Source of the DNA: Nereocystis luetkeana
Taxonomy: Eukaryota; Sar; Phaeophyceae; Laminariales; Laminariaceae
Assembly: GCA_031213475.1 (NCBI GenBank)
Contig: JARUPZ010000002.1
Location: forward strand, 17,166,079-17,230,078
DNA: 64,000 nucleotides
Direction of reading: 5' to 3'
The translations under genes were made by a program, and so were the position numbers. The notes beneath the pieces are model-generated. The model saw nothing but the letters and a program-made list of their open reading frames with translations. It made no database searches and had not been told where the DNA came from. Position 1 is the stretch's first letter. Every line of letters starts with the position of its first letter. This document shows positions 1-64,000 of this stretch, one piece after another.

Positions 1-49
1 ATATAATATATATGCGCAGTATAACCTGTCTGTCTATATGCTATACACA

Positions 50-459
50 TACCACAAACTGCTGATGATGCGGCGCGTTGTGCCTTGAGGTTGTGTGCGA
101 GTGTTTTTTTTTGTGTTTGCTTGGTATATTTCCATTCGATATTAGTTACTCTTCTTTTTCTTTTTCGACTTGTCTACCTTGTTTTTGTTTTCTCTTTGAT
201 TGTTTCTTTTCGTTTCACTATTTCATAGATTGCGTATGTCGTGCCTGTCGTATCTAGTATGATGACATGGCTTTTTGCATTGCCCACTGCAGTTCACACT
301 GCACACGTGGCAACGTAGTATCTCTGTGGCGTAGCTTTGTGACCACAGAACTTGTATCTCTTCTAGGATGGAAGAATCGGCACGGACACTGGTTGTGCTG
401 GATGTCGACGGGTAGAAAAAACGGTTTAATGTGAAGAACACACACACACACACTCTATT
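50..459 (+). mobile_element. 5'-truncated LINE copy (3' tail only)
   Basis: This stretch matches the 3' untranslated tail of the full-length LINE at 800-5605 and ends in the same (AC)n run. Only the tail is present, as expected from 5'-truncated target-primed insertion. It sits head-to-tail upstream of the full-length copy. Confidence 0.75.
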
Positions 460-529
460 CGTATCTGGTGGTATGGTTACTTTAAATTTTGCTCGTTCTG
501 TATTGCAATTTGTCTGTTGTTGTGAAGGT

Positions 530-592
530 GTTACCTACTAAGCTATAGGGGTAAAAGATCGATCAATTACACAGCCCAGGGTAATTAATCCA
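530..592 (-). mobile_element. tRNA-like SINE head fragment (family S3)
   Basis: The minus strand reads a pol III A-box-like segment (TAGCTTAGTAGG) followed by the AACACCTTCAC block. It is the same head seen in the 31.7-32.5 kb composite element and at 15.0 and 17.3 kb. There is no B box here, so it is a fragment. Confidence 0.55.
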
Positions 593-611
593 TGTAAGAC
601 TGTCACATGTC

Positions 612-800
612 ACATCTCCTGCGGGGGGGGGGGGGCACCACCTTTTTCTTTTGTCTATTTTTTACTCTTCTCTTTCGATATACCAGGTATATATTTTTGT
701 TTCTTTCGTTTTCTCTCTTAGAATTTCTAATAATAGAATAATAGCTGTATGACGTGCCTGTCGTGCCCGGTACGGTGGGAATTGCATTGCTTAGTCTGCT
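612..800 (+). mobile_element. Diverged LINE 3' tail remnant
   Basis: The stretch contains a G-run, a T-rich block and a segment beginning GACGTGCCTGTCGTGC, in the order found in the LINE tail. It is more diverged than the other copies and runs directly into the 5' part of the full-length LINE. Confidence 0.5.
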
Positions 801-3800
801 TACTGCTACCTGCCTGCTTCGGCCTGCCCCGTCCTTGGGGTGGGCCGAGGAAGTCTGCCAGGACCTGCAGCGGTCTAGCGACAGTCACACGAACATCGAG
901 CTTCGGACTACGTAGGTAGGGAACCTTGCGCGGTCCGGCTGGTGGCCTGCTCGCTTTAAGGACCGCGTGGGGTGGTGGTGATGTTTTTTCTTCTTAACCC
1001 CGACGCCGAGGAGTTCATCCCTCAGGCGGGACGGGTACATCACCACAGCAGAGAGCGCTACGTGGGCAGCCGGTGGAGTGGAGAGGCTGGCCACAGCGTG
1101 GGTATGCATGCACGACAGGAAGGATGGGATTGTCGGCGTGGGTTGGGACGGCTGCACCCAGCCAACGGGAACCAAGGCGCGTACCGGGCTACGAAACGGA
1201 GAGCCACTTTCGCCATAGCGAAAAAAAAGAAACAAAAAAAGAAAAAAAGAAGGCGGGGACGAGCCTCACGTCGGCTGGCAAAGAAAGCAGCACGCGAGGC
1301 TCGTAAGAGACAGAAGGAGGCACTTGTGACGGTAGCGACCTACAATGTGCGCACCCTGGCTGTAAAGGGGAAGAACGGGTACGGACATGACGAGCGGGTA
1401 CTGGCGAAGGGACGGCAACTCGGCTGTGACTTCATTGGCCTGCAAGAAACTCGGAGGTCCGGCAGCACGACGTTCCGTGCGGCAGGGTATCGTGTTTTCT
1501 GTTCAGGACAGGAAACAACAGCCACCAGGCAAGGGCTGTACGGAGTAGGCCTAGCTGTCAAGGAATCGTTGTGCAGTAAGTCTGTGTATACTCATCAGTT
1601 CGTTGACGAGCGGCTAATGTCTATGCGCTTTGAGCTGGCTGGCAAATGCGAGGCAGTCAATTTCGTCGTTGCGTATGCTCCAACTGATTGTACCAAGGAC
1701 GCCGAACTGAAAGGTATCTTCTGGCAGAAGCTGGAGTACTTGGTGAAAAAAATCCCGACGAAAGAGTGTCTGTTTGTACTGATGGATGCCAACGCGCGAA
1801 CTGGACAGAGGAAGGAAGGGTGCGGTGATGATGAAAGCAGAGTGCTGGGAGCGTATGGACGTGATGTTCGTAACGATAATGGCAGACGGCTCCTGTCGTT
1901 CGCCACCAATTGCAAGTTGGCTCTCACCAACACGTTTTTCAGCACGCGCAAGGGTGGGATATCGCATACTTACAACGGCACCGGCCCGAATGACCGTAAG
2001 CGGATTGACTACATCCTAACCCGTCAAGTCCATCGACCTAGAGTACAAGATGCGAAAGTCGTCCCACAGCCTCCTGCCCCAGCTAAGGCTGACTCAGACC
2101 ACAACATCTTGTATATTAAAGTCCGACTCGGTGGTCGTTTTGCGCCCAACAGACAAATACGTAGACCGACGAAACGCCGAGAGTTCGACAGGCAGCTTTT
2201 TATGTCCGATGGAAATTGTCGTGAACGAGTAGTCTCCAGGATCATCTCCACTCTCAACCAGCCTATCCAGCCCCGTAATACGTCTGGTATGGTTGAGATT
2301 TTCACTGCGGCTGTTATTGATGCGGTCGAAAAAGAGGTACCACCCCCTGCACGTCGCCACCGCAGACATGGATGGTGTGAGTCTGCCGAAACCTTGGCCG
2401 CATTCATGCCAGCATGGACAGCGAGGGAGGATGCACGACAATTCTTGCGTGCCCACCCCCGGGACAGAACCGCGTGGAAGACCCTGAGATCTGCGTGTGC
2501 GAACCTGCAGAAGGTGATTGCCGCAGGACTGCATGCGTACTTCGAAGCGTACCTTGCCGAAACCGAACGACTCCTAGCGAACAACGACCAAAGAGGCTTT
2601 TACAAGCACCTTAAGAGTACGGTAGGATTGGAAGGGACTAAAGCGAGGAGCGAACAGTTCATTAGGGACGAGGATGGCACGATCCTACGGGATAAGGTGC
2701 GAATTCGTGAACGATGGGCGGGGTTTTATCACAAACTCTTGAACACGAAGTCGCTGAAACTCGATCCCACGATCATCGACCTCTTGCCACCGCGACCGCC
2801 TAAACTGTCGCTTGAAGATGAACCATCCATAGACGAGATGACCGAAGCACTGAAGGGGATGTCGAATTGGAAAGCTGTCGGGCCAGATGGTCTCCCGGTC
2901 GAACTCCTAAAAATCGACCACCCGGCATTCGCCCAGCGCTTTCACAACATCCTTGTCAATGTTTGGTTAACAGGAGAAGTCCCTCAGCAATGGAAAGATG
3001 CGATCATCAAGGTCCTTCACAAAAAGAAGGATCGAACTGACTGCAACAACTATAGAGGGATCTCGCTTGTTGCCCACGCAGGCAAAGTGTTGTTGAAAAT
3101 CGTCGCGTCCCGCCTCAGCAACTACTGCGAGACCGAGGAACTACTCCCCGAGGAACAGTGCGGCTTCCGCCCCGCACGATCAACGATTGATATGTTGTTC
3201 GTCGTGCGCCGGCTGCAAGAGCTCGGACGACAGAGGAAAATCCCCTTATACGTGTGCTTCATCGATCTGCAAAAAGCGTACGACTCTGTCGACCGAGAGC
3301 TGTTATGGAAGGTACTCACACGCTTTGGCGTACCAACCAAGATGCTGAGAATTATCCGTAATTTCCACGATGGCATGCGGGCTCGCGTGCGTACTGATGA
3401 CGGCGAGCTCTCGGAATGGTTTGATGTCACGCAGGGGCTGCGGCAAGGCTGTGTACTGTCACCGTTACTGTTCAACGTGTTCTTCGCTGCTGCGTTACAC
3501 GTCGTACTAGTACGCTTCAGCCAAGACGAAGCCATTGTAAGGGATTTGGTCCAACTCTTGGAAGCTGGAGTAGTTCGAACAGGGAAGGAGGAGCCATTGG
3601 CGTGCGTGCGAAGGTCTGTATGGGGCATGTTGTACGCCGACGATGCAGGAATTGTCTCGAAGTCGGCTGAAGGGCTCGCAAAAATGATGACAGTCATCGT
3701 GACTGTCTTCGAAGCAGCAGGCCTCACGGTGTCGGAAAAGAAGACTGAGACAATGGTCCTACAAACACCAGACCGGACAACCCTCGCACCACCGCTCGTC

Positions 3801-4792
3801 ATCGAAGCGGCAGGTCAGAGGTATAAGCAGACGACCCAGTTCTTATACCTAGGCGGCGTTATCCACGAAAACGCTGACCTCTCGCTCGAAATCGACCGAC
3901 GGATCCGCCTCATGCGAGCATGCTTCAAACGGTTCGGCCCGGAGTTGTATGATAGGACGACCGCCCCCCTTAGCCTTAAAGTCCGAATGCTGAAGGCCGA
4001 GGTGATTGAGACCCTGCTGTACGGGTGTGTGACGTGGACCCTCAGAGCGGAACACTTTGCCAAGCTTCGAACGGCTCACCACCAAGTCCTGTTGCGAGTC
4101 ATTGGCTTCCAGCGCCGACTTCGTACTGACCATGCCACCCTCTCGTACGCGAAGGCCCTCAAGATGACACGTTGCGAGAGCATCGAAACGACCATTCGCA
4201 AACGGCGGCTCTTCTTTGCGGGGGGCGTGGCACGGCAAAGCAAGGAGCGATTACCCAATCGGGTAATGCTCGGGACGATAGCTGGTGGGGAGAACCCGAG
4301 ACCAGGCGGACAGTGTAAGACTTGGCATAGATGCATAGTCGAAGACCTTAGGGAGTTCCGAGCCACCGAAGGGTCAACGGAAGTTGCCCCCTTGGTGTTT
4401 GGAGTTGAGACCGCGTTGTGGTCCACAGCAGCCAAAAAGGCGGGGAAGTGGTACCGGGGGATCCTTGAAGCAGCCGAACGGTTCATGGTGAGGTGGCACG
4501 AGGCTGAGGCTGAGATGAGTAGACAGCGCCGCGCATCCGCCGTGGATGGTGCCCAAAGGAACGGGGGGGGAGGGGGCAACAGGAGAAGTGGCATAAAGCC
4601 CGACCGAGTGAATGCGGAGAGGGGGGGGAACAGGAGGGGTAGAAGGGAAACGGCGGTAGACGAAAGTAGGAAGGAGATGGCAGACAGGGTAGCAAGGCAC
4701 CAAGTCGACTAGGAAGTAGAATATGACCATACTACTAGTGCTACCAACTGGTGCAGCTGGCTCGAACGTGGTCTTCCCTTGTCTTCTCTTTT

Positions 4793-4830
<38 letters not shown>

Positions 4831-5605
4831 CTCTCTTGCGCTGACTCTCCGTGATTTTCATTTCATTTTTTCTCTTCCTCTTCCTTTTCTGATTGATAAG
4901 CCGTACTCAAGGAGCCGTGTGGCGTGGTTGGAAGACGAACCTGCTCTGCTCGGCTCGTATTGTCTGACGCCAAGGGGCTGGGCATAGTTGACGAACGCAG
5001 GGCGGAGACGGCAGTCTGGGTAGCAAGGTACCAGGCGGATTAGCAGGGAGAACCTGGCTATACTACTCGTACCACAAGCTGCTGCCGCCACCTAGAAGGT
5101 GCTTTGGGCTTTGGTCTGCCTGTTATTTCCCCTTTGTTATTTTTCCTTGTTACTTTCTCCTTGGTTCTTTGTCTTACTCTGTTCACAAGCAGTGGTGTCT
5201 TTTGTTATTTCTTCTTTTTTCCAGCTCGTTCTTTTTCAAGTGTAGGCCACCTCGCCTGCGGGGGGGGGGGCACGACAGATTGTTTCTCTTAGATTTTGCT
5301 TTCATTTTTCTTCTTTTTCTTTTTCGACTTGTCTACCTTGTTTTGTTTTCTCTTTGATTGTTTCTTTTCGTTTCACTATTTCATAGATTGCGTATGTCGT
5401 GCCTGTCGTATCTAGTATGATGACATGGCTTTGCATTGCCCACTGCAGTTCACACTGCACACGTGGCAACGTAGTATCTCTGTGGCGTAGCTTTGTGACC
5501 ACAGAACTTGTATCTCTTCTAGGATGGAAGAATCGGCACGGACACTGGTTGTGCTGGATGTCGACGGGTAGAAAGAACGGTTTAATGTGAAGAACACACA
5601 CACAC
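800..5605 (+). mobile_element. Full-length non-LTR retrotransposon (LINE)
   Basis: The element has a short 5' leader, one long ORF (981-4712) and a 0.9-kb 3' tail. The tail includes a T-run of about 33 bases near 4797-4830, a T-rich segment, a G-run near 5262-5271, and ends in (AC)n at about 5594-5609. At least ten other copies of the tail in this window end in the same (AC)n, so this microsatellite is the 3' terminus rather than poly(A). The 5' boundary is uncertain because the upstream sequence is itself LINE tail. Confidence 0.85.
981..4712 (+). CDS. LINE endonuclease/reverse transcriptase polyprotein
   Basis: The intact ORF starts at the first ATG (981); three upstream GTG codons are also in frame. 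Residues about 80-115 are a Lys/Arg-rich stretch likely to bind nucleic acid. An apurinic-like endonuclease/exonuclease/phosphatase domain follows (about 115-380): the Asn of TYNVRT (~119), the Glu of LQETR (~155), DAN (~268), the DYIL block (~345) and the terminal SDHN (~372). The reverse transcriptase covers about 600-960, with NNYRGISL, the first catalytic Asp in FIDLQKAYDS (~760), GLRQGCVLSPLL (~820) and the YADD box (~885). The C-terminus is basic. No RNase H domain and no separate ORF1 were seen. The protein would nick target DNA and prime reverse transcription there. The absence of stops or frameshifts suggests recent activity. I cannot place the clade with certainty. Confidence 0.95.
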   Translation: MFFLLNPDAEEFIPQAGRVHHHSRERYVGSRWSGEAGHSVGMHARQEGWDCRRGLGRLHPANGNQGAYRATKRRATFAIAKKKKQKKKKRRRGRASRRLAKKAAREARKRQKEALVTVATYNVRTLAVKGKNGYGHDERVLAKGRQLGCDFIGLQETRRSGSTTFRAAGYRVFCSGQETTATRQGLYGVGLAVKESLCSKSVYTHQFVDERLMSMRFELAGKCEAVNFVVAYAPTDCTKDAELKGIFWQKLEYLVKKIPTKECLFVLMDANARTGQRKEGCGDDESRVLGAYGRDVRNDNGRRLLSFATNCKLALTNTFFSTRKGGISHTYNGTGPNDRKRIDYILTRQVHRPRVQDAKVVPQPPAPAKADSDHNILYIKVRLGGRFAPNRQIRRPTKRREFDRQLFMSDGNCRERVVSRIISTLNQPIQPRNTSGMVEIFTAAVIDAVEKEVPPPARRHRRHGWCESAETLAAFMPAWTAREDARQFLRAHPRDRTAWKTLRSACANLQKVIAAGLHAYFEAYLAETERLLANNDQRGFYKHLKSTVGLEGTKARSEQFIRDEDGTILRDKVRIRERWAGFYHKLLNTKSLKLDPTIIDLLPPRPPKLSLEDEPSIDEMTEALKGMSNWKAVGPDGLPVELLKIDHPAFAQRFHNILVNVWLTGEVPQQWKDAIIKVLHKKKDRTDCNNYRGISLVAHAGKVLLKIVASRLSNYCETEELLPEEQCGFRPARSTIDMLFVVRRLQELGRQRKIPLYVCFIDLQKAYDSVDRELLWKVLTRFGVPTKMLRIIRNFHDGMRARVRTDDGELSEWFDVTQGLRQGCVLSPLLFNVFFAAALHVVLVRFSQDEAIVRDLVQLLEAGVVRTGKEEPLACVRRSVWGMLYADDAGIVSKSAEGLAKMMTVIVTVFEAAGLTVSEKKTETMVLQTPDRTTLAPPLVIEAAGQRYKQTTQFLYLGGVIHENADLSLEIDRRIRLMRACFKRFGPELYDRTTAPLSLKVRMLKAEVIETLLYGCVTWTLRAEHFAKLRTAHHQVLLRVIGFQRRLRTDHATLSYAKALKMTRCESIETTIRKRRLFFAGGVARQSKERLPNRVMLGTIAGGENPRPGGQCKTWHRCIVEDLREFRATEGSTEVAPLVFGVETALWSTAAKKAGKWYRGILEAAERFMVRWHEAEAEMSRQRRASAVDGAQRNGGGGGNRRSGIKPDRVNAERGGNRRGRRETAVDESRKEMADRVARHQVD

Positions 5606-5614
5606 ACACTGCAC

Positions 5615-5734
5615 TATTATGGGGGATCATAGTTAACAGGACCAAATATTGTTAGTAAAAATGGTTAAATATATAGGTTTTCATGTATTTATACCATAGG
5701 TCCTACCAGGTATTAACTATGGTCTCCCGTAATA
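5615..5734 (+). mobile_element. MITE family M1, copy a
   Basis: M1 is a family of about 110 bp with inverted ends TTACGGGGGACCATAGTTAA, flanked by TA, and a conserved core including AGGACCAAATATTGTTAG. This copy lies just after the LINE (AC)n end and carries an extra CCAGGTA at 5706-5712 that other copies lack. Confidence 0.85.
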
Positions 5735-5841
5735 ACAACATCTATCTGCTGCTGATTTACGGAAGGATATTCGGTTTATATGGGAACAGCATCATCTATC
5801 TACGCCATATATATATATATATATATATTGCTCATCCCATT

Positions 5842-6075
5842 TATTATCTTCGCCCATCTTCTTCTCTCTCTCTCCTTCCAACTCGTAACTCAGATCCGGG
5901 GTCGCATAGCAGGCTCTTCCCCCCCCTTCCCGCTGCGGTACGTGCCTTCATTTTTATCGCGAGAAGATTTCAGCCTTTTCTTCCCTCGTCGACTTGCATC
6001 GAATTGTGCCTACCCTCGCTGCAAGGCGCTCTCAACAATTGAATCCTTTTTTTATTTTTATTTTGCAAATAAAGT
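5842..6075 (-). mobile_element. tRNA-derived SINE family S1, 5'-truncated
   Basis: The sequence is nearly identical to the body of the complete SINE at 34180-34530, including the block ending AATAAAGTCAAT, but the tRNA-like head is missing. A (TA)n run lies on its 3' side. Confidence 0.75.
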
Positions 6076-6228
6076 CAATTGTACGATGGGAATGGCAGGC
6101 TTACTGCACTAACAACTAACTACTGCTGCTGATTTACGGAAGGATACTCGGTTTATATGGGGACAGCATCATCTATCTACGCTATATTGTCGGAAGGCTA
6201 GTATAATAATATGGCGTGGGGACGGAGC

Positions 6229-6440
6229 TTGGATGCATCTTAGGAGAACGAAGTGAGAAGGAAGAAGCAAGGACAGAGAATGGAGTAGACAAGCCGAAAG
6301 TTGGCACAGAAGGGAGGTAGACTTGGTGCATATATATGGGTTTCCTTTTGTTTCCGAGGTTTTCTTCTTTCTGGAAAGTTATGACTGATCAATGTTGAAG
6401 ATCATGCTGCATATTGTCGGATGGCAAGGGAAATAATAAT
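6229..6440 (+). repeat. AAT-tailed repeat, copy 1
   Basis: The family has a conserved 3' block (CCGAGGTTTTCTTC ... CACATTGTCGGATGGCA) followed by (AAT)n. Copies also lie at about 9985, 12780, 19703 and 23815, with a partial one at 23700. The constant 3' end with a variable AAT tail suggests retroposition. No coding part is visible. Confidence 0.7.
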
Positions 6441-6480
6441 AAGAATGAAGCATCTTTGTGTCGTAGTTTTGTGACCACAG

Positions 6481-8398
6481 ACCGGACCCTCAGAGCGGAA
6501 CATTTTGCCAAGCTTCGAACGGCTCACCACCAAGTAAGTCCTGTTGCGAGTCATTGGCTTCCAGCGCCGACTTCGTACTGACCATGCCACCCCCTCGTAC
6601 GCGAAGGCCCTCAAGATGACACGTGCCGAGAGGATCGAAACGACCTTTCGTAAACGGCGGCTCTTCTTTGCGGGGGGCGTGGCACGGCAAAGCAAGGAGC
6701 GATTACCCAGTCGGGTATGTTCGGGACGATAGCTGGCGGGGAGAACCCGAGCCCAGGCGGACAGTGTAAGACTTGGCCTAGATGCATAGTCGAAGACCTT
6801 AGGGAGTTCCGAGCCACCGAATGGTCAACGGAAGTTGCCCCCTTGATGTTTGGAGTTGAGACCGCGTTGTGGTCCACTGCAGCCAAAAAGGCGGGGAAGT
6901 GGTACCGGGGGATCCTTCAAGCAGCCGAACGGCTCATCATGGTGAGGTGGCACGAGGCTGAGGCTGAGATGAGTAGGCAGCGCCGCGCATCCGCCGTGGA
7001 TGGTGTCCAAGGGAATGGGGGGGAGGGGGCAACAACAGGAGAAGTGGCAGAAAACCCGACCAAGGGAATGCGGAGAGGGGGGGGAACAGGAGGAGTAGAA
7101 GGGAATCTGCGGTAGACGAAAGTAGGAAGGAGATGGCAGACAGGGTAGCAAGGCACCAGGCCGACTAGGACGTAGAACATGACCATACTACTAGTGCCCC
7201 TAACTGGTGCAGCTGGTTCGAACGTGGTACACCCTTACAACATATTCGCCTGATTGAGAGCGAAGTATCTGATTGAGAGCGAGAGCCAAATAAATTGAAA
7301 TTTCGGGTCCAGACGCCTCTTGCCATTTCTTGGTAAGTAGGGGACGGGCTATTCCAAGAAGCGGCGCAAATTGAAGGTCTCGTCAGCAGCGTCGCGAGCA
7401 TATGCGTGTCATCGTCATCGGATGCTGCAGCTAGGAGCTAGACAAGTTGCTAGATTTCCCCAGATTGGCTATTCCTGCCTCAAACTGTTTCGCCTCGGGC
7501 GGTGGGCTCTACTGTAGCTTCTGCTCCCGGCTGTAGCTCCACAACGAGAGACTCCCACACGATGACCAGGGTAGCGGCTTGAAGCTACGGGCTAGCCCTT
7601 CAATTCAAGCTACACAGCAAGCTCCACCTCTCAGCGGTAGTCCGGCTACAGCGTATCGCGCAATATCGCTCTCAATCAGATACTACGCTCTCAATCAGGC
7701 GAATATGTTGTTCCTTGTCTTCTCTTTCTGTTTTGCTTTTTTCTTGCTTGCGCTGATTCTCCGTGATTTTCGTTTTATTTCTTTCTCTTCCTTTTTGGAT
7801 TGATAAACCGTATTGAAGGAGTCGTGTGACGTGGTTGGATGACGAACCTGCCCTGCCCGTTTCGTATTGTATGACGCCAAGGGGCTGGACATAGTTGACG
7901 AACGCAGGGCGGAGACGGCAGTCTGGGTAGCAAGGTACCAGGCGGATTAGCAGAGAGAACCTGGCTATATACTATACTCGTACCACAAACTGCTGCCGCC
8001 TTTTCCTGGGTGCTTTGGGCTTTGGTCTGCCTCTTATATTCCCTATGTCATTTTTTCTTCGGTTCTTTGTCTTACTCTGTTTACAAGCACAGTAATAGTG
8101 GTGTTTTTGTTATTTTTTTCTTTTTTTTCCAGCTCGTTCTTTTTCAAGTGTTGGCTACCTCGCCTGCGGGGGGGGGGGCACGACAGATTGTTTCTCCTAG
8201 CTTTCTTTCATTTTTTTTCTTCTTCTTTTTTGATTTGTCTAACTTGTTTTGGTTTTCTCTGTGATATTTTCCTTTCGTTTCTCTATTTCATATCATGTGT
8301 ATGTCGTGCCTGTCGTATCTAGTATGATGACATGGCATTGGATGTCGACGGGTAGAAAGAACGGTTTAATGTGAAGAACACACACACACACACACACA
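6481..8398 (+). pseudogene. 5'-truncated LINE copy with decayed ORF end
   Basis: The copy begins at the position equivalent to LINE base ~4035 and keeps the last ~220 codons, the 3' tail and the (AC)n end. A 4-base insertion near 6535 (AAGTAAGTCC against AAGTCC) and other indels break the frame. A 475-bp inverted-repeat element is inserted in the tail at 7237-7711. Confidence 0.88.
7237..7711. mobile_element. 475-bp inverted-repeat DNA element inserted in LINE tail
   Basis: Nearly perfect ~46-bp inverted ends start ACAACATATTCGCCTGATTG. Each end contains CTGATTGAGAGCG twice as a direct repeat. The uninterrupted LINE at ~4770-4780 defines the empty site. Flanking CCCTT and TCCTT could be a 5-bp target duplication with one mismatch. 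No ORF of note, so non-autonomous. Confidence 0.8.
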
Positions 8399-9540
8399 TT
8401 GCATTGCCCACTGTGCTGTGCTTACTGCGTACGTGGCAACGTAGTATCTCTGTGGCGTAGCTTTGTTACCACAGAACTTGAATCTCTTCTAAGATTGAAG
8501 AATCGGCACGGACTCTGGTTGTGCTGGATGTCGACGGGTAGAAAGAACGGTTTAATGTGAAGAACACACACACACGGACACTGGTTGTGCTGGGTCTCGA
8601 CGGATAGAAAGTGTTTTCGTTCTCTCGTTTTTTCTCTCTTTCATAGAATGTTTATGTCGTGCCACTATGATGACACACGGCATTGCATGGTCTATACTCT
8701 GCTTGTTGCATAACAATATTAATTGTTTGGTATGGTACCTCTGTGTCGTAGTTTTGTGACCACGGAGCTGGTATCTCTATACCAGGTACAGAGTACAGGG
8801 ATGAAGAATCGGCACGGACACTGTGGTTGTACTGGATGTCGACAGGTAGAAATAACGAGAGAACACACACCCACATGCAGCATTATAACGCCTATAATCT
8901 GTGGAGTGGTGCATGTCGCGGAACCCCAATAACAATCATACGAAAAAAAATGGACTGCAAATCGTACTGGATACGACACGCACGACAAACGAACAACATT
9001 CTAGCATGCGTCGAAAGAAAGAAGAAACTTCGCAAGAAAGGAAAACAAAGAAAAAAACCTCCTATATATTAGAGATGATACTTGTCAGTAATACTTGTCA
9101 GTAGCCATCATATTAGCTTTGTGACCACAGAACTTGTATCTCTTCTAGGGTTGGAGAATCGGCACGGACACTGGTTGTGCTGGATGTCGACGGGTAGAAA
9201 GAACGGTTTAATGTGAAGAACACACACACATATTCGTTATTCGATTACACTCACGTCATGTGGCGTGGTTGGATGACGAGAACCTGCTCTGCTCGTTTGG
9301 TATTGTCTGACGCCAAGGGGCTATAGGCATAGTTGACGAACGCAGGGCGGAGACGGCAGTCTGTGTGTGTGTGTTCTTCACATTGAACCGTTCTTTCTAC
9401 CCGTCGACACCCAGCACAACCAGTGTCCGTGCCGATTCTTCAATCCTAGAGGAGATAAAAGTTCTGTCACAAATCACAAAGCTACGCCACAGAGATACTA
9501 CGTTGCCACGTATGCAGTAAGCACAGCAGTGGGCATTTTT
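8399..9540. repeat. Cluster of LINE 3'-tail fragments
   Basis: Pieces of the LINE tail are joined here: plus-strand pieces at about 8399-8575, 8576-8640, 8641-8885, 9107-9232 and 9240-9365, and a minus-strand piece at 9366-9540. Each keeps the block with GGCACGGACACTGGTTGTGC, and several end in (AC)n. This fits repeated insertion into earlier tails. No gene seen. Confidence 0.7.
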
Positions 9541-9874
9541 TTTTTGTTTTTTTCAACATCACTTTTACTTTCCAGCCTTATTCGTGGGAGGTTTTACCCT
9601 TAACGAGCTTCTGGACAAGCCGTGGTCACAGGCGTCGACCCTTCTCCTCCCCGGTACGTGCCTTTATTTTCGTCGCGCATAGGGTTCAGCATTCCCACTG
9701 CTCGTCGATTTTCATTGAATATAGCTATAACTCACGCTCTCGCGCTTTCCGCTAATATTCAATTTCTTTTTTGGAGGAAAAAGCCACGAGCATGCACTCG
9801 GTGAGACTTGAACCCACGAGATTTATCTTGATGGTAGGCACGCGGACCACCTACCAAGCCACCGGGGACGCCGG
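9541..9874 (-). mobile_element. tRNA-derived SINE family S2, full length
   Basis: On the minus strand the element starts with a tRNA-like head of about 75 nt: A-box-like TGGCTTGGTAGG and B box GGTTCAAGTC. A ~260-bp body and an A-rich tail follow. A second full copy is at 18554-18890 and a partial one at 52065-52180. Confidence 0.8.
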
Positions 9875-9879
9875 CTTTG

Positions 9880-9965
9880 CAATGCCATAATGCCATGTCA
9901 TCATACTAGATACGACAGGCACGACATACACATTCCATGAAATAGAGAAACGAAAGGAAACAATA
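9880..9965 (-). mobile_element. LINE tail fragment
   Basis: A short minus-strand piece of the LINE tail (GACATGGCATTATGGCATTG block and the start of the T-rich part), beside the SINE head. Confidence 0.6.
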
Positions 9966-9984
9966 AAAGAGCTTAGGATTTAAG

Positions 9985-10190
9985 GATAGAACGTAATGAG
10001 AAGGAAGGAGCAAATAAATACACCAAAAAATAGAGTAGACCAGCCTAAAGTTGGCACAGAAGGGAGGTGTAGACTAGGTGCATGGGTTTCCTTTTGTTTC
10101 CGAGGTTTTCTTCTTCCGGGAAAGTTATGAGTGATCCATGTTGAAGATCATGCGGCACATTGTCGGATGGCAAAATAATGATAATAATAA
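9985..10190 (+). repeat. AAT-tailed repeat, copy 2
   Basis: Same family and orientation as 6229-6440, with the CACATTGTCGGATGGCA end and an imperfect ATAATAATAA tail. Confidence 0.7.
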
Positions 10191-10261
10191 AAGAGAGAAC
10201 AAAAACAAAGTAGACAAATCGAAAGAGAAAAAGAAGAAAAATGAAAGCAAAAACTAGAAGA

Positions 10262-10862
10262 ATTTGGGTAGCAAGGTACCAGGCGGATTAGCAGGGAGAA
10301 CCTGGGGCTATACTACTCGTACCACAAACTCCTGCCGCCACCTGGAGGGTGCTTTGGGCTTCGGTCTGCCTGTTATTTTCCCTTCGTTATTTTTTTCCTC
10401 GGTTCTTCGTCTTACTCTGTTTGCAAGAAGTGGTGTTTTTGTTATTTTTTTCTTTTTTCTTTTTTTTCCAGCTCGTTCTTTTTCAAGTGTTGGCCACCTC
10501 ACCTGCGGGGGGCGGGCACGACAGATTGTTTCTTTTAGTTTTTGCGTTCATTTTTTCTTTTTTCTCTTTCGATTTGTCTTCTTTGTTTCTGTTTTCTCTT
10601 TGATTGTTTCCTTTCGTTTCTCTATTTCATATCATGTGTACGTATGTCGTGCCTGTCGTATCTAGTATGATGACTTGGCATTATGGCATTGCATTGCCCA
10701 CTGCTGTGCTTACTGCTTACGTGGCAACGTAGTATCTCTGTGGCGTAGCTTTGTGACCACAGAACTTGTATCTCTTCTAGGATTGAAGAATCGGCACGGA
10801 CATTGGTTGTGCTGGATGTCGACGGGTAGAAAGAACGGTTTAATGTCAAGAACACACACACG
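10262..10862 (+). mobile_element. LINE 3' tail, ~600 bp
   Basis: Colinear with the full-length element from GGTAGCAAGGTACCAGGCGG to the AAGAACACACACAC end, with a short deletion in the T-rich part. No ORF portion. Confidence 0.8.
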
Positions 10863-11030
10863 TCATCACGTCATCTGGTACCCTGGTATACATTTACGCG
10901 TTCTATGAAGAGATACAACAGACAGTTTCAATAACTAAATTTCATGTTGGATCTACGAAAGAAAACACACACCACATCAGAAGAAGTAGTAATATAGTGT
11001 AAGCCCGCCGTATCGACACGTGTTGATCGT
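10863..11030. other. Unassigned repeat remnant
   Basis: The first ~70 bases are a copy of sequence also present at about 11395-11455. The two copies differ by the extra CCCTGGTA at 10881-10888. The rest shows nothing recognisable. Confidence 0.4.
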
Positions 11031-11042
11031 AATAATATACCT

Positions 11043-11117
11043 CTCTGTCCCATAATATATGCACTGGTTTTTGACGAATTGTTAAACCAAATATGGTTTT
11101 ATATTTAGGGACAGAGT
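11043..11117. mobile_element. Short MITE with CTCTGTCCC ends
   Basis: A 75-bp palindromic segment begins CTCTGTCCCATAATATATG and ends ATATTTAGGGACAGAG. The size and ends resemble small Tc1/mariner-type (Stowaway-like) MITEs; this is inference. Confidence 0.5.
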
Positions 11118-11231
11118 GATATGCTCTAGCACGCAGGCTACACGACGAGTAGTGTTATCGTAGTAATAGTCCATTTATTTTAACCGTGTTTTTATAGTGG
11201 GATTTTGGTGCCTACCATATATATCAAGATC

Positions 11232-11330
11232 GGGGGGAGGGGGGGGGGTGCGTACTCATTTGTTGCTTGCCCTTTTTCGAGTCGTTCGACCGCATTGACC
11301 ACGCATGCACCCCTTTTATCAATGGAGCAC
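11232..11330 (+). repeat. Short poly-G-headed repeat (PG-S), copy 1
   Basis: A G-run followed by a conserved ~75-bp block: GCGTACTCATT, GTTGCTTGCC, GACCATTGACCACGCAT. Other copies are at 21010, 25975, 27283, 27363, 27952 and 38286. Confidence 0.6.
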
Positions 11331-12780
11331 CGTTCCTGTACTCCCTAATATATTAGAGATGATACTTACTTGTCAGTAACCATCATATTCGTTACTCGAT
11401 TACACTTACATCATCTGGTATACATTTACGCATTATATGTGCAACAGACAGTTTTCCAGTCTGAGTTATACTGTATAGTGGGATAGCAGCAGCTGTCTTT
11501 TTACGCATATACTGCTGTGCACCCGTACGCACAGAATAAAGTCCCAATGACGAGTAGTGCCATGGATCTACTGTTGTTGTGGTACGTACGTACATGATCT
11601 ACGGTAGACAGCACATTTAGTACGTGCTATCATTGGTAAATAATGGAAAGGATATCTTCAGTATCCCTCCGAGACCGGTAGCATAGTTTTACTGTAGTTC
11701 TGGTTGGAGGAACAACATAGGCTACACTGGGGTCATGGATATGTACCCCAAGATATATTGTTATTTACAGTAAATCTGGGGGTTCTCTTCGTTGTTTTTA
11801 TTTTGAATGGAATACGAGGGTATTCCCTCATTTTGTTTTTGTTTGACCGAAGTGCAAGGGTCGTCCTTTGTTGCGAGCTGCGAGCGCACACGCGCACCGC
11901 CCTCCCCTTTGAGCTCACTCTACTTTTGCTCTACTTTTGCTCACCATCATCAGCTTCCAGCTGAGCAATCAATCAACAATGTGGCTTGGGGTCACCACAC
12001 CATCAGAAGTTCTCTTCTATGTTGAAGCTTCACGTACAAGTCACCTGACAGTGACTACGTGTTTGCCTCGAACATTTTGACTGTGTATTGCCGGCCACAT
12101 CGGCAATCGAGTCTAGGCGTACACACCAGCTACGAGCTGGTACACACGCCAATCGCCATACCTCGTAGGTTCTGCGCCATGAGCTTTAATATAATAGAGA
12201 CAGTTCCAACAGCAGTTGTTAGTTGTTGGGCTCTCATTACGTTGTTTCCACATAATAATCATAGTTTTTTTTTGTCCATATTATCTTATTATCCCGTTCC
12301 TGTTTGGCGCCTACGTATGGATCAAAGTGGAGGAGGAGGAAGGGATTATTTATTTTTCGAATTCGAGCGGACGAAATAAATATATACCGTAATACTTCGA
12401 AGTACAGCAGCTGATAGTTGATAGTTGATAGTTGACAGGGTACTCGCTCGCACGAGTGGCTCTGAGCGGCAGCACAGCAAGGACCCGCCTGATTGAATTG
12501 ACCCCCCCCTGCCGTACACGGCACCGATGAAGCACGCACGCGTATCATAGCTGAGCAGAGAGACTACTACTTGCTCTCCTAATAATATTACTGTGATGTA
12601 CATCCTACACACAGCAACCCCCCCCCCCCCCCGGGCTCGTCCTCACACCACACCTACTTAATGCCACTACGTACGGTACTATCAATACTAATATTATGCT
12701 ACTATTAATACTCGTATGGATACTATACTATCACCGGTCATACTGCCGTGTGTCCCACGTACGTACTATTACTATAAATA
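11331..12780. other. No gene recognised
   Basis: AT-rich sequence with scattered short palindromes (TATTAATA, TACTGCTGTA types), a C-run of 14 at about 12619-12632 and no ORF resembling a known family. 11704-11964 is open on the plus strand but low complexity and hydrophobic, with no supporting splice sites. Confidence 0.4.
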
Positions 12781-12870
12781 CCGAGGTTTTCTTCTTTCGG
12801 GAAAGTTATGAGTGATCAATGTTGAAGATCATGCTGCACATTGTCGGATGGCAACATGATAATAAACCCA
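12780..12870 (+). repeat. AAT-tailed repeat, 3' end, followed by LINE tail scrap
   Basis: The CCGAGGTTTTCTTC ... TTGTCGGATGGCA block is present with a short AT tail. A 70-bp piece of LINE tail (GAATCGGCACGGACACTGG) follows at about 12881-12950. Confidence 0.6.
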
Positions 12871-12986
12871 ATATAATAGAGAATCGGCACGGACACTGGT
12901 TGTGCTGGATGTCGACGGGTACAATGAATGTGAAGACACACCACACAGAGATCAAGTATGGCGCGACGAGTTCGGGCGAGAACAAA

Positions 12987-13084
12987 TTAGGACCGCAGTC
13001 TCGTTTTGGGGACAATTGAGGACAAACTACTTGGAATTTGACTAGTGTGTCCCCAAAACGGGACTAGAGTTCTAAAAGGGTTAA
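12987..13084. mobile_element. MITE family M2, copy 1
   Basis: M2 is a ~92-bp near-perfect hairpin with ends CCCTTTTAGAACCGCAGTCC and a loop around AAACTACTTGAAATTTGAGT. This copy keeps both arms, with an extra GACAATTGAG in the loop side. Confidence 0.8.
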
Positions 13085-13699
13085 TACCTCGTATACTAAT
13101 AACAACGACTGACTGCTAACTGCTGTGTTGATTGATTGATTGATAGATTGTTCGGGGTATGTTGGGTGCCGCATGCCGCATGTCTTCCAACCCCACATAC
13201 ATACCTGTGGCACTTCGTATCTATACTGGCTGTATGACTGTTGTATGATATTGTTGCTGAAAGCGACGACACTAAAGCTCCACAGTACTGCGTGTCGTAC
13301 ATGCATGGTCTACCTTCTCTGTGAAGTGTTCCCTGAAGTTCAAGCAGGCCGGGGGTGGGGGTTCGTTAAAAAAAAAACACGCCACTTTTATTTTGGTCCT
13401 GTCAAGATCATGGACAGCGGGACTCTTTGTATCCCTGGGCAGGTCTGCCTATTAAGCCGGTACTCGTTGGTACTCACGTTGATGTTCGCTTAGAGATAGA
13501 AGAGCGACTTCATTCCTTTCGTGCACGACAGAGACTGGGACCACGCTCGTGCCTCTCTGGAAAACCCCTGGTTTCCCACCTAAGATACGCCTTCCAAGTA
13601 CTACAAATACGTTCCCAGTGCCAGAACCCAGGTAATTACCGGGCTTTCAACCTCATACAAAGAAAGCAGTATCATAACAGTCCCAGATGGGGCGGGCGG

Positions 13700-14245
13700 G
13701 GGGGGGGGGGGGGGGTACTCGATAGGAGAGATGTACTCGATCTCATGCATGGCCGTAGTCGTATGACCATAGACCCTCGCATCCCTACAATGCCGGGACG
13801 GAGCATGTCGGGTTTTCACCGACCAGGCAGACATTGCTTGCACCAAGCGCGAAGCGCCGTGAGGTGTCCGGCGAGTCGCATGAAGGGTGAGCTTCATCCT
13901 ACTAAAAACCTCTTGTGAGGCGGACTTGCATATGGACGACAGCTTCAATGAGTTGATTTAATTTGCGGTGTAGGCATTTCTAGAGACAGCAATGGGAGTC
14001 CTATGTAACAGCCTCTTGGGTGCCTTACCTTGAACACTGCGTGATGCGATCATTCCCAATTGTGCGGAGTATAGGTTCTTTACCTCGCACAAATGATCTA
14101 ACTCGACAACCAGCTGTGGGCGACCGCCAAAAAAAAAAAAAAAAAACGGTACCCTGGTTATCTAGCTCACGTAGTGAGCGGCATGTTTTACAGTGTCGTT
14201 GCCAACCGACGCCAACCCAACCTATAAAAAATAGGGGGGGGGGGC
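13700..14245 (+). mobile_element. Poly-G-bounded repeat (PG-L), copy 1
   Basis: A ~550-bp unit bounded by G-runs. It contains GGTTTTCACCGACCAGGCAG, CAAGCGCGAAGCG, an internal A-run near 14130-14146 and ACGCCAACCCAACCTATA near the end. Copies: minus strand 16185-16785, plus strand 27440-27960, partial 38040-38220. No ORF shared by all copies, so a non-coding dispersed element of unknown class. Confidence 0.65.
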
Positions 14246-14334
14246 TTATATACTAAAATCAAGCAAACATACTTCCTAAAATAAGTGTCACCTTTTTTTA
14301 ATTCTACCAGGAACATCACCATCATGATTGATTC

Positions 14335-14549
14335 TATTACGGGGGACCATGGTGTGTGTTCTGCACATTAAACCGTTCTTAGTAAATAGGACCAAATATT
14401 GTTATTTAATGCCAGGTAGCAAAAATACGGAAATATATAGATTTTTGTGCGTACTGTAAATAGGACCAAATACTGTCAGCAAAAATCGGGAAATATATAG
14501 ATTTTTGTGTGTGTACTGTAGGTCCTATTTACTATGGTCCCCCGTAATA
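14335..14549 (+). mobile_element. MITE M1 with internal duplication and LINE scrap
   Basis: M1 ends are present at both sides (TATTACGGGGGACC and GGTCCCCCGTAATA). The interior carries ~30 bases of the LINE 3' terminus in minus orientation (14349-14381) and a ~70-bp duplication of the core (ATAGGACCAAATA repeated). Confidence 0.75.
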
Positions 14550-15004
14550 TTAATAATTTGTTTTTCATAATCCTATACCTGGTATACTATATATACCTGG
14601 TAATATTTTGGGAAGGAGTGGAAAGTACCAATTAGTTAGGTCGTTTTCAATTTGTTTTAGTCGCGTGTGCAATGCCCATGTCATCATGCTGGATACGACA
14701 GGCACGATATACACATTCTATGCGTACTCTTACCTCAAGAGTCGAGTGGTTATATATACCCTGGTATTTAATAAAAACAAAAAAAACGTCAGCTGTGAGT
14801 TCAACCGATCGGCAGATCGATCGATACTCAGCTTTGCAAGCTGCGTGAACAGTTCGCGCGTTTTCCATTATTTCCCTAGCGATTGACTACTGGCCGGTGA
14901 CTCCCCTGGATGCTACCAGGGTGGACGAGACGATAATACTCGTACCATTTCGTACACTGAAACAGCAGATCGACATGCGAAGGTCGGGGTACACAATATT
15001 TGTG

Positions 15005-15080
15005 TGGAGGTGCTCACAACTGAGCGATAGGGGTAAAATATCGATCGACTACCCAGCCCAGGGCAACACTTGACGATCGT
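15005..15080 (-). mobile_element. tRNA-like SINE head fragment (S3)
   Basis: The minus strand reads CAGCCCAGGG-type and CCTATCGCTCAG segments like those at 31.7-32.5 kb. Degenerate, without the downstream B-box half. Confidence 0.5.
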
Positions 15081-15312
15081 TTCAAGTTCTTCTGCTGAAT
15101 CACCACCACGCATCATCTGTGAAAAGCAGGCGTAACTACGCAGTGGTCTTAAAAATGATGTGTAGCACGCGCTGACATCACTCCGCGTAGTAGGTGTGTT
15201 ATATGTTGAGATGTGAATACTCACACAGTCCACGTCGACAACTAAATGAAACAAAAAACTCGAAAACATCGTGTCGCGGTGATGAGTTTTTTGCTGCAAG
15301 TAGTGTTCTTGT

Positions 15313-15427
15313 TAATACGGGGGACCATAGTTAATAGCACCTACCAGTATGGTATACATAAAACCTTTGTATTAAACCATTTTTACTAACATTATTTGGT
15401 CCTATTAACTACGGTCCCCCAAAATAT
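15313..15427 (-). mobile_element. MITE M1, copy c
   Basis: Full-length M1 in reverse orientation. It carries an extra CCAGTA at 15344-15349, between bases contiguous in other copies. Confidence 0.8.
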
Positions 15428-15499
15428 GAGTTCTTACCCACGAGTAGGAGAAGAGGAAACAACGACCGTCGGCCCACGACGCGCAGCAGTGTATTAGTG

Positions 15500-15596
15500 A
15501 ACCCTTTTAGAACCGCAGTTCCGTTTTGGGGACACACCACTCGAATTTCAAGCAGTTTATCCCCAAAACGGGGCTGCGGTTCTAAAAAGGGGTTAA
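15500..15596. mobile_element. MITE M2, copy 2
   Basis: Both arms are well preserved (AACCCTTTTAGAACCGCAGT and its complement), with the loop altered to CCACTCGAATTTCAAGCAG. Confidence 0.85.
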
Positions 15597-15875
15597 CCTA
15601 CAGGAGGGAGGAGCCACCACCAACAGCGAGGAAAAAATCATAACCCAACAAGGAGGAAAAGAGGCACCACCAACAACTGTTAATAGTAATAAGTCACCAC
15701 GAACAACCCCCCCGCCATGCCCTCTACAATACATAGCGCCTGGTATGGGATACGTACGTGCTGATGGAGAGACAGGTGAGCGTGTAAAGAAACAAGTCCT
15801 ACATGACTCCCGACTGAGAAAACCTAGCAGTTGTCAGGCGGTATGTGCTCATTTGATTCGTTGCCAATGATCACC

Positions 15876-16184
15876 GTCCCCCTCCTCCTTCTCTTCCCTT
15901 CCCTTCCCCTCCCCGCCCTCCGCCCCTCCCCTCCACCTCCTCCTCCTCCTCCTCCTCCTCCTCCTCCTCCTCCTCCTCCTCCTCTCCACCCCCTTCCTCC
16001 GCCGCGTCCTCCTCCTTCGCCTCCTCTCTACCTCCCCCCCTCCCTCCCTTCTCCCCCTGCCCTCCCTCTCCCCCTCCTGTCCTCCTCCTCCTCCTCCTCC
16101 TCCTCCTCTTACCTCCAGTCACTCCCCTCCTCCTCTTTCCCTCCCTCCTCCTCCTATTCTTCACCCCCCTCCCCCCCAGAATCT
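15876..16184. repeat. Long polypyrimidine tract rich in (CCT)n
   Basis: The plus strand is almost purely C and T for about 300 bases, including (CCT)n near 15937-15985 and 16080-16110. Apparent Pro/Ser-rich and Glu/Gly-rich ORFs on the two strands are by-products. Such tracts can form triplex DNA. Confidence 0.9.
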
Positions 16185-16785
16185 ATGGTTATACGACTAC
16201 GGCCATGCATGATATCAAGTACCCCCCCCCCCCCCTATTATATATACATCTATATACATAGGTTGGGTTGGCGTCGGTTGGCAGCGACATTGTGAAACTT
16301 GCCGCTCACTACTTGAGCTAGACAACCAGGGTCCCGTTTTTTTTTTTTTTTGGCCGGTCGGTCACAGCTGGTTGTGGAGTTGGATCGTTTGTGCGAGGTG
16401 AACAGCCTTTACTCCGCACAAGTGGGAATGATCGTATCACGTAGTGGATATGGTGAGGCACTCAAGAGGCAGTTACATAGTACTCCCATTGCTGTCTCTG
16501 GAAATGCTTACTCTGGAAATTAAATCACCTCATCGAAGCTGTCATCCATATGCAAGTCCGCCTCAAAAGCGGTTCTTAGTAGGATGCAGCTCACCCTTCA
16601 TGCGACACGCTAGACACCTCACGGCGCTTCGCGCTTGGTGCAATCAATGTCTGCCTGTTCGGTGAAAACCCAACATGCTCCGCCCCGGCATTGTAGGGAC
16701 GCGAGGGTCTATGGCCATACGACTACGGCCAGGCATGATTAGATCGAGAGTACATCTGTCCTATCGAGTACACTTCCCCCCCCCC
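16185..16785 (-). mobile_element. Poly-G-bounded repeat (PG-L), copy 2
   Basis: Reverse-orientation copy of 13700-14245, with C-runs at both ends (16216-16229 and 16777-16788) and a 15-base T-run at the place of the internal A-run. Confidence 0.65.
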
Positions 16786-16789
16786 TCCC

Positions 16790-17050
16790 CCTCTTCCTCC
16801 TCCTCTTCCTCCTCCTCCTTCTGCCCCCACTCCTCGTCCCCCTCCTCCTTCTCCTCATAATTCTCCGCCTTTCTCCGCCGGCGGCATAGCGTGTATGCGC
16901 CATATGAGGTTTCATGTGCGCGATACATGCGCAGCTTGACATCGGTCCTCCTTGTTTTTGCTTTTCGCGACTTCGCACCGTGCCGGATGACACACCATGC
17001 ACCCCCATGCTCGCTCACGCCATAGCGGGGTCTGCCACGGTCGCACGGCA
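16790..17050. other. No gene recognised; second CT-rich tract
   Basis: A C/T-rich tract (16787-16860) is followed by ~190 bases of mixed sequence. The minus strand is open and Arg-rich, but without splice or start evidence. Confidence 0.35.
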
Positions 17051-17052
17051 TC

Positions 17053-17313
17053 TGAGTCACCCCACGGTAGAGGTATAGGGGTTCTACTTTTTGGTCCGAC
17101 GGTTTCTGACCAATTGAGTTCCTTAGGTGAGGAACTACCGGTGTAGGATGATATTTTGTCTCGTGTATTCGGTTCAGGACTACTAGCGCATACAAGTGCC
17201 GGTCGGGTGGCACGAACGAATTCCTTCCAAGTACTTTACCGGGTGAAATATTGAGCTCCTAATGTGAAGGGCTCAGGAACTTCTGGTGCACCCCTACTTA
17301 CTGTGGGATGGCT
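17053..17313 (+). repeat. R250 repeat, copy 1
   Basis: A ~250-bp block also present at 39351-39592, starting GAGTCACCCCACGGTAG and ending near GTGGGATGGCTC. It contains the inverted pair GAGTTCCTTA/TGAGGAACT. No coding capacity; class unknown. Confidence 0.75.
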
Positions 17314-17317
17314 CATC

Positions 17318-17380
17318 TACCCTCTCCAATAGGGGTAAAGATCGACCGATTACCCAGCCCAGGGCAATCCTTGTAACAAC
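17318..17380 (-). mobile_element. tRNA-like SINE head fragment (S3)
   Basis: CAATAGGGGTAAAGATCGAC followed by ATTACCCAGCCCAGGGCAAT matches the leader plus acceptor region of the S3 head on the minus strand. Confidence 0.5.
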
Positions 17381-17617
17381 GCCCACCAAAAAATCTCCCG
17401 GGCATCGGTATACATGCCCTATACCGAACATAACCCTTGGATACACTATTTCGTACACCGGGCATGGGGTATATTATTAGTCGTTCACGAGAAAGGAGAC
17501 TGCATGAAGATCTTCAACGATCGGACACGCTGGAGTTTCGCTGGGGGGCTTCTCAGTGTCACAGCCTCACTCATGATGAGGACCACCCTATTGTCAGGAC
17601 GGAAATATAAGCACCCT

Positions 17618-17715
17618 TAACCCCTTTAGCTCCGCACTCCCATATGTGGGGACGATTCACTCTAATTATAAGTAGTTTGTCCTCAAAACGAGACTGGGGT
17701 CCTAAGAGGGTTAAG
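17618..17715. mobile_element. MITE M2, copy 3 (diverged)
   Basis: Outer AACCCCTTTAG and CTAAGAGGGTTAA are kept. The left arm is changed (CCCATATGTGGGGAC), so the hairpin is imperfect. Confidence 0.7.
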
Positions 17716-17848
17716 CATTAACATCAATGCATGCATATAGTACTCTGTACCAGGTATGCGTTATTTTTACGTTTCAATGAATCACTGATTTCGCCCTTCG
17801 ACAATGCATCGTACGTATATGTATTCCACACATTCCAACTCGATTTTT

Positions 17849-17960
17849 TATTTTTTATTTGCCTTCTGGCAATGTGCAGGGCGTTTTTCATTCAAAATGA
17901 AAAAGCTGACATAATTCATCGAATACCACTAACTTCATCGAACCAATTCTCCTTCCCTGC
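17849..17960 (+). repeat. R115 repeat, copy 1
   Basis: About 112 bases nearly identical to 35436-35549 (GGCAATGTGCAGGGCG ... ACTTCATCGAACCAATTCTC). The block contains ATTCATTCAAAATGAA, partly self-complementary. Origin unknown. Confidence 0.7.
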
Positions 17961-18119
17961 GTGTACTCACTTGCACCCCCACCACTTACCGAGATATTTT
18001 ACCTACTATGTATATATACGCCACGCTTCCTACTCCGCATCTACATGCCACCCCCACGCCATGGGAAGTAGTCCTCCCCCCTCCTCCCTTCTCCCCCTGG
18101 CGGCCTGGCGGTCCCGCAG

Positions 18120-19937
18120 GGCGAGCTTATATCGGTGCACTCTGCGCGAGATCGCGACCTGGGTAAGTCATCGATATGACCTAGAAAAGGTGCTCCTTAC
18201 AAACCCCTTTTTCTTGCTAAAGATCCCCCGTCCGTTCCTCCAACGATGCTCGCCGCCAGCTGGTCGATGAAATCGCTACCTTCCTTCCCGAGGCATCCAA
18301 AGCTTTCCACCGCGAGGGTGACAAGTTTATGGCTGCGCTCGTCGAAGGACGCTTGTCCTGCACGAGCGCAGTGGTTGCGCTTTCAGAGGTGGAAGCGGCT
18401 GATCCGTCTCGATCAGCGCTGTGCCAGCCCGCATGTGGACCCTCCAACTCGAATCGAATATACCACCAGACGACTATACCGCATACACGCAGCGTTTATG
18501 CCCGTTGAGATACACGCGCAGCGGTTACAAATCAGCCATTTATATCGACAGCCGGCGTCCCCGGTGGCTTGGTAGGTGGTCCGCGTGCCTATCGAGAACA
18601 ATTTCGTGGGTTTTAAGTCTCACCGAGTGCATGTGCTCGTAGGGACTTTTTCTGGGATAAAAAAAAATGATTGGCGGAATGCGCGAGAGCGTGAGTTAGC
18701 TACTTTCGATGAAAATCGACGAGCAGTGGGAATGCTGAACCCTATACGTGACAGAAAATAAAGGCACGTACCGGGGGGGAGAAGGGACGACACCTGTGAC
18801 CACGGCTTGTCTAGAAGATCGCTGAGGGTAAAACCTCCTACGAGTTAGGCTGGAAAGTAAAAGTGCTGACTAAACAATAAAAAAAGTGTGTTATCGTTTG
18901 AAGCTACGTGTATATATGTTGCTTGCTTTTTTTCCCTCCCGCCAAGACTGCCGGGACAGAGGGACAGAAAAAAGTAAATGTGCCACGGACGGGCGAACGG
19001 CGGAGGAACCCTTTTCCTCGGACGCGGAACAAAAAAAAAAACACGTCGTCGTCCAATATACCGTTGGGCTGTTGATTGTGATCGATGACAACGGCATGAA
19101 AACAAAAACAAACAATTTGAAAGAATATTTTGTTTCCACACCTCCTCCGCCACACATCCACCATCGTCTCCCCACTTTCACGATATGAACGTTTCATCGA
19201 GCTCACGCCTATTCCCACGATCTTGCATGGTCCGACTCATCATGTTGTCTGGTGGGACCCGTGCATTCGGCACGACCTATACACAGCACATGTTTCTTGG
19301 GTTAAGACCTGTACTATTCGTGCAGACCCTACACAATAACCTCTCACAACGGCAGGGGGAGGAACTGCCAGATGATCTATCTGTGGATAGATCAGATAGA
19401 TCATGATCTGGCCGTCCGAGGTGTGAAAGGTTACACACCACTCTGGGCGGAAATTTAAAGACCGTTTATAGACGGTTTTATGAAGATCAAGCTGTCCTTA
19501 TATTAACGCACTTAGTATATAACCCAAGTTAAGTCCTACCTTGTGGGATAGTCCGCTGGCTTGGCAGGCGTGATTTTAATGGATGTCGAACTAATAATAC
19601 CGCCTTCTGTCGCGTATTAAAGCGTCTCGACATCTCGATCGAGAAACATGTTTTTTTGCTGTCGGCGCGTGTATCATTCTAGGTTCTGCGCTCTCTCTCT
19701 ATTCATTCCCTTTGTTTCCGAGGTTTTCTTCTTCCGGGAAAGTTATGAGTGACCCATGTTGTAGATCATGCTGCACATTGTCGGATGGCAAGAGGACTAA
19801 TAATAATTAAAACGAACTTCGTGTTGATGGCCATCCTACCCGCCTTATGCATGCTTTTTCGCACGCTCCCCTTTCCCCCCCCCTTGCAGAAGCACCTGGT
19901 GGCCACGGCTGGTGATGCTATCATAAATGGAAGCTGA
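18120..19937 (+). CDS. Unidentified protein, 3' exons (model)
   Basis: I do not recognise the product. Three exons are proposed: 18120-18162 (CAG before, GTAAGT after), 18223-18388 (55 codons; an in-frame TAA lies just before its AG acceptor; donor GTGGAA is weak) and 19890-19937 (acceptor CCCCCCCCCTTGCAG, 15 codons then TGA). The phases fit at both junctions. The middle exon reads as an acidic, helix-like segment (VDEIATFLPEASKAF) and the last ends ATAGDAIINGS. A further upstream exon ending at 15775 (donor GTGAGC, phase 1) would also fit. A SINE lies in the second intron. The alternative is chance open frames. Confidence 0.35.
18554..18890 (+). mobile_element. tRNA-derived SINE family S2, full length
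   Basis: The head has A-box-like TGGCTTGGTAGG and a damaged B box (GGTTTTAAGTC). The body shares ATGCTGAACCCTATACGTGA and GACACCTGTGACCACGGCTT with the 9.5 and 52.1 kb copies. Ends in an A-rich tail. Confidence 0.8.
19195..19435 (+). repeat. GATC-palindrome-rich repeat, copy 1
   Basis: Shares CAGCACATGTTTC, CTCACAACGGCAGG and clustered AGATCATGATCT-type palindromes with 37500-37740 and, in reverse, 63420-63600. Function unknown. Confidence 0.5.
19438..19511. mobile_element. MITE family M3 copy
   Basis: M3 is a 75-90-bp family with ends CCACTCTGGNCGGAAAT and inner CTTATAT blocks. Better copies are at 28979-29061 and 57989-58071. Confidence 0.45.
19703..19810 (+). repeat. AAT-tailed repeat, 3' end
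   Basis: The TTTCCGAGGTTTTCTTCTTC to TTGTCGGATGGCA block with a short AATAATAATT tail, in the proposed intron before the exon at 19890. Confidence 0.65.
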
Positions 19938-19939
19938 TT

Positions 19940-20050
19940 TCGGTGACTGCACGTCTACAATAATAGGGAAGGGGGGTGGTTATGGCGCAATTCGGCAGTC
20001 ACTACGTCTTGAAAAAAATATACCCCGCCGCTCTTAGGCAGGGTGAATTG
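19940..20050. other. Nothing recognised
   Basis: Short spacer after the proposed stop codon. No polyadenylation hexamer AATAAA is seen here. Confidence 0.4.
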
Positions 20051-20052
20051 TC

Positions 20053-20161
20053 TATTACGGGGGGCTATAGTTAACAGGACCGAATATTGTGAGTAAAAAT
20101 GGTTTAATATATAGGTTTTTATGTATATCATAGGTCCTGTTAACTATGGCCCCCCGTAATA
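20053..20161 (+). mobile_element. MITE M1, copy d
   Basis: Complete, with TA at both ends. Left end reads TTACGGGGGGCTATAGTTAA. Confidence 0.85.
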
Positions 20162-20865
20162 GTCCTCGTTAACCTACGCCTTCTTTAAGTGGCTCTGGGG
20201 TTTAATACCTTAAGACATGACATGTGTACAGCTCAGTTGAAAAAGACATCCGGATGGCATCATTTTTGTCGACTGGCCTAGCCTATACACCGAGTCTTGA
20301 CGCGATCGATTGGTTATATGGTGTGGTGTTGCATACCCCCCCCCCCCCCCCCCATCGATGATGCCCTGCCCAAGCCAGCGAGCACACGGTTCAGTCTCAC
20401 AAGAGTCGCCCATCCGCTTACACCTTCGTGTGAGTCGGCAGTCATCACGCCGACAACTACACCTACCTGGCAGTTGCCACAAAATCCAGTCGAATCGTGA
20501 AATATTCAACTGTTATGCCCGATCCAACACAGCAGTCAGCCCTTTTATTGACAGTACAGCAGTATTCGGATATATTTTGGTCAAGACGATAGGCTGGTGC
20601 TGCCTGTTTCTCGACAGACACAATCTGGGTGTAAACATAAGCATCTTCTTTGCATCAATATGAAGATCAAGCGGTCCTTTTAATTACGCCCAGAGGGTGG
20701 TGAAAGATATACCTCGTAGCTGTCTATATTCGTCCGTTAATAGATTTCTTCACTGCGACATCCGACCCACTGCATTTCCAGCGAGAAAACAAGATATAAC
20801 CAGGTGCTATAGTAGAACACGCAGTGCGTGTGCAATCATCGCGTATAGGCTGCTGCTTCAGCGTC
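20162..20865. other. No gene recognised
   Basis: Contains a C-run of about 17 at 20337-20353 and parts of weak M3-like MITE sequence near 20660-20700. No family-like ORF. Confidence 0.35.
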
Positions 20866-20962
20866 AACCCTTTGAGAACCGCAGTCCCGGTTTGGGGACA
20901 AACTTACTTAAAGTTTGAGTGGTTTGTCCCCGGGACGGGTACTGTAGCCCTCACAGGATTAA
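20866..20962. mobile_element. MITE M2, copy 4
   Basis: Left arm intact (AACCCTTTGAGAACCGCAGT); right arm diverged near its outer end (CCCTCACAGGATTAA). Confidence 0.8.
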
Positions 20963-21009
20963 GTTTCTTTTCTTGACATGACACGTATATATATGTGTGG
21001 GGGCGGGGC

Positions 21010-21115
21010 GCGCGGGGGGGGGGGGGGGAGGGGGCGTACTCACTCATTGGTTGCTTGCCTTAGTCATTCGACCATTGACCACGCATCCCTTTCGAGGCGG
21101 AGCAGGGGGAGGGGA
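21010..21115 (+). repeat. PG-S repeat, copy 2
   Basis: G-run of 14, then GCGTACTCACTCATTGGTTG and the GACCATTGACCACGCATCCC block. Confidence 0.65.
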
Positions 21116-21708
21116 GACGAGAAAGATAACTTGGTTAATGTATGCGCAAGCACCTTCTCGGATGATGATACGTCTGAATGATACGCTATCGTTGACCATG
21201 CGCAAGCGGTATATACACACCACCGCCGACCCTCTGACAAGGCATGCCACTACGAGGAGCCCCGCCAAAAACTCTACTTGACGTTCTCCGGGGAAACAGG
21301 AACTCCAGCCTGACATTTTCTGGAAAACAAGATATTCGGGGGCGAATACTGACACCGAAAAAAAGTGTGGGACACACCCTTTCTCAAACAAGAAATCAGC
21401 AGCGTGTAGACTATTGATAGGCCAGTATCCCGGTATTTTATCTGAGGGCCGGTATCCCGGTAACGCCTCCCTCGGCGAAACAGGAGCTGCCCCCCCCCCC
21501 GCTCCCCCCCCGCTTCCCCCCCCCCCCCCGCCGCTGCCTCGTGTTTATATACCGCGTCTGAACCCGCCCGCCAAATTGCAATGGCAATCACGCTGCCTCA
21601 CGCCGACTGCTTGTCTTATCATATCGTACCGACAAACCAAAAAAAAAAAAGTTCTAGCCCTCTAATGTACAGGGTGCGAGAAGAGAAAGTTTGAGCCTGT
21701 GAACTGCC
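21116..21708. other. No gene recognised
   Basis: Contains C-runs at about 21490-21530 and an imperfect local repeat (AGTATCCCGGTAT and GGTATCCCGGTAA). ORFs on both strands are low complexity. Confidence 0.35.
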
Positions 21709-21820
21709 CATTACGGGGGACAAGAGTAAATAGGACCAAATATTGTAAATAAAAATAGGACCACATCTAGGAGTTTGTGTGTACCGTAGGTCCTATTTAA
21801 TACCCCCCCCCCCCGTAATA
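21709..21820 (+). mobile_element. MITE M1, copy e
   Basis: Complete but with a diverged centre and an 11-base C-run replacing the inner part of the right end. It lies just downstream of the IFT22 stop codon. Confidence 0.8.
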
Positions 21821-21919
21821 GGTAAACGTGTCGACCGTACCACAAGGAGAGAGTGAAGGAGAACACTCAGAGCGGACTACAGGCAGTGAGTGGTAGGCCT
21901 TGCAAAAAACTTCCGGCGG

Positions 21920-22047
21920 TTACTTTCGGTGGTGACTGGACGCATGCTGGTGGACTTCGCGAAGGAAGTCCTCGAAGCCGGCGATGATCTGCGTCACCGA
22001 CGCAAAACTGGTGTGCAGAACGTTCGTTAGGTTCGATAACTTCGGCG
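21920..22047 (-). CDS. IFT22: IFT22 exon 5 (C-terminus)
   Basis: The acceptor is CCCCCTTAG before base 22047; the exon starts in phase 1 and ends at TAA (21920-21922). It encodes the C-terminal helix (IIAGFEDFLREVHQ), matching the conserved F..FL end of the family, then a His/Ser-rich tail. Confidence 0.9.
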
Positions 22048-23759
22048 CTAAGGGGGGGCGGCGGGCGGGCGGGCGGGCGGGCGGATGGGGGGGGGGGGGG
22101 GGGGGGGATGGGTGGGTGAGTGTGTGGGCGGGTGATGTTGCGGGCGAGCATTGAAACGGAAGCTTCGTGGTTCAGGCTTAGATATGGAACTGGGCTCACT
22201 CGTGATGGTGCCCATGACGTTGTGCGCGCAACCAAGCTCCCGATATCGGTATCCGGTCGCGATGCTCGAGATATAGTGCAGATTAATTTCACGGCCTGGG
22301 TACCACAGGGCCGATTTGAACAGAGCGATGCCCCCTTCCTTTTTGTTATCAAAAATACTAACGGCACACTCATCCTCCACAGAGGCAAATTCTAGCGTCC
22401 TCGTTTCCTGAAGAAAAAACAAACAAACTCGAGTTGATGGTTTCCTCTAAAAGACCCCTCCGTCTCGTAACGGATACGCGGCCAACGGTCGAATGACTAA
22501 GATACACAACCAACCAGGACCCCCCCCCCCCCCCTCCCCTGTCGACAGAACAGACGTGGCTGGTGCTGATTGAGCGTTTGTTGTGCTAGCGACTGAGAAC
22601 GTAGATGGGTTGTATTGCTATGGAGTCACAGAACAGCCCCTCACAGGCGGACAACGCCTCCCAAGTAATACGTCATCCTTTCCCGTGTTCTATTCCTAGG
22701 GCAGAACCTGCCTTCCTGGGCAATACCACAACACTCATCATACCAGGTATGGCATACCATCCTCTGCTGGACGGGACTATATAAGGATCGTTTACCACTG
22801 ACATGAATACAAAGCGGCCCTTGAATTTCCGTGCATGAGGCACTGCTGTAGTTACCCTTTGTTGATGTTGATTGGCTAGCAAGTGGCTGGTGTAGGATAC
22901 CAGAGAGAGAGGCCGAGTGCCTGAACCGCGGTTAGGTTGGCTCGGCGATATAATTACGGCGTGGCACTCGAAGGGTCATGGGTCATGGGACCCCGATTGC
23001 CGGTGGTCGGCGGTGAGACTTTCCCAATAATTTGAAACCGTCACTCCCTGAAGTACAAACAAACCGACATCATACTCTTACGGCCAAGAATCAGTGTGCT
23101 ACGGCTGCATGGGTGAGACTCATCGAACCTTTTGTACAACTAACTGCTGTACTATTACGGGGGACCATAGTTAATGGGACCAATTATTGTTAGTAAAAAT
23201 GGTTCAATATATAGGTTTTTATGTATGCCATAGGTCCTATTAACTATGGTCCCCCGTAATAGAGCAGTGTTACAATAGTGCTGCTGTCACAGCTTACAAC
23301 AGACACCTGGTACCTGCCAGGTACAGCATACGACGGTACGCTACAGCAGTGGCAGCAGGATCAACCGAGTTGCCTCTAAGGTACTCTACCGTTTGGTGCA
23401 CTATTACGGGGGACCATAGTTAATAGGACCTATGGTACACATAAAAACCTATATATGTATCCATTTTTACTAACAATATTTGGTCCTATTAACTATAGCC
23501 CCCCGTAATACTACTGGCAGCATCCTACTACTTACTGCTCTTATGCATGCAGCACACGAGCCGCTACTTGTCCTTGGTCGTGTGGAACACTTCTGCGCAA
23601 GCAATGTTGCTCCAGCAATGACTTGAGAGTGATGGTTCTGCTTCGGTGGAGAAGTACCAATCGCCGACACACTCTTGTTGTATACCAGGTAACTAACTGG
23701 ATATGATTTACGATGTACGTTAGAACAACACTACACATTGTCGGATGGCAGACAACATG

Positions 23760-23814
<55 letters not shown>

Positions 23815-23891
23815 GCGAGGTTTTCTTCTTTCGGGAAAGTTATGAGTGATCCATGTTGAAGATCATGCTGCACATTGTCTGATGGCAAGAG

Positions 23892-23958
<67 letters not shown>

Positions 23959-26900
23959 TACAGTTGTAGACTTGTGAGTTGTGAGTGGGGAAATCCCCAG
24001 CTACGATATTTTTAACCCTTTTAAGGCTGCAGTCCCGTTTTGGGGACAAACTACTTGGACTTTGACTGGTTGAACGGGACTGTGGTTCTAAAGGGGCCAA
24101 GTTACAGACAAAACAAACATTTATTTGCAGACGAAACAAACAATCTGCTGCTTGCTGCGTACTGCAAAAATTATTAGGTTGCGGACGGAAGAAACACTTA
24201 CGCAGCCGGGATCGCGGGGCCGGTGTCGGGTTAGTCCTGTGCGCGATGACCTGGCAGAGCTTGTGGTCAAGCTTTGGCCGCTTCACGAAGTGATCGTACC
24301 TTTTAATCGGTCGTTTTAAACAAGCAGGCGAGCAAGCAAACAATCAAGCAATCAAGCAAACAAGCAAACAAACGAGCGACAAGCAAGCAAACAAGCAAAC
24401 GAGCAATCGAGCATAAAATAACACGCAAGAATTGACAAGTAGGAAGCAGCAAGAAGCTGTCGGTGGGGGGGACGTTGTTGTTGTTGTTGCCGTTGTTGTT
24501 CTCACGTTAACTCATCGGCAAAAGTCTAGTCCGCGGTCACAAGACAGGCCCCAAAGAACTCTGGAGGTGGAACATTACCCCAGGGGAAAAAAGGTACAGA
24601 TACAAATATTGCGCAGCTTGCAAAGCTGAGTATCAACTATTTAATCAGTCGAAGCCACAGCTGATGTACTTCATAATTCTACAAAATACAAAATACAAAG
24701 CAGTACGATACGCATCATTGCTGACGCACACCCCACACCTCAAGCAAGAAAAAATGTAAAAAGAGTCAAATCATTCCAAAGGAAAAAGGAAAGGAGAAAA
24801 AAAAAAGGAGAGGGGAGAAGATAAAAAGGCAGGGAAGCATGACAATGCGTGCAATAGGATGCACAAGAGCATGCCCATGCGAAAAATACGCAAGCGAGCA
24901 CACAGACTTGCGCACGTACTCGCAGGAAAGCAGGCAAACAGACTGGGGGCGGGCGGGGGGGAGTGGCGACCGGAATAAGCGAAACCGAACAAAAGTTCAG
25001 TCCATCAACAGGGGGAGCTAGCTATGAATACGCACGCGCGTTCAAGATAAGCAACAACAACACATAACGAAGTAAGTACGAGGCGGGAGAGAAAAAGAGA
25101 GAAAATTGAGAACCAAAGAAGAGGAATAAACTATCACGGGGGACCATAGTTACTAGGACCTACGGCACACACAAAAACCTACATGTTTCGCTATTTTTAC
25201 TAGCAATATTTGGTCCTATTTACTGCGGTCCCCCGAAATAAAAAGAAGGATATAAGGTACTACTACTGTAGGTGCGGTTTAGCGCTTCTGAGTGGGCACT
25301 GATTGTTGCCTGCTTTTCACAACGAGCGGGACCGACGATACACAGGCTTGGTACCAGGCACATATATATGTACGTAGAAACGTGCTACTAATTCTATATG
25401 GGTATACCGTTTTTCGGCGAAAACAAATCCGACTGCTCGGGGTTCCTCAACCCTTGTAGGGCAGACTGCAGTCCCGTTTTAGGGACAAACCACTAAAATT
25501 GTAGGTGGTTTGCCCTAAAGGGGTTGACCCAATGTCGTAGAAATACCATCAGCGTTTAAAACTATGGTTCGCGATGAACCCACCTATAGGTTCACCGGGT
25601 TGCCTTTTCTTTTCATTTTCTTAAAAATCAGTTTTTGGGTACTCCTACTGCAGGTTTTGAGGTATATATATATATAGCTTCCATACTATAATCGAACCAG
25701 GAGCATCGATCGGGAGATATTCGGCACACCCCCGTCTATCGTGACGTGCATCTGTACAGTACTTGGCGAAGCCGAGGGTAATGCGGCCTGCCTTTATCTT
25801 GCAACCTTGCGATGCGCTCCCGAGTTGCGTTTGGGGGGCTAACGCCCTCACCAACACATTGTCAAGGATGGGCGCGAGTGATACCGTAGCGACGGCACCA
25901 AGCCCGAAGCAGGAGCGGGCGGAGGGGGCGACTGATCTAAATCGCGATGGAGATATTTGGGTGGGTGGGGTGGGGGGTGGGGGGTGGGGGGGTGGGGGGG
26001 AGGGCGTACTCGTAAGTTGTTTGCCTTAGCATTTTGACCATTGGCCACGCATCCCTTTCCAGACGGGGCACCGCTCCTACTCCTGATAGAGACACCTCCA
26101 ACACTCGGGCGTTCTTTGCGTTGTTTTCCCTATGTTGCGTAGTTCTTTTTTTACATATCTTGTCGGAGGGGGCTATGAATACCCGGTGAGCCCCGGTCCA
26201 AAATGTGATTGGCTCGTACAAGTACAACCTTTACGTAACTCTGCGAAAACTCTACTTACATACCTGGTATATATAGAGAGATCCTGGGTGTGTAGGCTGC
26301 GCAACGTAATGCATACGCATAGCGTCAACAAGGCACTGCCTGCCATAGATGTGTAATAATATGAAAGTAACCCTCTTTTCATTTTCGTTATGTTTGTCAT
26401 ACAGCCACAGCAACAACATGTAGTGTTTCACTCTCTTCCTGTGCCCCCCACCCCCGTCCGCCGCCGGCCTCGTTCAAGTGTGATGTTGTTTTGGTCCCTT
26501 GCCTCTCTCCTCCCTTGTGGTTTCATGTCATACGTCTCGACCATACGTCTCGAAAACTTTGTGATGTGGTCCCTGAACCCGCTCCTGGCTCGCTTCGGCC
26601 ATGACTAAACATATACCTGGTACCAGGTATTCAATACTGATGCACAGCTGGAACAAAAGAACGAGGTGCGGGCTTCTCCCACACCCAAGTGCAACTTCAA
26701 CCAGGCTCGCCCTATATATGTCCACCCCCCCCCCCCCCCCCGCCTACCCCCCACCCCAACCACGCCTCCTCCACTAAAGTTCAAAACCACTGCGCAAACC
26801 CCATTTTCCCACCCGTTCATAATCTTCCACATTTTTCCCGGGCTGCACAGATCTATCTGAGACGGATGGGCGGGCGGGTGGGTGGGTAAAGCGGGGCGCC

Positions 26901-29900
26901 AGCAAAGATAACCATTTCCAGTGGCTACTCACCAGATTCCGACCTCGATCTCGTGCGTGGGGATTTCCGGGTTGTAGACTAGAATAACGCCATCAGCGTC
27001 CTTCATGACGGCCGGCCAGCACGCCTCATACCTATTTCAATGTCGACAGGTTGACCCGAGGGCATTTATGGCGTTGGCATATATATTGTATATGAAATGA
27101 TGATGATTGTACGATGATTGTGTGCTGAGGATTTTATTATGGTGATTTTGTGATGTTGGCATCGGGATATCAGCTGAAAACGGGGTGGGGTGGGGGCGGC
27201 GAGAGGTGACACGAGTCGTTTGTTCAGCTTATGCACTCACTCCCTCGACGTTTGTGGTGACGTTATATGTTGGCCGGAACTGAGGGGGGGGGGCGTACTC
27301 ATCGGTTGCTTGCCTTAGCCTTTAGGACATTGACAACGCATTCCTTTCGAGATTGAGCGCGGGGGGGGGGGTACTCATTTGTTGCTTGCCTCAGTCATAT
27401 GGCCATTGACCACGCATCCCTTTTGACACAGGGGAGGGGGGGGGGGGGGGTGTACTCATGCCATGCATGGACGTAGTCGTATGACCATAGACCCTCGCAC
27501 CCCTAAATTGTGGGGGGGGGATGCACGTAGGGTTTTCACCGACCAGGCAGATATTGCCTGCACAAAGCGCGAAGCGGAATATGAGATATTGGGCGAGTCG
27601 CGTGAAGGGTATGCTGCATCCTTCAAGAACCACCTGTGAGGCAGACTAGCAATGGATGACAGCTTCGATTGTTCATTTGCCTTTTCTGGCGTGCCGTTTC
27701 CAGAGACAGCAATGGGAGTACTATTCAACTCCCTCCTGGGTGCCTTGCCATAAACACTACCGTGATACGATAGTTTCCCTTGTTGTGCGAAGTCAAGGTT
27801 CTCCTCCCCGCACAGATCTAACTCGATCGCCAGCCGCGGCGAACGCAAAAAAAAAAACGGTACGTATTCGTACCCTGGTTGTCTTTAGCCCACGGAGTGA
27901 GAGGCGTGTTTTCCGCGTCGTCGCCAACCCAACCTATATCTCTCTCTATATATAGGGGGGGGAAGGAGTACTATTTTGTTGTCTGCTTCAGTCATTTGAC
28001 CATTGACCACGCATGCCTTTCGAGACGGAGCGGGGTGTGTGTGTGATACGAGTCTTTTGTTCAGCTTCGGCACTCTGAAGATCACTCGTTGTTGCCAATG
28101 TACGATATTAGGGGTGTGCTAGGAGTATAAAGTAGATACGCTTCCGTGTGTGTTTTCCGTTTCCCAACAGGTCTTACCTGGTGTATACCAGATGCCTGGA
28201 ATATATGTATGCGCCGGTGTGTGGGTTGTCCGTTTGCCAGCATGTCGTGTGGCCATGCACCATTATGTGTGCGTCATGTGCCAATATGCGATGCAAACTC
28301 CGGTGCTTAGAATACGAAAGTAGGTACGAGTACGTGTCGTATTTAGCTTAGGCCTATCCACATCATCCACGGTGTCTATCTATATCTATCTATGTATATA
28401 TGGGACTACACGCCAATAACATGTGCTCTCAGGATGCTCAATTTCGGTCTGCGTAAACCAGTAGCACCAGGACCCGAGGTGCTGGCTGTACAGTCTGAAT
28501 GCACCGTAACTGTTGTAGTACTATGCATAGATAGTGCAATACTCTGTGCCATTTTGACCGGGAAGATAGACTCCGTTTGAAATTCAAATCAGAGTCCAAA
28601 ACGTTGCTTATATTGCCGGTCAGAGCGGATACATGCACAGCGGCAGTAGTAGGGGCCTGCCAACAAGAAAACGCCTATTCATAATGTGAGAACCATCGTT
28701 GAACAACCTTGAGCATATCCTATTGTATAGGATTTCGCGTAGCGATCGCCGTTGAACACGCAATCGATACTGGCATCTCTTAGCGCCCCCCCAAAAGTGA
28801 TTCTTGAGCTGTAAATCGCTCTGACCGGGAATACAAGCAACTTCGGCACTCTGATAGGTATATCAAACGGGTCTTATATTCTCAATCAGGGTGGTATCCA
28901 GTAGTAGTCGGAATGCAGTACTCTCTACGTAGAGTAGTGATAATAATAGTGCTCTGCATTACCGTACTGTAGTGCAGTCCACTCTCTCCGGAAATGTCAG
29001 GAACCGTCGACTTTCATACTTACTTATGATTGAACCATCCCTATATTCTCGGACAGAGTGGTACTCTGTAACGCAGCAGCAATATACGGGTAAACTACTA
29101 CATACAGTTTTATCACAAATAAATCGTGAAGACGGGCTTTTCTCGGTGTCAGGCCGTCAGGCCATGCCAGGGAGCTCAAAGAGCTACGGTGATATATGAT
29201 GCCAGGTACCTGGTAGACGGTAACGACTCGTCCAGAGCACAGGGCACTGAATAATAACCAGGAGAACAATAGTTTTAGGCTGGATTTCTTGTTGGAGAAT
29301 GGGTGCGTGCTGCACTAACTTCAGTTCAACGACTCCCGATTTTCTTAGTTTGTTGTATGTCTCAGCCTACCTTTCTTATTGCTCGTTTCCATATTATTTG
29401 GTGTCCTGTACTGCTTAGATGTATTGCGGGGGACCATAGTAAATAGGACCAAATATTGTCGGTAAAAATAGGTATATACGTACAGGATTTTTGTGTGTAC
29501 CGTAGGCCCTATATATACTATGGTCCCCCGCAAGAGTTGCAGTACATACAACGTAGCTCGGGAACCACAAAAGTGTGAAAGTTGCAAGTCACGCGTATAT
29601 ATGTACAATTACTATTACTATGCCTGCCACCCGACAATATGCAGCGTTGTTCCCAAAAAGACTGAGGAACAGTAAGTAAGTGAAGAACTCTCCAGAACAA
29701 AAGCGCAGCAGCATCATACGACAAATCAAAACCGATGTGACGCACATGAAGACTACCACAACCATCATCCCTCCATCTCACCCACCAAAAAACGACCACT
29801 CCCCTCCTTAACACCTTTAGAACCGCAGTCCCGTTTCGGGGACAAACTACTTGAAATTTGAGTGGTTTGTCCCCAAAGCGGGACTGACTGCGGTTCTAAG

Positions 29901-32688
29901 AAGCATCTATCTACCAAAAACCCGCTGTCCATAAAAATGGTTGGTGCATATCTGCTTCGTATGTGCTGTGCACGCGGGCAACAAAGCAAGTACCGATGCA
30001 CGTTCCCGTACTATTAATACACCTCGCGGCACTTGGGGTGAATCGCCCGTGATCTCGTGCCAAGGCCAAACGAAACGCTCGTCGTGCCTGCGGGTGCCTT
30101 TCCGTCTCTCTCGATGGGGGACGTGGCACCCACAACAGTAGCAAGTAGTGCAGCAGTAGCAGTAGCGGCCACGGTGCTGGCCGTACGGTTCCTGACAGAG
30201 GGGAGCGTGGACAGTCTTTTCGGCTCGCGCTTGTCGTACCATCGGCTCGCGCTTGTCGTACCAAGTACTGGTATGATACACCAATACTTATTATGTACGA
30301 TCGCTGATTGCGTCGTACCGGTATGGTATACTTACGCGATGGCTGTTTGCTTAGACTAGATTGTACCGTACTGCCTACTTACTATCTACTTTATTCCATT
30401 CGCCACTTTGATGATATGCGTTGCGCTTATTCCAAACGTACCATCCACATATATACACATACAAGGGTCACTACGTAGAATCCAATGACTTAAAAACATG
30501 TTTGGCATTATTGTACGGATACCAAAATGGGGGGCTTGCATGTGCCGGGTTAACTTCCGATCATAGCGATATATACCCCGGTGCCGGAAAAAAACGTCAA
30601 GTTTGCACAAGGGTTGCGATCGTTTTTCAGCGCTCAATTTGTATCCAGAACGGGAAAGTTACCATTACTTTTAGCACCCCAGTCCCGTTTTGGGGACAAA
30701 CTACTCAGAATTTGAGTGGTTTCAGAGTTATGAGTGGTTTGCCCCCAATACGGGGCTGCAGTGCTAAAAGGGTCAATGTGTTGTTTCGGACAAGATCTGA
30801 TCGAGATAGAGCCTGTATTCTTCCGAAAATATTACGTACCTGGTACGACTTCAGCACCCTTACCGTTCGTTGTTGTCGAGAAAACGAGCAATGAAAAACG
30901 ATCGCACCACTCTGCGAACTCAACGCTCTTTTTTACGGTATACGTGGAGCCGAGCCACAGACCCCGCAGGAGTTCGGAGGAGCTTTTTTGCCGTTGCTAT
31001 GATAATATATATGTAGATGCCCGCACTCGTACGCAAAACTCACGCTTGATCTCCGGAGACGTCCCAGATCTCTACCGGTATCTTGCCTCCCGTAATGCCG
31101 GGTTGCTTCTCGCATTCCAGAATCCTGTCAGCAATAATAAGAGGACAATCAACTCGAATGTCTCACTCGCACATTTCGTTATTGAATTGATTGGCGTTTG
31201 TTACGTGCTGTGACAAATAAGTGACAAATAAGTGCTGTGAATTACACTGGTATATATACCAGTATATATTTAAATTTCTGCGTCTCTTGGGGGATGTTGG
31301 TGTGTGCCGACATATCTATGTCAAAGGGAAGGCATGAGCTAACTTAGACTTTCTTTTACGACCGTATTACCGCAGAGTAGACTATGAAACACGCCGAGCG
31401 AAGCTATACCTGGTACACTCATAAAACGTTTATACTTACCTCCTCATGTTTCGTGAGGAGGTTCCTCGTTAGGAAAAGTTCAAGTTCCTCCGAAACTTGG
31501 GATACGTTGAAGTCGGAGAGCAAGAAGAGGAGGGTATGTAATGTATGCTGCTGTGCCATGCACTCGAGCCCTACTAACAACCTCGTTCACTCCCCGTCTA
31601 CCATCTGCACCCGGACTTGCCAGTCAAGAAGGAGGAGAAAACAACAGTAGTTGTAGCAGCAGACGGACGTTGTGCGTGTAAAGCAAAACTGCTCTAAGTC
31701 TACTTTTTTGTGAAGGTGTTACCTTCTGAGCTATTGGGGGGTAAAATACCGATCGATTACCCAGCCCAGGGTAATCCTTATAACAACACTCTCTCCCCCT
31801 CTAAACGGCGGGATCTTTGGGGCGTCGAAACCGTATACGTCCGTACGCTGACCTACCCGCTTCGTTTCATTACCTGGGGAACCAGGGAGATGTGTTTTTT
31901 TAGGTGGGCACGCGCAAGCGTTTCTGTAAAAGAAACGTTCGAAGTGAGGTTCGAACCCGTGACCTGGACGACTTCAAATGTGATCTCCTTTGGTAGCCAG
32001 TGCTATAAGGATTACCCTGGGCTGGGTAATCGATCGATCTTTTACCCCTATAGCTCAGTAGGTAGCACCTTCACATGTGACGTCGTCGAGGTCACGGGTT
32101 CGATCCTCACTTCGAAAGTTTCTTTTACAGAAACGCTTGCGCGTGCATACCTAAAAAACACACCTCCCTGGTTCCCCAGGTAACGAAACGAAGCGGGTAG
32201 GTCAGCGTACGGACGTTTGTTGTTTTGTTGTTGTTCTCACATTAACTCACAATACAATGCAGTCCGTGGTCGCAGGACAGGCTCCAATAACTCTGGAGTG
32301 GAAGAAATACCTCGGTAGTAAAACAGAGGCAAAAACAAAAAACATGTACGGTTCCAACGCCCCAAAGATCCCGCCGTTCAGAGGGGGGGAGAGTGTTATA
32401 AGGATTACCCTGGGCTGGGTAATCGATCGATCTTTTACCCCTATAGCTCAGTAGGTAACACCTTCACACTTTACTATCAACGCTGCTGTGCCAGGTACTT
32501 CTGGAGGCTGGTGCTCGGTATCTGTAAAATCGTAGGACGAAATAAAGCCGTATCAGGCAGCCCGTAAGCCGTAGGCCGTAGTAGGTCGTGTGACGATCCG
32601 ACATTAGGGCGGAGAGGCCCGTCCTATTCCCTACCAGGGTGGCATGTCGTAAGCCGTAGGCCGTACTGTAGGGCGTATGGGTTGGATT

Positions 32689-32733
<45 letters not shown>

Positions 32734-32737
32734 TTAA

Positions 32738-32811
<74 letters not shown>

Positions 32812-32812
32812 T

Positions 32813-32886
<74 letters not shown>

Positions 32887-33847
32887 TTAATACTACTACT
32901 ATTAATACTACTGCTGTGTAGTGGGGGTTCGCAAAAACGCCGATCTGGGGCGTTTCAGCCCCGGATTTCGCTGTGGGCATGGGCGCAGGGGTCCACACAA
33001 CGCAGAAGATCCATATTGTACTCGTACTGACTGTACGTACAGCAGCATATTTACTGCTGTAGTATTATAGTAAAACTGAGGAAAGCCGTAGGCAGGCAGG
33101 ACATCACATAGTAGCTCACCAGGCATCTCAGTCAACAAAAACTGAAAAACTACAGAAAAACATAGTAGTAGCCAACAACAAAACTACTGCCGTACCTTCT
33201 TGTGAGACGTCACCTGCAGCAGCAGCAGCAGCAGCAGCAGCAGCGTGAGGAGAGTATCACGGACTGCCTGTGAGCGAGGAGGGGCCCACACACGGGGTCC
33301 ATTTGACAATCACACACCTTTTGACAACATCAAAACCATCAACATCGTCACCATCACCCAGAAAACAGCAAAACAACACGAAGAGGAGCTGCCTCACCAC
33401 CTCCCACACACGTCGTATTCACACGTATCTTACGTTTGTTTGTGTGTGTGTGTGTGTGTGTTTTTTTTTTTCTGTTCCAGCGCTCAGCGCTCGTACCCAC
33501 CGACATCAACCAGGACATACATCTATTCGCCCGTGCTGATTTCTCATCCTAGACAGATGCAACACACTCTGTGTTCACACCCTACGAGACAGAGGCCTTA
33601 TCTTGCAAATGCAGCTCGTACAGAGGTTAGACAGCGCAATGCCAGCGTACTGGATACCGGTACAACGGCAGCTCAAGTATCTCATCCTCGTATACCAGTA
33701 CTGGTACCTCGCGCCGACCGTTGCTTCGTACAGTATCTTGTTCGGGTCGCCAAGCTGCTCGCTTTGCCCGGCGATAAAATTGGCGATCGACGTCTTGCCA
33801 CCCTTCACAGGCCCACACACTACGATCTTGAGGCTCTTTTTACTCAT
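21920..33847 (-). CDS. IFT22: Intraflagellar transport protein 22 (IFT22/RABL5), complete, five exons
   Basis: Exons on the minus strand: 33708-33847, 31044-31124, 26933-27031, 24202-24299 and 21920-22047 (with stop). All introns are GT-AG and all four junctions keep frame (phases 2, 2, 2, 1). The coding sequence is 546 nt, giving 181 aa against about 185 in the human protein. IFT22 is a Rab-like small GTPase subunit of IFT-B, carrying cargo along ciliary microtubules. Diagnostic features are the P-loop GPVKGGKT (12-19), the atypical switch II region WDVSGDQ (67-73), EACWPAVMKDADGV (76-89) and the absence of a classical NKxD box (AHRTNP instead), known for this family. The four introns (2583, 4012, 2633, 2154 bp) are filled with MITEs and simple repeats, yet no exon is damaged. 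The neighbours suggest no functional link. Confidence 0.94.
22055..22110. repeat. G-rich intron start (GGGC)n and long G-run
   Basis: On the plus strand (GGGC)n is followed by about 20 G, immediately upstream of the exon 5 acceptor on the minus strand, where it is a C-rich tract that can serve as the polypyrimidine tract. Confidence 0.7.
22772..22845. mobile_element. Degenerate M3-like MITE in IFT22 intron 4
   Basis: GGACGGGACTATATAAGGAT and a partly complementary CGGCCCTTGAATTTCC suggest the M3 family. Weak. Confidence 0.35.
23153..23261 (+). mobile_element. MITE M1, copy f
   Basis: Complete, with perfect TTACGGGGGACCATAGTTAA ends and TA flanks, in IFT22 intron 4. It forms an inverted pair with copy g, 140 bases away. 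Confidence 0.9.
23402..23510 (-). mobile_element. MITE M1, copy g
   Basis: Complete and in the opposite orientation to copy f, so the transcript of this intron could fold into a hairpin of about 100 bp. Confidence 0.9.
23700..23957 (+). repeat. Two AAT-tailed repeats with long (AAT)n
   Basis: Two consecutive 3' ends (TTGTCGGATGGCA and TTGTCTGATGGCA) are followed by (AAT)n of about 50 and 65 bases (23757-23814 and 23892-23957). The arrays are longer than at other copies, so they have probably expanded. Confidence 0.8.
24014..24098. mobile_element. MITE M2, copy 5 (internal deletion)
   Basis: Outer arms present; the right inner arm is missing the GTTTGTCCCCAA segment. Lies 100 bases downstream of the IFT22 exon 4 donor. 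Confidence 0.75.
24202..24299 (-). CDS. IFT22: IFT22 exon 4
   Basis: Acceptor TTAAAAG before 24299, donor GTAAGT after 24202. It encodes residues 108-139 and the first base of codon 140. YDHFVKRPKLDH and CQVIAHR correspond to the conserved FV and IAH segments of the family, where classical GTPases carry NKxD. Confidence 0.93.
24330..24415 (+). repeat. Imperfect (CAAGCAAA)n array
   Basis: Degenerate tandem of CAAGCAAA-like octamers in IFT22 intron 3. Confidence 0.8.
24470..24580 (+). repeat. Fragment of the 31.7-kb composite element
   Basis: GTTGTTCTCACGTTAACTCA and CTCTGGAGGTGGAA match the interior of the composite element at about 32220-32310. Confidence 0.55.
24581..25131. other. Intron 3 sequence, nothing recognised
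   Basis: A-rich and purine-rich sequence (AAAAGGAGAGGGG types) with no repeat family I could match. Confidence 0.35.
25132..25240 (-). mobile_element. MITE M1, copy h
   Basis: Full length in reverse orientation. Ends slightly changed (ATCACGGGGGACC and CCCCCGAAATA). Confidence 0.85.
25449..25527. mobile_element. MITE M2, copy 6 (shortened)
   Basis: The left arm is complete. The right arm lacks the ACGGGACTGC segment, so the hairpin is lopsided. Confidence 0.75.
25975..26080 (+). repeat. PG-S repeat, copy 3
   Basis: G-rich start (GGGTGG repeats), GCGTACTCGTAAGTTG and GACCATTGGCCACGCATCCC. Confidence 0.6.
26933..27031 (-). CDS. IFT22: IFT22 exon 3
   Basis: Acceptor TTGAAATAG before 27031, donor GTGAGT after 26933. 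It encodes the most diagnostic block of the family, EACWPAVMKDADGV, followed by VYNPEIPTHEIEVGI. Confidence 0.95.
27283..27435 (+). repeat. PG-S repeats, two tandem copies
   Basis: G-runs at about 27283-27292 and 27361-27370 each precede a ~65-base unit with TTGCTTGCC and CACGCATCCCTTT-like ends. Confidence 0.6.
27440..27960 (+). mobile_element. PG-L repeat, copy 3
   Basis: Colinear with 13700-14245 (GGTTTTCACCGACCAGGCAG, ACAGCAATGGGAGTACTATT, internal A-run at 27846-27856, CGTCGCCAACCCAACCTATA). Confidence 0.65.
27952..28035 (+). repeat. PG-S repeat, copy 6
   Basis: A G-run, then GACCATTGACCACGCATGCC and CGAGACGGAGCGGGG, abutting the end of PG-L. The abutment suggests that PG-S and PG-L are parts of one larger element. 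Confidence 0.55.
28979..29061. mobile_element. MITE family M3 copy
   Basis: Ends CCACTCTCTCCGGAAAT and ATTCTCGGACAGAGTGG are inverted repeats 83 bp apart. A related diverged copy lies near 28826-28895. Confidence 0.6.
29422..29535 (+). mobile_element. MITE M1, copy i
   Basis: Full length with TTGCGGGGGACCATAG ends in IFT22 intron 2. Confidence 0.85.
29810..29901. mobile_element. MITE M2, copy 7
   Basis: Close to consensus, with an extra GACT in the right arm (GGGACTGACTGCGG). Confidence 0.85.
30668..30775. mobile_element. MITE M2, copy 8 (loop duplication)
   Basis: The loop segment GAGTGGTTT is present twice (30713-30722 and 30732-30740), lengthening the element. It may be a small precursor of the array at 58119-58286. 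Confidence 0.8.
31044..31124 (-). CDS. IFT22: IFT22 exon 2
   Basis: Acceptor TATTGCTGACAG before 31124, donor GTGAGT after 31044. It completes Arg47 and encodes ILECEKQPG to WDVSGDQ. WDVSGDQ stands where Ras-type GTPases have DTAGQ. Confidence 0.94.
31711..32468. mobile_element. Composite element: nested inverted tRNA-like SINE units (S3)
   Basis: Two levels of inverted repetition. The outer arms (31711-31845 and about 32345-32468) share GGATTACCCTGGGCTGGGTAAT and the tRNA-like start CTATAGCTCAGTAGGTA. The inner arms (about 31846-31985 and 32070-32215) share CCGTACGCTGACCTACCCGC and AAGCGTTTCTGTAAAAGAAA. On the plus strand 32048-32118 has an A box (TAGCTCAGTAGG), a B box (GGTTCGATCC) and tRNA-like spacing. 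It looks like SINE copies in opposite orientation fused into one palindrome inside IFT22 intron 1. Confidence 0.7.
32048..32118 (+). ncRNA. tRNA-like SINE promoter region
   Basis: Contains TAGCTCAGTAGG and GGTTCGATCC, which fit pol III A and B box consensus. The anticodon region (CACATGTGACG) does not fold into a normal anticodon arm, so this is a SINE head rather than a working tRNA gene. A mirror copy lies on the minus strand at about 31945-32010. Confidence 0.55.
32687..32911. repeat. (CTA)n trinucleotide array, ~225 bp
   Basis: Nearly pure (CTA/TAC)n with interruptions such as ATTAAT near 32731 and 32886. The long poly-Leu, poly-Thr and poly-Val ORFs here are by-products. Confidence 0.95.
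32912..33700. other. IFT22 intron 1, 5' part
   Basis: Contains (GCA)n of about 8 units (33221-33243) and (GT)n followed by a T-run (33437-33470). No other feature recognised. Confidence 0.5.
33708..33847 (-). CDS. IFT22: IFT22 exon 1 (start codon and P-loop)
   Basis: The ATG is at 33845-33847 and the donor (GTACCA) follows 33708. The exon encodes residues 1-46 plus two bases of codon 47. It carries the Walker A motif GPVKGGKT at 12-19 and EATVGAR at the position of switch I. The start needs no upstream extension because the P-loop begins at residue 12, as in the family. Confidence 0.94.
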
Positions 33848-34179
33848 ACTCTGTGGTGATGCTCCTCGCGCCCAGTGTGCTCGCCCTGCTTGCGCAGCTT
33901 GCGCTGATGCAGCTACAATAGCTACAATGCTGAGCGCGGCGTTCTAAGTCGTCGGCAGGCCCTATATATAAGGGCCTCGGGGTTAGGGGTGAAGATCCAT
34001 TTGTTCACAAAAAGAATAAATTCAAATTTCAAATTTCTTCCAAGGAAGCAATCACGGCCGGCCGCCCCCACGCAGCTTACACTGCACACTGCTGCTGTGT
34101 ACGTACGGGTGCTCGTTGGTGTGCATACCTCGCATGGACGATAGCCTGTGATATCTAGAAAACCCTGCATGCACGCGTA
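33848..34179 (-). promoter_or_regulatory. IFT22 5' flank (presumed promoter)
   Basis: About 330 bases between the IFT22 start codon and the SINE. No clear TATA box or initiator was found. Any promoter must lie here or extend into the SINE. Confidence 0.3.
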
Positions 34180-34530
34180 TGTTTTTTTTTTTTTTTTTTT
34201 TTTTTTCCATCCCATTCATTATCTTCGCACATCTTCTTCTCTCTCTCCTTCCAACTCGTAACTCAGATCCGGGGTCACATAGCAGGCTCTTCTCCCCCCT
34301 TCCCGCTACGGTACGTGCCTTCATTTTTATCGCGAGAAGATTTCAGCCTTTTCTTCCCTCGTCGACTCGCATCGAATTGTGCCTACCCACGCTGCAAGGC
34401 GCTCTCAACAATTGAATCCCTTTTTTTATTTTTGCAAATAAAGTCAATGTCCGACCCTCCTAGGGCTCGAACCCAGGACTCAAACAAGTAGAATTCGAGG
34501 TTAACCACTTGAACCACCGGGGCGACCGGT
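34180..34530 (-). mobile_element. tRNA-derived SINE family S1, full length
   Basis: The minus strand starts with a tRNA-like head: A box TGGTTCAAGTGG and B box GGTTCGAGCC within about 75 nt. A ~230-bp body follows and then a run of about 26 A (plus-strand T-run 34181-34206). The unbroken poly(A) suggests a young insertion. Confidence 0.85.
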
Positions 34531-35435
34531 GTACATGTATGAGCTACTAACTGCGGTAGTATTATTGTCATAGTATACCTGGTACTGTGTGCTGTAGTGT
34601 GTGTAGTATATTGATATTAATATTAATGGTACACACAAACTACGTACGTCCAGGCAGACGGGGACTAATACCCGCCACATAGCAGCCCACCAGGCATCAG
34701 TCGTGCTGCGTATTTTTTTTGTGTGTATACATACATGCACAGCAGTGCTGATCGTAGTCTTTAGTTTTGAGCACGGCCGTGATGATACCAGACGATGAGG
34801 GGGGGGGGGAGGAGATATTCTCTGCAATATTCCAACCACGCAGGGTCTCTACCACAGGTACCAGGTAGGATTTAACCCTGTTGTGTTCTACACAACAAAC
34901 ACAGAGTAGTACCATAGTCTTATACCTCTCTCTGCTGTGTGGTGTAACATCGAGGATTACGGGGCACTCGTCATTTATTTTTCTCTTTTACGTGACGAGG
35001 CCCGCCCACAGTAGTAGTCATTGTTTGTGCTGAGATTTTGATGATTGATTGTGATGTCAAAAGGAGTATCCGGCAAGAAAAAAATGTCGGCGTCGTTAAA
35101 TTTATGCCACACATACAGCAAGTACACAACATAAAAAAAAAAGTTTGTTCGTACCTCGTATGTATTGTATTGCAGTACGTAGAATACAAGTAGTATTAAT
35201 ATAGTACTACGTACGTATATATACCTGGTGCTGTATGAATACTGATAATATTAATACTGCCTTTTTGTACTGCTTTTGAAGTAGCAGTCTGTAGAATATA
35301 CTATTAATATCACTATTTATTGGTACCAGGTATACCAGTGCGGTATACCTGGTACGTGATAGTATGCACGCATGATATTAGGCCGATATCGAGTACAGTA
35401 CCGTAGTTGTACGTTGTACACGGAGCGGAGAGCTA
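34531..35435. other. No gene recognised
   Basis: AT-rich sequence with many short palindromes (TACCTGGTA, TATTAATA, GTACGTAC). Confidence 0.4.
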
Positions 35436-35549
35436 TTTTATTAATTATTTGCCTTCTGACAATGTGCAGGGCGTTATTCATTCAAAATGAAAAGCTGACA
35501 TAATTCATCGAATACCACTAACTTCATCGAACCAATTCTCCTTCCCTGA
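35436..35549 (+). repeat. R115 repeat, copy 2
   Basis: Same block as 17849-17960, about 95 percent identical by eye over 110 bases. Confidence 0.7.
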
Positions 35550-36029
35550 GAGCTATTCAGAAGAGACAATATTCAAGTTCGCGCATGAGGGCAGCACACA
35601 TACATACGACGTACCGCCTACTACGTGCCATCTGGACTATACCACGTACCAGGTAGTAGATGGGAGGACCGCGGTGCAACAACACTTCGAACGAATGGCG
35701 TGAAGAGGTAGATATTCACGCCGACAGTATACGTGTTGACCACGTGGCGTGGCGTGGCGTGGCGTGGCGGAGACTATATATAAATATGCCTTTCATCCGA
35801 AACTGTGTAATGTTAGGAGCGGCGAAACTATTTTTTCATCTACCAGGTATCTCTTGTTTTGTGGGATAGGCGGGGTGCTCCAACGCTGTGCTGGTGATTG
35901 ATGCTGGTGCGGTGTCCCTTCAATCATGATGTCATATGTACCGCGAGGGAAGTAACACGGCGGCCGGGGTTATTCGTCAAATAACACCTCAAACAATTAG
36001 CCGCCTGTCACATATCGACCACGCCATGA

Positions 36030-36492
36030 TGCGTCATGTTGTCCTCTTCGACCCCCCGCACCCCCCCCCCCCGTCAAGACTCTGCCGTCCAGCCATGTCC
36101 TCGGTATCAATGAGCTTTTCCAGCGCTTTATACTCGTTTGCTTATATAATAAGAACAGCATAAATCTCCAGGCCAGCGATGCATGCCTCAATTTCCACAC
36201 AGCTTTCAAGCACACACCACGGAGCTCTGCTATGGCCACTGCTCATACGAATCCTGGAGCATACCCCCGCAAAGGCAACGTCAACCGAATCGTCGGTTTT
36301 TCCCTCTCGCGGCTCTGCCGCTGCCTGACTGAGTATAGTCGGCATCCGTGATCGACCGCAGCGGTCAAATTGTCGGGTAAAAACGCGGGGGGGGGGGGGG
36401 GTTGAGGTGCGGACATACCGCGCCTTCGACCTTCGAAAGGCCCGTCCGTCCTTTGTACGCATAGCCAGCCGAGCTGGCGCGCGGCCCACCAA
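36030..36492 (-). pseudogene. Open frame interrupted by one stop, possible gene remnant
   Basis: On the minus strand one frame stays open from 36492 to about 36142, meets a single TAA, and then continues in the same frame to a second stop near 36035. The part around the stop reads CVEIEACIAGLEIYAVLI, stop, ANEYKALEKLIDTEDMAGRQ, which looks protein-like on both sides. I do not recognise the family. It could be a decayed gene, or two chance frames. Confidence 0.25.
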
Positions 36493-36629
36493 TTCTCGGA
36501 CATCGAACCGCGCGCAAAGTCACGTTCCGGTTCTCCCCCGGATGTGAACACCAAATCTGATGCGCTGGTTGGCTCACGGAAGTTTTGTCCCTTGACGGGC
36601 AGCCTTCGAGGACCTAGCGGTGTACCCAC

Positions 36630-37480
36630 GCGTGCTACTCGTACGATGATAGGGTGTCTTCACTTATTTTTTCTGAGAGGTTCCTCTCTTACTTTTAGGA
36701 AAGCTCTATGTACACCCCCCCCCCAAAACTTAACCCATACTTCGAAGTATATATATATTTTCGAGAGTGCATCAATCCGATGGACAATGTATTATGGCCT
36801 CTGTACAGGAATCGTAAAACACTAGCGAATGGTACTCTAGCGATAAGGTACGCCTTTATTTGGGGTGTAGTTCCACAATTTGAGGAGCCTCATCAGACCT
36901 AACTGTTTGCCTTGCAAGGCAAAAAAGGCTACCCCTATCCTATCCTAGCAGGTCTTCTTGCACATGTATCAAGGCACAAGAGGCCTTGCCGGGGTCGGCA
37001 CTACACCGTTCACCGACACATTGTTTGCGATCGTGGCTTAGTACTCAAGCCTGCCGCCATGCTATCGGCTTCACTCCCGACCTGGGCAGTGGGAGGTCGT
37101 ACAGGGCTGATTGCCCAACGTGCCTGTTTCCAGAGCGCAGAGCGGTGACGGTGCGAAGCTTACTAGAGTGGAGCTGAAAACTAGAAAAGTTGGGGAGCTG
37201 TATCATTGGGGGGGAAATGGCGGGTCGGTGGAAACAATGCCACGGAAGCCCACAGTAAATGGGCCGAAAATAAGCCCAAATCACCCAAATCTACGTTGAT
37301 TGTTTGATGCGTGTATCTCAAGAGCTATTCCGCGTGAATCGAAAATGTCGTCTGTGCAAAATACGCGGTTGATGATAAGCCTTCCATCGATGCTCGTACA
37401 GTTGTATTCTTTCATTGATACACTGGGAACCTTTTCTCAAACCCGTTTCGGTCCTACATATCAGGGGCCACCGTGATACT
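36630..37480. other. No gene recognised
   Basis: Plus-strand frames at 36912-37177 are open but in competing phases, with no splice support. A short C-run lies at 36715-36723. Confidence 0.3.
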
Positions 37481-37499
37481 ATTAATAACATACTAACAA

Positions 37500-37740
37500 T
37501 GCACACATCTCGGGCAGATCATCTACAGATCATTATCAAAGTTCATGATCTAAACCATTCAGGGCTGCTAGATAGATTCCTGTGGTCTGTATGATCTGTA
37601 TGATCTAGCTCATGTTGGTTGGATGGGAACCGCACAATCTGCAATATTCAGCACATGTTTCCTGGGCTGGATCAGAATGATGCAGATCGTACACAGCATC
37701 TAAAAAAAACGGCAGGTTATGATCTAGATGAACAAAAATC
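37500..37740. repeat. GATC-palindrome-rich repeat, copy 2
   Basis: CAGATCATCTACAGATCATT, TGTATGATCTGTATGATCTA and CAGCACATGTTTCCTGGG link this to 19195-19435 and 63420-63600. Confidence 0.5.
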
Positions 37741-38039
37741 TTGATGTGCCAGAGGTGTGTAGTGTTGTCCGAAGTGGCATCGGCGGAGCCGCTAGGGGCG
37801 GGGACGGAACAAGATACTTCATTTTTCCCAACGCGCCTTTCTCCACAATGTGGGGAGGGGGGGGGGGATAGCAGGCTCTGGAGAAACTATGCTTTGGCGA
37901 ATACCTTATGCGTAGAAGTCACAGGAGGGAGCCACTGTAGGGGGGGGGTGCAAAAGGATACTGGGAACACGAAAAGAGGCTGCGGTGTCGTGGGCGGCAC
38001 GTGTAATGGCAGCGATACCTCGGGGGGAGATGTTGGGGG

Positions 38040-38220
38040 GGCGGGGTGTACTCAATAGGAGAGATGTACTCGGTCTCATGCATGGCCGTAGTCGTATGTA
38101 TGACCATAGAGCCTCGCATCCCTACAACGCCGGGACGGAGCATGTCGGGTTTTCACCGACCAGGCAGACATTGCTCGCACCAAGCGCGAAGCGCCGTGAG
38201 GTGTCCGGCGAGTCGTTGGG
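38040..38220 (+). mobile_element. PG-L repeat, truncated copy 4
   Basis: The first ~180 bases of PG-L (CATGGCCGTAGTCGTATG to GGTGTCCGGCGAGTCG) end abruptly in a G-run at 38217-38231. Confidence 0.65.
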
Positions 38221-38285
38221 GGGGGGGGGGAGTTATGATATCCCCTCATACGGCCCCATACGGAGGCTAAATACACCGCTGTTAG

Positions 38286-38375
38286 TAGGGGGGGGGGGGG
38301 CGTACTTATTCGTTGCTTGCCTTAGTCACTTGACCATTATTGACCACGCACCCCTTTCGAGACGGAGTAGGGTTA
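38286..38375 (+). repeat. PG-S repeat, copy 7
   Basis: G-run, then GCGTACTTATTCGTTGCTTG and GACCACGCACCCCTTTCGAG. Confidence 0.6.
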
Positions 38376-38643
38376 GTAAGGGGGGGACCGGGTGTTAGAG
38401 GTTTTATTTTTGATAGCTATAATCGAAAAACCTGTTACCAGTAGCCCATCAGACTATTATTAGTATAGGAAAATACCACAACAGGGGGGGGTGAGCGAGT
38501 GACCCATGTACTACTGGGAGGCCAGAGGGCAACCTGCGTATCAGGTGTATATAGCTGAAGTCGGTTCCCTTTGCCCATGCTGCCTCGGATATTAACACGT
38601 TGCAGAGAGCGTATCTTCCTCGCACTGCACTGAGAAACCCCCA

Positions 38644-38745
38644 TCTAGGGCTGCAGTCCTGTTTTGAAGACAGACAGACAGACCACTCAAATTCTAAGCA
38701 GTTTTTTTCCCAAAGACGGGACTGCGGTCCTAAAAAGGGGTTAAG
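38644..38745. mobile_element. MITE M2, copy 9
   Basis: Right arm conserved; left arm altered by an ACAG triplication (GACAGACAGACAGACC). Confidence 0.75.
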
Positions 38746-39103
38746 AGCAACGCGTGTATTTCGAATGTCGTTAACTCGTTCGCAACTGCAAAAATGATTG
38801 TACACTGTTTTCGAGTGTAGGTTGTTCCAAAAAAACGGTCGTGGGGTGCAGTTCTGAATGAAGCGTTCGTGATCGTCATACCACACTGCATATTCTGGTG
38901 CTCAAGAGCGCGAACAGATACCAGGTATACCGGTACGAAGGGTATGCGGGTGTCATTCCTCTTCGGCGCTTGTGAGGACGATGGCGGGCGACAAGCGATG
39001 CCTGATCAAGTTTTCACTCACAACGGTATGAGAGGAGTTGTCTGACTTGACGTGGATATACAGCGACTGAGTGAGAGATTGAGTGAGTCATCTGCACCGC
39101 GGA

Positions 39104-39349
39104 TCATAACGAGCCGACCTCTTGGAGGTGGAATTTTTTCACACCTGGAGTCGTCGCAAGGGCTTCAGACGGAACCACTCTAAGAACGGAAAAATCTTCG
39201 ACACCTATATCATTGTAGGGTCGTAACATCGTCATCGTGAAAGGAATTTTTTGTAAGAGCCGCAGCTCCGAGGGCAATAACGAGGAGCCCCAGGTACGGC
39301 GGATCTTTTTCGCTTCGGGCAGCACGTGAAACGTGGTGATATCATCAAC
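39104..39349 (-). pseudogene. Unidentified protein fragment truncated by R250
   Basis: The minus strand has an 80-codon open frame ending TGA at 39104-39106, with good protein character (DITTFHVLPEAKKIRR, LRPYNDIGVEDFSVLRVV). The frame closes exactly at the edge of the R250 repeat (39351). No AG acceptor exists between that edge and the first codons, which suggests that the repeat cut off the 5' part. The family is not recognised. An internal ATG gives a 45-residue alternative. Confidence 0.35.
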
Positions 39350-39350
39350 A

Positions 39351-39592
39351 GTGAGTCACCCCACGGTAGGGGTTGCACTTTTCGGACCGATTTTCTGACC
39401 AATTGAGTTCCTTAAGTGAGGAACTACCAGTTAGGATGAAAAGTTATCACGTATATTCGTTTTAGGACTAGCGCATACAAGTGCCGGTCGGGTGGCACGA
39501 ACGAATTTCTTCCAAGTTTTGTATCGGTTGAGATATTGAGCTCCTATTGTGAGGGGCTTAAGGGCTTCTGATGCACCCCTACTGTGGGATGG
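39351..39592 (+). repeat. R250 repeat, copy 2
   Basis: Second copy of 17053-17313, with small deletions. Confidence 0.75.
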
Positions 39593-39659
39593 CTCCAATG
39601 ATCGTCTCGCTCAGGTGCTTCAGCGATGCTGGCCCTGAGTTGAGCTCGGTCATCCGCGG

Positions 39660-39795
39660 CTTACCACCATAGCCTCCTGGGTCTTCATCGCGGTCGTATC
39701 TCGGGCGTGGGAATGCCAACGTATTCGCGCATCCTTCCTAGCGGTCCATGCTACTTTAGGGGCGGTCGAGGTTTCGGCAGGCTCGCACCTTGGCA
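39660..39795 (-). pseudogene. LINE ORF fragment, diverged subfamily
   Basis: The minus-strand reading CEPAETSTAPKVAWTARKDAR aligns with CESAETLAAFMPAWTAREDAR of the intact LINE (residues about 470-490), followed by HARDTTAMKT against HPRDRTAWKT. It is clearly related but much more diverged than the other copies. Confidence 0.6.
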
Positions 39796-40237
39796 CGCTG
39801 AACAATAGACAATGCCCAGGCCTAACGGTGAAATGAACGAGTCTGTTCTCGTCAGTAAAGGCTGTCGAATTGCACAGAGCGAAGGGCGGTCCCCGTGCCC
39901 TGTATCCGTCACCCTCACCACCCAAAAACGACCCCCCCCCCCCGTTGGCTGTGTACGAGGATTCGATATGTCTGGGGCTATTCTATCGATAATGTATCAC
40001 CAGGTACCTATTAATAGCAGTCATCAATCCTTCAGCGCACAATGCCAAGGCCAACGGCATGCACGATGACACAACCGGGTGCGCACAGTACGTAAAAGGT
40101 ATGATCCGTCGCGGCTGTGCCATTAATGCCCGTTGCTCCGACCCTTTCTTGCCTCGTCCTTCGTCGTCTACTGACAACGGACTACGCCGGCAGTATTTCT
40201 TCGCGTCTTGCGAGTCGTCTTTCCTCGCGGACAGAAA

Positions 40238-40714
40238 ATGGACTGCGAACGCCGGCGTTACTTCTCGGGAGCCACCCCGAATTTTGAGTGCCAAGCTCGA
40301 TGGGTACGAACAGTGCGGGGCATGTACTTCATAAAACAGTAAGATAATGAGTACTGGTACGACATAAAAGAAGACAGGCGGCCAGGGGTTTTAAGGGATA
40401 TAAGACCTATGCCGATGGAAACGCAAAGTTTACATGGAAAAAATGAATTCCATAGATACCCGCCATAATTTTTCAGGTACAGCTTGCTAGGAGCACGATT
40501 CGTCAAACCGAAATTTCCAAACTTTTGGAAAACCCCGGAAAGAAAAAGTACGCGGCCGATGCTGCGCCAAGATTGGCTTCAGAAAAACTCAGGCGGATAT
40601 TACGTCCGAAGGGACGAGATTCCGAGTCCTCGACAAACACCGATCGACGAAACCAACGACTGCGTCATGAACTCTGAACGGAGTGCGCTCGTTGGGGGCT
40701 CCGACCCACCCTAG
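40238..40714 (+). CDS. Unidentified two-exon protein (weak model)
   Basis: Exon 1 is 40238-40338 (ATG after GACAGAAA, donor GTAAGA) and exon 2 is 40477-40714 (acceptor ATAATTTTTCAG, stop TAG). The phases fit, giving 112 aa rich in aromatic and basic residues (RRRYFSGATPNFECQARW, KPKFPNFWKTPERK). No family recognised. Support is only the matched splice sites over a 138-bp intron; a second frame of exon 2 is also open. Confidence 0.3.
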
Positions 40715-40719
40715 GGTCA

Positions 40720-41942
40720 CCGTGTTCTCACAATGGCCGGCGATATGTGGCGCGCGCTCGCCAGGCGTATGACAAAAATTATAATAGGAGAAGAGCGTAG
40801 GACGCCGCCGGCAAGTTCTCGCCCCCTAGACCGTGGATCTACCTGATATCTTCGAGGCCGTCATTTTCACTCCTTGGTCTTGCCCGACATCAAGCGGGTT
40901 CGCCGTTCGCTGAGTCCATGTCGATATCTTATCAGCGTATTGACAATTTGCAACGAGAAAAAACAATTTTTGCGCCGCCTGCAGCCGTTTGAAAAAAAAG
41001 CCCAGGAAAAATCGAACAATATTTCCCTCTTTTCCCCACAGCGGCTGTACGAGAACAACTTCGGCTGGTTCTTGCAAGCAGTATTTTTGAAAGAAAACTC
41101 TGAAATTCGCCTTCCCATTGTCGTAGGTCTACAATCCTAATGCATTCAGGGGGAAAACCAATCAGAGATTTTCAGGGCAACAAGCAGCTGAGATGTTCAG
41201 GGAAATAAGAAACCTCGAGCGGTCGTTTTGTTATCTTGTAATATAAATAAAAAACGCACCCGTTCGCTCGAAAGAAAACTCTAGGCTGCTTTTCTTAGTA
41301 GGTGGCCTGTACCGACTACTGTCCTGTGGCATTACTTACAACGAGGTGTGGTCCCGCCTCCGGGCAAACGCGCCCACTGCACAAAAAAAAAAAGAGCGCG
41401 GTAAGCTGACACGCCAATTCCACCTCAACATTCCATCCCCGGAACCAGCCGCGACTGATGACGGCAGGTACTGCAAAACATACGATACCTATATACGAAG
41501 TATGTGCAGTTCCACAGAAGCAAAACACTCAACATGCAAAGGTATATACAAGACGAGCAGCTCAACCGACCCCCCTCCCTTCCCCCCACAATACGTGCGG
41601 TGTCATGACCACTACAAGGGCTTCCCAGGTGCAGACCACTGCTTCCAACGCGCAGAAGGCGTGGGGCGGTTGTAGTCCCGTGCAACAAGGGGCTGGCCAG
41701 CCCTGAAGGCGATGCCGCTCCACCGCTTGCAGCCCAGGTCCGTCCCCGCCCACATCGCGTGCGCCAAGTCGGAAGGCGACCGCCTCTTCACGCGCGCTGC
41801 CGGTTGGCATGATGACACCGGTGCCATATAAGGACACCGGTGGCATATTTCCCTCTTTGGTGGCGGCTGGGCGGATGATACCACACTATAGCGATTGCCT
41901 AGAGCGACTCGTTGCGTGATTCGAGTGGCGCGATCGTCGCTC
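40720..41942. other. No gene recognised
   Basis: A pyrimidine-rich acceptor-like site precedes 41043, followed by a short open frame (RLYENNFGWFLQAVF), but it cannot be tied to a gene. 41612-41941 is the 3' flank of the cystatin gene and is open in two minus frames by composition only. Confidence 0.3.
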
Positions 41943-44900
41943 TCACGCGCCACAGATGGTCGTGGTGTCGCTCTTGATGAGGCGTTCGCCCAACCACGGC
42001 TTGGTGTAGACCACTACGGTGTGCTCCTCCTGCAAGAAAAACAGCAGCAGAAAAATAGGCCATGACACGAAGGGCGTGTTAAGATATACTTAGTATGATA
42101 CACCGTAACCACTGAGCTAGAGACCCCAGATTGTATTTTTTGGGTAGAGACACGAGAGCATCATAACCGCTGAGCCAGATACCCCCCGTTGCATTTATTT
42201 TTGGCAGAGATACACCCTACGACTGCCCACTGCCAGAGATAGACCATAACCACTAAGCTAGTATGAGCTGGGCCAGCCAAGGTGCTGCCAAGTCGGTTGA
42301 TTGTCCACGCCCCGCTCACTACTACTTATTTGGATGCGATTTTTTTACACGGTGTTGATCATGCACCAACCCACGGATGGAAAGCGAGCCCTTTTTTGTT
42401 GTTGGAGAGATAAGACCGACACAAAGATCCGGAAAAATACAAAAGCGACCCCACCTTGTCTGAAAAAATAAAAAAGGGCTTGCGTTCCGTTTTTATGTCG
42501 AGCAAATACGACGTTAAATTTTCAGGTCGAAACTCACAAATTTGAACGGGGCATCGCAGAAAAACAAAAAATGATCGTAATTACTTGTGTTATGTATGGA
42601 AATCGTGTTTTGGCGATATATCATGCTGGGTGGCGAATTGGGCACTGACGCTAATATCGGTCTTCTCGTAGGGTATTCAGCTAAGTCTTCACCAATTTTC
42701 GCCTTGATCGGGAAAGACGATTTTACTACGAATTTTGTGTTGAAAAGTTGGTGTTTTTGAGTTTTCGCCTATGAAATATGCTGCTGTATCTCGTCGACAT
42801 CGAGTCAGTCGCATTGTAAACATGTCTCATTTTTACCAGGTACACACTTTTTTTTGCATATGCAATTTCGTGTCAGGGTTAGTGCCTCCAAACTTCAAGT
42901 CCTGATTCGCAGTGGTTCACGAGATACGACCTGCGGATGGTTTGCCCATTTTTTGGCTGGCCCAGCTCGTAGTGAGCTTTTGTCAGAGACGCCATAACCC
43001 CTGAGAGCAAGAGACCCCCGATTGGGCTTTTTGGATTGAGATACACCATGACCACTGAGCCAGAGACCCTCGACCGTACTTTTTTTGTCGGAGATGCACC
43101 GCAATCACTGAGAGCCGAAGACCCCAGGTTTATCCTTTCTGGTTATAGAGGTATGTCATAACCACGTCAGCGCTGATTGCTACCTCAGTGCCTATGGTGC
43201 ACTTATATTTTATAGTCTTACTTTTTTCTACAGGGTGCGCACCATAACCAGACACACAAGCGCAATCAACACGCATGAAGAACTGGTGGTGGTGGTGGTG
43301 GTGGTGGTGGCGGCGGCGCGTAGCATGCGATGGACAAGCAACACACAAAGCTTGCGTCGCGCCCTACGGTTGAGAGCGCCCATCAACCCCACCCACGGGT
43401 TACAACTTCCCCCACATTTACAGAAAAAACATGCTCGGAATAAGAGTGTGATAATTAATGCACTATTATAGTAAGACGGGCCATATGATAAGGGAGGACA
43501 CGAGGAAGCCAACGGTAAGAGCGCGGGCATATTCTTTCCTAGAGCGCTGCGACGCTCGCTCCACTCTACAACCAGCCTAGAGGACTCGCTGGATTTTGGG
43601 CTGTGGCCTTGACGAGTACGGCCTCGGTATGCTGTCCGTATTGTATCGAAGTACCTTGCTTTCACATACTGCTCTAAAGCTCCGAATGAACGGGAAACGC
43701 TCGTACCCCAACCGCGGAGAAGAGCCACGGTGGAAACCCGTCGTGTGTAGCTGCTATATACGCCACGAACGGTTGACACCGGGCTGAGAACACGAAATAT
43801 ACAACCAACATAGTGCCTCGACGTACGCGCAGCTGCCGAACGGCCGTCACCAGAATCCAGAAAACGTCTGTGCGAAAATACTTCTAGGAACACATCGCCG
43901 CCTCGATAGCGCGTGCAAACTGTCAGCACTTGCAGCACGGCCCGAGCGTTTTCGCGCGGGTTCACCTGACAGACGCCGTCGCCGTCGTTTCCCTTGTATT
44001 GCAACGTGTACATCAGCCCCGCCACCACCTGGACTTCTGCTTTGAAGAGCACGAAGTGAAGCTCGGAGCTCCTCGCCGTCAAGCTCTTTGTCGCGAACTT
44101 ATCATAGAAAACGACACCGGTCGTGGAGGGGAAGGGACGCCGCGGTAGGGCGGCGGCGACGGTGGCGGTGGCGGCGGCGGCGGTGGGTGCGGGCGGGCGC
44201 AGGAGTTATTACAGAGGGGTCATGAGCCTAAATATTACCTACCAGGGTAGTATACAACTTCAGCCAGACATTTCGGCAGCCCTAAGCAGCAGTTTATGTG
44301 CTTGCGGAACGCCGTACCTGGTGTACCTTCTGCGGGTCCGTCGATCACCACACGGATTCGAGGTGAACTGCTTGCGGAACGCCGTACCTGGTGTACCTTC
44401 TGCGGGTCCGTCGATCACCACACGGATTCGAGGTGAACGGAACATATAACTACATACCGGTATGTATGTATGTATGTATGTATGTATGTATGTATGTATG
44501 TATGTATGTATGTATGTATGTATGTATGTATGTATGTATGTATGTATGTATGTATGTATGTATGTATGTATGTATGTATGTATGTATGTATGTATGTATG
44601 TATGTATGTATGTATGTATGTATGTATGTATGTATGTATGTATGTATGTATGTATGTATGTATGTATGTATGTATGTATGTATGTATGTATGTATGTATG
44701 TATGTATGTATGTATGTATGTATGTATGTATGTATGTATGTATGTATGTATGTATGTATGTATGTATGTATGTATGTATGCATGTAGACCTCTAGAAAAC
44801 AAAGGCGGTCAGAGTATCAGCGCCAGTCGTCGGTACTCGAGTCGCTCATTCGCGAGTACCAGCCATTTTTGAAGTACTCAGTACCACGAGTACCAAAAGC

Positions 44901-45450
44901 TGGAGTGTTAATCTGAAATGACTTGAGTACTCGCGAGTTCCCCACGAGTACCAAAATCTGAAATGACTGAGCACTCGCGAGTTTCCACGAGTACCAAAAT
45001 CTGAATTGACTGAGTGCTCGCGAGTTCCGCGAGTCCCGCGAGTACCCAAAGCTGGAACGACTGAGTAGTCGGGAGTTCCACGAGTGCCAAAAGCTGCAAT
45101 GAGTGAGTTATAGTACTCGCCAGTACCAAGAGCACCCACTGGTACTGCTGGGCTGGTACCCTGACGACCTTCAAGTAAAACGCACTGACTTCCACCCAAC
45201 TCACAGCCCCCATCGTTACTCATTACAGGTACGTAGGCGCTCTCACGTCGTTGGCATGGGCGAGTTCGACGTCATTCGAGCCCGTGATGTCCTCCTTGCC
45301 CCCCGTCGTCGGCCCGGATACCACCGGATGTCTCATTGCCCCCTTTTGCCCTTGTGGCGTTATGAACCGGTGGCGCTCCTCCTCGCTCGTCGCAGATGCG
45401 CAGAAGAGAGGTACCGCCAGGAGGAGCAGCGGGACCAAAAATAGCCTCAT
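41943..45450 (-). CDS. Secreted cystatin (cysteine protease inhibitor), complete, three exons
   Basis: Exons on the minus strand: 45247-45450, 43966-44097 and 41943-42029 (with TGA). Introns are GT-AG and phase 0, of 1149 and 1936 bp. The product has 140 aa. Residues 1-21 are a signal peptide (MRLFLVPLLLLAVPLFCASA). The mature part has the papain-family inhibitor signature QVVAG at 91-95, in a strand LFKAEVQVVAGLMYTLQY, and the second hairpin KPWL with Trp124. Cys111 and Cys138 could form the disulfide of type-2-like cystatins. Gly50/Gly51 may be the N-terminal contact glycine. It would inhibit C1 cysteine peptidases in the secretory route or outside the cell. Intron 1 holds a (TATG)80 array and a minisatellite. 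The gene is divergent from the lysine-rich gene at 46384. Confidence 0.9.
42080..42264 (-). repeat. tRNA-like tandem repeat, left half
   Basis: About three imperfect units of ~60 bp contain ATAACCACTGAGCTAGAGAC and a T-rich spacer. The reverse complement resembles a tRNA D-arm (AGCTCAGTGGTTA). The array resumes at 42969. Confidence 0.6.
42265..42968. mobile_element. 704-bp inverted-repeat element inside tRNA-like array
   Basis: Perfect 16-bp inverted ends GAGCTGGGCCAGCCAA (42265-42280 and 42953-42968) enclose AT-rich DNA without a significant ORF. The tRNA-like array is on both sides, so the element looks inserted. No clear target duplication. Confidence 0.6.
42969..43150 (-). repeat. tRNA-like tandem repeat, right half
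   Basis: Three further degenerate units (GAGATACACCATGACCACTG, GAGATGCACCGCAATCACTG) in phase with the left half. Confidence 0.6.
44155..44200 (+). repeat. (GGCGGT)n-like GC-rich tract
   Basis: Imperfect GGCGGC/GGTGGC repeats next to the exon 2 acceptor of the cystatin gene. Confidence 0.6.
44299..44438. repeat. 70-bp exact tandem duplication
   Basis: 44299-44368 and 44369-44438 are identical by eye (TGCTTGCGGAACGCC ... GATTCGAGGTGAAC). The identity implies recent duplication, next to the tetranucleotide array. Confidence 0.95.
44461..44780. repeat. (TATG)80 microsatellite
   Basis: 320 bases of uninterrupted TATG, 80 units, in cystatin intron 1. The first impurity is CATG at 44781. MYVC and HTYI ORFs here are by-products. 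Confidence 0.98.
44876..45135. repeat. Minisatellite of ~43 bp units
   Basis: About five to six units, each with GAGTACTCGCGAGTTCC, CACGAGTACCAAAA and CTGAAATGACT. Each unit contains the palindromes TACTCGCGAGT and GTACTC. Confidence 0.85.
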
Positions 45451-46383
45451 GCCTTTCCAGTCGGAGAGCGAACCAGGTGCAGGAGGGCTTGGGGGGTCTT
45501 GGTACACGATGGACTGACAGCACCCGCTCCCCTCGGCTGCTGTTTAGAAGACCTGGTATAGCAGTATGACACAACAGCAAGGGTAGGGTTCGAGGAATAT
45601 ATACGTAGGAGGCGAGCGATCTACACATATTTGGTACTCGTACACAGCAGTGCGTTGTTCTGAACTGCTGATGGCAGCTATGGGCTCTAGATTTTACTGC
45701 TGTCTGAGCCCACAGGATGACAGCGTTGCTCGTGCTTGATGTACGAAGAGCAGTGCCATCAGCGGTACCTGGTATCATGTACCAGGTACCTGGTAATACG
45801 GCAATGCAACGCCATATGGTGGTTGAACCTGTCGATGCACGTAAGAACTGATTTCCGCGGCGGTACCCGAGGGGAGAGGCGAGAGCGAGCGAGTAAAACG
45901 AGCACCCTTGGGCGCTACACCGTACGCGAAGGCATCACGGGAAGGCAAAACGCCATGAGACATCGACATCGGCATAGGTAGCACTGCTGTATACGAAGAG
46001 AGCTGAACCACTGTACGAACTACTTGCGCTGCAGGTCTGCCCTTTCACAGGGTAGTACCTGCTGCTCCTCCTCTGTACTACGCGAAGAGATTTTAATCGT
46101 AGGCTCACCTTGGTCGCCGAAATTATATATATATATATTGCTGCGCGGCACCAGGTTCGGGCTGATTTCTTGTGAGTGAAGCTCCAAGCTCCTACTCCCC
46201 TTCTTCTATCGTTTTCTCCTCGCGGCACTGTCCTTCCCGAAACTTGTGCTATCACATTTCGGGAATGTCTCAATGTCTCCGATGGTTTTATATGACCTGG
46301 AAGGATTTTCCATTCGGGAAGCTAAAATTCTAGCTGGAGGGTGGCACCAGCCACCGGCACCTCAACACTTGCCACCACTCGCC
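45451..46383. promoter_or_regulatory. Shared divergent promoter region (cystatin / lysine-rich gene)
   Basis: 933 bases separate two start codons on opposite strands. It contains three TACCWGGTA motifs (45766-45795) and a (TA)n run at 46124-46138. No other gene is seen, so both promoters must lie here unless there are unseen 5' exons. Confidence 0.4.
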
Positions 46384-49300
46384 ATGGAGGACTCTAAGCT
46401 CCAGCGATTGCACGACACGCTCAAGAAACTTGCACCCAAAGGGAATCACGTGAGTACGGCACACTTATCTTTCTCGCACCCGCTACTCACGAGCGTTGGA
46501 TCAGGCTCATCGCCAGCGAAGCGGTGCAATTTCCTCCACACGTCTCACTACGAGTACGAGTCGTAGCTCGGACACGTACATATCATGCATAGCTCAGCAG
46601 CAGCATCAGCTTCAGCAGATACACCATGCGCGAGAGCGACGACGCAGTTGTGCAACCGGCGGAAGTATTGCGAGCATTCAGGAAATACCCCTTGATGGTG
46701 AAGGGGTGGCTGGCTGTCTAAACCACGGACGGCCTTGGGCCTCGATTGGCACGGTACTCCACAATTCCTACGGGTGCTGTTGACTACCTGGTATTAGTAT
46801 AATACGATACCACCGCCGTACGACTGCTGCTGCTGTACGTATACGAACCGGGTATACCCGTGGTCTGGCATTCCTTGTAACCGGCTGAAGTAACTCATGT
46901 TTCATGATGCGACAACTGTCCTTCCTACTGTTGTGCACTGTCGATGAGTACTCGCGTACGGTGTCATACTGGTGTTATTGCGTCTGCTGTTATATACAAC
47001 AGCAGCACAAGTAGTAGATAGAGAGCTACCAGGACAGCTGTACATGCCCCTACTGGCCCTCTGATCCGCAACTGCACGTGATATGGAAGTACGCGACTTA
47101 CCAAATACCGGCATCCGGTATCCTACTGGCATGCTACCGGAAGATGGATCGAGACTGGGTGGGCAGTGACCTGACATTCGGCTCACAGCAGTACTGATGT
47201 ACATACTGCTGTAGTACCAGTACCAGCTACAACAGCACGAACACTCTTTTTCGACTTTTGACCGTTCGGCCTCTCTCGATGCTTCTTCCGCACTCAGGGC
47301 GGTCTGGGCAGCGCGGGGCTGGTGAGAGGCGGCTTCAAGCAAAAGGAAAACGACCTCCCAAAGAATGGTGAGTGAGGCGTCTATGATACACTGCTGCTGC
47401 TTATGGCCACGGGTGATTTTATCCACTCCCCACCCCCGTGTTTCCGAGTTCCTCTATTATGTTCACGTATATGCTGTTTTTGCCATGTACAGCAGTAGTA
47501 AACCCCGACGCGTTTGGGCCTTCGGCTGGTTCATGCCTCGACAGAGAGCGGGTGCATGTTTCACCCCAAGCAGCTTGTGACTGTCTCCACGGTAGATGGG
47601 CCGTCTGCTTTTGCTCAACATAGGTCTACTACTGAATGCACACCCCGACTCTCTGAGGCGCTGCAGAGGTCGAAGTTTGGTCGGAATTTCGGGGTGCACG
47701 GAGTGAGACTAAAAACAACCCCCACCTTAAGGTTTGCAGTGTACCTGGATGGCTGGCGTGTGTGTGCTGCGCCTTTCGTATCCAGTCGTACGATGACACG
47801 ACATTGCGTTGTATACACCCCATGCTGCATTACTGTGTAGCACCTCCGTGTCGTGGTTTTTGCGAGCACGGCGTGTCTGTCTCTCTAGGATCAAGAATCG
47901 GCACGGACACTGGTTGTGCAGGATGTCGACGGGTAAAAAGGAAGTAACGGTTTGATGCGAAAACCCACACAGTTCACTTGCGTACGGTACAGCTACGACA
48001 GGCCCTCATACGCACCAACCACAGCCCGCGATATCAAGGCACGCTCCTGATGGAGTGTGTGAGGGCATCGAGTGCCAGACATCAGTCGTAGGCAGCCAGA
48101 AATGGACTAGTGAGGTGTTTTCGTGAGATCGAAGTCTCTAGCCAGCAACGCAAAACAAACCTAAAACCGATAAATATTCCCCACGAAATCCCCCCACAAC
48201 ATTCAGACAGCGCAGTAGGTGACAACGAATGAGGTTAGTTTTTACATCAACAAGGATAGCTCAGCTCTGGGGTTCGCGGCATTGAGTCCCTCTCAATCTG
48301 TCCCAAGGTTTTCGTATTCGTTGAATTGCCGATAGGCGAGTTGGTGTGGGTTCTGCGATGTCAAGCCTTTTATTTTTTAGTACTCCAGTCCCGTTTTGGG
48401 GGACAGACTACCTGGGATTTGAGTGGTTTGTCCCTAAAACGGGACTGCAGCCCTAAAAGGGTTAATTTGTGTATCAGGTTTGTCGATATTTTTGTCGTAG
48501 CGACATCTTGTGAAACGTACATGTTTGGACAGAGTGCGATGAAATATCCGTCGATGCGGACACCCTTTGAGTTACGCTCGACCCCCGCCCCCCCCCCCGC
48601 CGCCCCTTCCCCCAATAATACAGGCGAACACCGTTCGTTGCCAGGCCATCTACTGTCAATCGTAGGTAAACACGCGGTTGCAGTCGCGCCACCAAATTGC
48701 TCCTGATTTCGCCCACCCAGCGACGGTTCAATGTTCAATGTTTTGGTGTCGATCGTAGGCAGACACGCCTTTGCGAATCGTGCGCAACACACGCTTTTGT
48801 AATCGTGCAACCATTGCTTCTGATTTCATTTTCTCCATCCGGCGACCGTTCAATGTTGAATGTATTGCTGTTGACCGTACGTGCTGCTGTAGTAGCGGCA
48901 AACATGCTTTTTTGCAATCGCGCGATAATTGCTCCCGATTGTTCCCGTCCAACGATGATTCTGTTGCCAACGACCCCACCCCCACCCCCACCCCCACGCC
49001 CTTGGCAGGCCTCTACTCGTACTTTGTGAAGCCCGGGCACTTCAAGACCACCTTCGCCGACAGCGACGACAGCGATAGCGACGACGACGAGGACGACGAC
49101 AGCGGGGACTCGAAAAAATCGAAGAAAGACAAGAAAAAGGAGAGGAAGAAGGAGAAGAAGGAGAAGAAAGCCGACGAGAAGCTGAAGCGGCGACAAAAGA
49201 AAGACGCGGAGAAGGCGGAAAAAAAAGCTGGGAAAAAGGTCGCAAAGGAGACGCCGCCAGCGCCGCCGCCGACGCCGACGACGCCGAGCAAGGGCGAGGG

Positions 49301-50306
49301 GAAGGGAAAGAGAAAGGGAAAGGGAAAGGGAAAGGAGGACGGCGGAAAAGCTTCCGCCGGGAAGGAGAAAAGCTCCACGAAAAAGGCGAAGCGGAAGCGG
49401 CCCAGCGACGCTGCGGAAGGGGGTGCAGAGGGCGGCAATGATGGCGGCGCGGATGGTGCCGTTTCGAACGGTACCGACAAGCCTCAGAGCGCCAAGAAGA
49501 AGAAAGCCAAGGGTAAGCGTGAGACCGCCCCCGTCACGGAGGTTTCCAACGGCGGCATTTCGGCCAAGGGGAAGCGGAAGCGTGGCAGGGATTTGATGGG
49601 AACGGAGAAGAACGCGGACGGAGAGGAGGGGGTGGTGGATGGTGAGGTCGCTCAAGGCAAGCAGAAGAAGAAAAAGAAGAAAACAAGTGATCAGAACGGG
49701 GGGGGGGGAGAGGCTAGTGCTGACGGCGGAGATACGGAAGCTGCGAGAGGGGCGGCGGACGATGACAGCTCGAAAGGGTCGGGTAGGTTGAACGGCTCGA
49801 CGGCGGGCGCACCGAGCAGTGGAAAAAAGAAGCGCAAGAAGAAGGGCGAGGCAGCGGCGGCAGCGGAGGTAGCTAAGGAGGAAGCCTCGCCGGTGGCAGG
49901 GGGGGGGGGCGCCGCCAACGGGGTTTTCGGGGGGAAGGCGGGGGCCCGTGAGGCGCGAGAGAGCGCGGTCAAGAGCAAGGCAGGAAAAGGCAAGAAGGCA
50001 GGTAGTAGTACCAAGAGCAAAGGCACACGGGGTAAGGGGGAGGCGACTCAGGAAGCGGGGGAGGAGGTGAAGACGCCGACGAAAGGGAAGGGAGACAAAA
50101 AGAGGAAAAAAAAGTCGGGCGGGGTGGAGGCGGCCCCGTCGAATAGCCCGACCGAAGCTGCTGCTGGGTCTGAACGTGAACGAAAGTTGAAGGACAAGAA
50201 GAGCAAGGAAGCTGTCTCGGGGGGCGAGCCGCAAGAGCCGAACGGAAGCGCTGCTGTCTCCGTAGTAGCCAAGAGCGGCAAAAAGAAAAAGAAGATGGCA
50301 CCGTAA
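46384..50306 (+). CDS. Lysine-rich, acidic-patch nuclear protein (GPATCH4-like tail), three exons
   Basis: Exons: 46384-46449 (ATG; donor GTGAGT), 47298-47367 (acceptor CACTCAG, donor GTGAGT) and 49009-50306 (acceptor CTTGGCAG, stop TAA). Phases 0 and 1 match, giving 477 aa. The N-terminal part (KLAPKGNH, then KENDLPKNGLYSYFVKPGHF) leads into an acidic Ser/Asp cluster (about residues 62-80). About 400 residues of KKKK/EKK/KRKR repeats follow, with many nuclear and nucleolar localisation-type motifs. The LY..FVK block followed by an acidic patch and Lys-rich tail resembles the C-terminal half of G-patch protein GPATCH4. No G-patch (GLGK) exon was found, so 5' exons may be missing or the resemblance superficial. 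The third exon is GC-rich. Intron 2 carries a LINE scrap, a MITE and a triple repeat. Confidence 0.75.
47860..47965 (+). mobile_element. LINE tail fragment in intron 2
   Basis: CAAGAATCGGCACGGACACT to GGTTTGATGCGAAAACCCACAC is the 3' end of the LINE tail with a degraded (AC)n. Confidence 0.7.
48374..48465. mobile_element. MITE M2, copy 10
   Basis: Near-consensus hairpin (CCAGTCCCGTTTTGGGGGAC with the matching right arm). Confidence 0.85.
48655..48965. repeat. Triple imperfect repeat before the last exon
   Basis: Three units of about 95-125 bp share TGTCGATCGTAGGCA, AATCGTGCAACCATTGCT and CCGGCGACCGTTCAATG-type segments. It lies in intron 2 and runs up to the C-rich polypyrimidine tract of the exon 3 acceptor (48973-49008). 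Confidence 0.7.
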
Positions 50307-52055
50307 AAAAAACATTTCGCTGCTGGATGCGACTTTTTATTTTTCGCGGCGCTAACTTGACCCAACAGGATGCAGGAAGGTCTGCAGGCAGGAGCCAAGC
50401 AGACCCCTTTTCCGGCCCGTATGGTAGTTGTTGTTGTTGTCGTTGTTGATGATGATGTTGTGAAATGTGGCATGTGGAGTTTCGGGGATGGGCTAGAGCT
50501 GTGGAAGGCGGGAGGCAGGGGGTCTTTTTTTTCGGCTCCGGCAACACACAGAAAGCGGCTGAGTCGTCTCTTCTTTTTTTCGTCTTTTTCTGGAGGTGCC
50601 AGCCGCCTTTGAGCGGGGGCAGGCTTTGGGCGGACATAAGTAAGCATTACAAAGCACAAGGCGGGACGTCCCGCCCGAAACACCATTGTGTTTGTTCAAA
50701 AAAAAAAAAACTTTGCAGTCCGTTTTTTTTCGCAGTCCGCCTTGACAAGGGTAATCGATGATTGACTTCAACTCGCCCACATTTTATGGCGCGTTTTTAT
50801 AGCATATCACAGTGGTATGCATATGCTAGGGCGTGACGCCTGCAGCAAGGTCAACTCGTCAACACCGGGGGGAATCCCGTTGCTTTGCGCGCAAGGTCAA
50901 CGTGTTGACAGCGGGGGGAACGACCCTCTATTCTCTCTGCGCTGGAGGAGCTATGCTCCCCACCTTCCTAAGCGAGCAATATTCTTCGTGCTTTCTTCGT
51001 CGTTAAGGTGATCGATACCACAAGCAAGCGCAGACAGCAGGCAGTGTGCTACGCGATTTTTGCCTGTTGGAGGAAAAAGTATGATGGCAGATTTGGATGC
51101 TGTCACGCGAGCTTCGTCGTGTCCTCACCGAGCGTTCACCCACGACGACCGTTGTTTTTAGCACGCGCGTCCCTATATTGCCATAGCGCCGAGGATGAGT
51201 TTTACCTCGGGATCGACAACCAGCAAGGGCGAGACCCCCTTTTGCCATGCAAAAAAAAAAGATACGCTCGCTACTTGCTCTATTAGGTGTAGAGCCGCTC
51301 TCGTTGGTGTCGCTGTTGATGTTATTTCGCCCTTATCACAACAACCGTACGTAGCTTGTGCACGTTTCGGAAACAACGCGCGCAAAGGACCGTACAGAGC
51401 GGGTTGCGGCAGCGGCAGCAGCAGCGACAGCTGCAGGCCAACAACGAAAGCAGCACCCCCGCCGGTGTTTCATCTTACGGGCGGCCTTACGCCATTTCCG
51501 GCCGGCTTACCACGCGCGGCGGCGTAGTCCTTTTTCGTCTCCCTCGTCACAGCAGTTGATTTGGTGTTCTCCTTCACACTTCATAAAAACAAAGCAACGC
51601 GGTATTTCGTCAGCAGAAGAGGAAACCAATCGTATCGTAGCTCGAACGCCAACGCACCCCACGCCCAGTGACCACCCCCATCCTTGGCTCGAGATCTCAG
51701 CAGTTCTTTTTTGAGACACGCCGCAGCCAAATTTCGGCAGCGGCAAAACCCATCAGAGCCCGTCCTTCCTTGTCCTCCCGTGTCGATGCACGCACGCAAG
51801 ACAAGACACAAATCAAGCTTTCACGTCAGTTGAGCTTTCCACTTCTTCGAGATTTGGCATGGTTGGCTGACCGGCTTACGGTTGGTTCTATCGTCTCGTA
51901 CACAGCAGTGTGTCAACCATTTTTCTCGAAAAAAGCGCCGAGCTACCCTCCTTGAAGTGGCGGGGGGGCGGTTGTTTATGATATGGAAACGTCTCCTCTG
52001 TCGCTTGGACAACTCGAGCCGGGTTGAACACTCTGTTTTCATACTGTGCTGATGT
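50307..52055. other. No gene recognised
   Basis: Immediately 3' of the lysine-rich gene. Several frames of 80-110 codons are open on both strands (for example around 51008-51286 and 51195-51527) in competing phases with no splice support. A (GTT)n-like tract lies at 50425-50457. Confidence 0.35.
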
Positions 52056-52064
52056 TTTACACTG

Positions 52065-52180
52065 CTGGAGAGCAGCGGGAATGCCGAACCCTATGCGCGA
52101 TACAAATGAAGGCACGTACCGGGGAGGGACAAGGGACGACACCTGTGACCACGGCTTGTCCAGAAGCTGGGAAGTGAAAG
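52065..52180 (+). mobile_element. SINE family S2, partial copy
   Basis: Matches the S2 body (ATGCCGAACCCTATGCGCGA, GACACCTGTGACCACGGCTT) but has neither head nor full 3' end. Confidence 0.7.
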
Positions 52181-54258
52181 TGATGATCAAGGGAAAAAAA
52201 TATGAAAAGAGGTACGAGTACGTCATTTGGAGAAGGTCAAAGGCCTTCATCCGGATTCCGCGTGTGACGCCTGCCGCTGCACCCGGCCGCCGCCCCCCCA
52301 ATTGCCCGTCAGAAGCCCCTCCCCCCATAAGCCGGCCGAAGGTCGCCCGTCCAGTTCAACGCATGTAACAAAAAATCGCGTGAGTTTTTTTTGGTGGCAG
52401 AGCCGAACGCCGTTTCCCCGCATCCCCGAGATCACACCAACGGTAAAACGCCTGCGCACATTCAACCAAACCTCATACGCTGAAGGCGGACACCCATTTC
52501 CAACTGCACCAACGCTTTGGGGACAAATCACTCGGAAATAGAGTACCATACTGATTGTAGTATTGCAAAGGGTTAGGCTTCAAACGGGAGAAGCGCGCAG
52601 CCCCCCCCCCCCCGCCACAAATGGAAGCACGCCTCCGTCATGCCGTATCGCGTTGCACTCGTGACCCAACTGACCACATACAAGAATCGACAAAAAAAGT
52701 TGGCGTCAACCATTCGACGCGCTTCATGTCACCACGTACAGTAGTACGTAGTAGCAGTGGAAACAAGGTCACGCCAGGTGTTCGCGGCCGCACGTAGTGC
52801 GCGTATCCGAGGAGCACGCGGCGAGTAAATTTATCGGGGGAAAAAATGCGCTCGTCACGCATTTCCTGGATCAAGCTACTACTACCAACATCAAAAGTTG
52901 TGCTGTAAGCTTGCCGTCAAGACGGCAGAAACCGGCAACGTTTCATACCGCGACAAAGGTCGACGCAACACTGAAAAAAAAACGCCCTCTCTTCCTCGCC
53001 GCTTCGACGTACGCACACAAGCAAAAGCGGAGCAGCGTGACGTCGCTCTTCAGGTTCAGGCAGGGGTTGTCAACAGTGTTACCTTGAGACCTCCCGATAA
53101 CTGCCGCGCGACCGACCAATAAAGAGCTGGAGTGGAGCGCAATATATTTCGTTCTCCTAACGAGGGTGTCGCGCGGCTGTACACTTACAAAATTTCATCG
53201 TTTTATTGTTCGCTCCGCTGGCGTGAAGATAAGAAACCCGTTCCTATCCCACCCTCTCCCCCCCCCCCCCCCCCCCCCCCCCTTCATGGTATGAGTACAC
53301 CCTCCCCCCGCCCCCTTCAGCACCAACCGACAACCACCATGTCGGCTACTTCCGCCCTCCCCCCCCCGCGGCAAAATAAGGAATGCGTTAAGGCAGCCTA
53401 GCTACAGGGCGGTGGGAACGAGCACATTCGCTGACGTCTCTCCTCTTCCGACAAGCGGGCTCCCGTGGTTTCACATCAAAGCCATGCAACAGCAACTCCA
53501 AACACTACCGCCACCACCACCACCACCACCACTGACACCGCCACCACCGTCTCCGCCACCTCCACCCTCCGACCCTTCATCTCCCCCCTCCCCTCTATAG
53601 TGGCTAGCCATTTCGACCTCCTTTCGGGAAAACCCCCCAAAAGCTACCGACGGCCCCACAACCGACGAGCGCCCCCCACCGCGCCCGCACGAAGCTTCGG
53701 CTCGAGTGGTGCACGAGCGCTATCTACCCACACACACGCCGCAATGAGTTACGCGGCGCGACTTCCTCATTTAAAGCCGCCGTACACACTGACCACACTG
53801 CCGGGCTGGACCATATACGCCGTTTTTTTGTTGTGAACGCCTCTGGTGAGCGTTTTCGAGGACGCGTGAACGCAAGCGGCGGAACCAGGGAAAAGGAGGA
53901 CGAGGAGGGGGAAGGGGGGGGGGGGGGGTAAGGGGGTGCATGGAAAGGGGAAGATATCTGGGGGGGGGGGGGGGTTGTATATGCTGGAACGGGTCAAGGA
54001 ATTGGCACACAGAAGACGAAAATGCCCGTCATCGGGGACAGGCGGTACGAAACAAGAGTACCAGGTAAGCACTTTTTGACTGAGACTCTATGAGGCCCTG
54101 CTCGAAATACCCGCACGGCAAAGACAACCATGCAGCCCAGCCTTCCTTCCTTCCTTCCTTCCGGGTCTCGCGCCCACGAAGCGCCTCTCCCGCACGAACA
54201 AACAACAAACAATGGCATCACCAGTTTTGATATGATATGATGGTGCCTATCGGTATCA
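52181..54258. other. No gene recognised; homopolymer-rich
   Basis: Contains a truncated M2 half near 52508-52577, a C-run of about 28 at 53254-53282, (CCA)n at 53508-53532 and G-runs at 53917-53928 and 53960-53973. Open frames are proline-, threonine- or glycine-rich by composition. Confidence 0.4.
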
Positions 54259-54368
54259 TATTACGGGGGACCATAGCACATAAGACCAAATGCTGTTTTG
54301 TAAAAATAGTTAAATATATTGGTTTGTGTATGTAACGTGGGTCCTATTTACTATGGCCCCCCGCAATA
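54259..54368 (+). mobile_element. MITE M1, copy j
   Basis: Complete, with right end GGCCCCCCGCAATA. Confidence 0.85.
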
Positions 54369-54390
54369 GTACAGCTCCGGGAACAAAACC

Positions 54391-54470
54391 CCACTCTGGC
54401 ACGATTTACAAGGAACTTTTTGACCTTGATACGAAGACAAACCGGTCCTTGTATTTACATCCGGAGTAGC
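54391..54470. mobile_element. MITE family M3 copy
   Basis: CCACTCTGGCACGATTTACA and the matching GTATTTACATCCGGAGTAG, 80 bp end to end, 20 bases from M1 copy j. Confidence 0.5.
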
Positions 54471-54979
54471 AGACCCCTGACAAACCCTCTCACAGGGGCG
54501 GTGGCGCGCGGGGTGACTCGATCAGGCTACATACACGACACCGTGGCGCTCCCCCCAACCCACCCGTTTCGCCAGGCCTACGGGTACCCCCCCCCCCCCT
54601 AAAAACGACGATCGCGAAAATGTGCTGACATCGCCGAAACAACAAACACGCCATCTTTAAAAAAAAAGGATAGGACCATGCCTTGCTACTCTCGCTATTT
54701 ATAGGAAGAAACTCGCGTTGGTGGGATATTAGTAACTATCGTCAACTGTGGGCGTTGGAGGAAAGACAAAACGAAAACAAACCCATGTTTTCTTCGACGG
54801 AAATTCTTGGCTTCAGATGTCCCTCCCTCCGGCTTCACCCGCGGCTCAAACTTAAGGCATACACGGTATGCTCTATTTCGGTTCCAGGTGAAGGGGCAAA
54901 CTGGCGACTCGCTCCGCCCGTAAATAAGACCGCGGCTGGTGCACGGCTCTCCCCCCCCCAACGGTAAGCTTGCGTGCCG

Positions 54980-55090
54980 CAGTTACACTACAGTTACGCT
55001 ACGGTTACACTACCAGTTACTATACGGAAACGCAACAAGTTACACTACATTCACGCTGCGGTTGGGGCACAGTTACGATACAGATACACG
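54980..55090 (+). repeat. Degenerate GTTACACTACA tandem
   Basis: Imperfect 12-mers (AGTTACACTAC, GGTTACACTACC, AGTTACGATACAG) repeated about eight times. Confidence 0.7.
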
Positions 55091-55523
55091 GCGCGCGGAC
55101 GCCAACAGGCATTGGTAACGGTCGTATTCGGACGCAGCGGATGCAGACACACACACACAACGGAGAGGCAGCATGGTGGGGTCACCTATATCCCCTCCAA
55201 CCCCTTTTCCTGTCCCGATCTCCGACCCTAACATTGCAATAACAGCTTGCACCCACGTTTTGCTTCAACACATACGTGGAAAAAATAGTAGAATATCCTT
55301 GCAACTGTAGATGTAACCCAACACGAGGGTCAGGCGAGCAAACAAAAAAACGAGAGCAAAGAAAGGGTAATCACAAGCATACCGACAGACATACATAAGC
55401 CGGAGAGCGCCTCCACAAAATATACGCTGAGCTTTCCACGATTTTTTTCCCCCCTCGATCTCACACAGCAGGGGTGTCTTCTTCATTTTTCTTTCAAAAG
55501 GTGTGATAGCTGTCTCTTGTCAA

Positions 55524-56862
55524 TCACTTCGTGTGTTTTTTTCTTGCGGTTTTCGTTTGTCTCCTTTTTTGGGGGGGGAAGCGTTTCACGCAGTGCCCAG
55601 ACCTCGCGAGGGTGAAGGCGACGACGCCGCAGTTGACGATCTTCTTCTTCTTCGCGTCGTGCACCTCATCTTGAGGGAGGAAGCACTGCGGCGAAATGGG
55701 ATACAAACGGGACGACAAACAAAAAACCGCGAAACCACCGCCGAGCACCGTGAAAAAAAAAAAAAAAAATAGGCAAAAAAACACGAAAACAAGAAGACGT
55801 TCGACAGACAACAACTGAGAAAAAAAAAAACCTGGGAGAAACAAAAAACACACACACGAGCACTTAACTTCAGAAACTGAAAGCAACATCAAGAGCCAAA
55901 AACAGAACGGTTAAGAAACAGCAACGATGCCAACAAAAGCGAAACAATAAAAGCGGGAATCGCATACAGGGGGGGGGAGCGGCGCGTTTCACCCTTTTGA
56001 TCTTGAGAGGCCAGGAGAGGACGGAAAACACGACGGTTGTGGCATTTTCCACACGTACATAAGTGATAGATTCGATCTCTCGTACTTCGGCAGGCCATCG
56101 GATTCTCGTAGTACTCTCGTGCTAGACCCTACCGAGTACAGCTCCTCTCCTAATAGTCGTACTGCGGATCACCCTCCCTTCAGCAGACGATCGGTGAGAG
56201 TACGCTCCTTGTTTGTGTGTGTTTTCAGGCATGCCCTTGGTAATATTCCTGTTGCAAATAGTCGGTCGTCGCTTAGATTTCGTAGCAAAAGGTTCGAGAT
56301 CAATCAATGAGGCCTCTCCGCTGCAACCAGGCGGAGACGCTCACCCACAGGGCAAAATACGTCAGGAGACAGTACATTCACCCCTTGACAGTCAGTCAGC
56401 AACTCTGCCCTTGACATGCCTTGACTGGTACGAGAGCACTCGGTTTTAGTGTGGAACACTCGGCCCTACACCCTCGACAGCGCACGTTTTTGAATTGCTT
56501 AACATGTCTCCTCTGACATATCTGCCCCAGGGATACTAATGATCCCCGTGTGTGATCCCCCGGTAATCTATGCGGCACTCCGTCACGTGTAAAATTAACA
56601 GATATACCAAGTATACATACTGAAAAAAAATGGCCCTTGAAGCTGAATGAACACCAAAAGGGCCACGTGACCTACAGCATCGTTTTTTAGTCACCACTCA
56701 CCCTGAAGAAAGAGCGGAAGTAGAGGGAGTGGCCCACGCAAACGACGGTGTCCTCTGGCCTCTGCATAGCCCACTCCGCGAACGCGTTCATGCGCTTGAT
56801 CCCCGTGTAGCCCAACGCCTTCGTGCCCGTGTTGAACTCCGCGTCGAACGCTACGTCCCCGC
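55524..56862 (-). CDS. Histidine phosphatase superfamily protein, last two exons
   Basis: Exons on the minus strand: 56702-56862 (acceptor TTGTGTCCAG, donor GTGAGT) and 55524-55685 (acceptor CGCCGCAG, stop TGA), joined in phase 0 across a 1016-bp intron. The joined 106 residues run from GDVAFDAEFNTGTKALG through RMNAFAEWAMQRPEDTVV, the catalytic second histidine CVGHSLYFRSFF, then CFLPQDEVHDAKKKK and NCGVVAFTLARSG. The VGHS box and the FLP...KKK...NCGVVAFTL ending are typical of a phosphoglycerate-mutase-like branch in algae and other protists. The N-terminal RHG exon is not found. An exon near 56958-57110 fits by phase but its product looks unconvincing. The substrate cannot be inferred. Confidence 0.85.
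56352..56520. mobile_element. MITE family M4 in phosphatase intron
   Basis: Ends ATACGTCAGGAGACA and TGTCTCCTCTGACATAT enclose a sequence colinear with 60516-60678 (GTGTGGAACACTCGGCC shared). The flanks CCCACAGGG and CCCCAGGGA may be a worn 9-bp duplication. Confidence 0.7.
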
Positions 56863-57134
56863 CTGGACACAACGAGGTTCCCAGTAGTCGACAGCAGTTT
56901 TGGCAAGTCCCGAGCAGTTTTTCGTTTTAGATGTTCAGAGGGCCTCGATTCAAACATAGTTATTTTTACCTCTCGCTGTGTGGGAACTCGGGCTGGTGGT
57001 TATTTTCGTAATTGTTTGCTGCTGTGTTGAGCTGGCGGACAGCATTAAAAGAAATGGGCCTTTCCGGTCGGACCGTCGGACGGCGCGGATCTCCGGCTTC
57101 CAGTTTTTGCAGGAGCTCCGTCGTTGTTCACCCA

Positions 57135-57455
57135 CAGGTTAGAAGTAAGGCGTGCCCTATCCCATGTTTTTAAAATAAGGCGTTCTCTCCCGTACCTGGT
57201 CTATGTTAAAATAAGCCATGCCCTATCCCCTATCCCCTACCTGGCAAATATTTCAAGAAGGCATGCCCTATCCCCCACCAGGTATATACTAAAATAAGGC
57301 ATGCCCTATCCCCCATTCCCTACCATATACCAGGTATTAAACTAAGGCATGCCCAATCCCCCATCCCCTATATAATAAAATAAGGCATGCCCTTATCCCC
57401 TATCCCCCACCAGGTACATATTTAATGAGGCATGCCCCTATCCCCTAGAGTTTAA
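57135..57455. repeat. Minisatellite of ~45 bp units
   Basis: Seven to eight units share AAAATAAGGCATGCCCTATC, CCC runs and ACCAGGTATAT, which brings a TACCWGGTA-like motif into many units. Confidence 0.85.
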
Positions 57456-57459
57456 GCGG

Positions 57460-57985
57460 CCGTGCAAACGAGCGAACCCGCCTCGCCGCTGGAATACTAG
57501 AACAGTCATTTTTAGACACCCGACCGAGGCGCACAAGACATGGACAGACCGCATACAGGGTCTTGCCCTCTTTTCCGGAGACACACCAAATCATGCTCCA
57601 GTTGTCCTTCAAAAGACAACGTCTTCAACCCGTCAGCGACGGCGCAGAGGGCCTTGCCCGAAGACAAGTTCGAACTGTAAATGGGCGGTCCTTCAAAAAG
57701 ACAAATTCAACGACTGTCACAGGTCAGACGAAACATTTCCAAGGCGTATTCGAAGCACCCGTATCACGTGTCACGCTCGTTGGAAGGGGGGAGTGAGGGA
57801 GGGAGAGAGGCGTGCTCCTACAAGTAAGTAAGTCATCAGACATCGCTGACACACAAGTTTGTTGCATCACAACAAAAAACCACAAGGAGGTACCTGGTAC
57901 ACCAATACTTCATACGTATAAATAGCGTGGAACGGGTCACCCCCCACCCCCCCCCCCCCCTCCAACCGCCACCTCGATCTGTATC
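57460..57985. other. No gene recognised
   Basis: One 45-codon minus-strand frame near 57560-57680 (GKALCAVADGLKTLSF) is open, but lacks splice evidence linking it to the phosphatase. A C-run lies at 57948-57960. Confidence 0.3.
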
Positions 57986-57988
57986 ACC

Positions 57989-58071
57989 TACCACTCTGGT
58001 CGAAAATATAAGAACCGCTTGGTATTTACGCAAGAACCACAAAGGTGCTTATATTTCCGGCCAGAGTGATA
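57989..58071. mobile_element. MITE family M3, best copy
   Basis: TA-CCACTCTGGTCGAAAATATA with the complementary TATATTTCCGGCCAGAGTG on the other side. Size and TA flank suggest a Tc1/mariner-type MITE (inference). Confidence 0.65.
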
Positions 58072-58085
58072 CCAATCTCTGTCTC

Positions 58086-58310
58086 AACCCTTTCAGTGCT
58101 GCACTCCGTTTTTGGGGACAAACTACATAAATTATGAGTGGTTTGTCAAACTACATAAATTATGAGTCGTTTGTCAAACTACATAAATTATGAGTCGTTT
58201 GTCAAACTACATAAATTATGAGTCGTTTGTCAAACTACGTAAATTATGAGTCGTTTGTCAGACTACATAAATTATGAATGGTTTGTCCCCAAAATGAGAC
58301 TGCAGTCCTA
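58086..58310. mobile_element. MITE M2, copy 12, with expanded loop
   Basis: Normal M2 arms (AACCCTTTCAGTGCTGCACT on the left, GGTTTGTCCCCAAAATGAGA on the right) flank six exact-length 28-bp tandem units at 58119-58286. Each unit is CAAACTACATAAATTATGAG plus TCGTTTGT or a close variant. Confidence 0.9.
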
Positions 58311-58517
58311 TCAACAGAAGGATTGACTGATAGAAGGACCGTTTGCGTATTTGTCAATCCAAAGGGTAAGCTTATTTATCGGGGCATACTGCTGCTGTGC
58401 ATAGCATTGAAGGCCCACCAACAAAAAATAAATACGAGTTGCCAACTTGCAAGGCCGCCTTAAACCCCACGGCATGCCTAAAAAAACAACAGAAACCACA
58501 ACGGTAGGCCTAACCTC

Positions 58518-58622
58518 TATTACGACCATAGTTAATAGGACCAAATATTGTTAGTAAAAATGGTTAAATGTATAGGTTTTTATGTATACCATAGGTCCTA
58601 TTAACTATGGTCCCCCGTAATA
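58518..58622 (+). mobile_element. MITE M1, copy k
   Basis: The left end lacks four G (TTACGACCATAG); otherwise near consensus. Confidence 0.85.
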
Positions 58623-58748
58623 GGCCTATCAATCGGCAGCGAGCAGTGCCGTGCTCTCCTCGTGTACGTATCACGAGAAGCTATTTAATAGAAGGGGGCA
58701 CGAAACGAACGTGGCCGTCCTTCTCTTCTCTCTGTCTCTGAACAAATG

Positions 58749-58850
58749 AACCCTTTTAGCACTGCAGTCTCGTTTTGGGGACAATTGAGGATGCATTACT
58801 TGGAATTTGAGTGCATGCCCCCAAAACGGGACTGGAGTTCTAAAGGGGTT
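58749..58850. mobile_element. MITE M2, copy 13
   Basis: Full arms with an insertion in the loop (AATTGAGGATGCATTACTTG), similar to copy 1. Confidence 0.85.
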
Positions 58851-59058
58851 GAGCCATTTAATTTCCGTCGGTAGAGACCATGGCTACAAATAATTAATTC
58901 CGTCGGTTGTGAACAAAACAGGCATCTCACGTGAACTTGGAGACACTACGCTTTCGAGCTAGATGAAGCCGTATTATAGATCCCCGGCACTGGGTAATCG
59001 TACGCATAACTGCTGTGTGTACAGGAATACGTACAGCAGTACCATCCAAATTAAGGGC

Positions 59059-59159
59059 ATTTTAGGACTGCAGTCCCGTTTTGTGGACAAACTATTAATA
59101 GATAGAATGTGAGTGGTGTGTCCCCAAAACGGGACTACAGACAGCCCTAAAAGCGTTAA
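59059..59159. mobile_element. MITE M2, copy 14
   Basis: Full arms. The loop contains the extra palindrome TATTAATA (59077-59084). Confidence 0.85.
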
Positions 59160-59189
59160 CGCTTTATTTTCGAGCTGTGAAGCCAGAGA

Positions 59190-59460
59190 TCCTTCGATGT
59201 ATATATACACGGGGTGTATGTCGTGCCTGTCTTACCCAGCATGATCACGTGGCATTGCTTTGTCTACAGCAGTGCTTACTGCATACCAGGTACCTGGTAC
59301 GGAACAATGTAGCATCTCTGTGGCGCTGTTCTGTGTTTTGTCACCACAGAGCGTGTTCGTAACTCTCTATTAATAGGGTTAAATAATCGGCACGGACACT
59401 GGTTGTGCAGGATGCCGACAGGGAGAAAAAACGGATTAATGTGAAGAACACACACAGCGA
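59190..59460 (+). mobile_element. LINE tail fragment with double TACCWGGTA insertion
   Basis: Colinear with other tails from TATGTCGTGCCTGTC to AAGAACACACACA, interrupted at 59284-59299 by two overlapping TACCWGGTA motifs. Confidence 0.8.
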
Positions 59461-59625
59461 TACTGCATATTTAGAAAGAGCAAGCAGGGCAGACAACGCA
59501 ATGCCATGCCACCATGCCAGATACGACATGCACGACATAAACATTCCATGAAAGAGAGAAAACAAAAGAATATGATGAAATAAATAATCGAAAAAGAAAA
59601 GGAAAAAGAAAAGGAAAAACTGGCG
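59461..59625 (-). mobile_element. LINE tail fragment, opposite orientation
   Basis: AATGCCATGCCACCATGCCAG to the A-rich block is the reverse complement of the tail, meeting the plus-strand piece head to head. Confidence 0.65.
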
Positions 59626-59653
59626 TGCCCCCGAAGGGCATGTGGCAGACACT

Positions 59654-59748
59654 TAACCCTTTTTAGAACCGCAGTCCCGTTTTGGGGACAAACTACTTGG
59701 AATTTGATTGGTTTGTCCCCAAAACTGGACTGCGGCCCTAAAAGGGAT
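59654..59748. mobile_element. MITE M2, copy 15
   Basis: Close to consensus on both arms. Confidence 0.9.
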
Positions 59749-60515
59749 AGCAAAAAAACGAGCTAAATAAACCTCGCCGCAAGATCTAATTAGAGTACGA
59801 AATGGGAACCAAAGGGAAATAACAGGCAAACCGAAGCACTTTAAAAAACACCCTTCAGGTAGCCGCAGCAGTGTGTGGTACGTGTAGCATGACCAGGTCC
59901 TACCTACTACCAGGTATTTAATAGTCGGTCTGGTACCTTGCTACCCTCTTTGCCGTTTCCGTCCTGCGTTCGTCAACCATGTCCCACCCCCGGAGGAGAT
60001 GCATCAGACTATACGAAGTAAGCGAAGCAGGCTCGACACCCACCCACGCGACAAAACTCCTGTCATGAGAACAAGAAGAGAGAAACAATACCAGGTAAAC
60101 AATAAGAAAATCACGGCTGCTTCGAAGACAGTCACGGTGCCTGTATTAGTTCTAGCGAGCCCTTCAGCCGACTTCGAGACAATTCCTGCGGCATCGGCGT
60201 ACGACATGCCCCATACAGCCCTTCGCACGCATGCCAACGGCTCCTGCTCCTCTGTTCCGACTACTCCAGCATCAGTGCGTTGAACCAAATCCCTGACGAT
60301 GGCTTCGTCTTTGCCGAAGCGTGCCAGAGCGACGTGTAACGCACCAGCGAAGAACACGCTGAACACAGCAGTAACGGTGATAGCACGCAGCCTTGCCGCA
60401 ACCCCTGCGTGACATCAAACCATTCCGAGTGCTCGTCGTCATCCGTACGCACGCAAACCCGCATGCGCTCGTTGTTGTCAGCATCTTGGTTGGTACGCCG
60501 GAGCGTGTGAGTACC

Positions 60516-60678
60516 AAAGATGTCAGGAGACAGCATTTTCACCCCTTGACAGACAGCAACGTTTGCCTCGACATGCCTAAACTGACACCAAACTACTAGG
60601 TTCTAGTGTGGAACACTCGGCCTTGCACCCTTGACAGCGCATATTTTGCCTTGCTTGACATGTCTCCTGACATCTATG
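60516..60678. mobile_element. MITE family M4 with 9-bp target duplication
   Basis: 163 bp with inverted ends AAAGATGTCAGGAGACA and its near complement, flanked by perfect GTGAGTACC on both sides (60507-60515 and 60679-60687). The intact LINE has a single copy of the equivalent site. A 9-bp duplication is typical of Mutator-like transposases. Confidence 0.85.
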
Positions 60679-61678
60679 GTGAGTACCGCCCGCCACAGCA
60701 ACTCACGGTCGACAGAGTCGTACGCGTTCTGCAGATCGATGGATCACATGCACAGGGGGATTTTACTCTGTTGTCCGAGCTCTTGCAACCGGCGCAAGAC
60801 GAACAACATATCGATCGTCGATCGTGCGGGGCGGAAGTCGCACTAACTGCTCCTCCGGGAGTAACCCCTCGGATCTCGCAGCAGTGGTTTGCCAAAGGCG
60901 GGACGCGACGATTTTCAAGAACACTTTGCCTGCGTGGGCATCGAGCGAAATCCCTCTGTCCTTGTTGCAATCAGTTGCAATCGGTTCGTTCCTTCTTTTC
61001 ATGAAATATCTTTAATGATCGCACATTTCCATTGCTGAGGAACTTTTCCCGTCACGCAAGCGTGGACAAGGATGTTGTGAAAGCACTGCTGGGCGAATGC
61101 GGGGTGGCCGATTTTTAGGACTTCGGCCGGGAGGCCATCTGGCCCAACAGCTTTCCAATTCAACATGCCCATAAACTTCCTCCGTCATCTCGTCCATGGA
61201 TGGTTCATCTCCAGAGCGGCAGTTTAAGCGGTCGCGGTGGCAAGAGGTCGATGATCGTGGGATCGAGTTTCAGCGGTTTCGTGTTCAGGAGTTTGTGGTG
61301 GAACCCCGACCGTCGTTCACGACTTCGCACCATAACCCCGCAACAGCGTGCCATCCGCGTCCCTAATGAATTGCTTGCTCTTCGCTTTAATCCCTTGCAA
61401 TCCCGTACTCTTCAGGTGCTTGTAGAATCTCTTCCGGTCGTTCATTCGCCAGGTGTCGTTCGGTTTCGGCGACGACTTCTTCCAAATACGCATGCAGTCC
61501 TGAGGCAATCACCTCCTGCAGGTTCGCACACGAAGATCTCAGTGTCTTCCACGCGGTTCTATCCCGGGGGTGGGCACGCAAGAATTGTCGTCCATCCTCC
61601 CTCGCTGCCCATGCTATTATGAATGCGGCCAAGGTTTCGGCAGACTCACACCATCCACACCGCGTGGTACCAGGTATG

Positions 61679-61872
61679 TATTACGGGGGTCCATAGTTAA
61701 TAGGACCAAATATTGTTACTAGAAATAGTTAAATATATAGATTTTCATGTATACCACAGGTCCTATTAACCCTTTTAGAACCGCAGTCCCGTTTTGGGGA
61801 CAAACCACTCAAACTTCAAGTACTTTCGCCTTCAAAACGGGACTGCGGTTCTAAGGGTGGACCCCCGTAATA
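61679..61872 (+). mobile_element. MITE M1, copy l, carrying a nested M2
   Basis: M1 ends (TTACGGGGGTCCATAGTTAA and GGACCCCCGTAATA) are separated by a complete M2 at about 61768-61857, inserted in the right arm of M1. The whole lies in the decayed LINE. Confidence 0.88.
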
Positions 61873-62403
61873 GTACCTCTTTTTCGACCTCATCAATAAC
61901 AGCCGTGGTGAAAAACTCCACCATGCCAGGTGTATTACGTACCAGGGTACTGGATAAGCTGGTTGAGAGTGGAAACGGCTTTTGCGACTACTCGTTGACG
62001 ACAGTTTTCATCGGACACGAAAAGCTGCCTGTCGAACTCTCGGTGTTTTTCGGGGTTTTCGTATTATTAATAGCGTGTTGGGTGCAAAATGACAACTGAG
62101 TCAGACTTTTGATATACACAATCGTGGTCTGAGTCGACCTTAGCCGGGGGGGGGAAGGAAGTGGGACGACTTTTTGACAATCATGTACTCTATCTAGGCC
62201 GATGGGCTTGACGGGTAAGGATGTCGTCGATCCGCGCACGGTCATTCGGGCTAGTGCCGTTGTGTGCATCCGAGATCCCACCCTTGCGCGTGTTGAAAAA
62301 CGTGTTGGTGAGAGCTACCTTGTAACATACAAATTGGTGGCGAATGACAGAAGTCGTTTGCCACTATCGTTACGAACATCACGTCCGTATGCTCCAAGCA
62401 CTC

Positions 62404-62713
62404 TACTTTCAGTACGTATGTGTGTGTTCTTCACATTATTAAACCGTTCTTTCTACCCGTCGACATCCAGCACAACCAGTGTCCGTGCCGATTCTTCAAT
62501 CCTAGAAGAGATACAAGTTCTGTGGTCACAAAGCTACGCCACAGAGATACTACGTTGCCACGTACCTGGTATGCAGTAAGCACAGCAGTGGGCAATGCAA
62601 TGCCACGTCATCATACTGGATACGACAGGCACGACATACACATTCTATGAAAAAGAGAAACGAAAGGAAACAAACGAAAAGAAAACAAAAAACAAAGAAG
62701 ACAAATCGAAGCA
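62404..62713 (-). mobile_element. LINE 3' tail inserted in LINE ORF
   Basis: Starts with (GT)n-like TATGTGTGTGTTC, the complement of the (AC)n terminus, and runs through the tail to a truncation at AAGACAAATCGAA. It carries a CCTGGTA insertion at 62565-62571. Confidence 0.8.
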
Positions 62714-63134
62714 GGGATATAATTAGCTGCTGCTCTGTTGGACTGGTGCAACATTTTGGTCAAAAATGCTGTTTTGCGAATTGTTGCGGCCTTTTTTGTT
62801 CGCCGTAGGCAAAAAAAACAAAAGAAACGCTGTTTTTCAAATTCGCCTTCGGCGAAAGGTAAATTGAGCCATCTTTTTGAATTCGCCGCATGAGATTTTT
62901 TTTTCAGGCCCTTTTTCTATAGTAGAACAAGAGAAATTTAGATTCTGATCCCGATACACGCCTTTTTGAGGTTCGGGAGGTGTATAAAAACACACTGTTA
63001 CTTGGTTTTCGGGTGTATATTCGCGCATATACGAGGTATTGCATATTTTTTTGTCTCCGGCGGCCCTCCCGGGGGCCCCTGGGGGCTTGCGCGCCTGCGG
63101 CGCGCAACTGACACCGGACCACTAATTATATCCC
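62714..63134. mobile_element. 421-bp element with GGGATATAATTAG ends
   Basis: Exact 13-bp inverted ends at 62714-62726 and 63122-63134. The interior is AT-rich with hairpins (TTCGCCTTCGGCGAA) and a GC-rich cluster at 63058-63105. No ORF of note and no clear target duplication. Class unknown. Confidence 0.6.
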
Positions 63135-64000
63135 TTGTACGTAGTACTCGAAATCTAAAAAATTGGAGCATGCCTTATTTCCGACCTGGGTGAGGCCGGA
63201 GGTCCTATTTACTACTGCTGTATATAGACTGGTGCGTATACCGTCGTATAACTATGTGCAGCAGTACGTACTACCCAAAATATGGGGCATCCGAAGTATA
63301 ACTACGCACCATGTACAGAAAGCAGTACGTAACCATAGCTCAACATAGGGAGCGATTTCGTTGCGAACGAGATACTGCCAGATTTTGTGGGCCGCTCTAA
63401 AGCCTACACGCCCCTTGGGACGCGCGATCGGAGTATTTCACATCTCGGACGGACAGATCATGATCTATCTGATCTGTCTACAGACAGGTCATCTACAGTT
63501 CTTCACCTGCCGTTGTGAGAGGGTATGCAGGACCTGCAACATCACAGACCCATCCCAAACAACATGTGCTACATCCTACAGAATATGCGCGTATATTGGT
63601 CCCCACCCAGTAACATGAACTATTAATACTACTGCTGCAAAGTGCGCGAGTAGATCTGTCTGCGTCGAAAGATCTAGCTCATCAAGCGGGAGTGACATAG
63701 ATGATCTGTCAATGATCTGTGCTGGGTGTGAGGTATTCACACCAAGCTCGCAAACGTGACTTTTGAGATTTTTTCCCATCGCACAGCTGAGATGTGTGTG
63801 TGTCATTTTTTCTTCAAAATAATGCAGGAATTCTGAGGCCGGAGATCCGCGCCGGTCTGACCAAAAATCTCCGAAAAAAAAAAATGTCAGTTCTTTCACG
63901 CCTTCCACCGGCGCACATATGCAGTTGACGACAGCTACTACTGTGTACCGCTTTGGGCCGACGCGTAAGGGACGCTTGGTCTTGATAGCTGTACCCCAAC
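63135..64000. other. No gene recognised; GATC-palindrome repeat copy
   Basis: 63420-63600 is a reverse copy of the 19195-19435 family (CAGATCATGATCTATCTGAT). The rest has short TACTGCTGTA-type palindromes and no convincing exon. Confidence 0.4.

Follow-up and report, generated by a model that had tools for sequence, protein, structure and literature searches.

In the brown alga Nereocystis luetkeana, the palindrome TACCWGGTA (TACCAGGTA or TACCTGGTA) is most likely left behind by the excision of a cut-and-paste transposon that targets TA and has putative ends 5'-CCAGG(G), which would be cut with a 5-nt (less often 6-nt) stagger and leave overhangs that are repaired into a short scar. The window (the whole 64,000-nt stretch of DNA analysed) holds exactly 35 copies of the motif, in agreement with an earlier note on this DNA that had counted about 35 against a prediction of about 0.5. 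Dinucleotide shuffles of the window gave a mean of 0.45 copies and a maximum of 3, and the order-3 Markov expectation for the repeat-masked sequence is 0.61. The enrichment extends to the 465-Mb genome, where a whole-genome count returned 182,395 copies versus 1,744 for the reversed word; the genome-wide frequency, which the earlier note had proposed as a check, is thus far above background, at ∼100 times its reversed control.

Distribution of the motif

Exact TACCAGGTA footprints (all footprints are given without strand) lie at 681..689, 8780..8788, 22741..22749, 23683..23691, 34859..34867, 35324..35332, 35647..35655, 35841..35849, 38919..38927, 42834..42842, 54059..54067, 59908..59916, 60089..60097, and 61668..61676, as well as inside a copy of the MITE M1 at 5704..5712, within a tandem repeat at 57328..57336, and at 17748..17756, where a TA stands at 7 bp on either side. 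Exact TACCTGGTA footprints lie at 14576..14584, 14594..14602, 26261..26269, 29207..29215, 30837..30845, 31407..31415, 34576..34584, 35346..35354, 46785..46793, and 57891..57899, and in a LINE tail at 62563..62571.

A bacterial MAG with a piece of M1 at a contig end was near control (60 motifs versus 34 reversed in 5.5 Mb). In viral contigs the double motif was found in 9 stretches, with a further copy in one of these (a single copy) and none in the other 8; the LINE protein matched 11 viral stretches, none of which was confirmed, and an M1 word had no matches in viral contigs.

Gain of the motif at TA sites

Comparison of paired repeat copies demonstrated that the motif is gained at TA, which settles the polarity that the earlier note had asked to be checked. 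A paralogue with plain TA in place of the motif was found for 14 of 16 alignable motif sites, versus 12 of 79 control TA-N5-TA sites (nominal P = 4e-8; the counts are not all independent, and a few of the 14 represent one shared event), with 29 of 94 motif sites excluded by a filter for simple repeats and ends. A stricter second run found an empty copy for 11 CCWGG sites and filled copies alone for 1, while the corresponding numbers for all other TA-N5-TA cores were 4 and 70. The duplicated bases at the sites printed are TA only, with empty copies reading TA and filled copies TA...TA.

The individual sites bear this out. Where M1 carries the motif at 5704..5712, other M1 copies read GGTCCTATTAAC, with 11 clean empty copies and none filled; the copy at 23149..23266 (+ strand), which has ends TTACGGGGGACCATAG..., serves as an empty reference. 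At the inner site of M1, the empty form is ATAGTTAATAGGACC and the canonical footprint ATAGTTAATACCWGGTAGGACC; a long footprint would fit the pattern AGTTAATACCN{5,35}TAGGACC. The LINE-tail motif at 62563..62571 has four clean empty copies; tails without it read CACGTATGCAG at 9504, CACGTACGCAG at 8430, and CACGTAAGCAG at 10725, and in two further tail copies, near 300 and near 5460, the sequence is CACGTGTGCAG, with TG in place of the TA of the others. A 6-bp variant, TACCCTGGTA at 10879..10888, is matched by TA in the copy at 11419, and a 4-bp variant, TACCAGTA, is found inside an M1 copy at 15342..15349. The clean insertion described in the earlier note therefore holds at every site it named except 61940..61949: the 6-bp variant TACCAGGGTA is present there in a decayed LINE as claimed, but a TA is missing from the matching place in the intact LINE, so that there is no clear empty site and a gain is not demonstrated.

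Target preference and growth into series

We derived a flank logo from 190 flanks, 12 of an initial 202 having been excluded as beginning with another CCWGGTA. The logo is symmetric and essentially limited to eight bases, with a pyrimidine at +1 next to TA in 151 of the 190 flanks and a TA at +6/+7 (7 bp off) in 51, compared with ∼5.6% TA overall. The preferred target is thus a TA with another TA 7 bp off, which is what a footprint provides, making it a better target than before. Footprints as preferred targets would undergo repeated insertion and excision and could grow into series. Two footprints stand in series at 26614..26629 (TACCTGGTACCAGGTA), three at 45766..45795, where TCATG separates the first and second, and two in the LINE tail at 59284..59299, whose counterpart holds one footprint at 62563 and none at 9504; the latter two series had been correctly read in the earlier note. 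Its suggestion of a self-propagating palindrome survives only in the weak sense that a footprint places two TAs 7 bp apart, the arrangement preferred for insertion.

Proposed mechanism and variant spectrum

We infer the transposon itself, its ends, and the geometry of its cut. The element would enter at TA and duplicate it; on excision, one strand would be cut at the tip of the element and its complement 5 or, less often, 6 nt inside ends of 5'-CCAGG(G), with 3' overhangs TACCAGG staying on both donor ends. The overhangs would anneal through CC/GG pairing, leaving an A·A mismatch, and be sealed by end joining. This mismatch would explain the W centre, as for the TACWGTA of Sleeping Beauty, its repair to A or T giving TACCAGGTA or TACCTGGTA. 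Six-nt overhangs would give CCAGGG, CCCTGG, CCATGG, or CCCGGG, trimming of the mismatch would give TACCGGTA, and microhomology in the flank would fuse CCAGG to GG. One such putative overhang accounts for TACCAGGGTA, TACCATGGTA, TACCCGGGTA, TACCGGTA, and the GG-microhomology junctions of M1.

The observed variants follow a similar spectrum. CCAGGG/CCCTGG cores numbered 10 versus 0.86 expected, CCCGGG cores 5 versus 0.33, and CCATGG cores 4 versus 0.36, whereas CCTGGG/CCCAGG cores, not predicted from a CCAGGG overhang, numbered 1 versus 0.51, with the caveat that the prediction for 6-bp products was formulated with some of those words already in view. TACCGGTA was found 21 times versus 4.0 expected. 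Both the CCWGG core and the range of 4-, 5-, and 6-bp forms agree with a footprint that, judging from sequence, would be built from end nucleotides with a central mismatch, and a 5-nt stagger, with 6 in the minority, matches the data. A trap in M1, defined as CCWGG followed by a non-T base, matched 57 places (reversed control, 8), of which 40 were inspected. Eleven of these junctions read CCWGG|ACC (10 with A, 1 with T), the right TA being lost across GG. Six-bp cases in M1 were CCAGGG in 18 instances and CCTGGG in none (15 assigned by script and 3 by eye); canonical comparators for this A bias are few, with 2 A to 6 T in the C class of the trap and one exact case with T.

Several observations count against CCAGG as the end. 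The one-sided word TACCTGG shows a larger excess in the sample (71 versus 29.0 expected) than TACCAGG (50 versus 38.6), the 7-bp form TA-CCTGGGG-TA was found 3 times versus 0.17 expected and CCAGGGG not at all, and two trap loci (L064 and L072) read CCTGGG.... We note that many of the one-sided words look like point-changed footprints. CCTCG and CCAAG cores are also in excess and are not explained by the proposed model. Overall, the earlier proposal of an excision footprint from a TA-specific element with CCW... ends is well supported, with the ends refined to CCAGG(G), and its alternative of a double-strand-break repair signature is retained as part of the same excision event.

Search for a donor element

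An autonomous transposon with CCW termini at TA sites, which the earlier note had proposed to look for, was not found in these searches. TIR pairs beginning with CC within the window, and recurrent words downstream of TACCWGG and of TACCWGGTA, revealed no donor, and neither the TA-flanked TIR pairs in ∼298 kb nor the 40 trap sites inspected contained an element bounded by CCAGG(G) and flanked by duplicated TA. Two window ORFs had no Pfam matches. Three transposase families were tried against the genome: DDE_3 (PF13358) had no matches, Transposase_1 (PF01359) had none and its control was silent as well, and pogo-type DDE_1 (PF03184), the sole family found, had 28 matches, none linked to CCAGG ends. 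Ten DDE_1 loci with 1.5-kb flanks showed no donor, and four examined at 10 kb held no CCAGG(G)-ended element, the one with readable ends starting CAGTGGGG. One trap match (L081/L085) was rejected as a donor, since its 8-bp duplication GTTAATAC and its ends CAGGGCTTTTCGCGGG identify it as a hAT-like MITE that matches the trap by coincidence. We tentatively picture a TA transposon, low in copy number and long-lived, whose cut spans 5 to 6 nt; its ∼180,000 exact scars in 465 Mb would outnumber its living copies by orders of magnitude, would make up a lasting category of mutation in the lineage, and would themselves seed series, though we would not put this scenario at even chances.

Alternative explanations

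An abortive transposase or nuclease might instead add a short constant duplex directly at TA, inserting 7-bp units with no element ever present. An enzyme alone would suffice for the target preference, and no donor was seen in the stretches searched despite ∼180,000 footprints. We nevertheless consider this improbable: overhang repair predicts the W centre and the occurrence of 4-, 5-, and 6-bp forms as well as junctions with GG microhomology, and a fixed duplex would not be expected to yield CCATGG or CCCGGG.

Abundant scars with no donor in the stretches read could also arise if TA-flanked, germline-limited elements were removed in development and the sequenced tissue retained scars only. 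We know of no programmed elimination of this kind in brown algae, and scars of mixed age (∼80 one-mismatch copies beyond expectation next to 120 exact ones at the sampled loci, a tally in which four loci were entered twice, L030-L033 lying inside L040-L043, a double entry absent from the variant-word counts above) together with their patchy occurrence among the copies of a repeat point to heritable mutations that built up through time, which makes this explanation very unlikely. Less probable still is a protein-binding or methylation site maintained by selection; the motif is a perfect, strongly enriched palindrome, and ACCWGGT is also the SexAI recognition sequence, but where tested the insertion is missing from sister copies, decayed MITE and LINE copies included, and the motif decays through point change. 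That the repeats had the motif originally and that copies lacking it have lost it, as the C1 repeat with several filled copies and one empty (C1 61225, 92260, 94926) might suggest, is the least credible of all, as 11 of 16 motif sites, including that in M1 at 5704, have empty paralogues only and repeated exact 7-bp deletions would be required.

Comparison with known transposons

Excision from a TA-targeting transposon, the reading we prefer, has parallels in known systems. Tc1/mariner elements insert at TA and duplicate it, as found here, and members other than Sleeping Beauty and mariner have staggers that differ from 3 nt. The Tc1-like element Minos leaves the footprint TACGAGTA, in which four end nucleotides accompany a duplicated TA; the TA duplication is shared with our scars, while the overhang is shorter and the sequence differs. 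TACGAGTA is in excess here too (57 versus 13.8).

The 3' overhangs of Sleeping Beauty are reported to turn into footprints with the consensus TACAGTA/TACTGTA (PMC7827188, PMC4378557), and the stagger of Sleeping Beauty and mariner is 3 nt (PMC7827188), in contrast to the 5 to 6 nt proposed here. These footprints resemble ours in their flanking TAs, odd-length centre of end nucleotides, central A/T, and end joining (PMC7827188, PMC4378557); ours differ in having 5 to 6 end nucleotides, in numbering hundreds of thousands in one genome, and in that the element has not been seen. The earlier statement that no system of this exact form had been described was thus too strong, as Sleeping Beauty follows the same logic (PMC4378557); the stagger length and genome-wide density are new, and the kind of system is already known. 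In rice, 94 putative excisions are reported, 8 of them perfect and the rest with deletions or filler (PMC4423477), likewise genome-scale traces of DNA-transposon excision, whereas one uniform 7-bp product dominates here. Ectocarpus carries 17 Mariner-Tc1 families with 11,912 copies, mostly nonautonomous (PMC12477816), which are possible kin of the donor by analogy; the words "footprint" and "excision" are absent from the main text of that study (PMC12477816). No description of scars of this kind appeared among the papers listed in our literature searches, the motif-word matches listed being irrelevant by title.

Other superfamilies were rejected: piggyBac targets TTAA rather than TA and excises seamlessly rather than leaving a 7-bp scar, Harbinger duplicates 3-bp TNA or ANT rather than the TA only of the sites printed, and hAT makes an 8-bp target duplication rather than a 7-bp gain at TA.

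Significance

Unlike insertions, excisions can seldom be counted, because their scars are few and varied. If our interpretation is correct, one genome would preserve a record of roughly 10^5 excisions in the form of a uniform, countable, and datable scar. The rate of excision, the outcome of repair, and the choice of target could then be measured directly over evolutionary time. TA|CCAGGG offers a search handle for the putative element and its unusually long stagger. The transposon would have been a steady source of frameshifting 7-bp insertions.

TACCWGGTA is a genome-wide excess gained at TA sites.

TACCWGGTA occurs 35 times in the 64-kb window, the number the earlier note had estimated, against 0.45 expected from shuffles and 0.61 under an order-3 Markov model. 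The excess holds genome-wide, with 182,395 copies (1 per 2.55 kb) in the assembly of 465,085,209 bases and 1,987 contigs, in which the window lies within contig C2, compared with 1,744 for the pattern read backwards. Among TA-N5-TA words in the window it ranks far on top, followed by GTTAA (n = 9) and GGACC (n = 7), both words of the repeat M1. A bacterial genome linked via one contaminant contig has 60 copies versus 34 reversed; the Saprospiraceae MAG contig JALZWC010000131.1 is chimaeric or contaminated, since it opens (L044 1-700) with part of an M1 copy and sequence of algal appearance, followed by an ORF that looks bacterial. The window itself is eukaryotic nuclear DNA, probably of a brown alga. 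The best matches to its intact LINE (ORF at 960-4712) reach 80%, and Ectocarpus (36 to 53% identity) and two bacterial records are also matched. We also note nested inverted repeats at 31680-32480, in which 31837-32216 forms a near-palindrome of 380 bp. Part of the interior resembles a tRNA by eye; an ARAGORN scan of the window gave none.

To determine polarity, the 9 bases were collapsed to TA and paralogues matched against the collapsed and full forms. The window and C1:1-200000, the latter also containing a large CCCTAA-type (telomere-like) repeat array, together have 94 motif sites. Filtering for low complexity kept 65 of them, and a paralogue could be aligned for 16: 11 with empty copies only (plain TA), 3 with both kinds and 2 with filled copies only. 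Among control TA-N5-TA sites, 79 of 604 had a paralogue (6 with empty copies only, 6 with both and 67 with filled copies only; nominal P = 4e-8 for empty-copy counts), which bears out the proposal of gain rather than loss. The 14 motif sites with an empty copy are not all independent events: 59284 and 59291 share one pair, in which the copy scored as "empty" (62563) carries one footprint of its own, and a single filled site is represented by the copies at C1 61225, 92260 and 94926. When the analysis was repeated on cores of 2 to 8 bases under a stricter identity threshold, 11 CCWGG sites had an empty copy and 1 had filled copies only, compared with 4 and 70 for other 5-base cores (P = 6e-10), and at least 2 of those 4 empty control sites adjoin a CCWGG motif. 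TTAA cores showed gain too (4 empty, 2 filled-only).

Flank signal is symmetric and essentially limited to eight bases, with C or T beside TA in 151 of 190 flanks. TA stands at +6/+7 in 51 of 190 (background, about 5.6%), a spacing, TA-N5-TA, that a footprint itself makes, and a further CCWGGTA lies directly at the flank start in 12 of 202. By core, TA at +6 reaches 29% for CCWGG, 14% for four-base CCRG and 5 to 10% for TTAA, CGAG, CWG, CCTCG and CCAAG.

Variant footprints are consistent with a proposed CCAGG(G)-ended transposon.

The best explanation, and one we hold with considerable confidence, is that the motif is the excision footprint of a TA-targeting transposon with CCAGG(G) ends. Variants were counted in 324,616 bases, made up of the window, C1:1-200000 and a non-random set of ten transposase loci. 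In this sample TACCWGGTA was seen 115 times (2.28 expected), TA-CCAGGG-TA (complement included) 10 (0.86), and the cores CCCGGG 5 (0.33), CCATGG 4 (0.36), CCTGGG 1 (0.51), CCTGGGG 3 (0.17), CCAGGGG 0 (0.29), CCGG 21 (4.0), CCAG 29 (12.8), CCTG 13 (9.4) and CCACG 8 (3.3). TA-CCTCG-TA (15 versus 3.2) and TA-CCAAG-TA (10 versus 3.4) were counted in the window and loci L010-L043. If both donor ends left the overhang 5'-CCAGGG-3', a six-base register with two mismatches would yield CCAGGG, CCCTGG, CCATGG or CCCGGG, never CCTGGG, and a five-base register with one A·A mismatch would yield CCAGG or CCTGG; this prediction was made with CCAGGG and CCCGGG already in view and is thus a consistency check, not a blind test. 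CCTCG, CCAAG and CCTGGGG lie outside what this overhang accounts for. One-sided TACCTGG (71 versus 29.0 expected) shows a stronger excess than TACCAGG (50 versus 38.6) in the 324,616 bases, which does not favor CCAGG ends; many of these may be footprints in which a TA has mutated.

The abundant MITE M1 is about 110 bp long (window 23149-23266, 5613-5734, 20052-20162, 58517-58623 and others), with ends TA-TTACGGGGGACCATAG and inverted repeats TTACGGGGGACCATAGTTAATAGGACC, and appears to duplicate TA. In several copies, inner TA sites bear CCWGG footprints. Used as a trap, ATAGTTAATACCWGG followed by a non-T base occurs at 57 places genome-wide (reversed control, 8). By eye from the list, these comprise CCAGGA 20 versus CCTGGA 2, CCAGGG 25 versus CCTGGG 2, and CCAGGC 2 versus CCTGGC 6; the pattern is blind to CCCTGG, so that six-bp cases separate CCAGGG from CCTGGG only. 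We inspected 40 of the 57, picked by class (A, 14 of 22; G, 23 of 27; C, 3 of 8). The first 20 comprised 11 with CCWGG joined to ACC over flank GG (10 A, 1 T), 4 canonical footprints whose TA had changed (1 of these belonging to the A class) and 5 others (a six-bp form, a one-G overlap, a 12-bp CCTGGGTCCTGG, a changed copy and a place outside M1). CCAGGG+TA was found in 14 of the second 20; three more (L071, L073 and L082), judged by eye, have it plus a second footprint or changed flank. L072 is the 7-bp form CCTGGGG, L084 an odd join and L081 a whole element. The GG joins could alternatively have arisen from canonical sites by later deletion. Relative to the C class, a comparison group of only 8, the A and G classes show an A bias (P = 0.001 and 0.0001), which suggests that the donor end reads CCAGG. 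The L081/L085 element is ruled out as donor by its 8-bp duplication GTTAATAC and ends CAGGGCTTTTCGCGGGTC, by which it is classed as a hAT-like MITE; at L085 (C22:6705800-6709900) it is 470 bp, inside an M1 copy, with abundant internal GACCCG repeats.

Likeness to known footprints and other candidate scars.

Sleeping Beauty is described as cutting three nucleotides inside the element, its 3' overhangs turning into the footprint (passage in PMC7827188), with the consensus TACAGTA or TACTGTA (passage in PMC4378557). TACCWGGTA has the same design but a longer overhang, and behaves like a Tc1/mariner footprint, family membership being putative; varied, non-canonical footprints are possible in other mariners, according to a passage in PMC3770610. 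Search listings restricted to open-licence PMC papers showed no account of a scar class like this one.

Other TA elements in the genome may leave scars of their own. TATTAATA (window 12703, 14548, 30012, 37480, 59093 and others) occurs 58 times in about 304 kb, some inside microsatellites, and 46 times versus 3.8 expected in a 264-kb sample, with empty paralogues at 4 sites. M1 ends would yield it where TTA overhangs overlap by TA, and it may be an M1 excision scar. TACWGTA (77 versus 45 expected) is the scar predicted for the pogo-like element whose ends read CAGTGGGG; at L042 4551-7164, a DDE_1 (pogo-like) locus spanning about 2.6 kb has identical 29-bp inverted arms starting GTACAGTGGGGGGCCC. 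Dispersed copies of TACGAGTA exceed expectation (57 versus 13.8; window 28325, 46549 and 52213, also L010-L029) and resemble a Minos-type scar. At C1:85248-87398 (L018), a long inverted repeat has numerous arms flanked by TA and is perhaps a fold-back element. Paralogue alignments also show several exact 4-bp tandem duplications at window 38035, 20944, 15500 and others (e.g., ACTGACTG versus ACTG), which may be a further signature of repair or excision.

Tempo of scar accumulation.

Exact copies number 120 and one-mismatch copies 142 versus 62 expected, with four loci counted twice; the reversed control gave 53 versus 45 one-mismatch copies. By a hand estimate, this ratio would fit a steady build-up over roughly 0.25 substitutions per site, and hence, to an order of magnitude and assuming a constant rate, about one scar would have been left per 300 substitutions.
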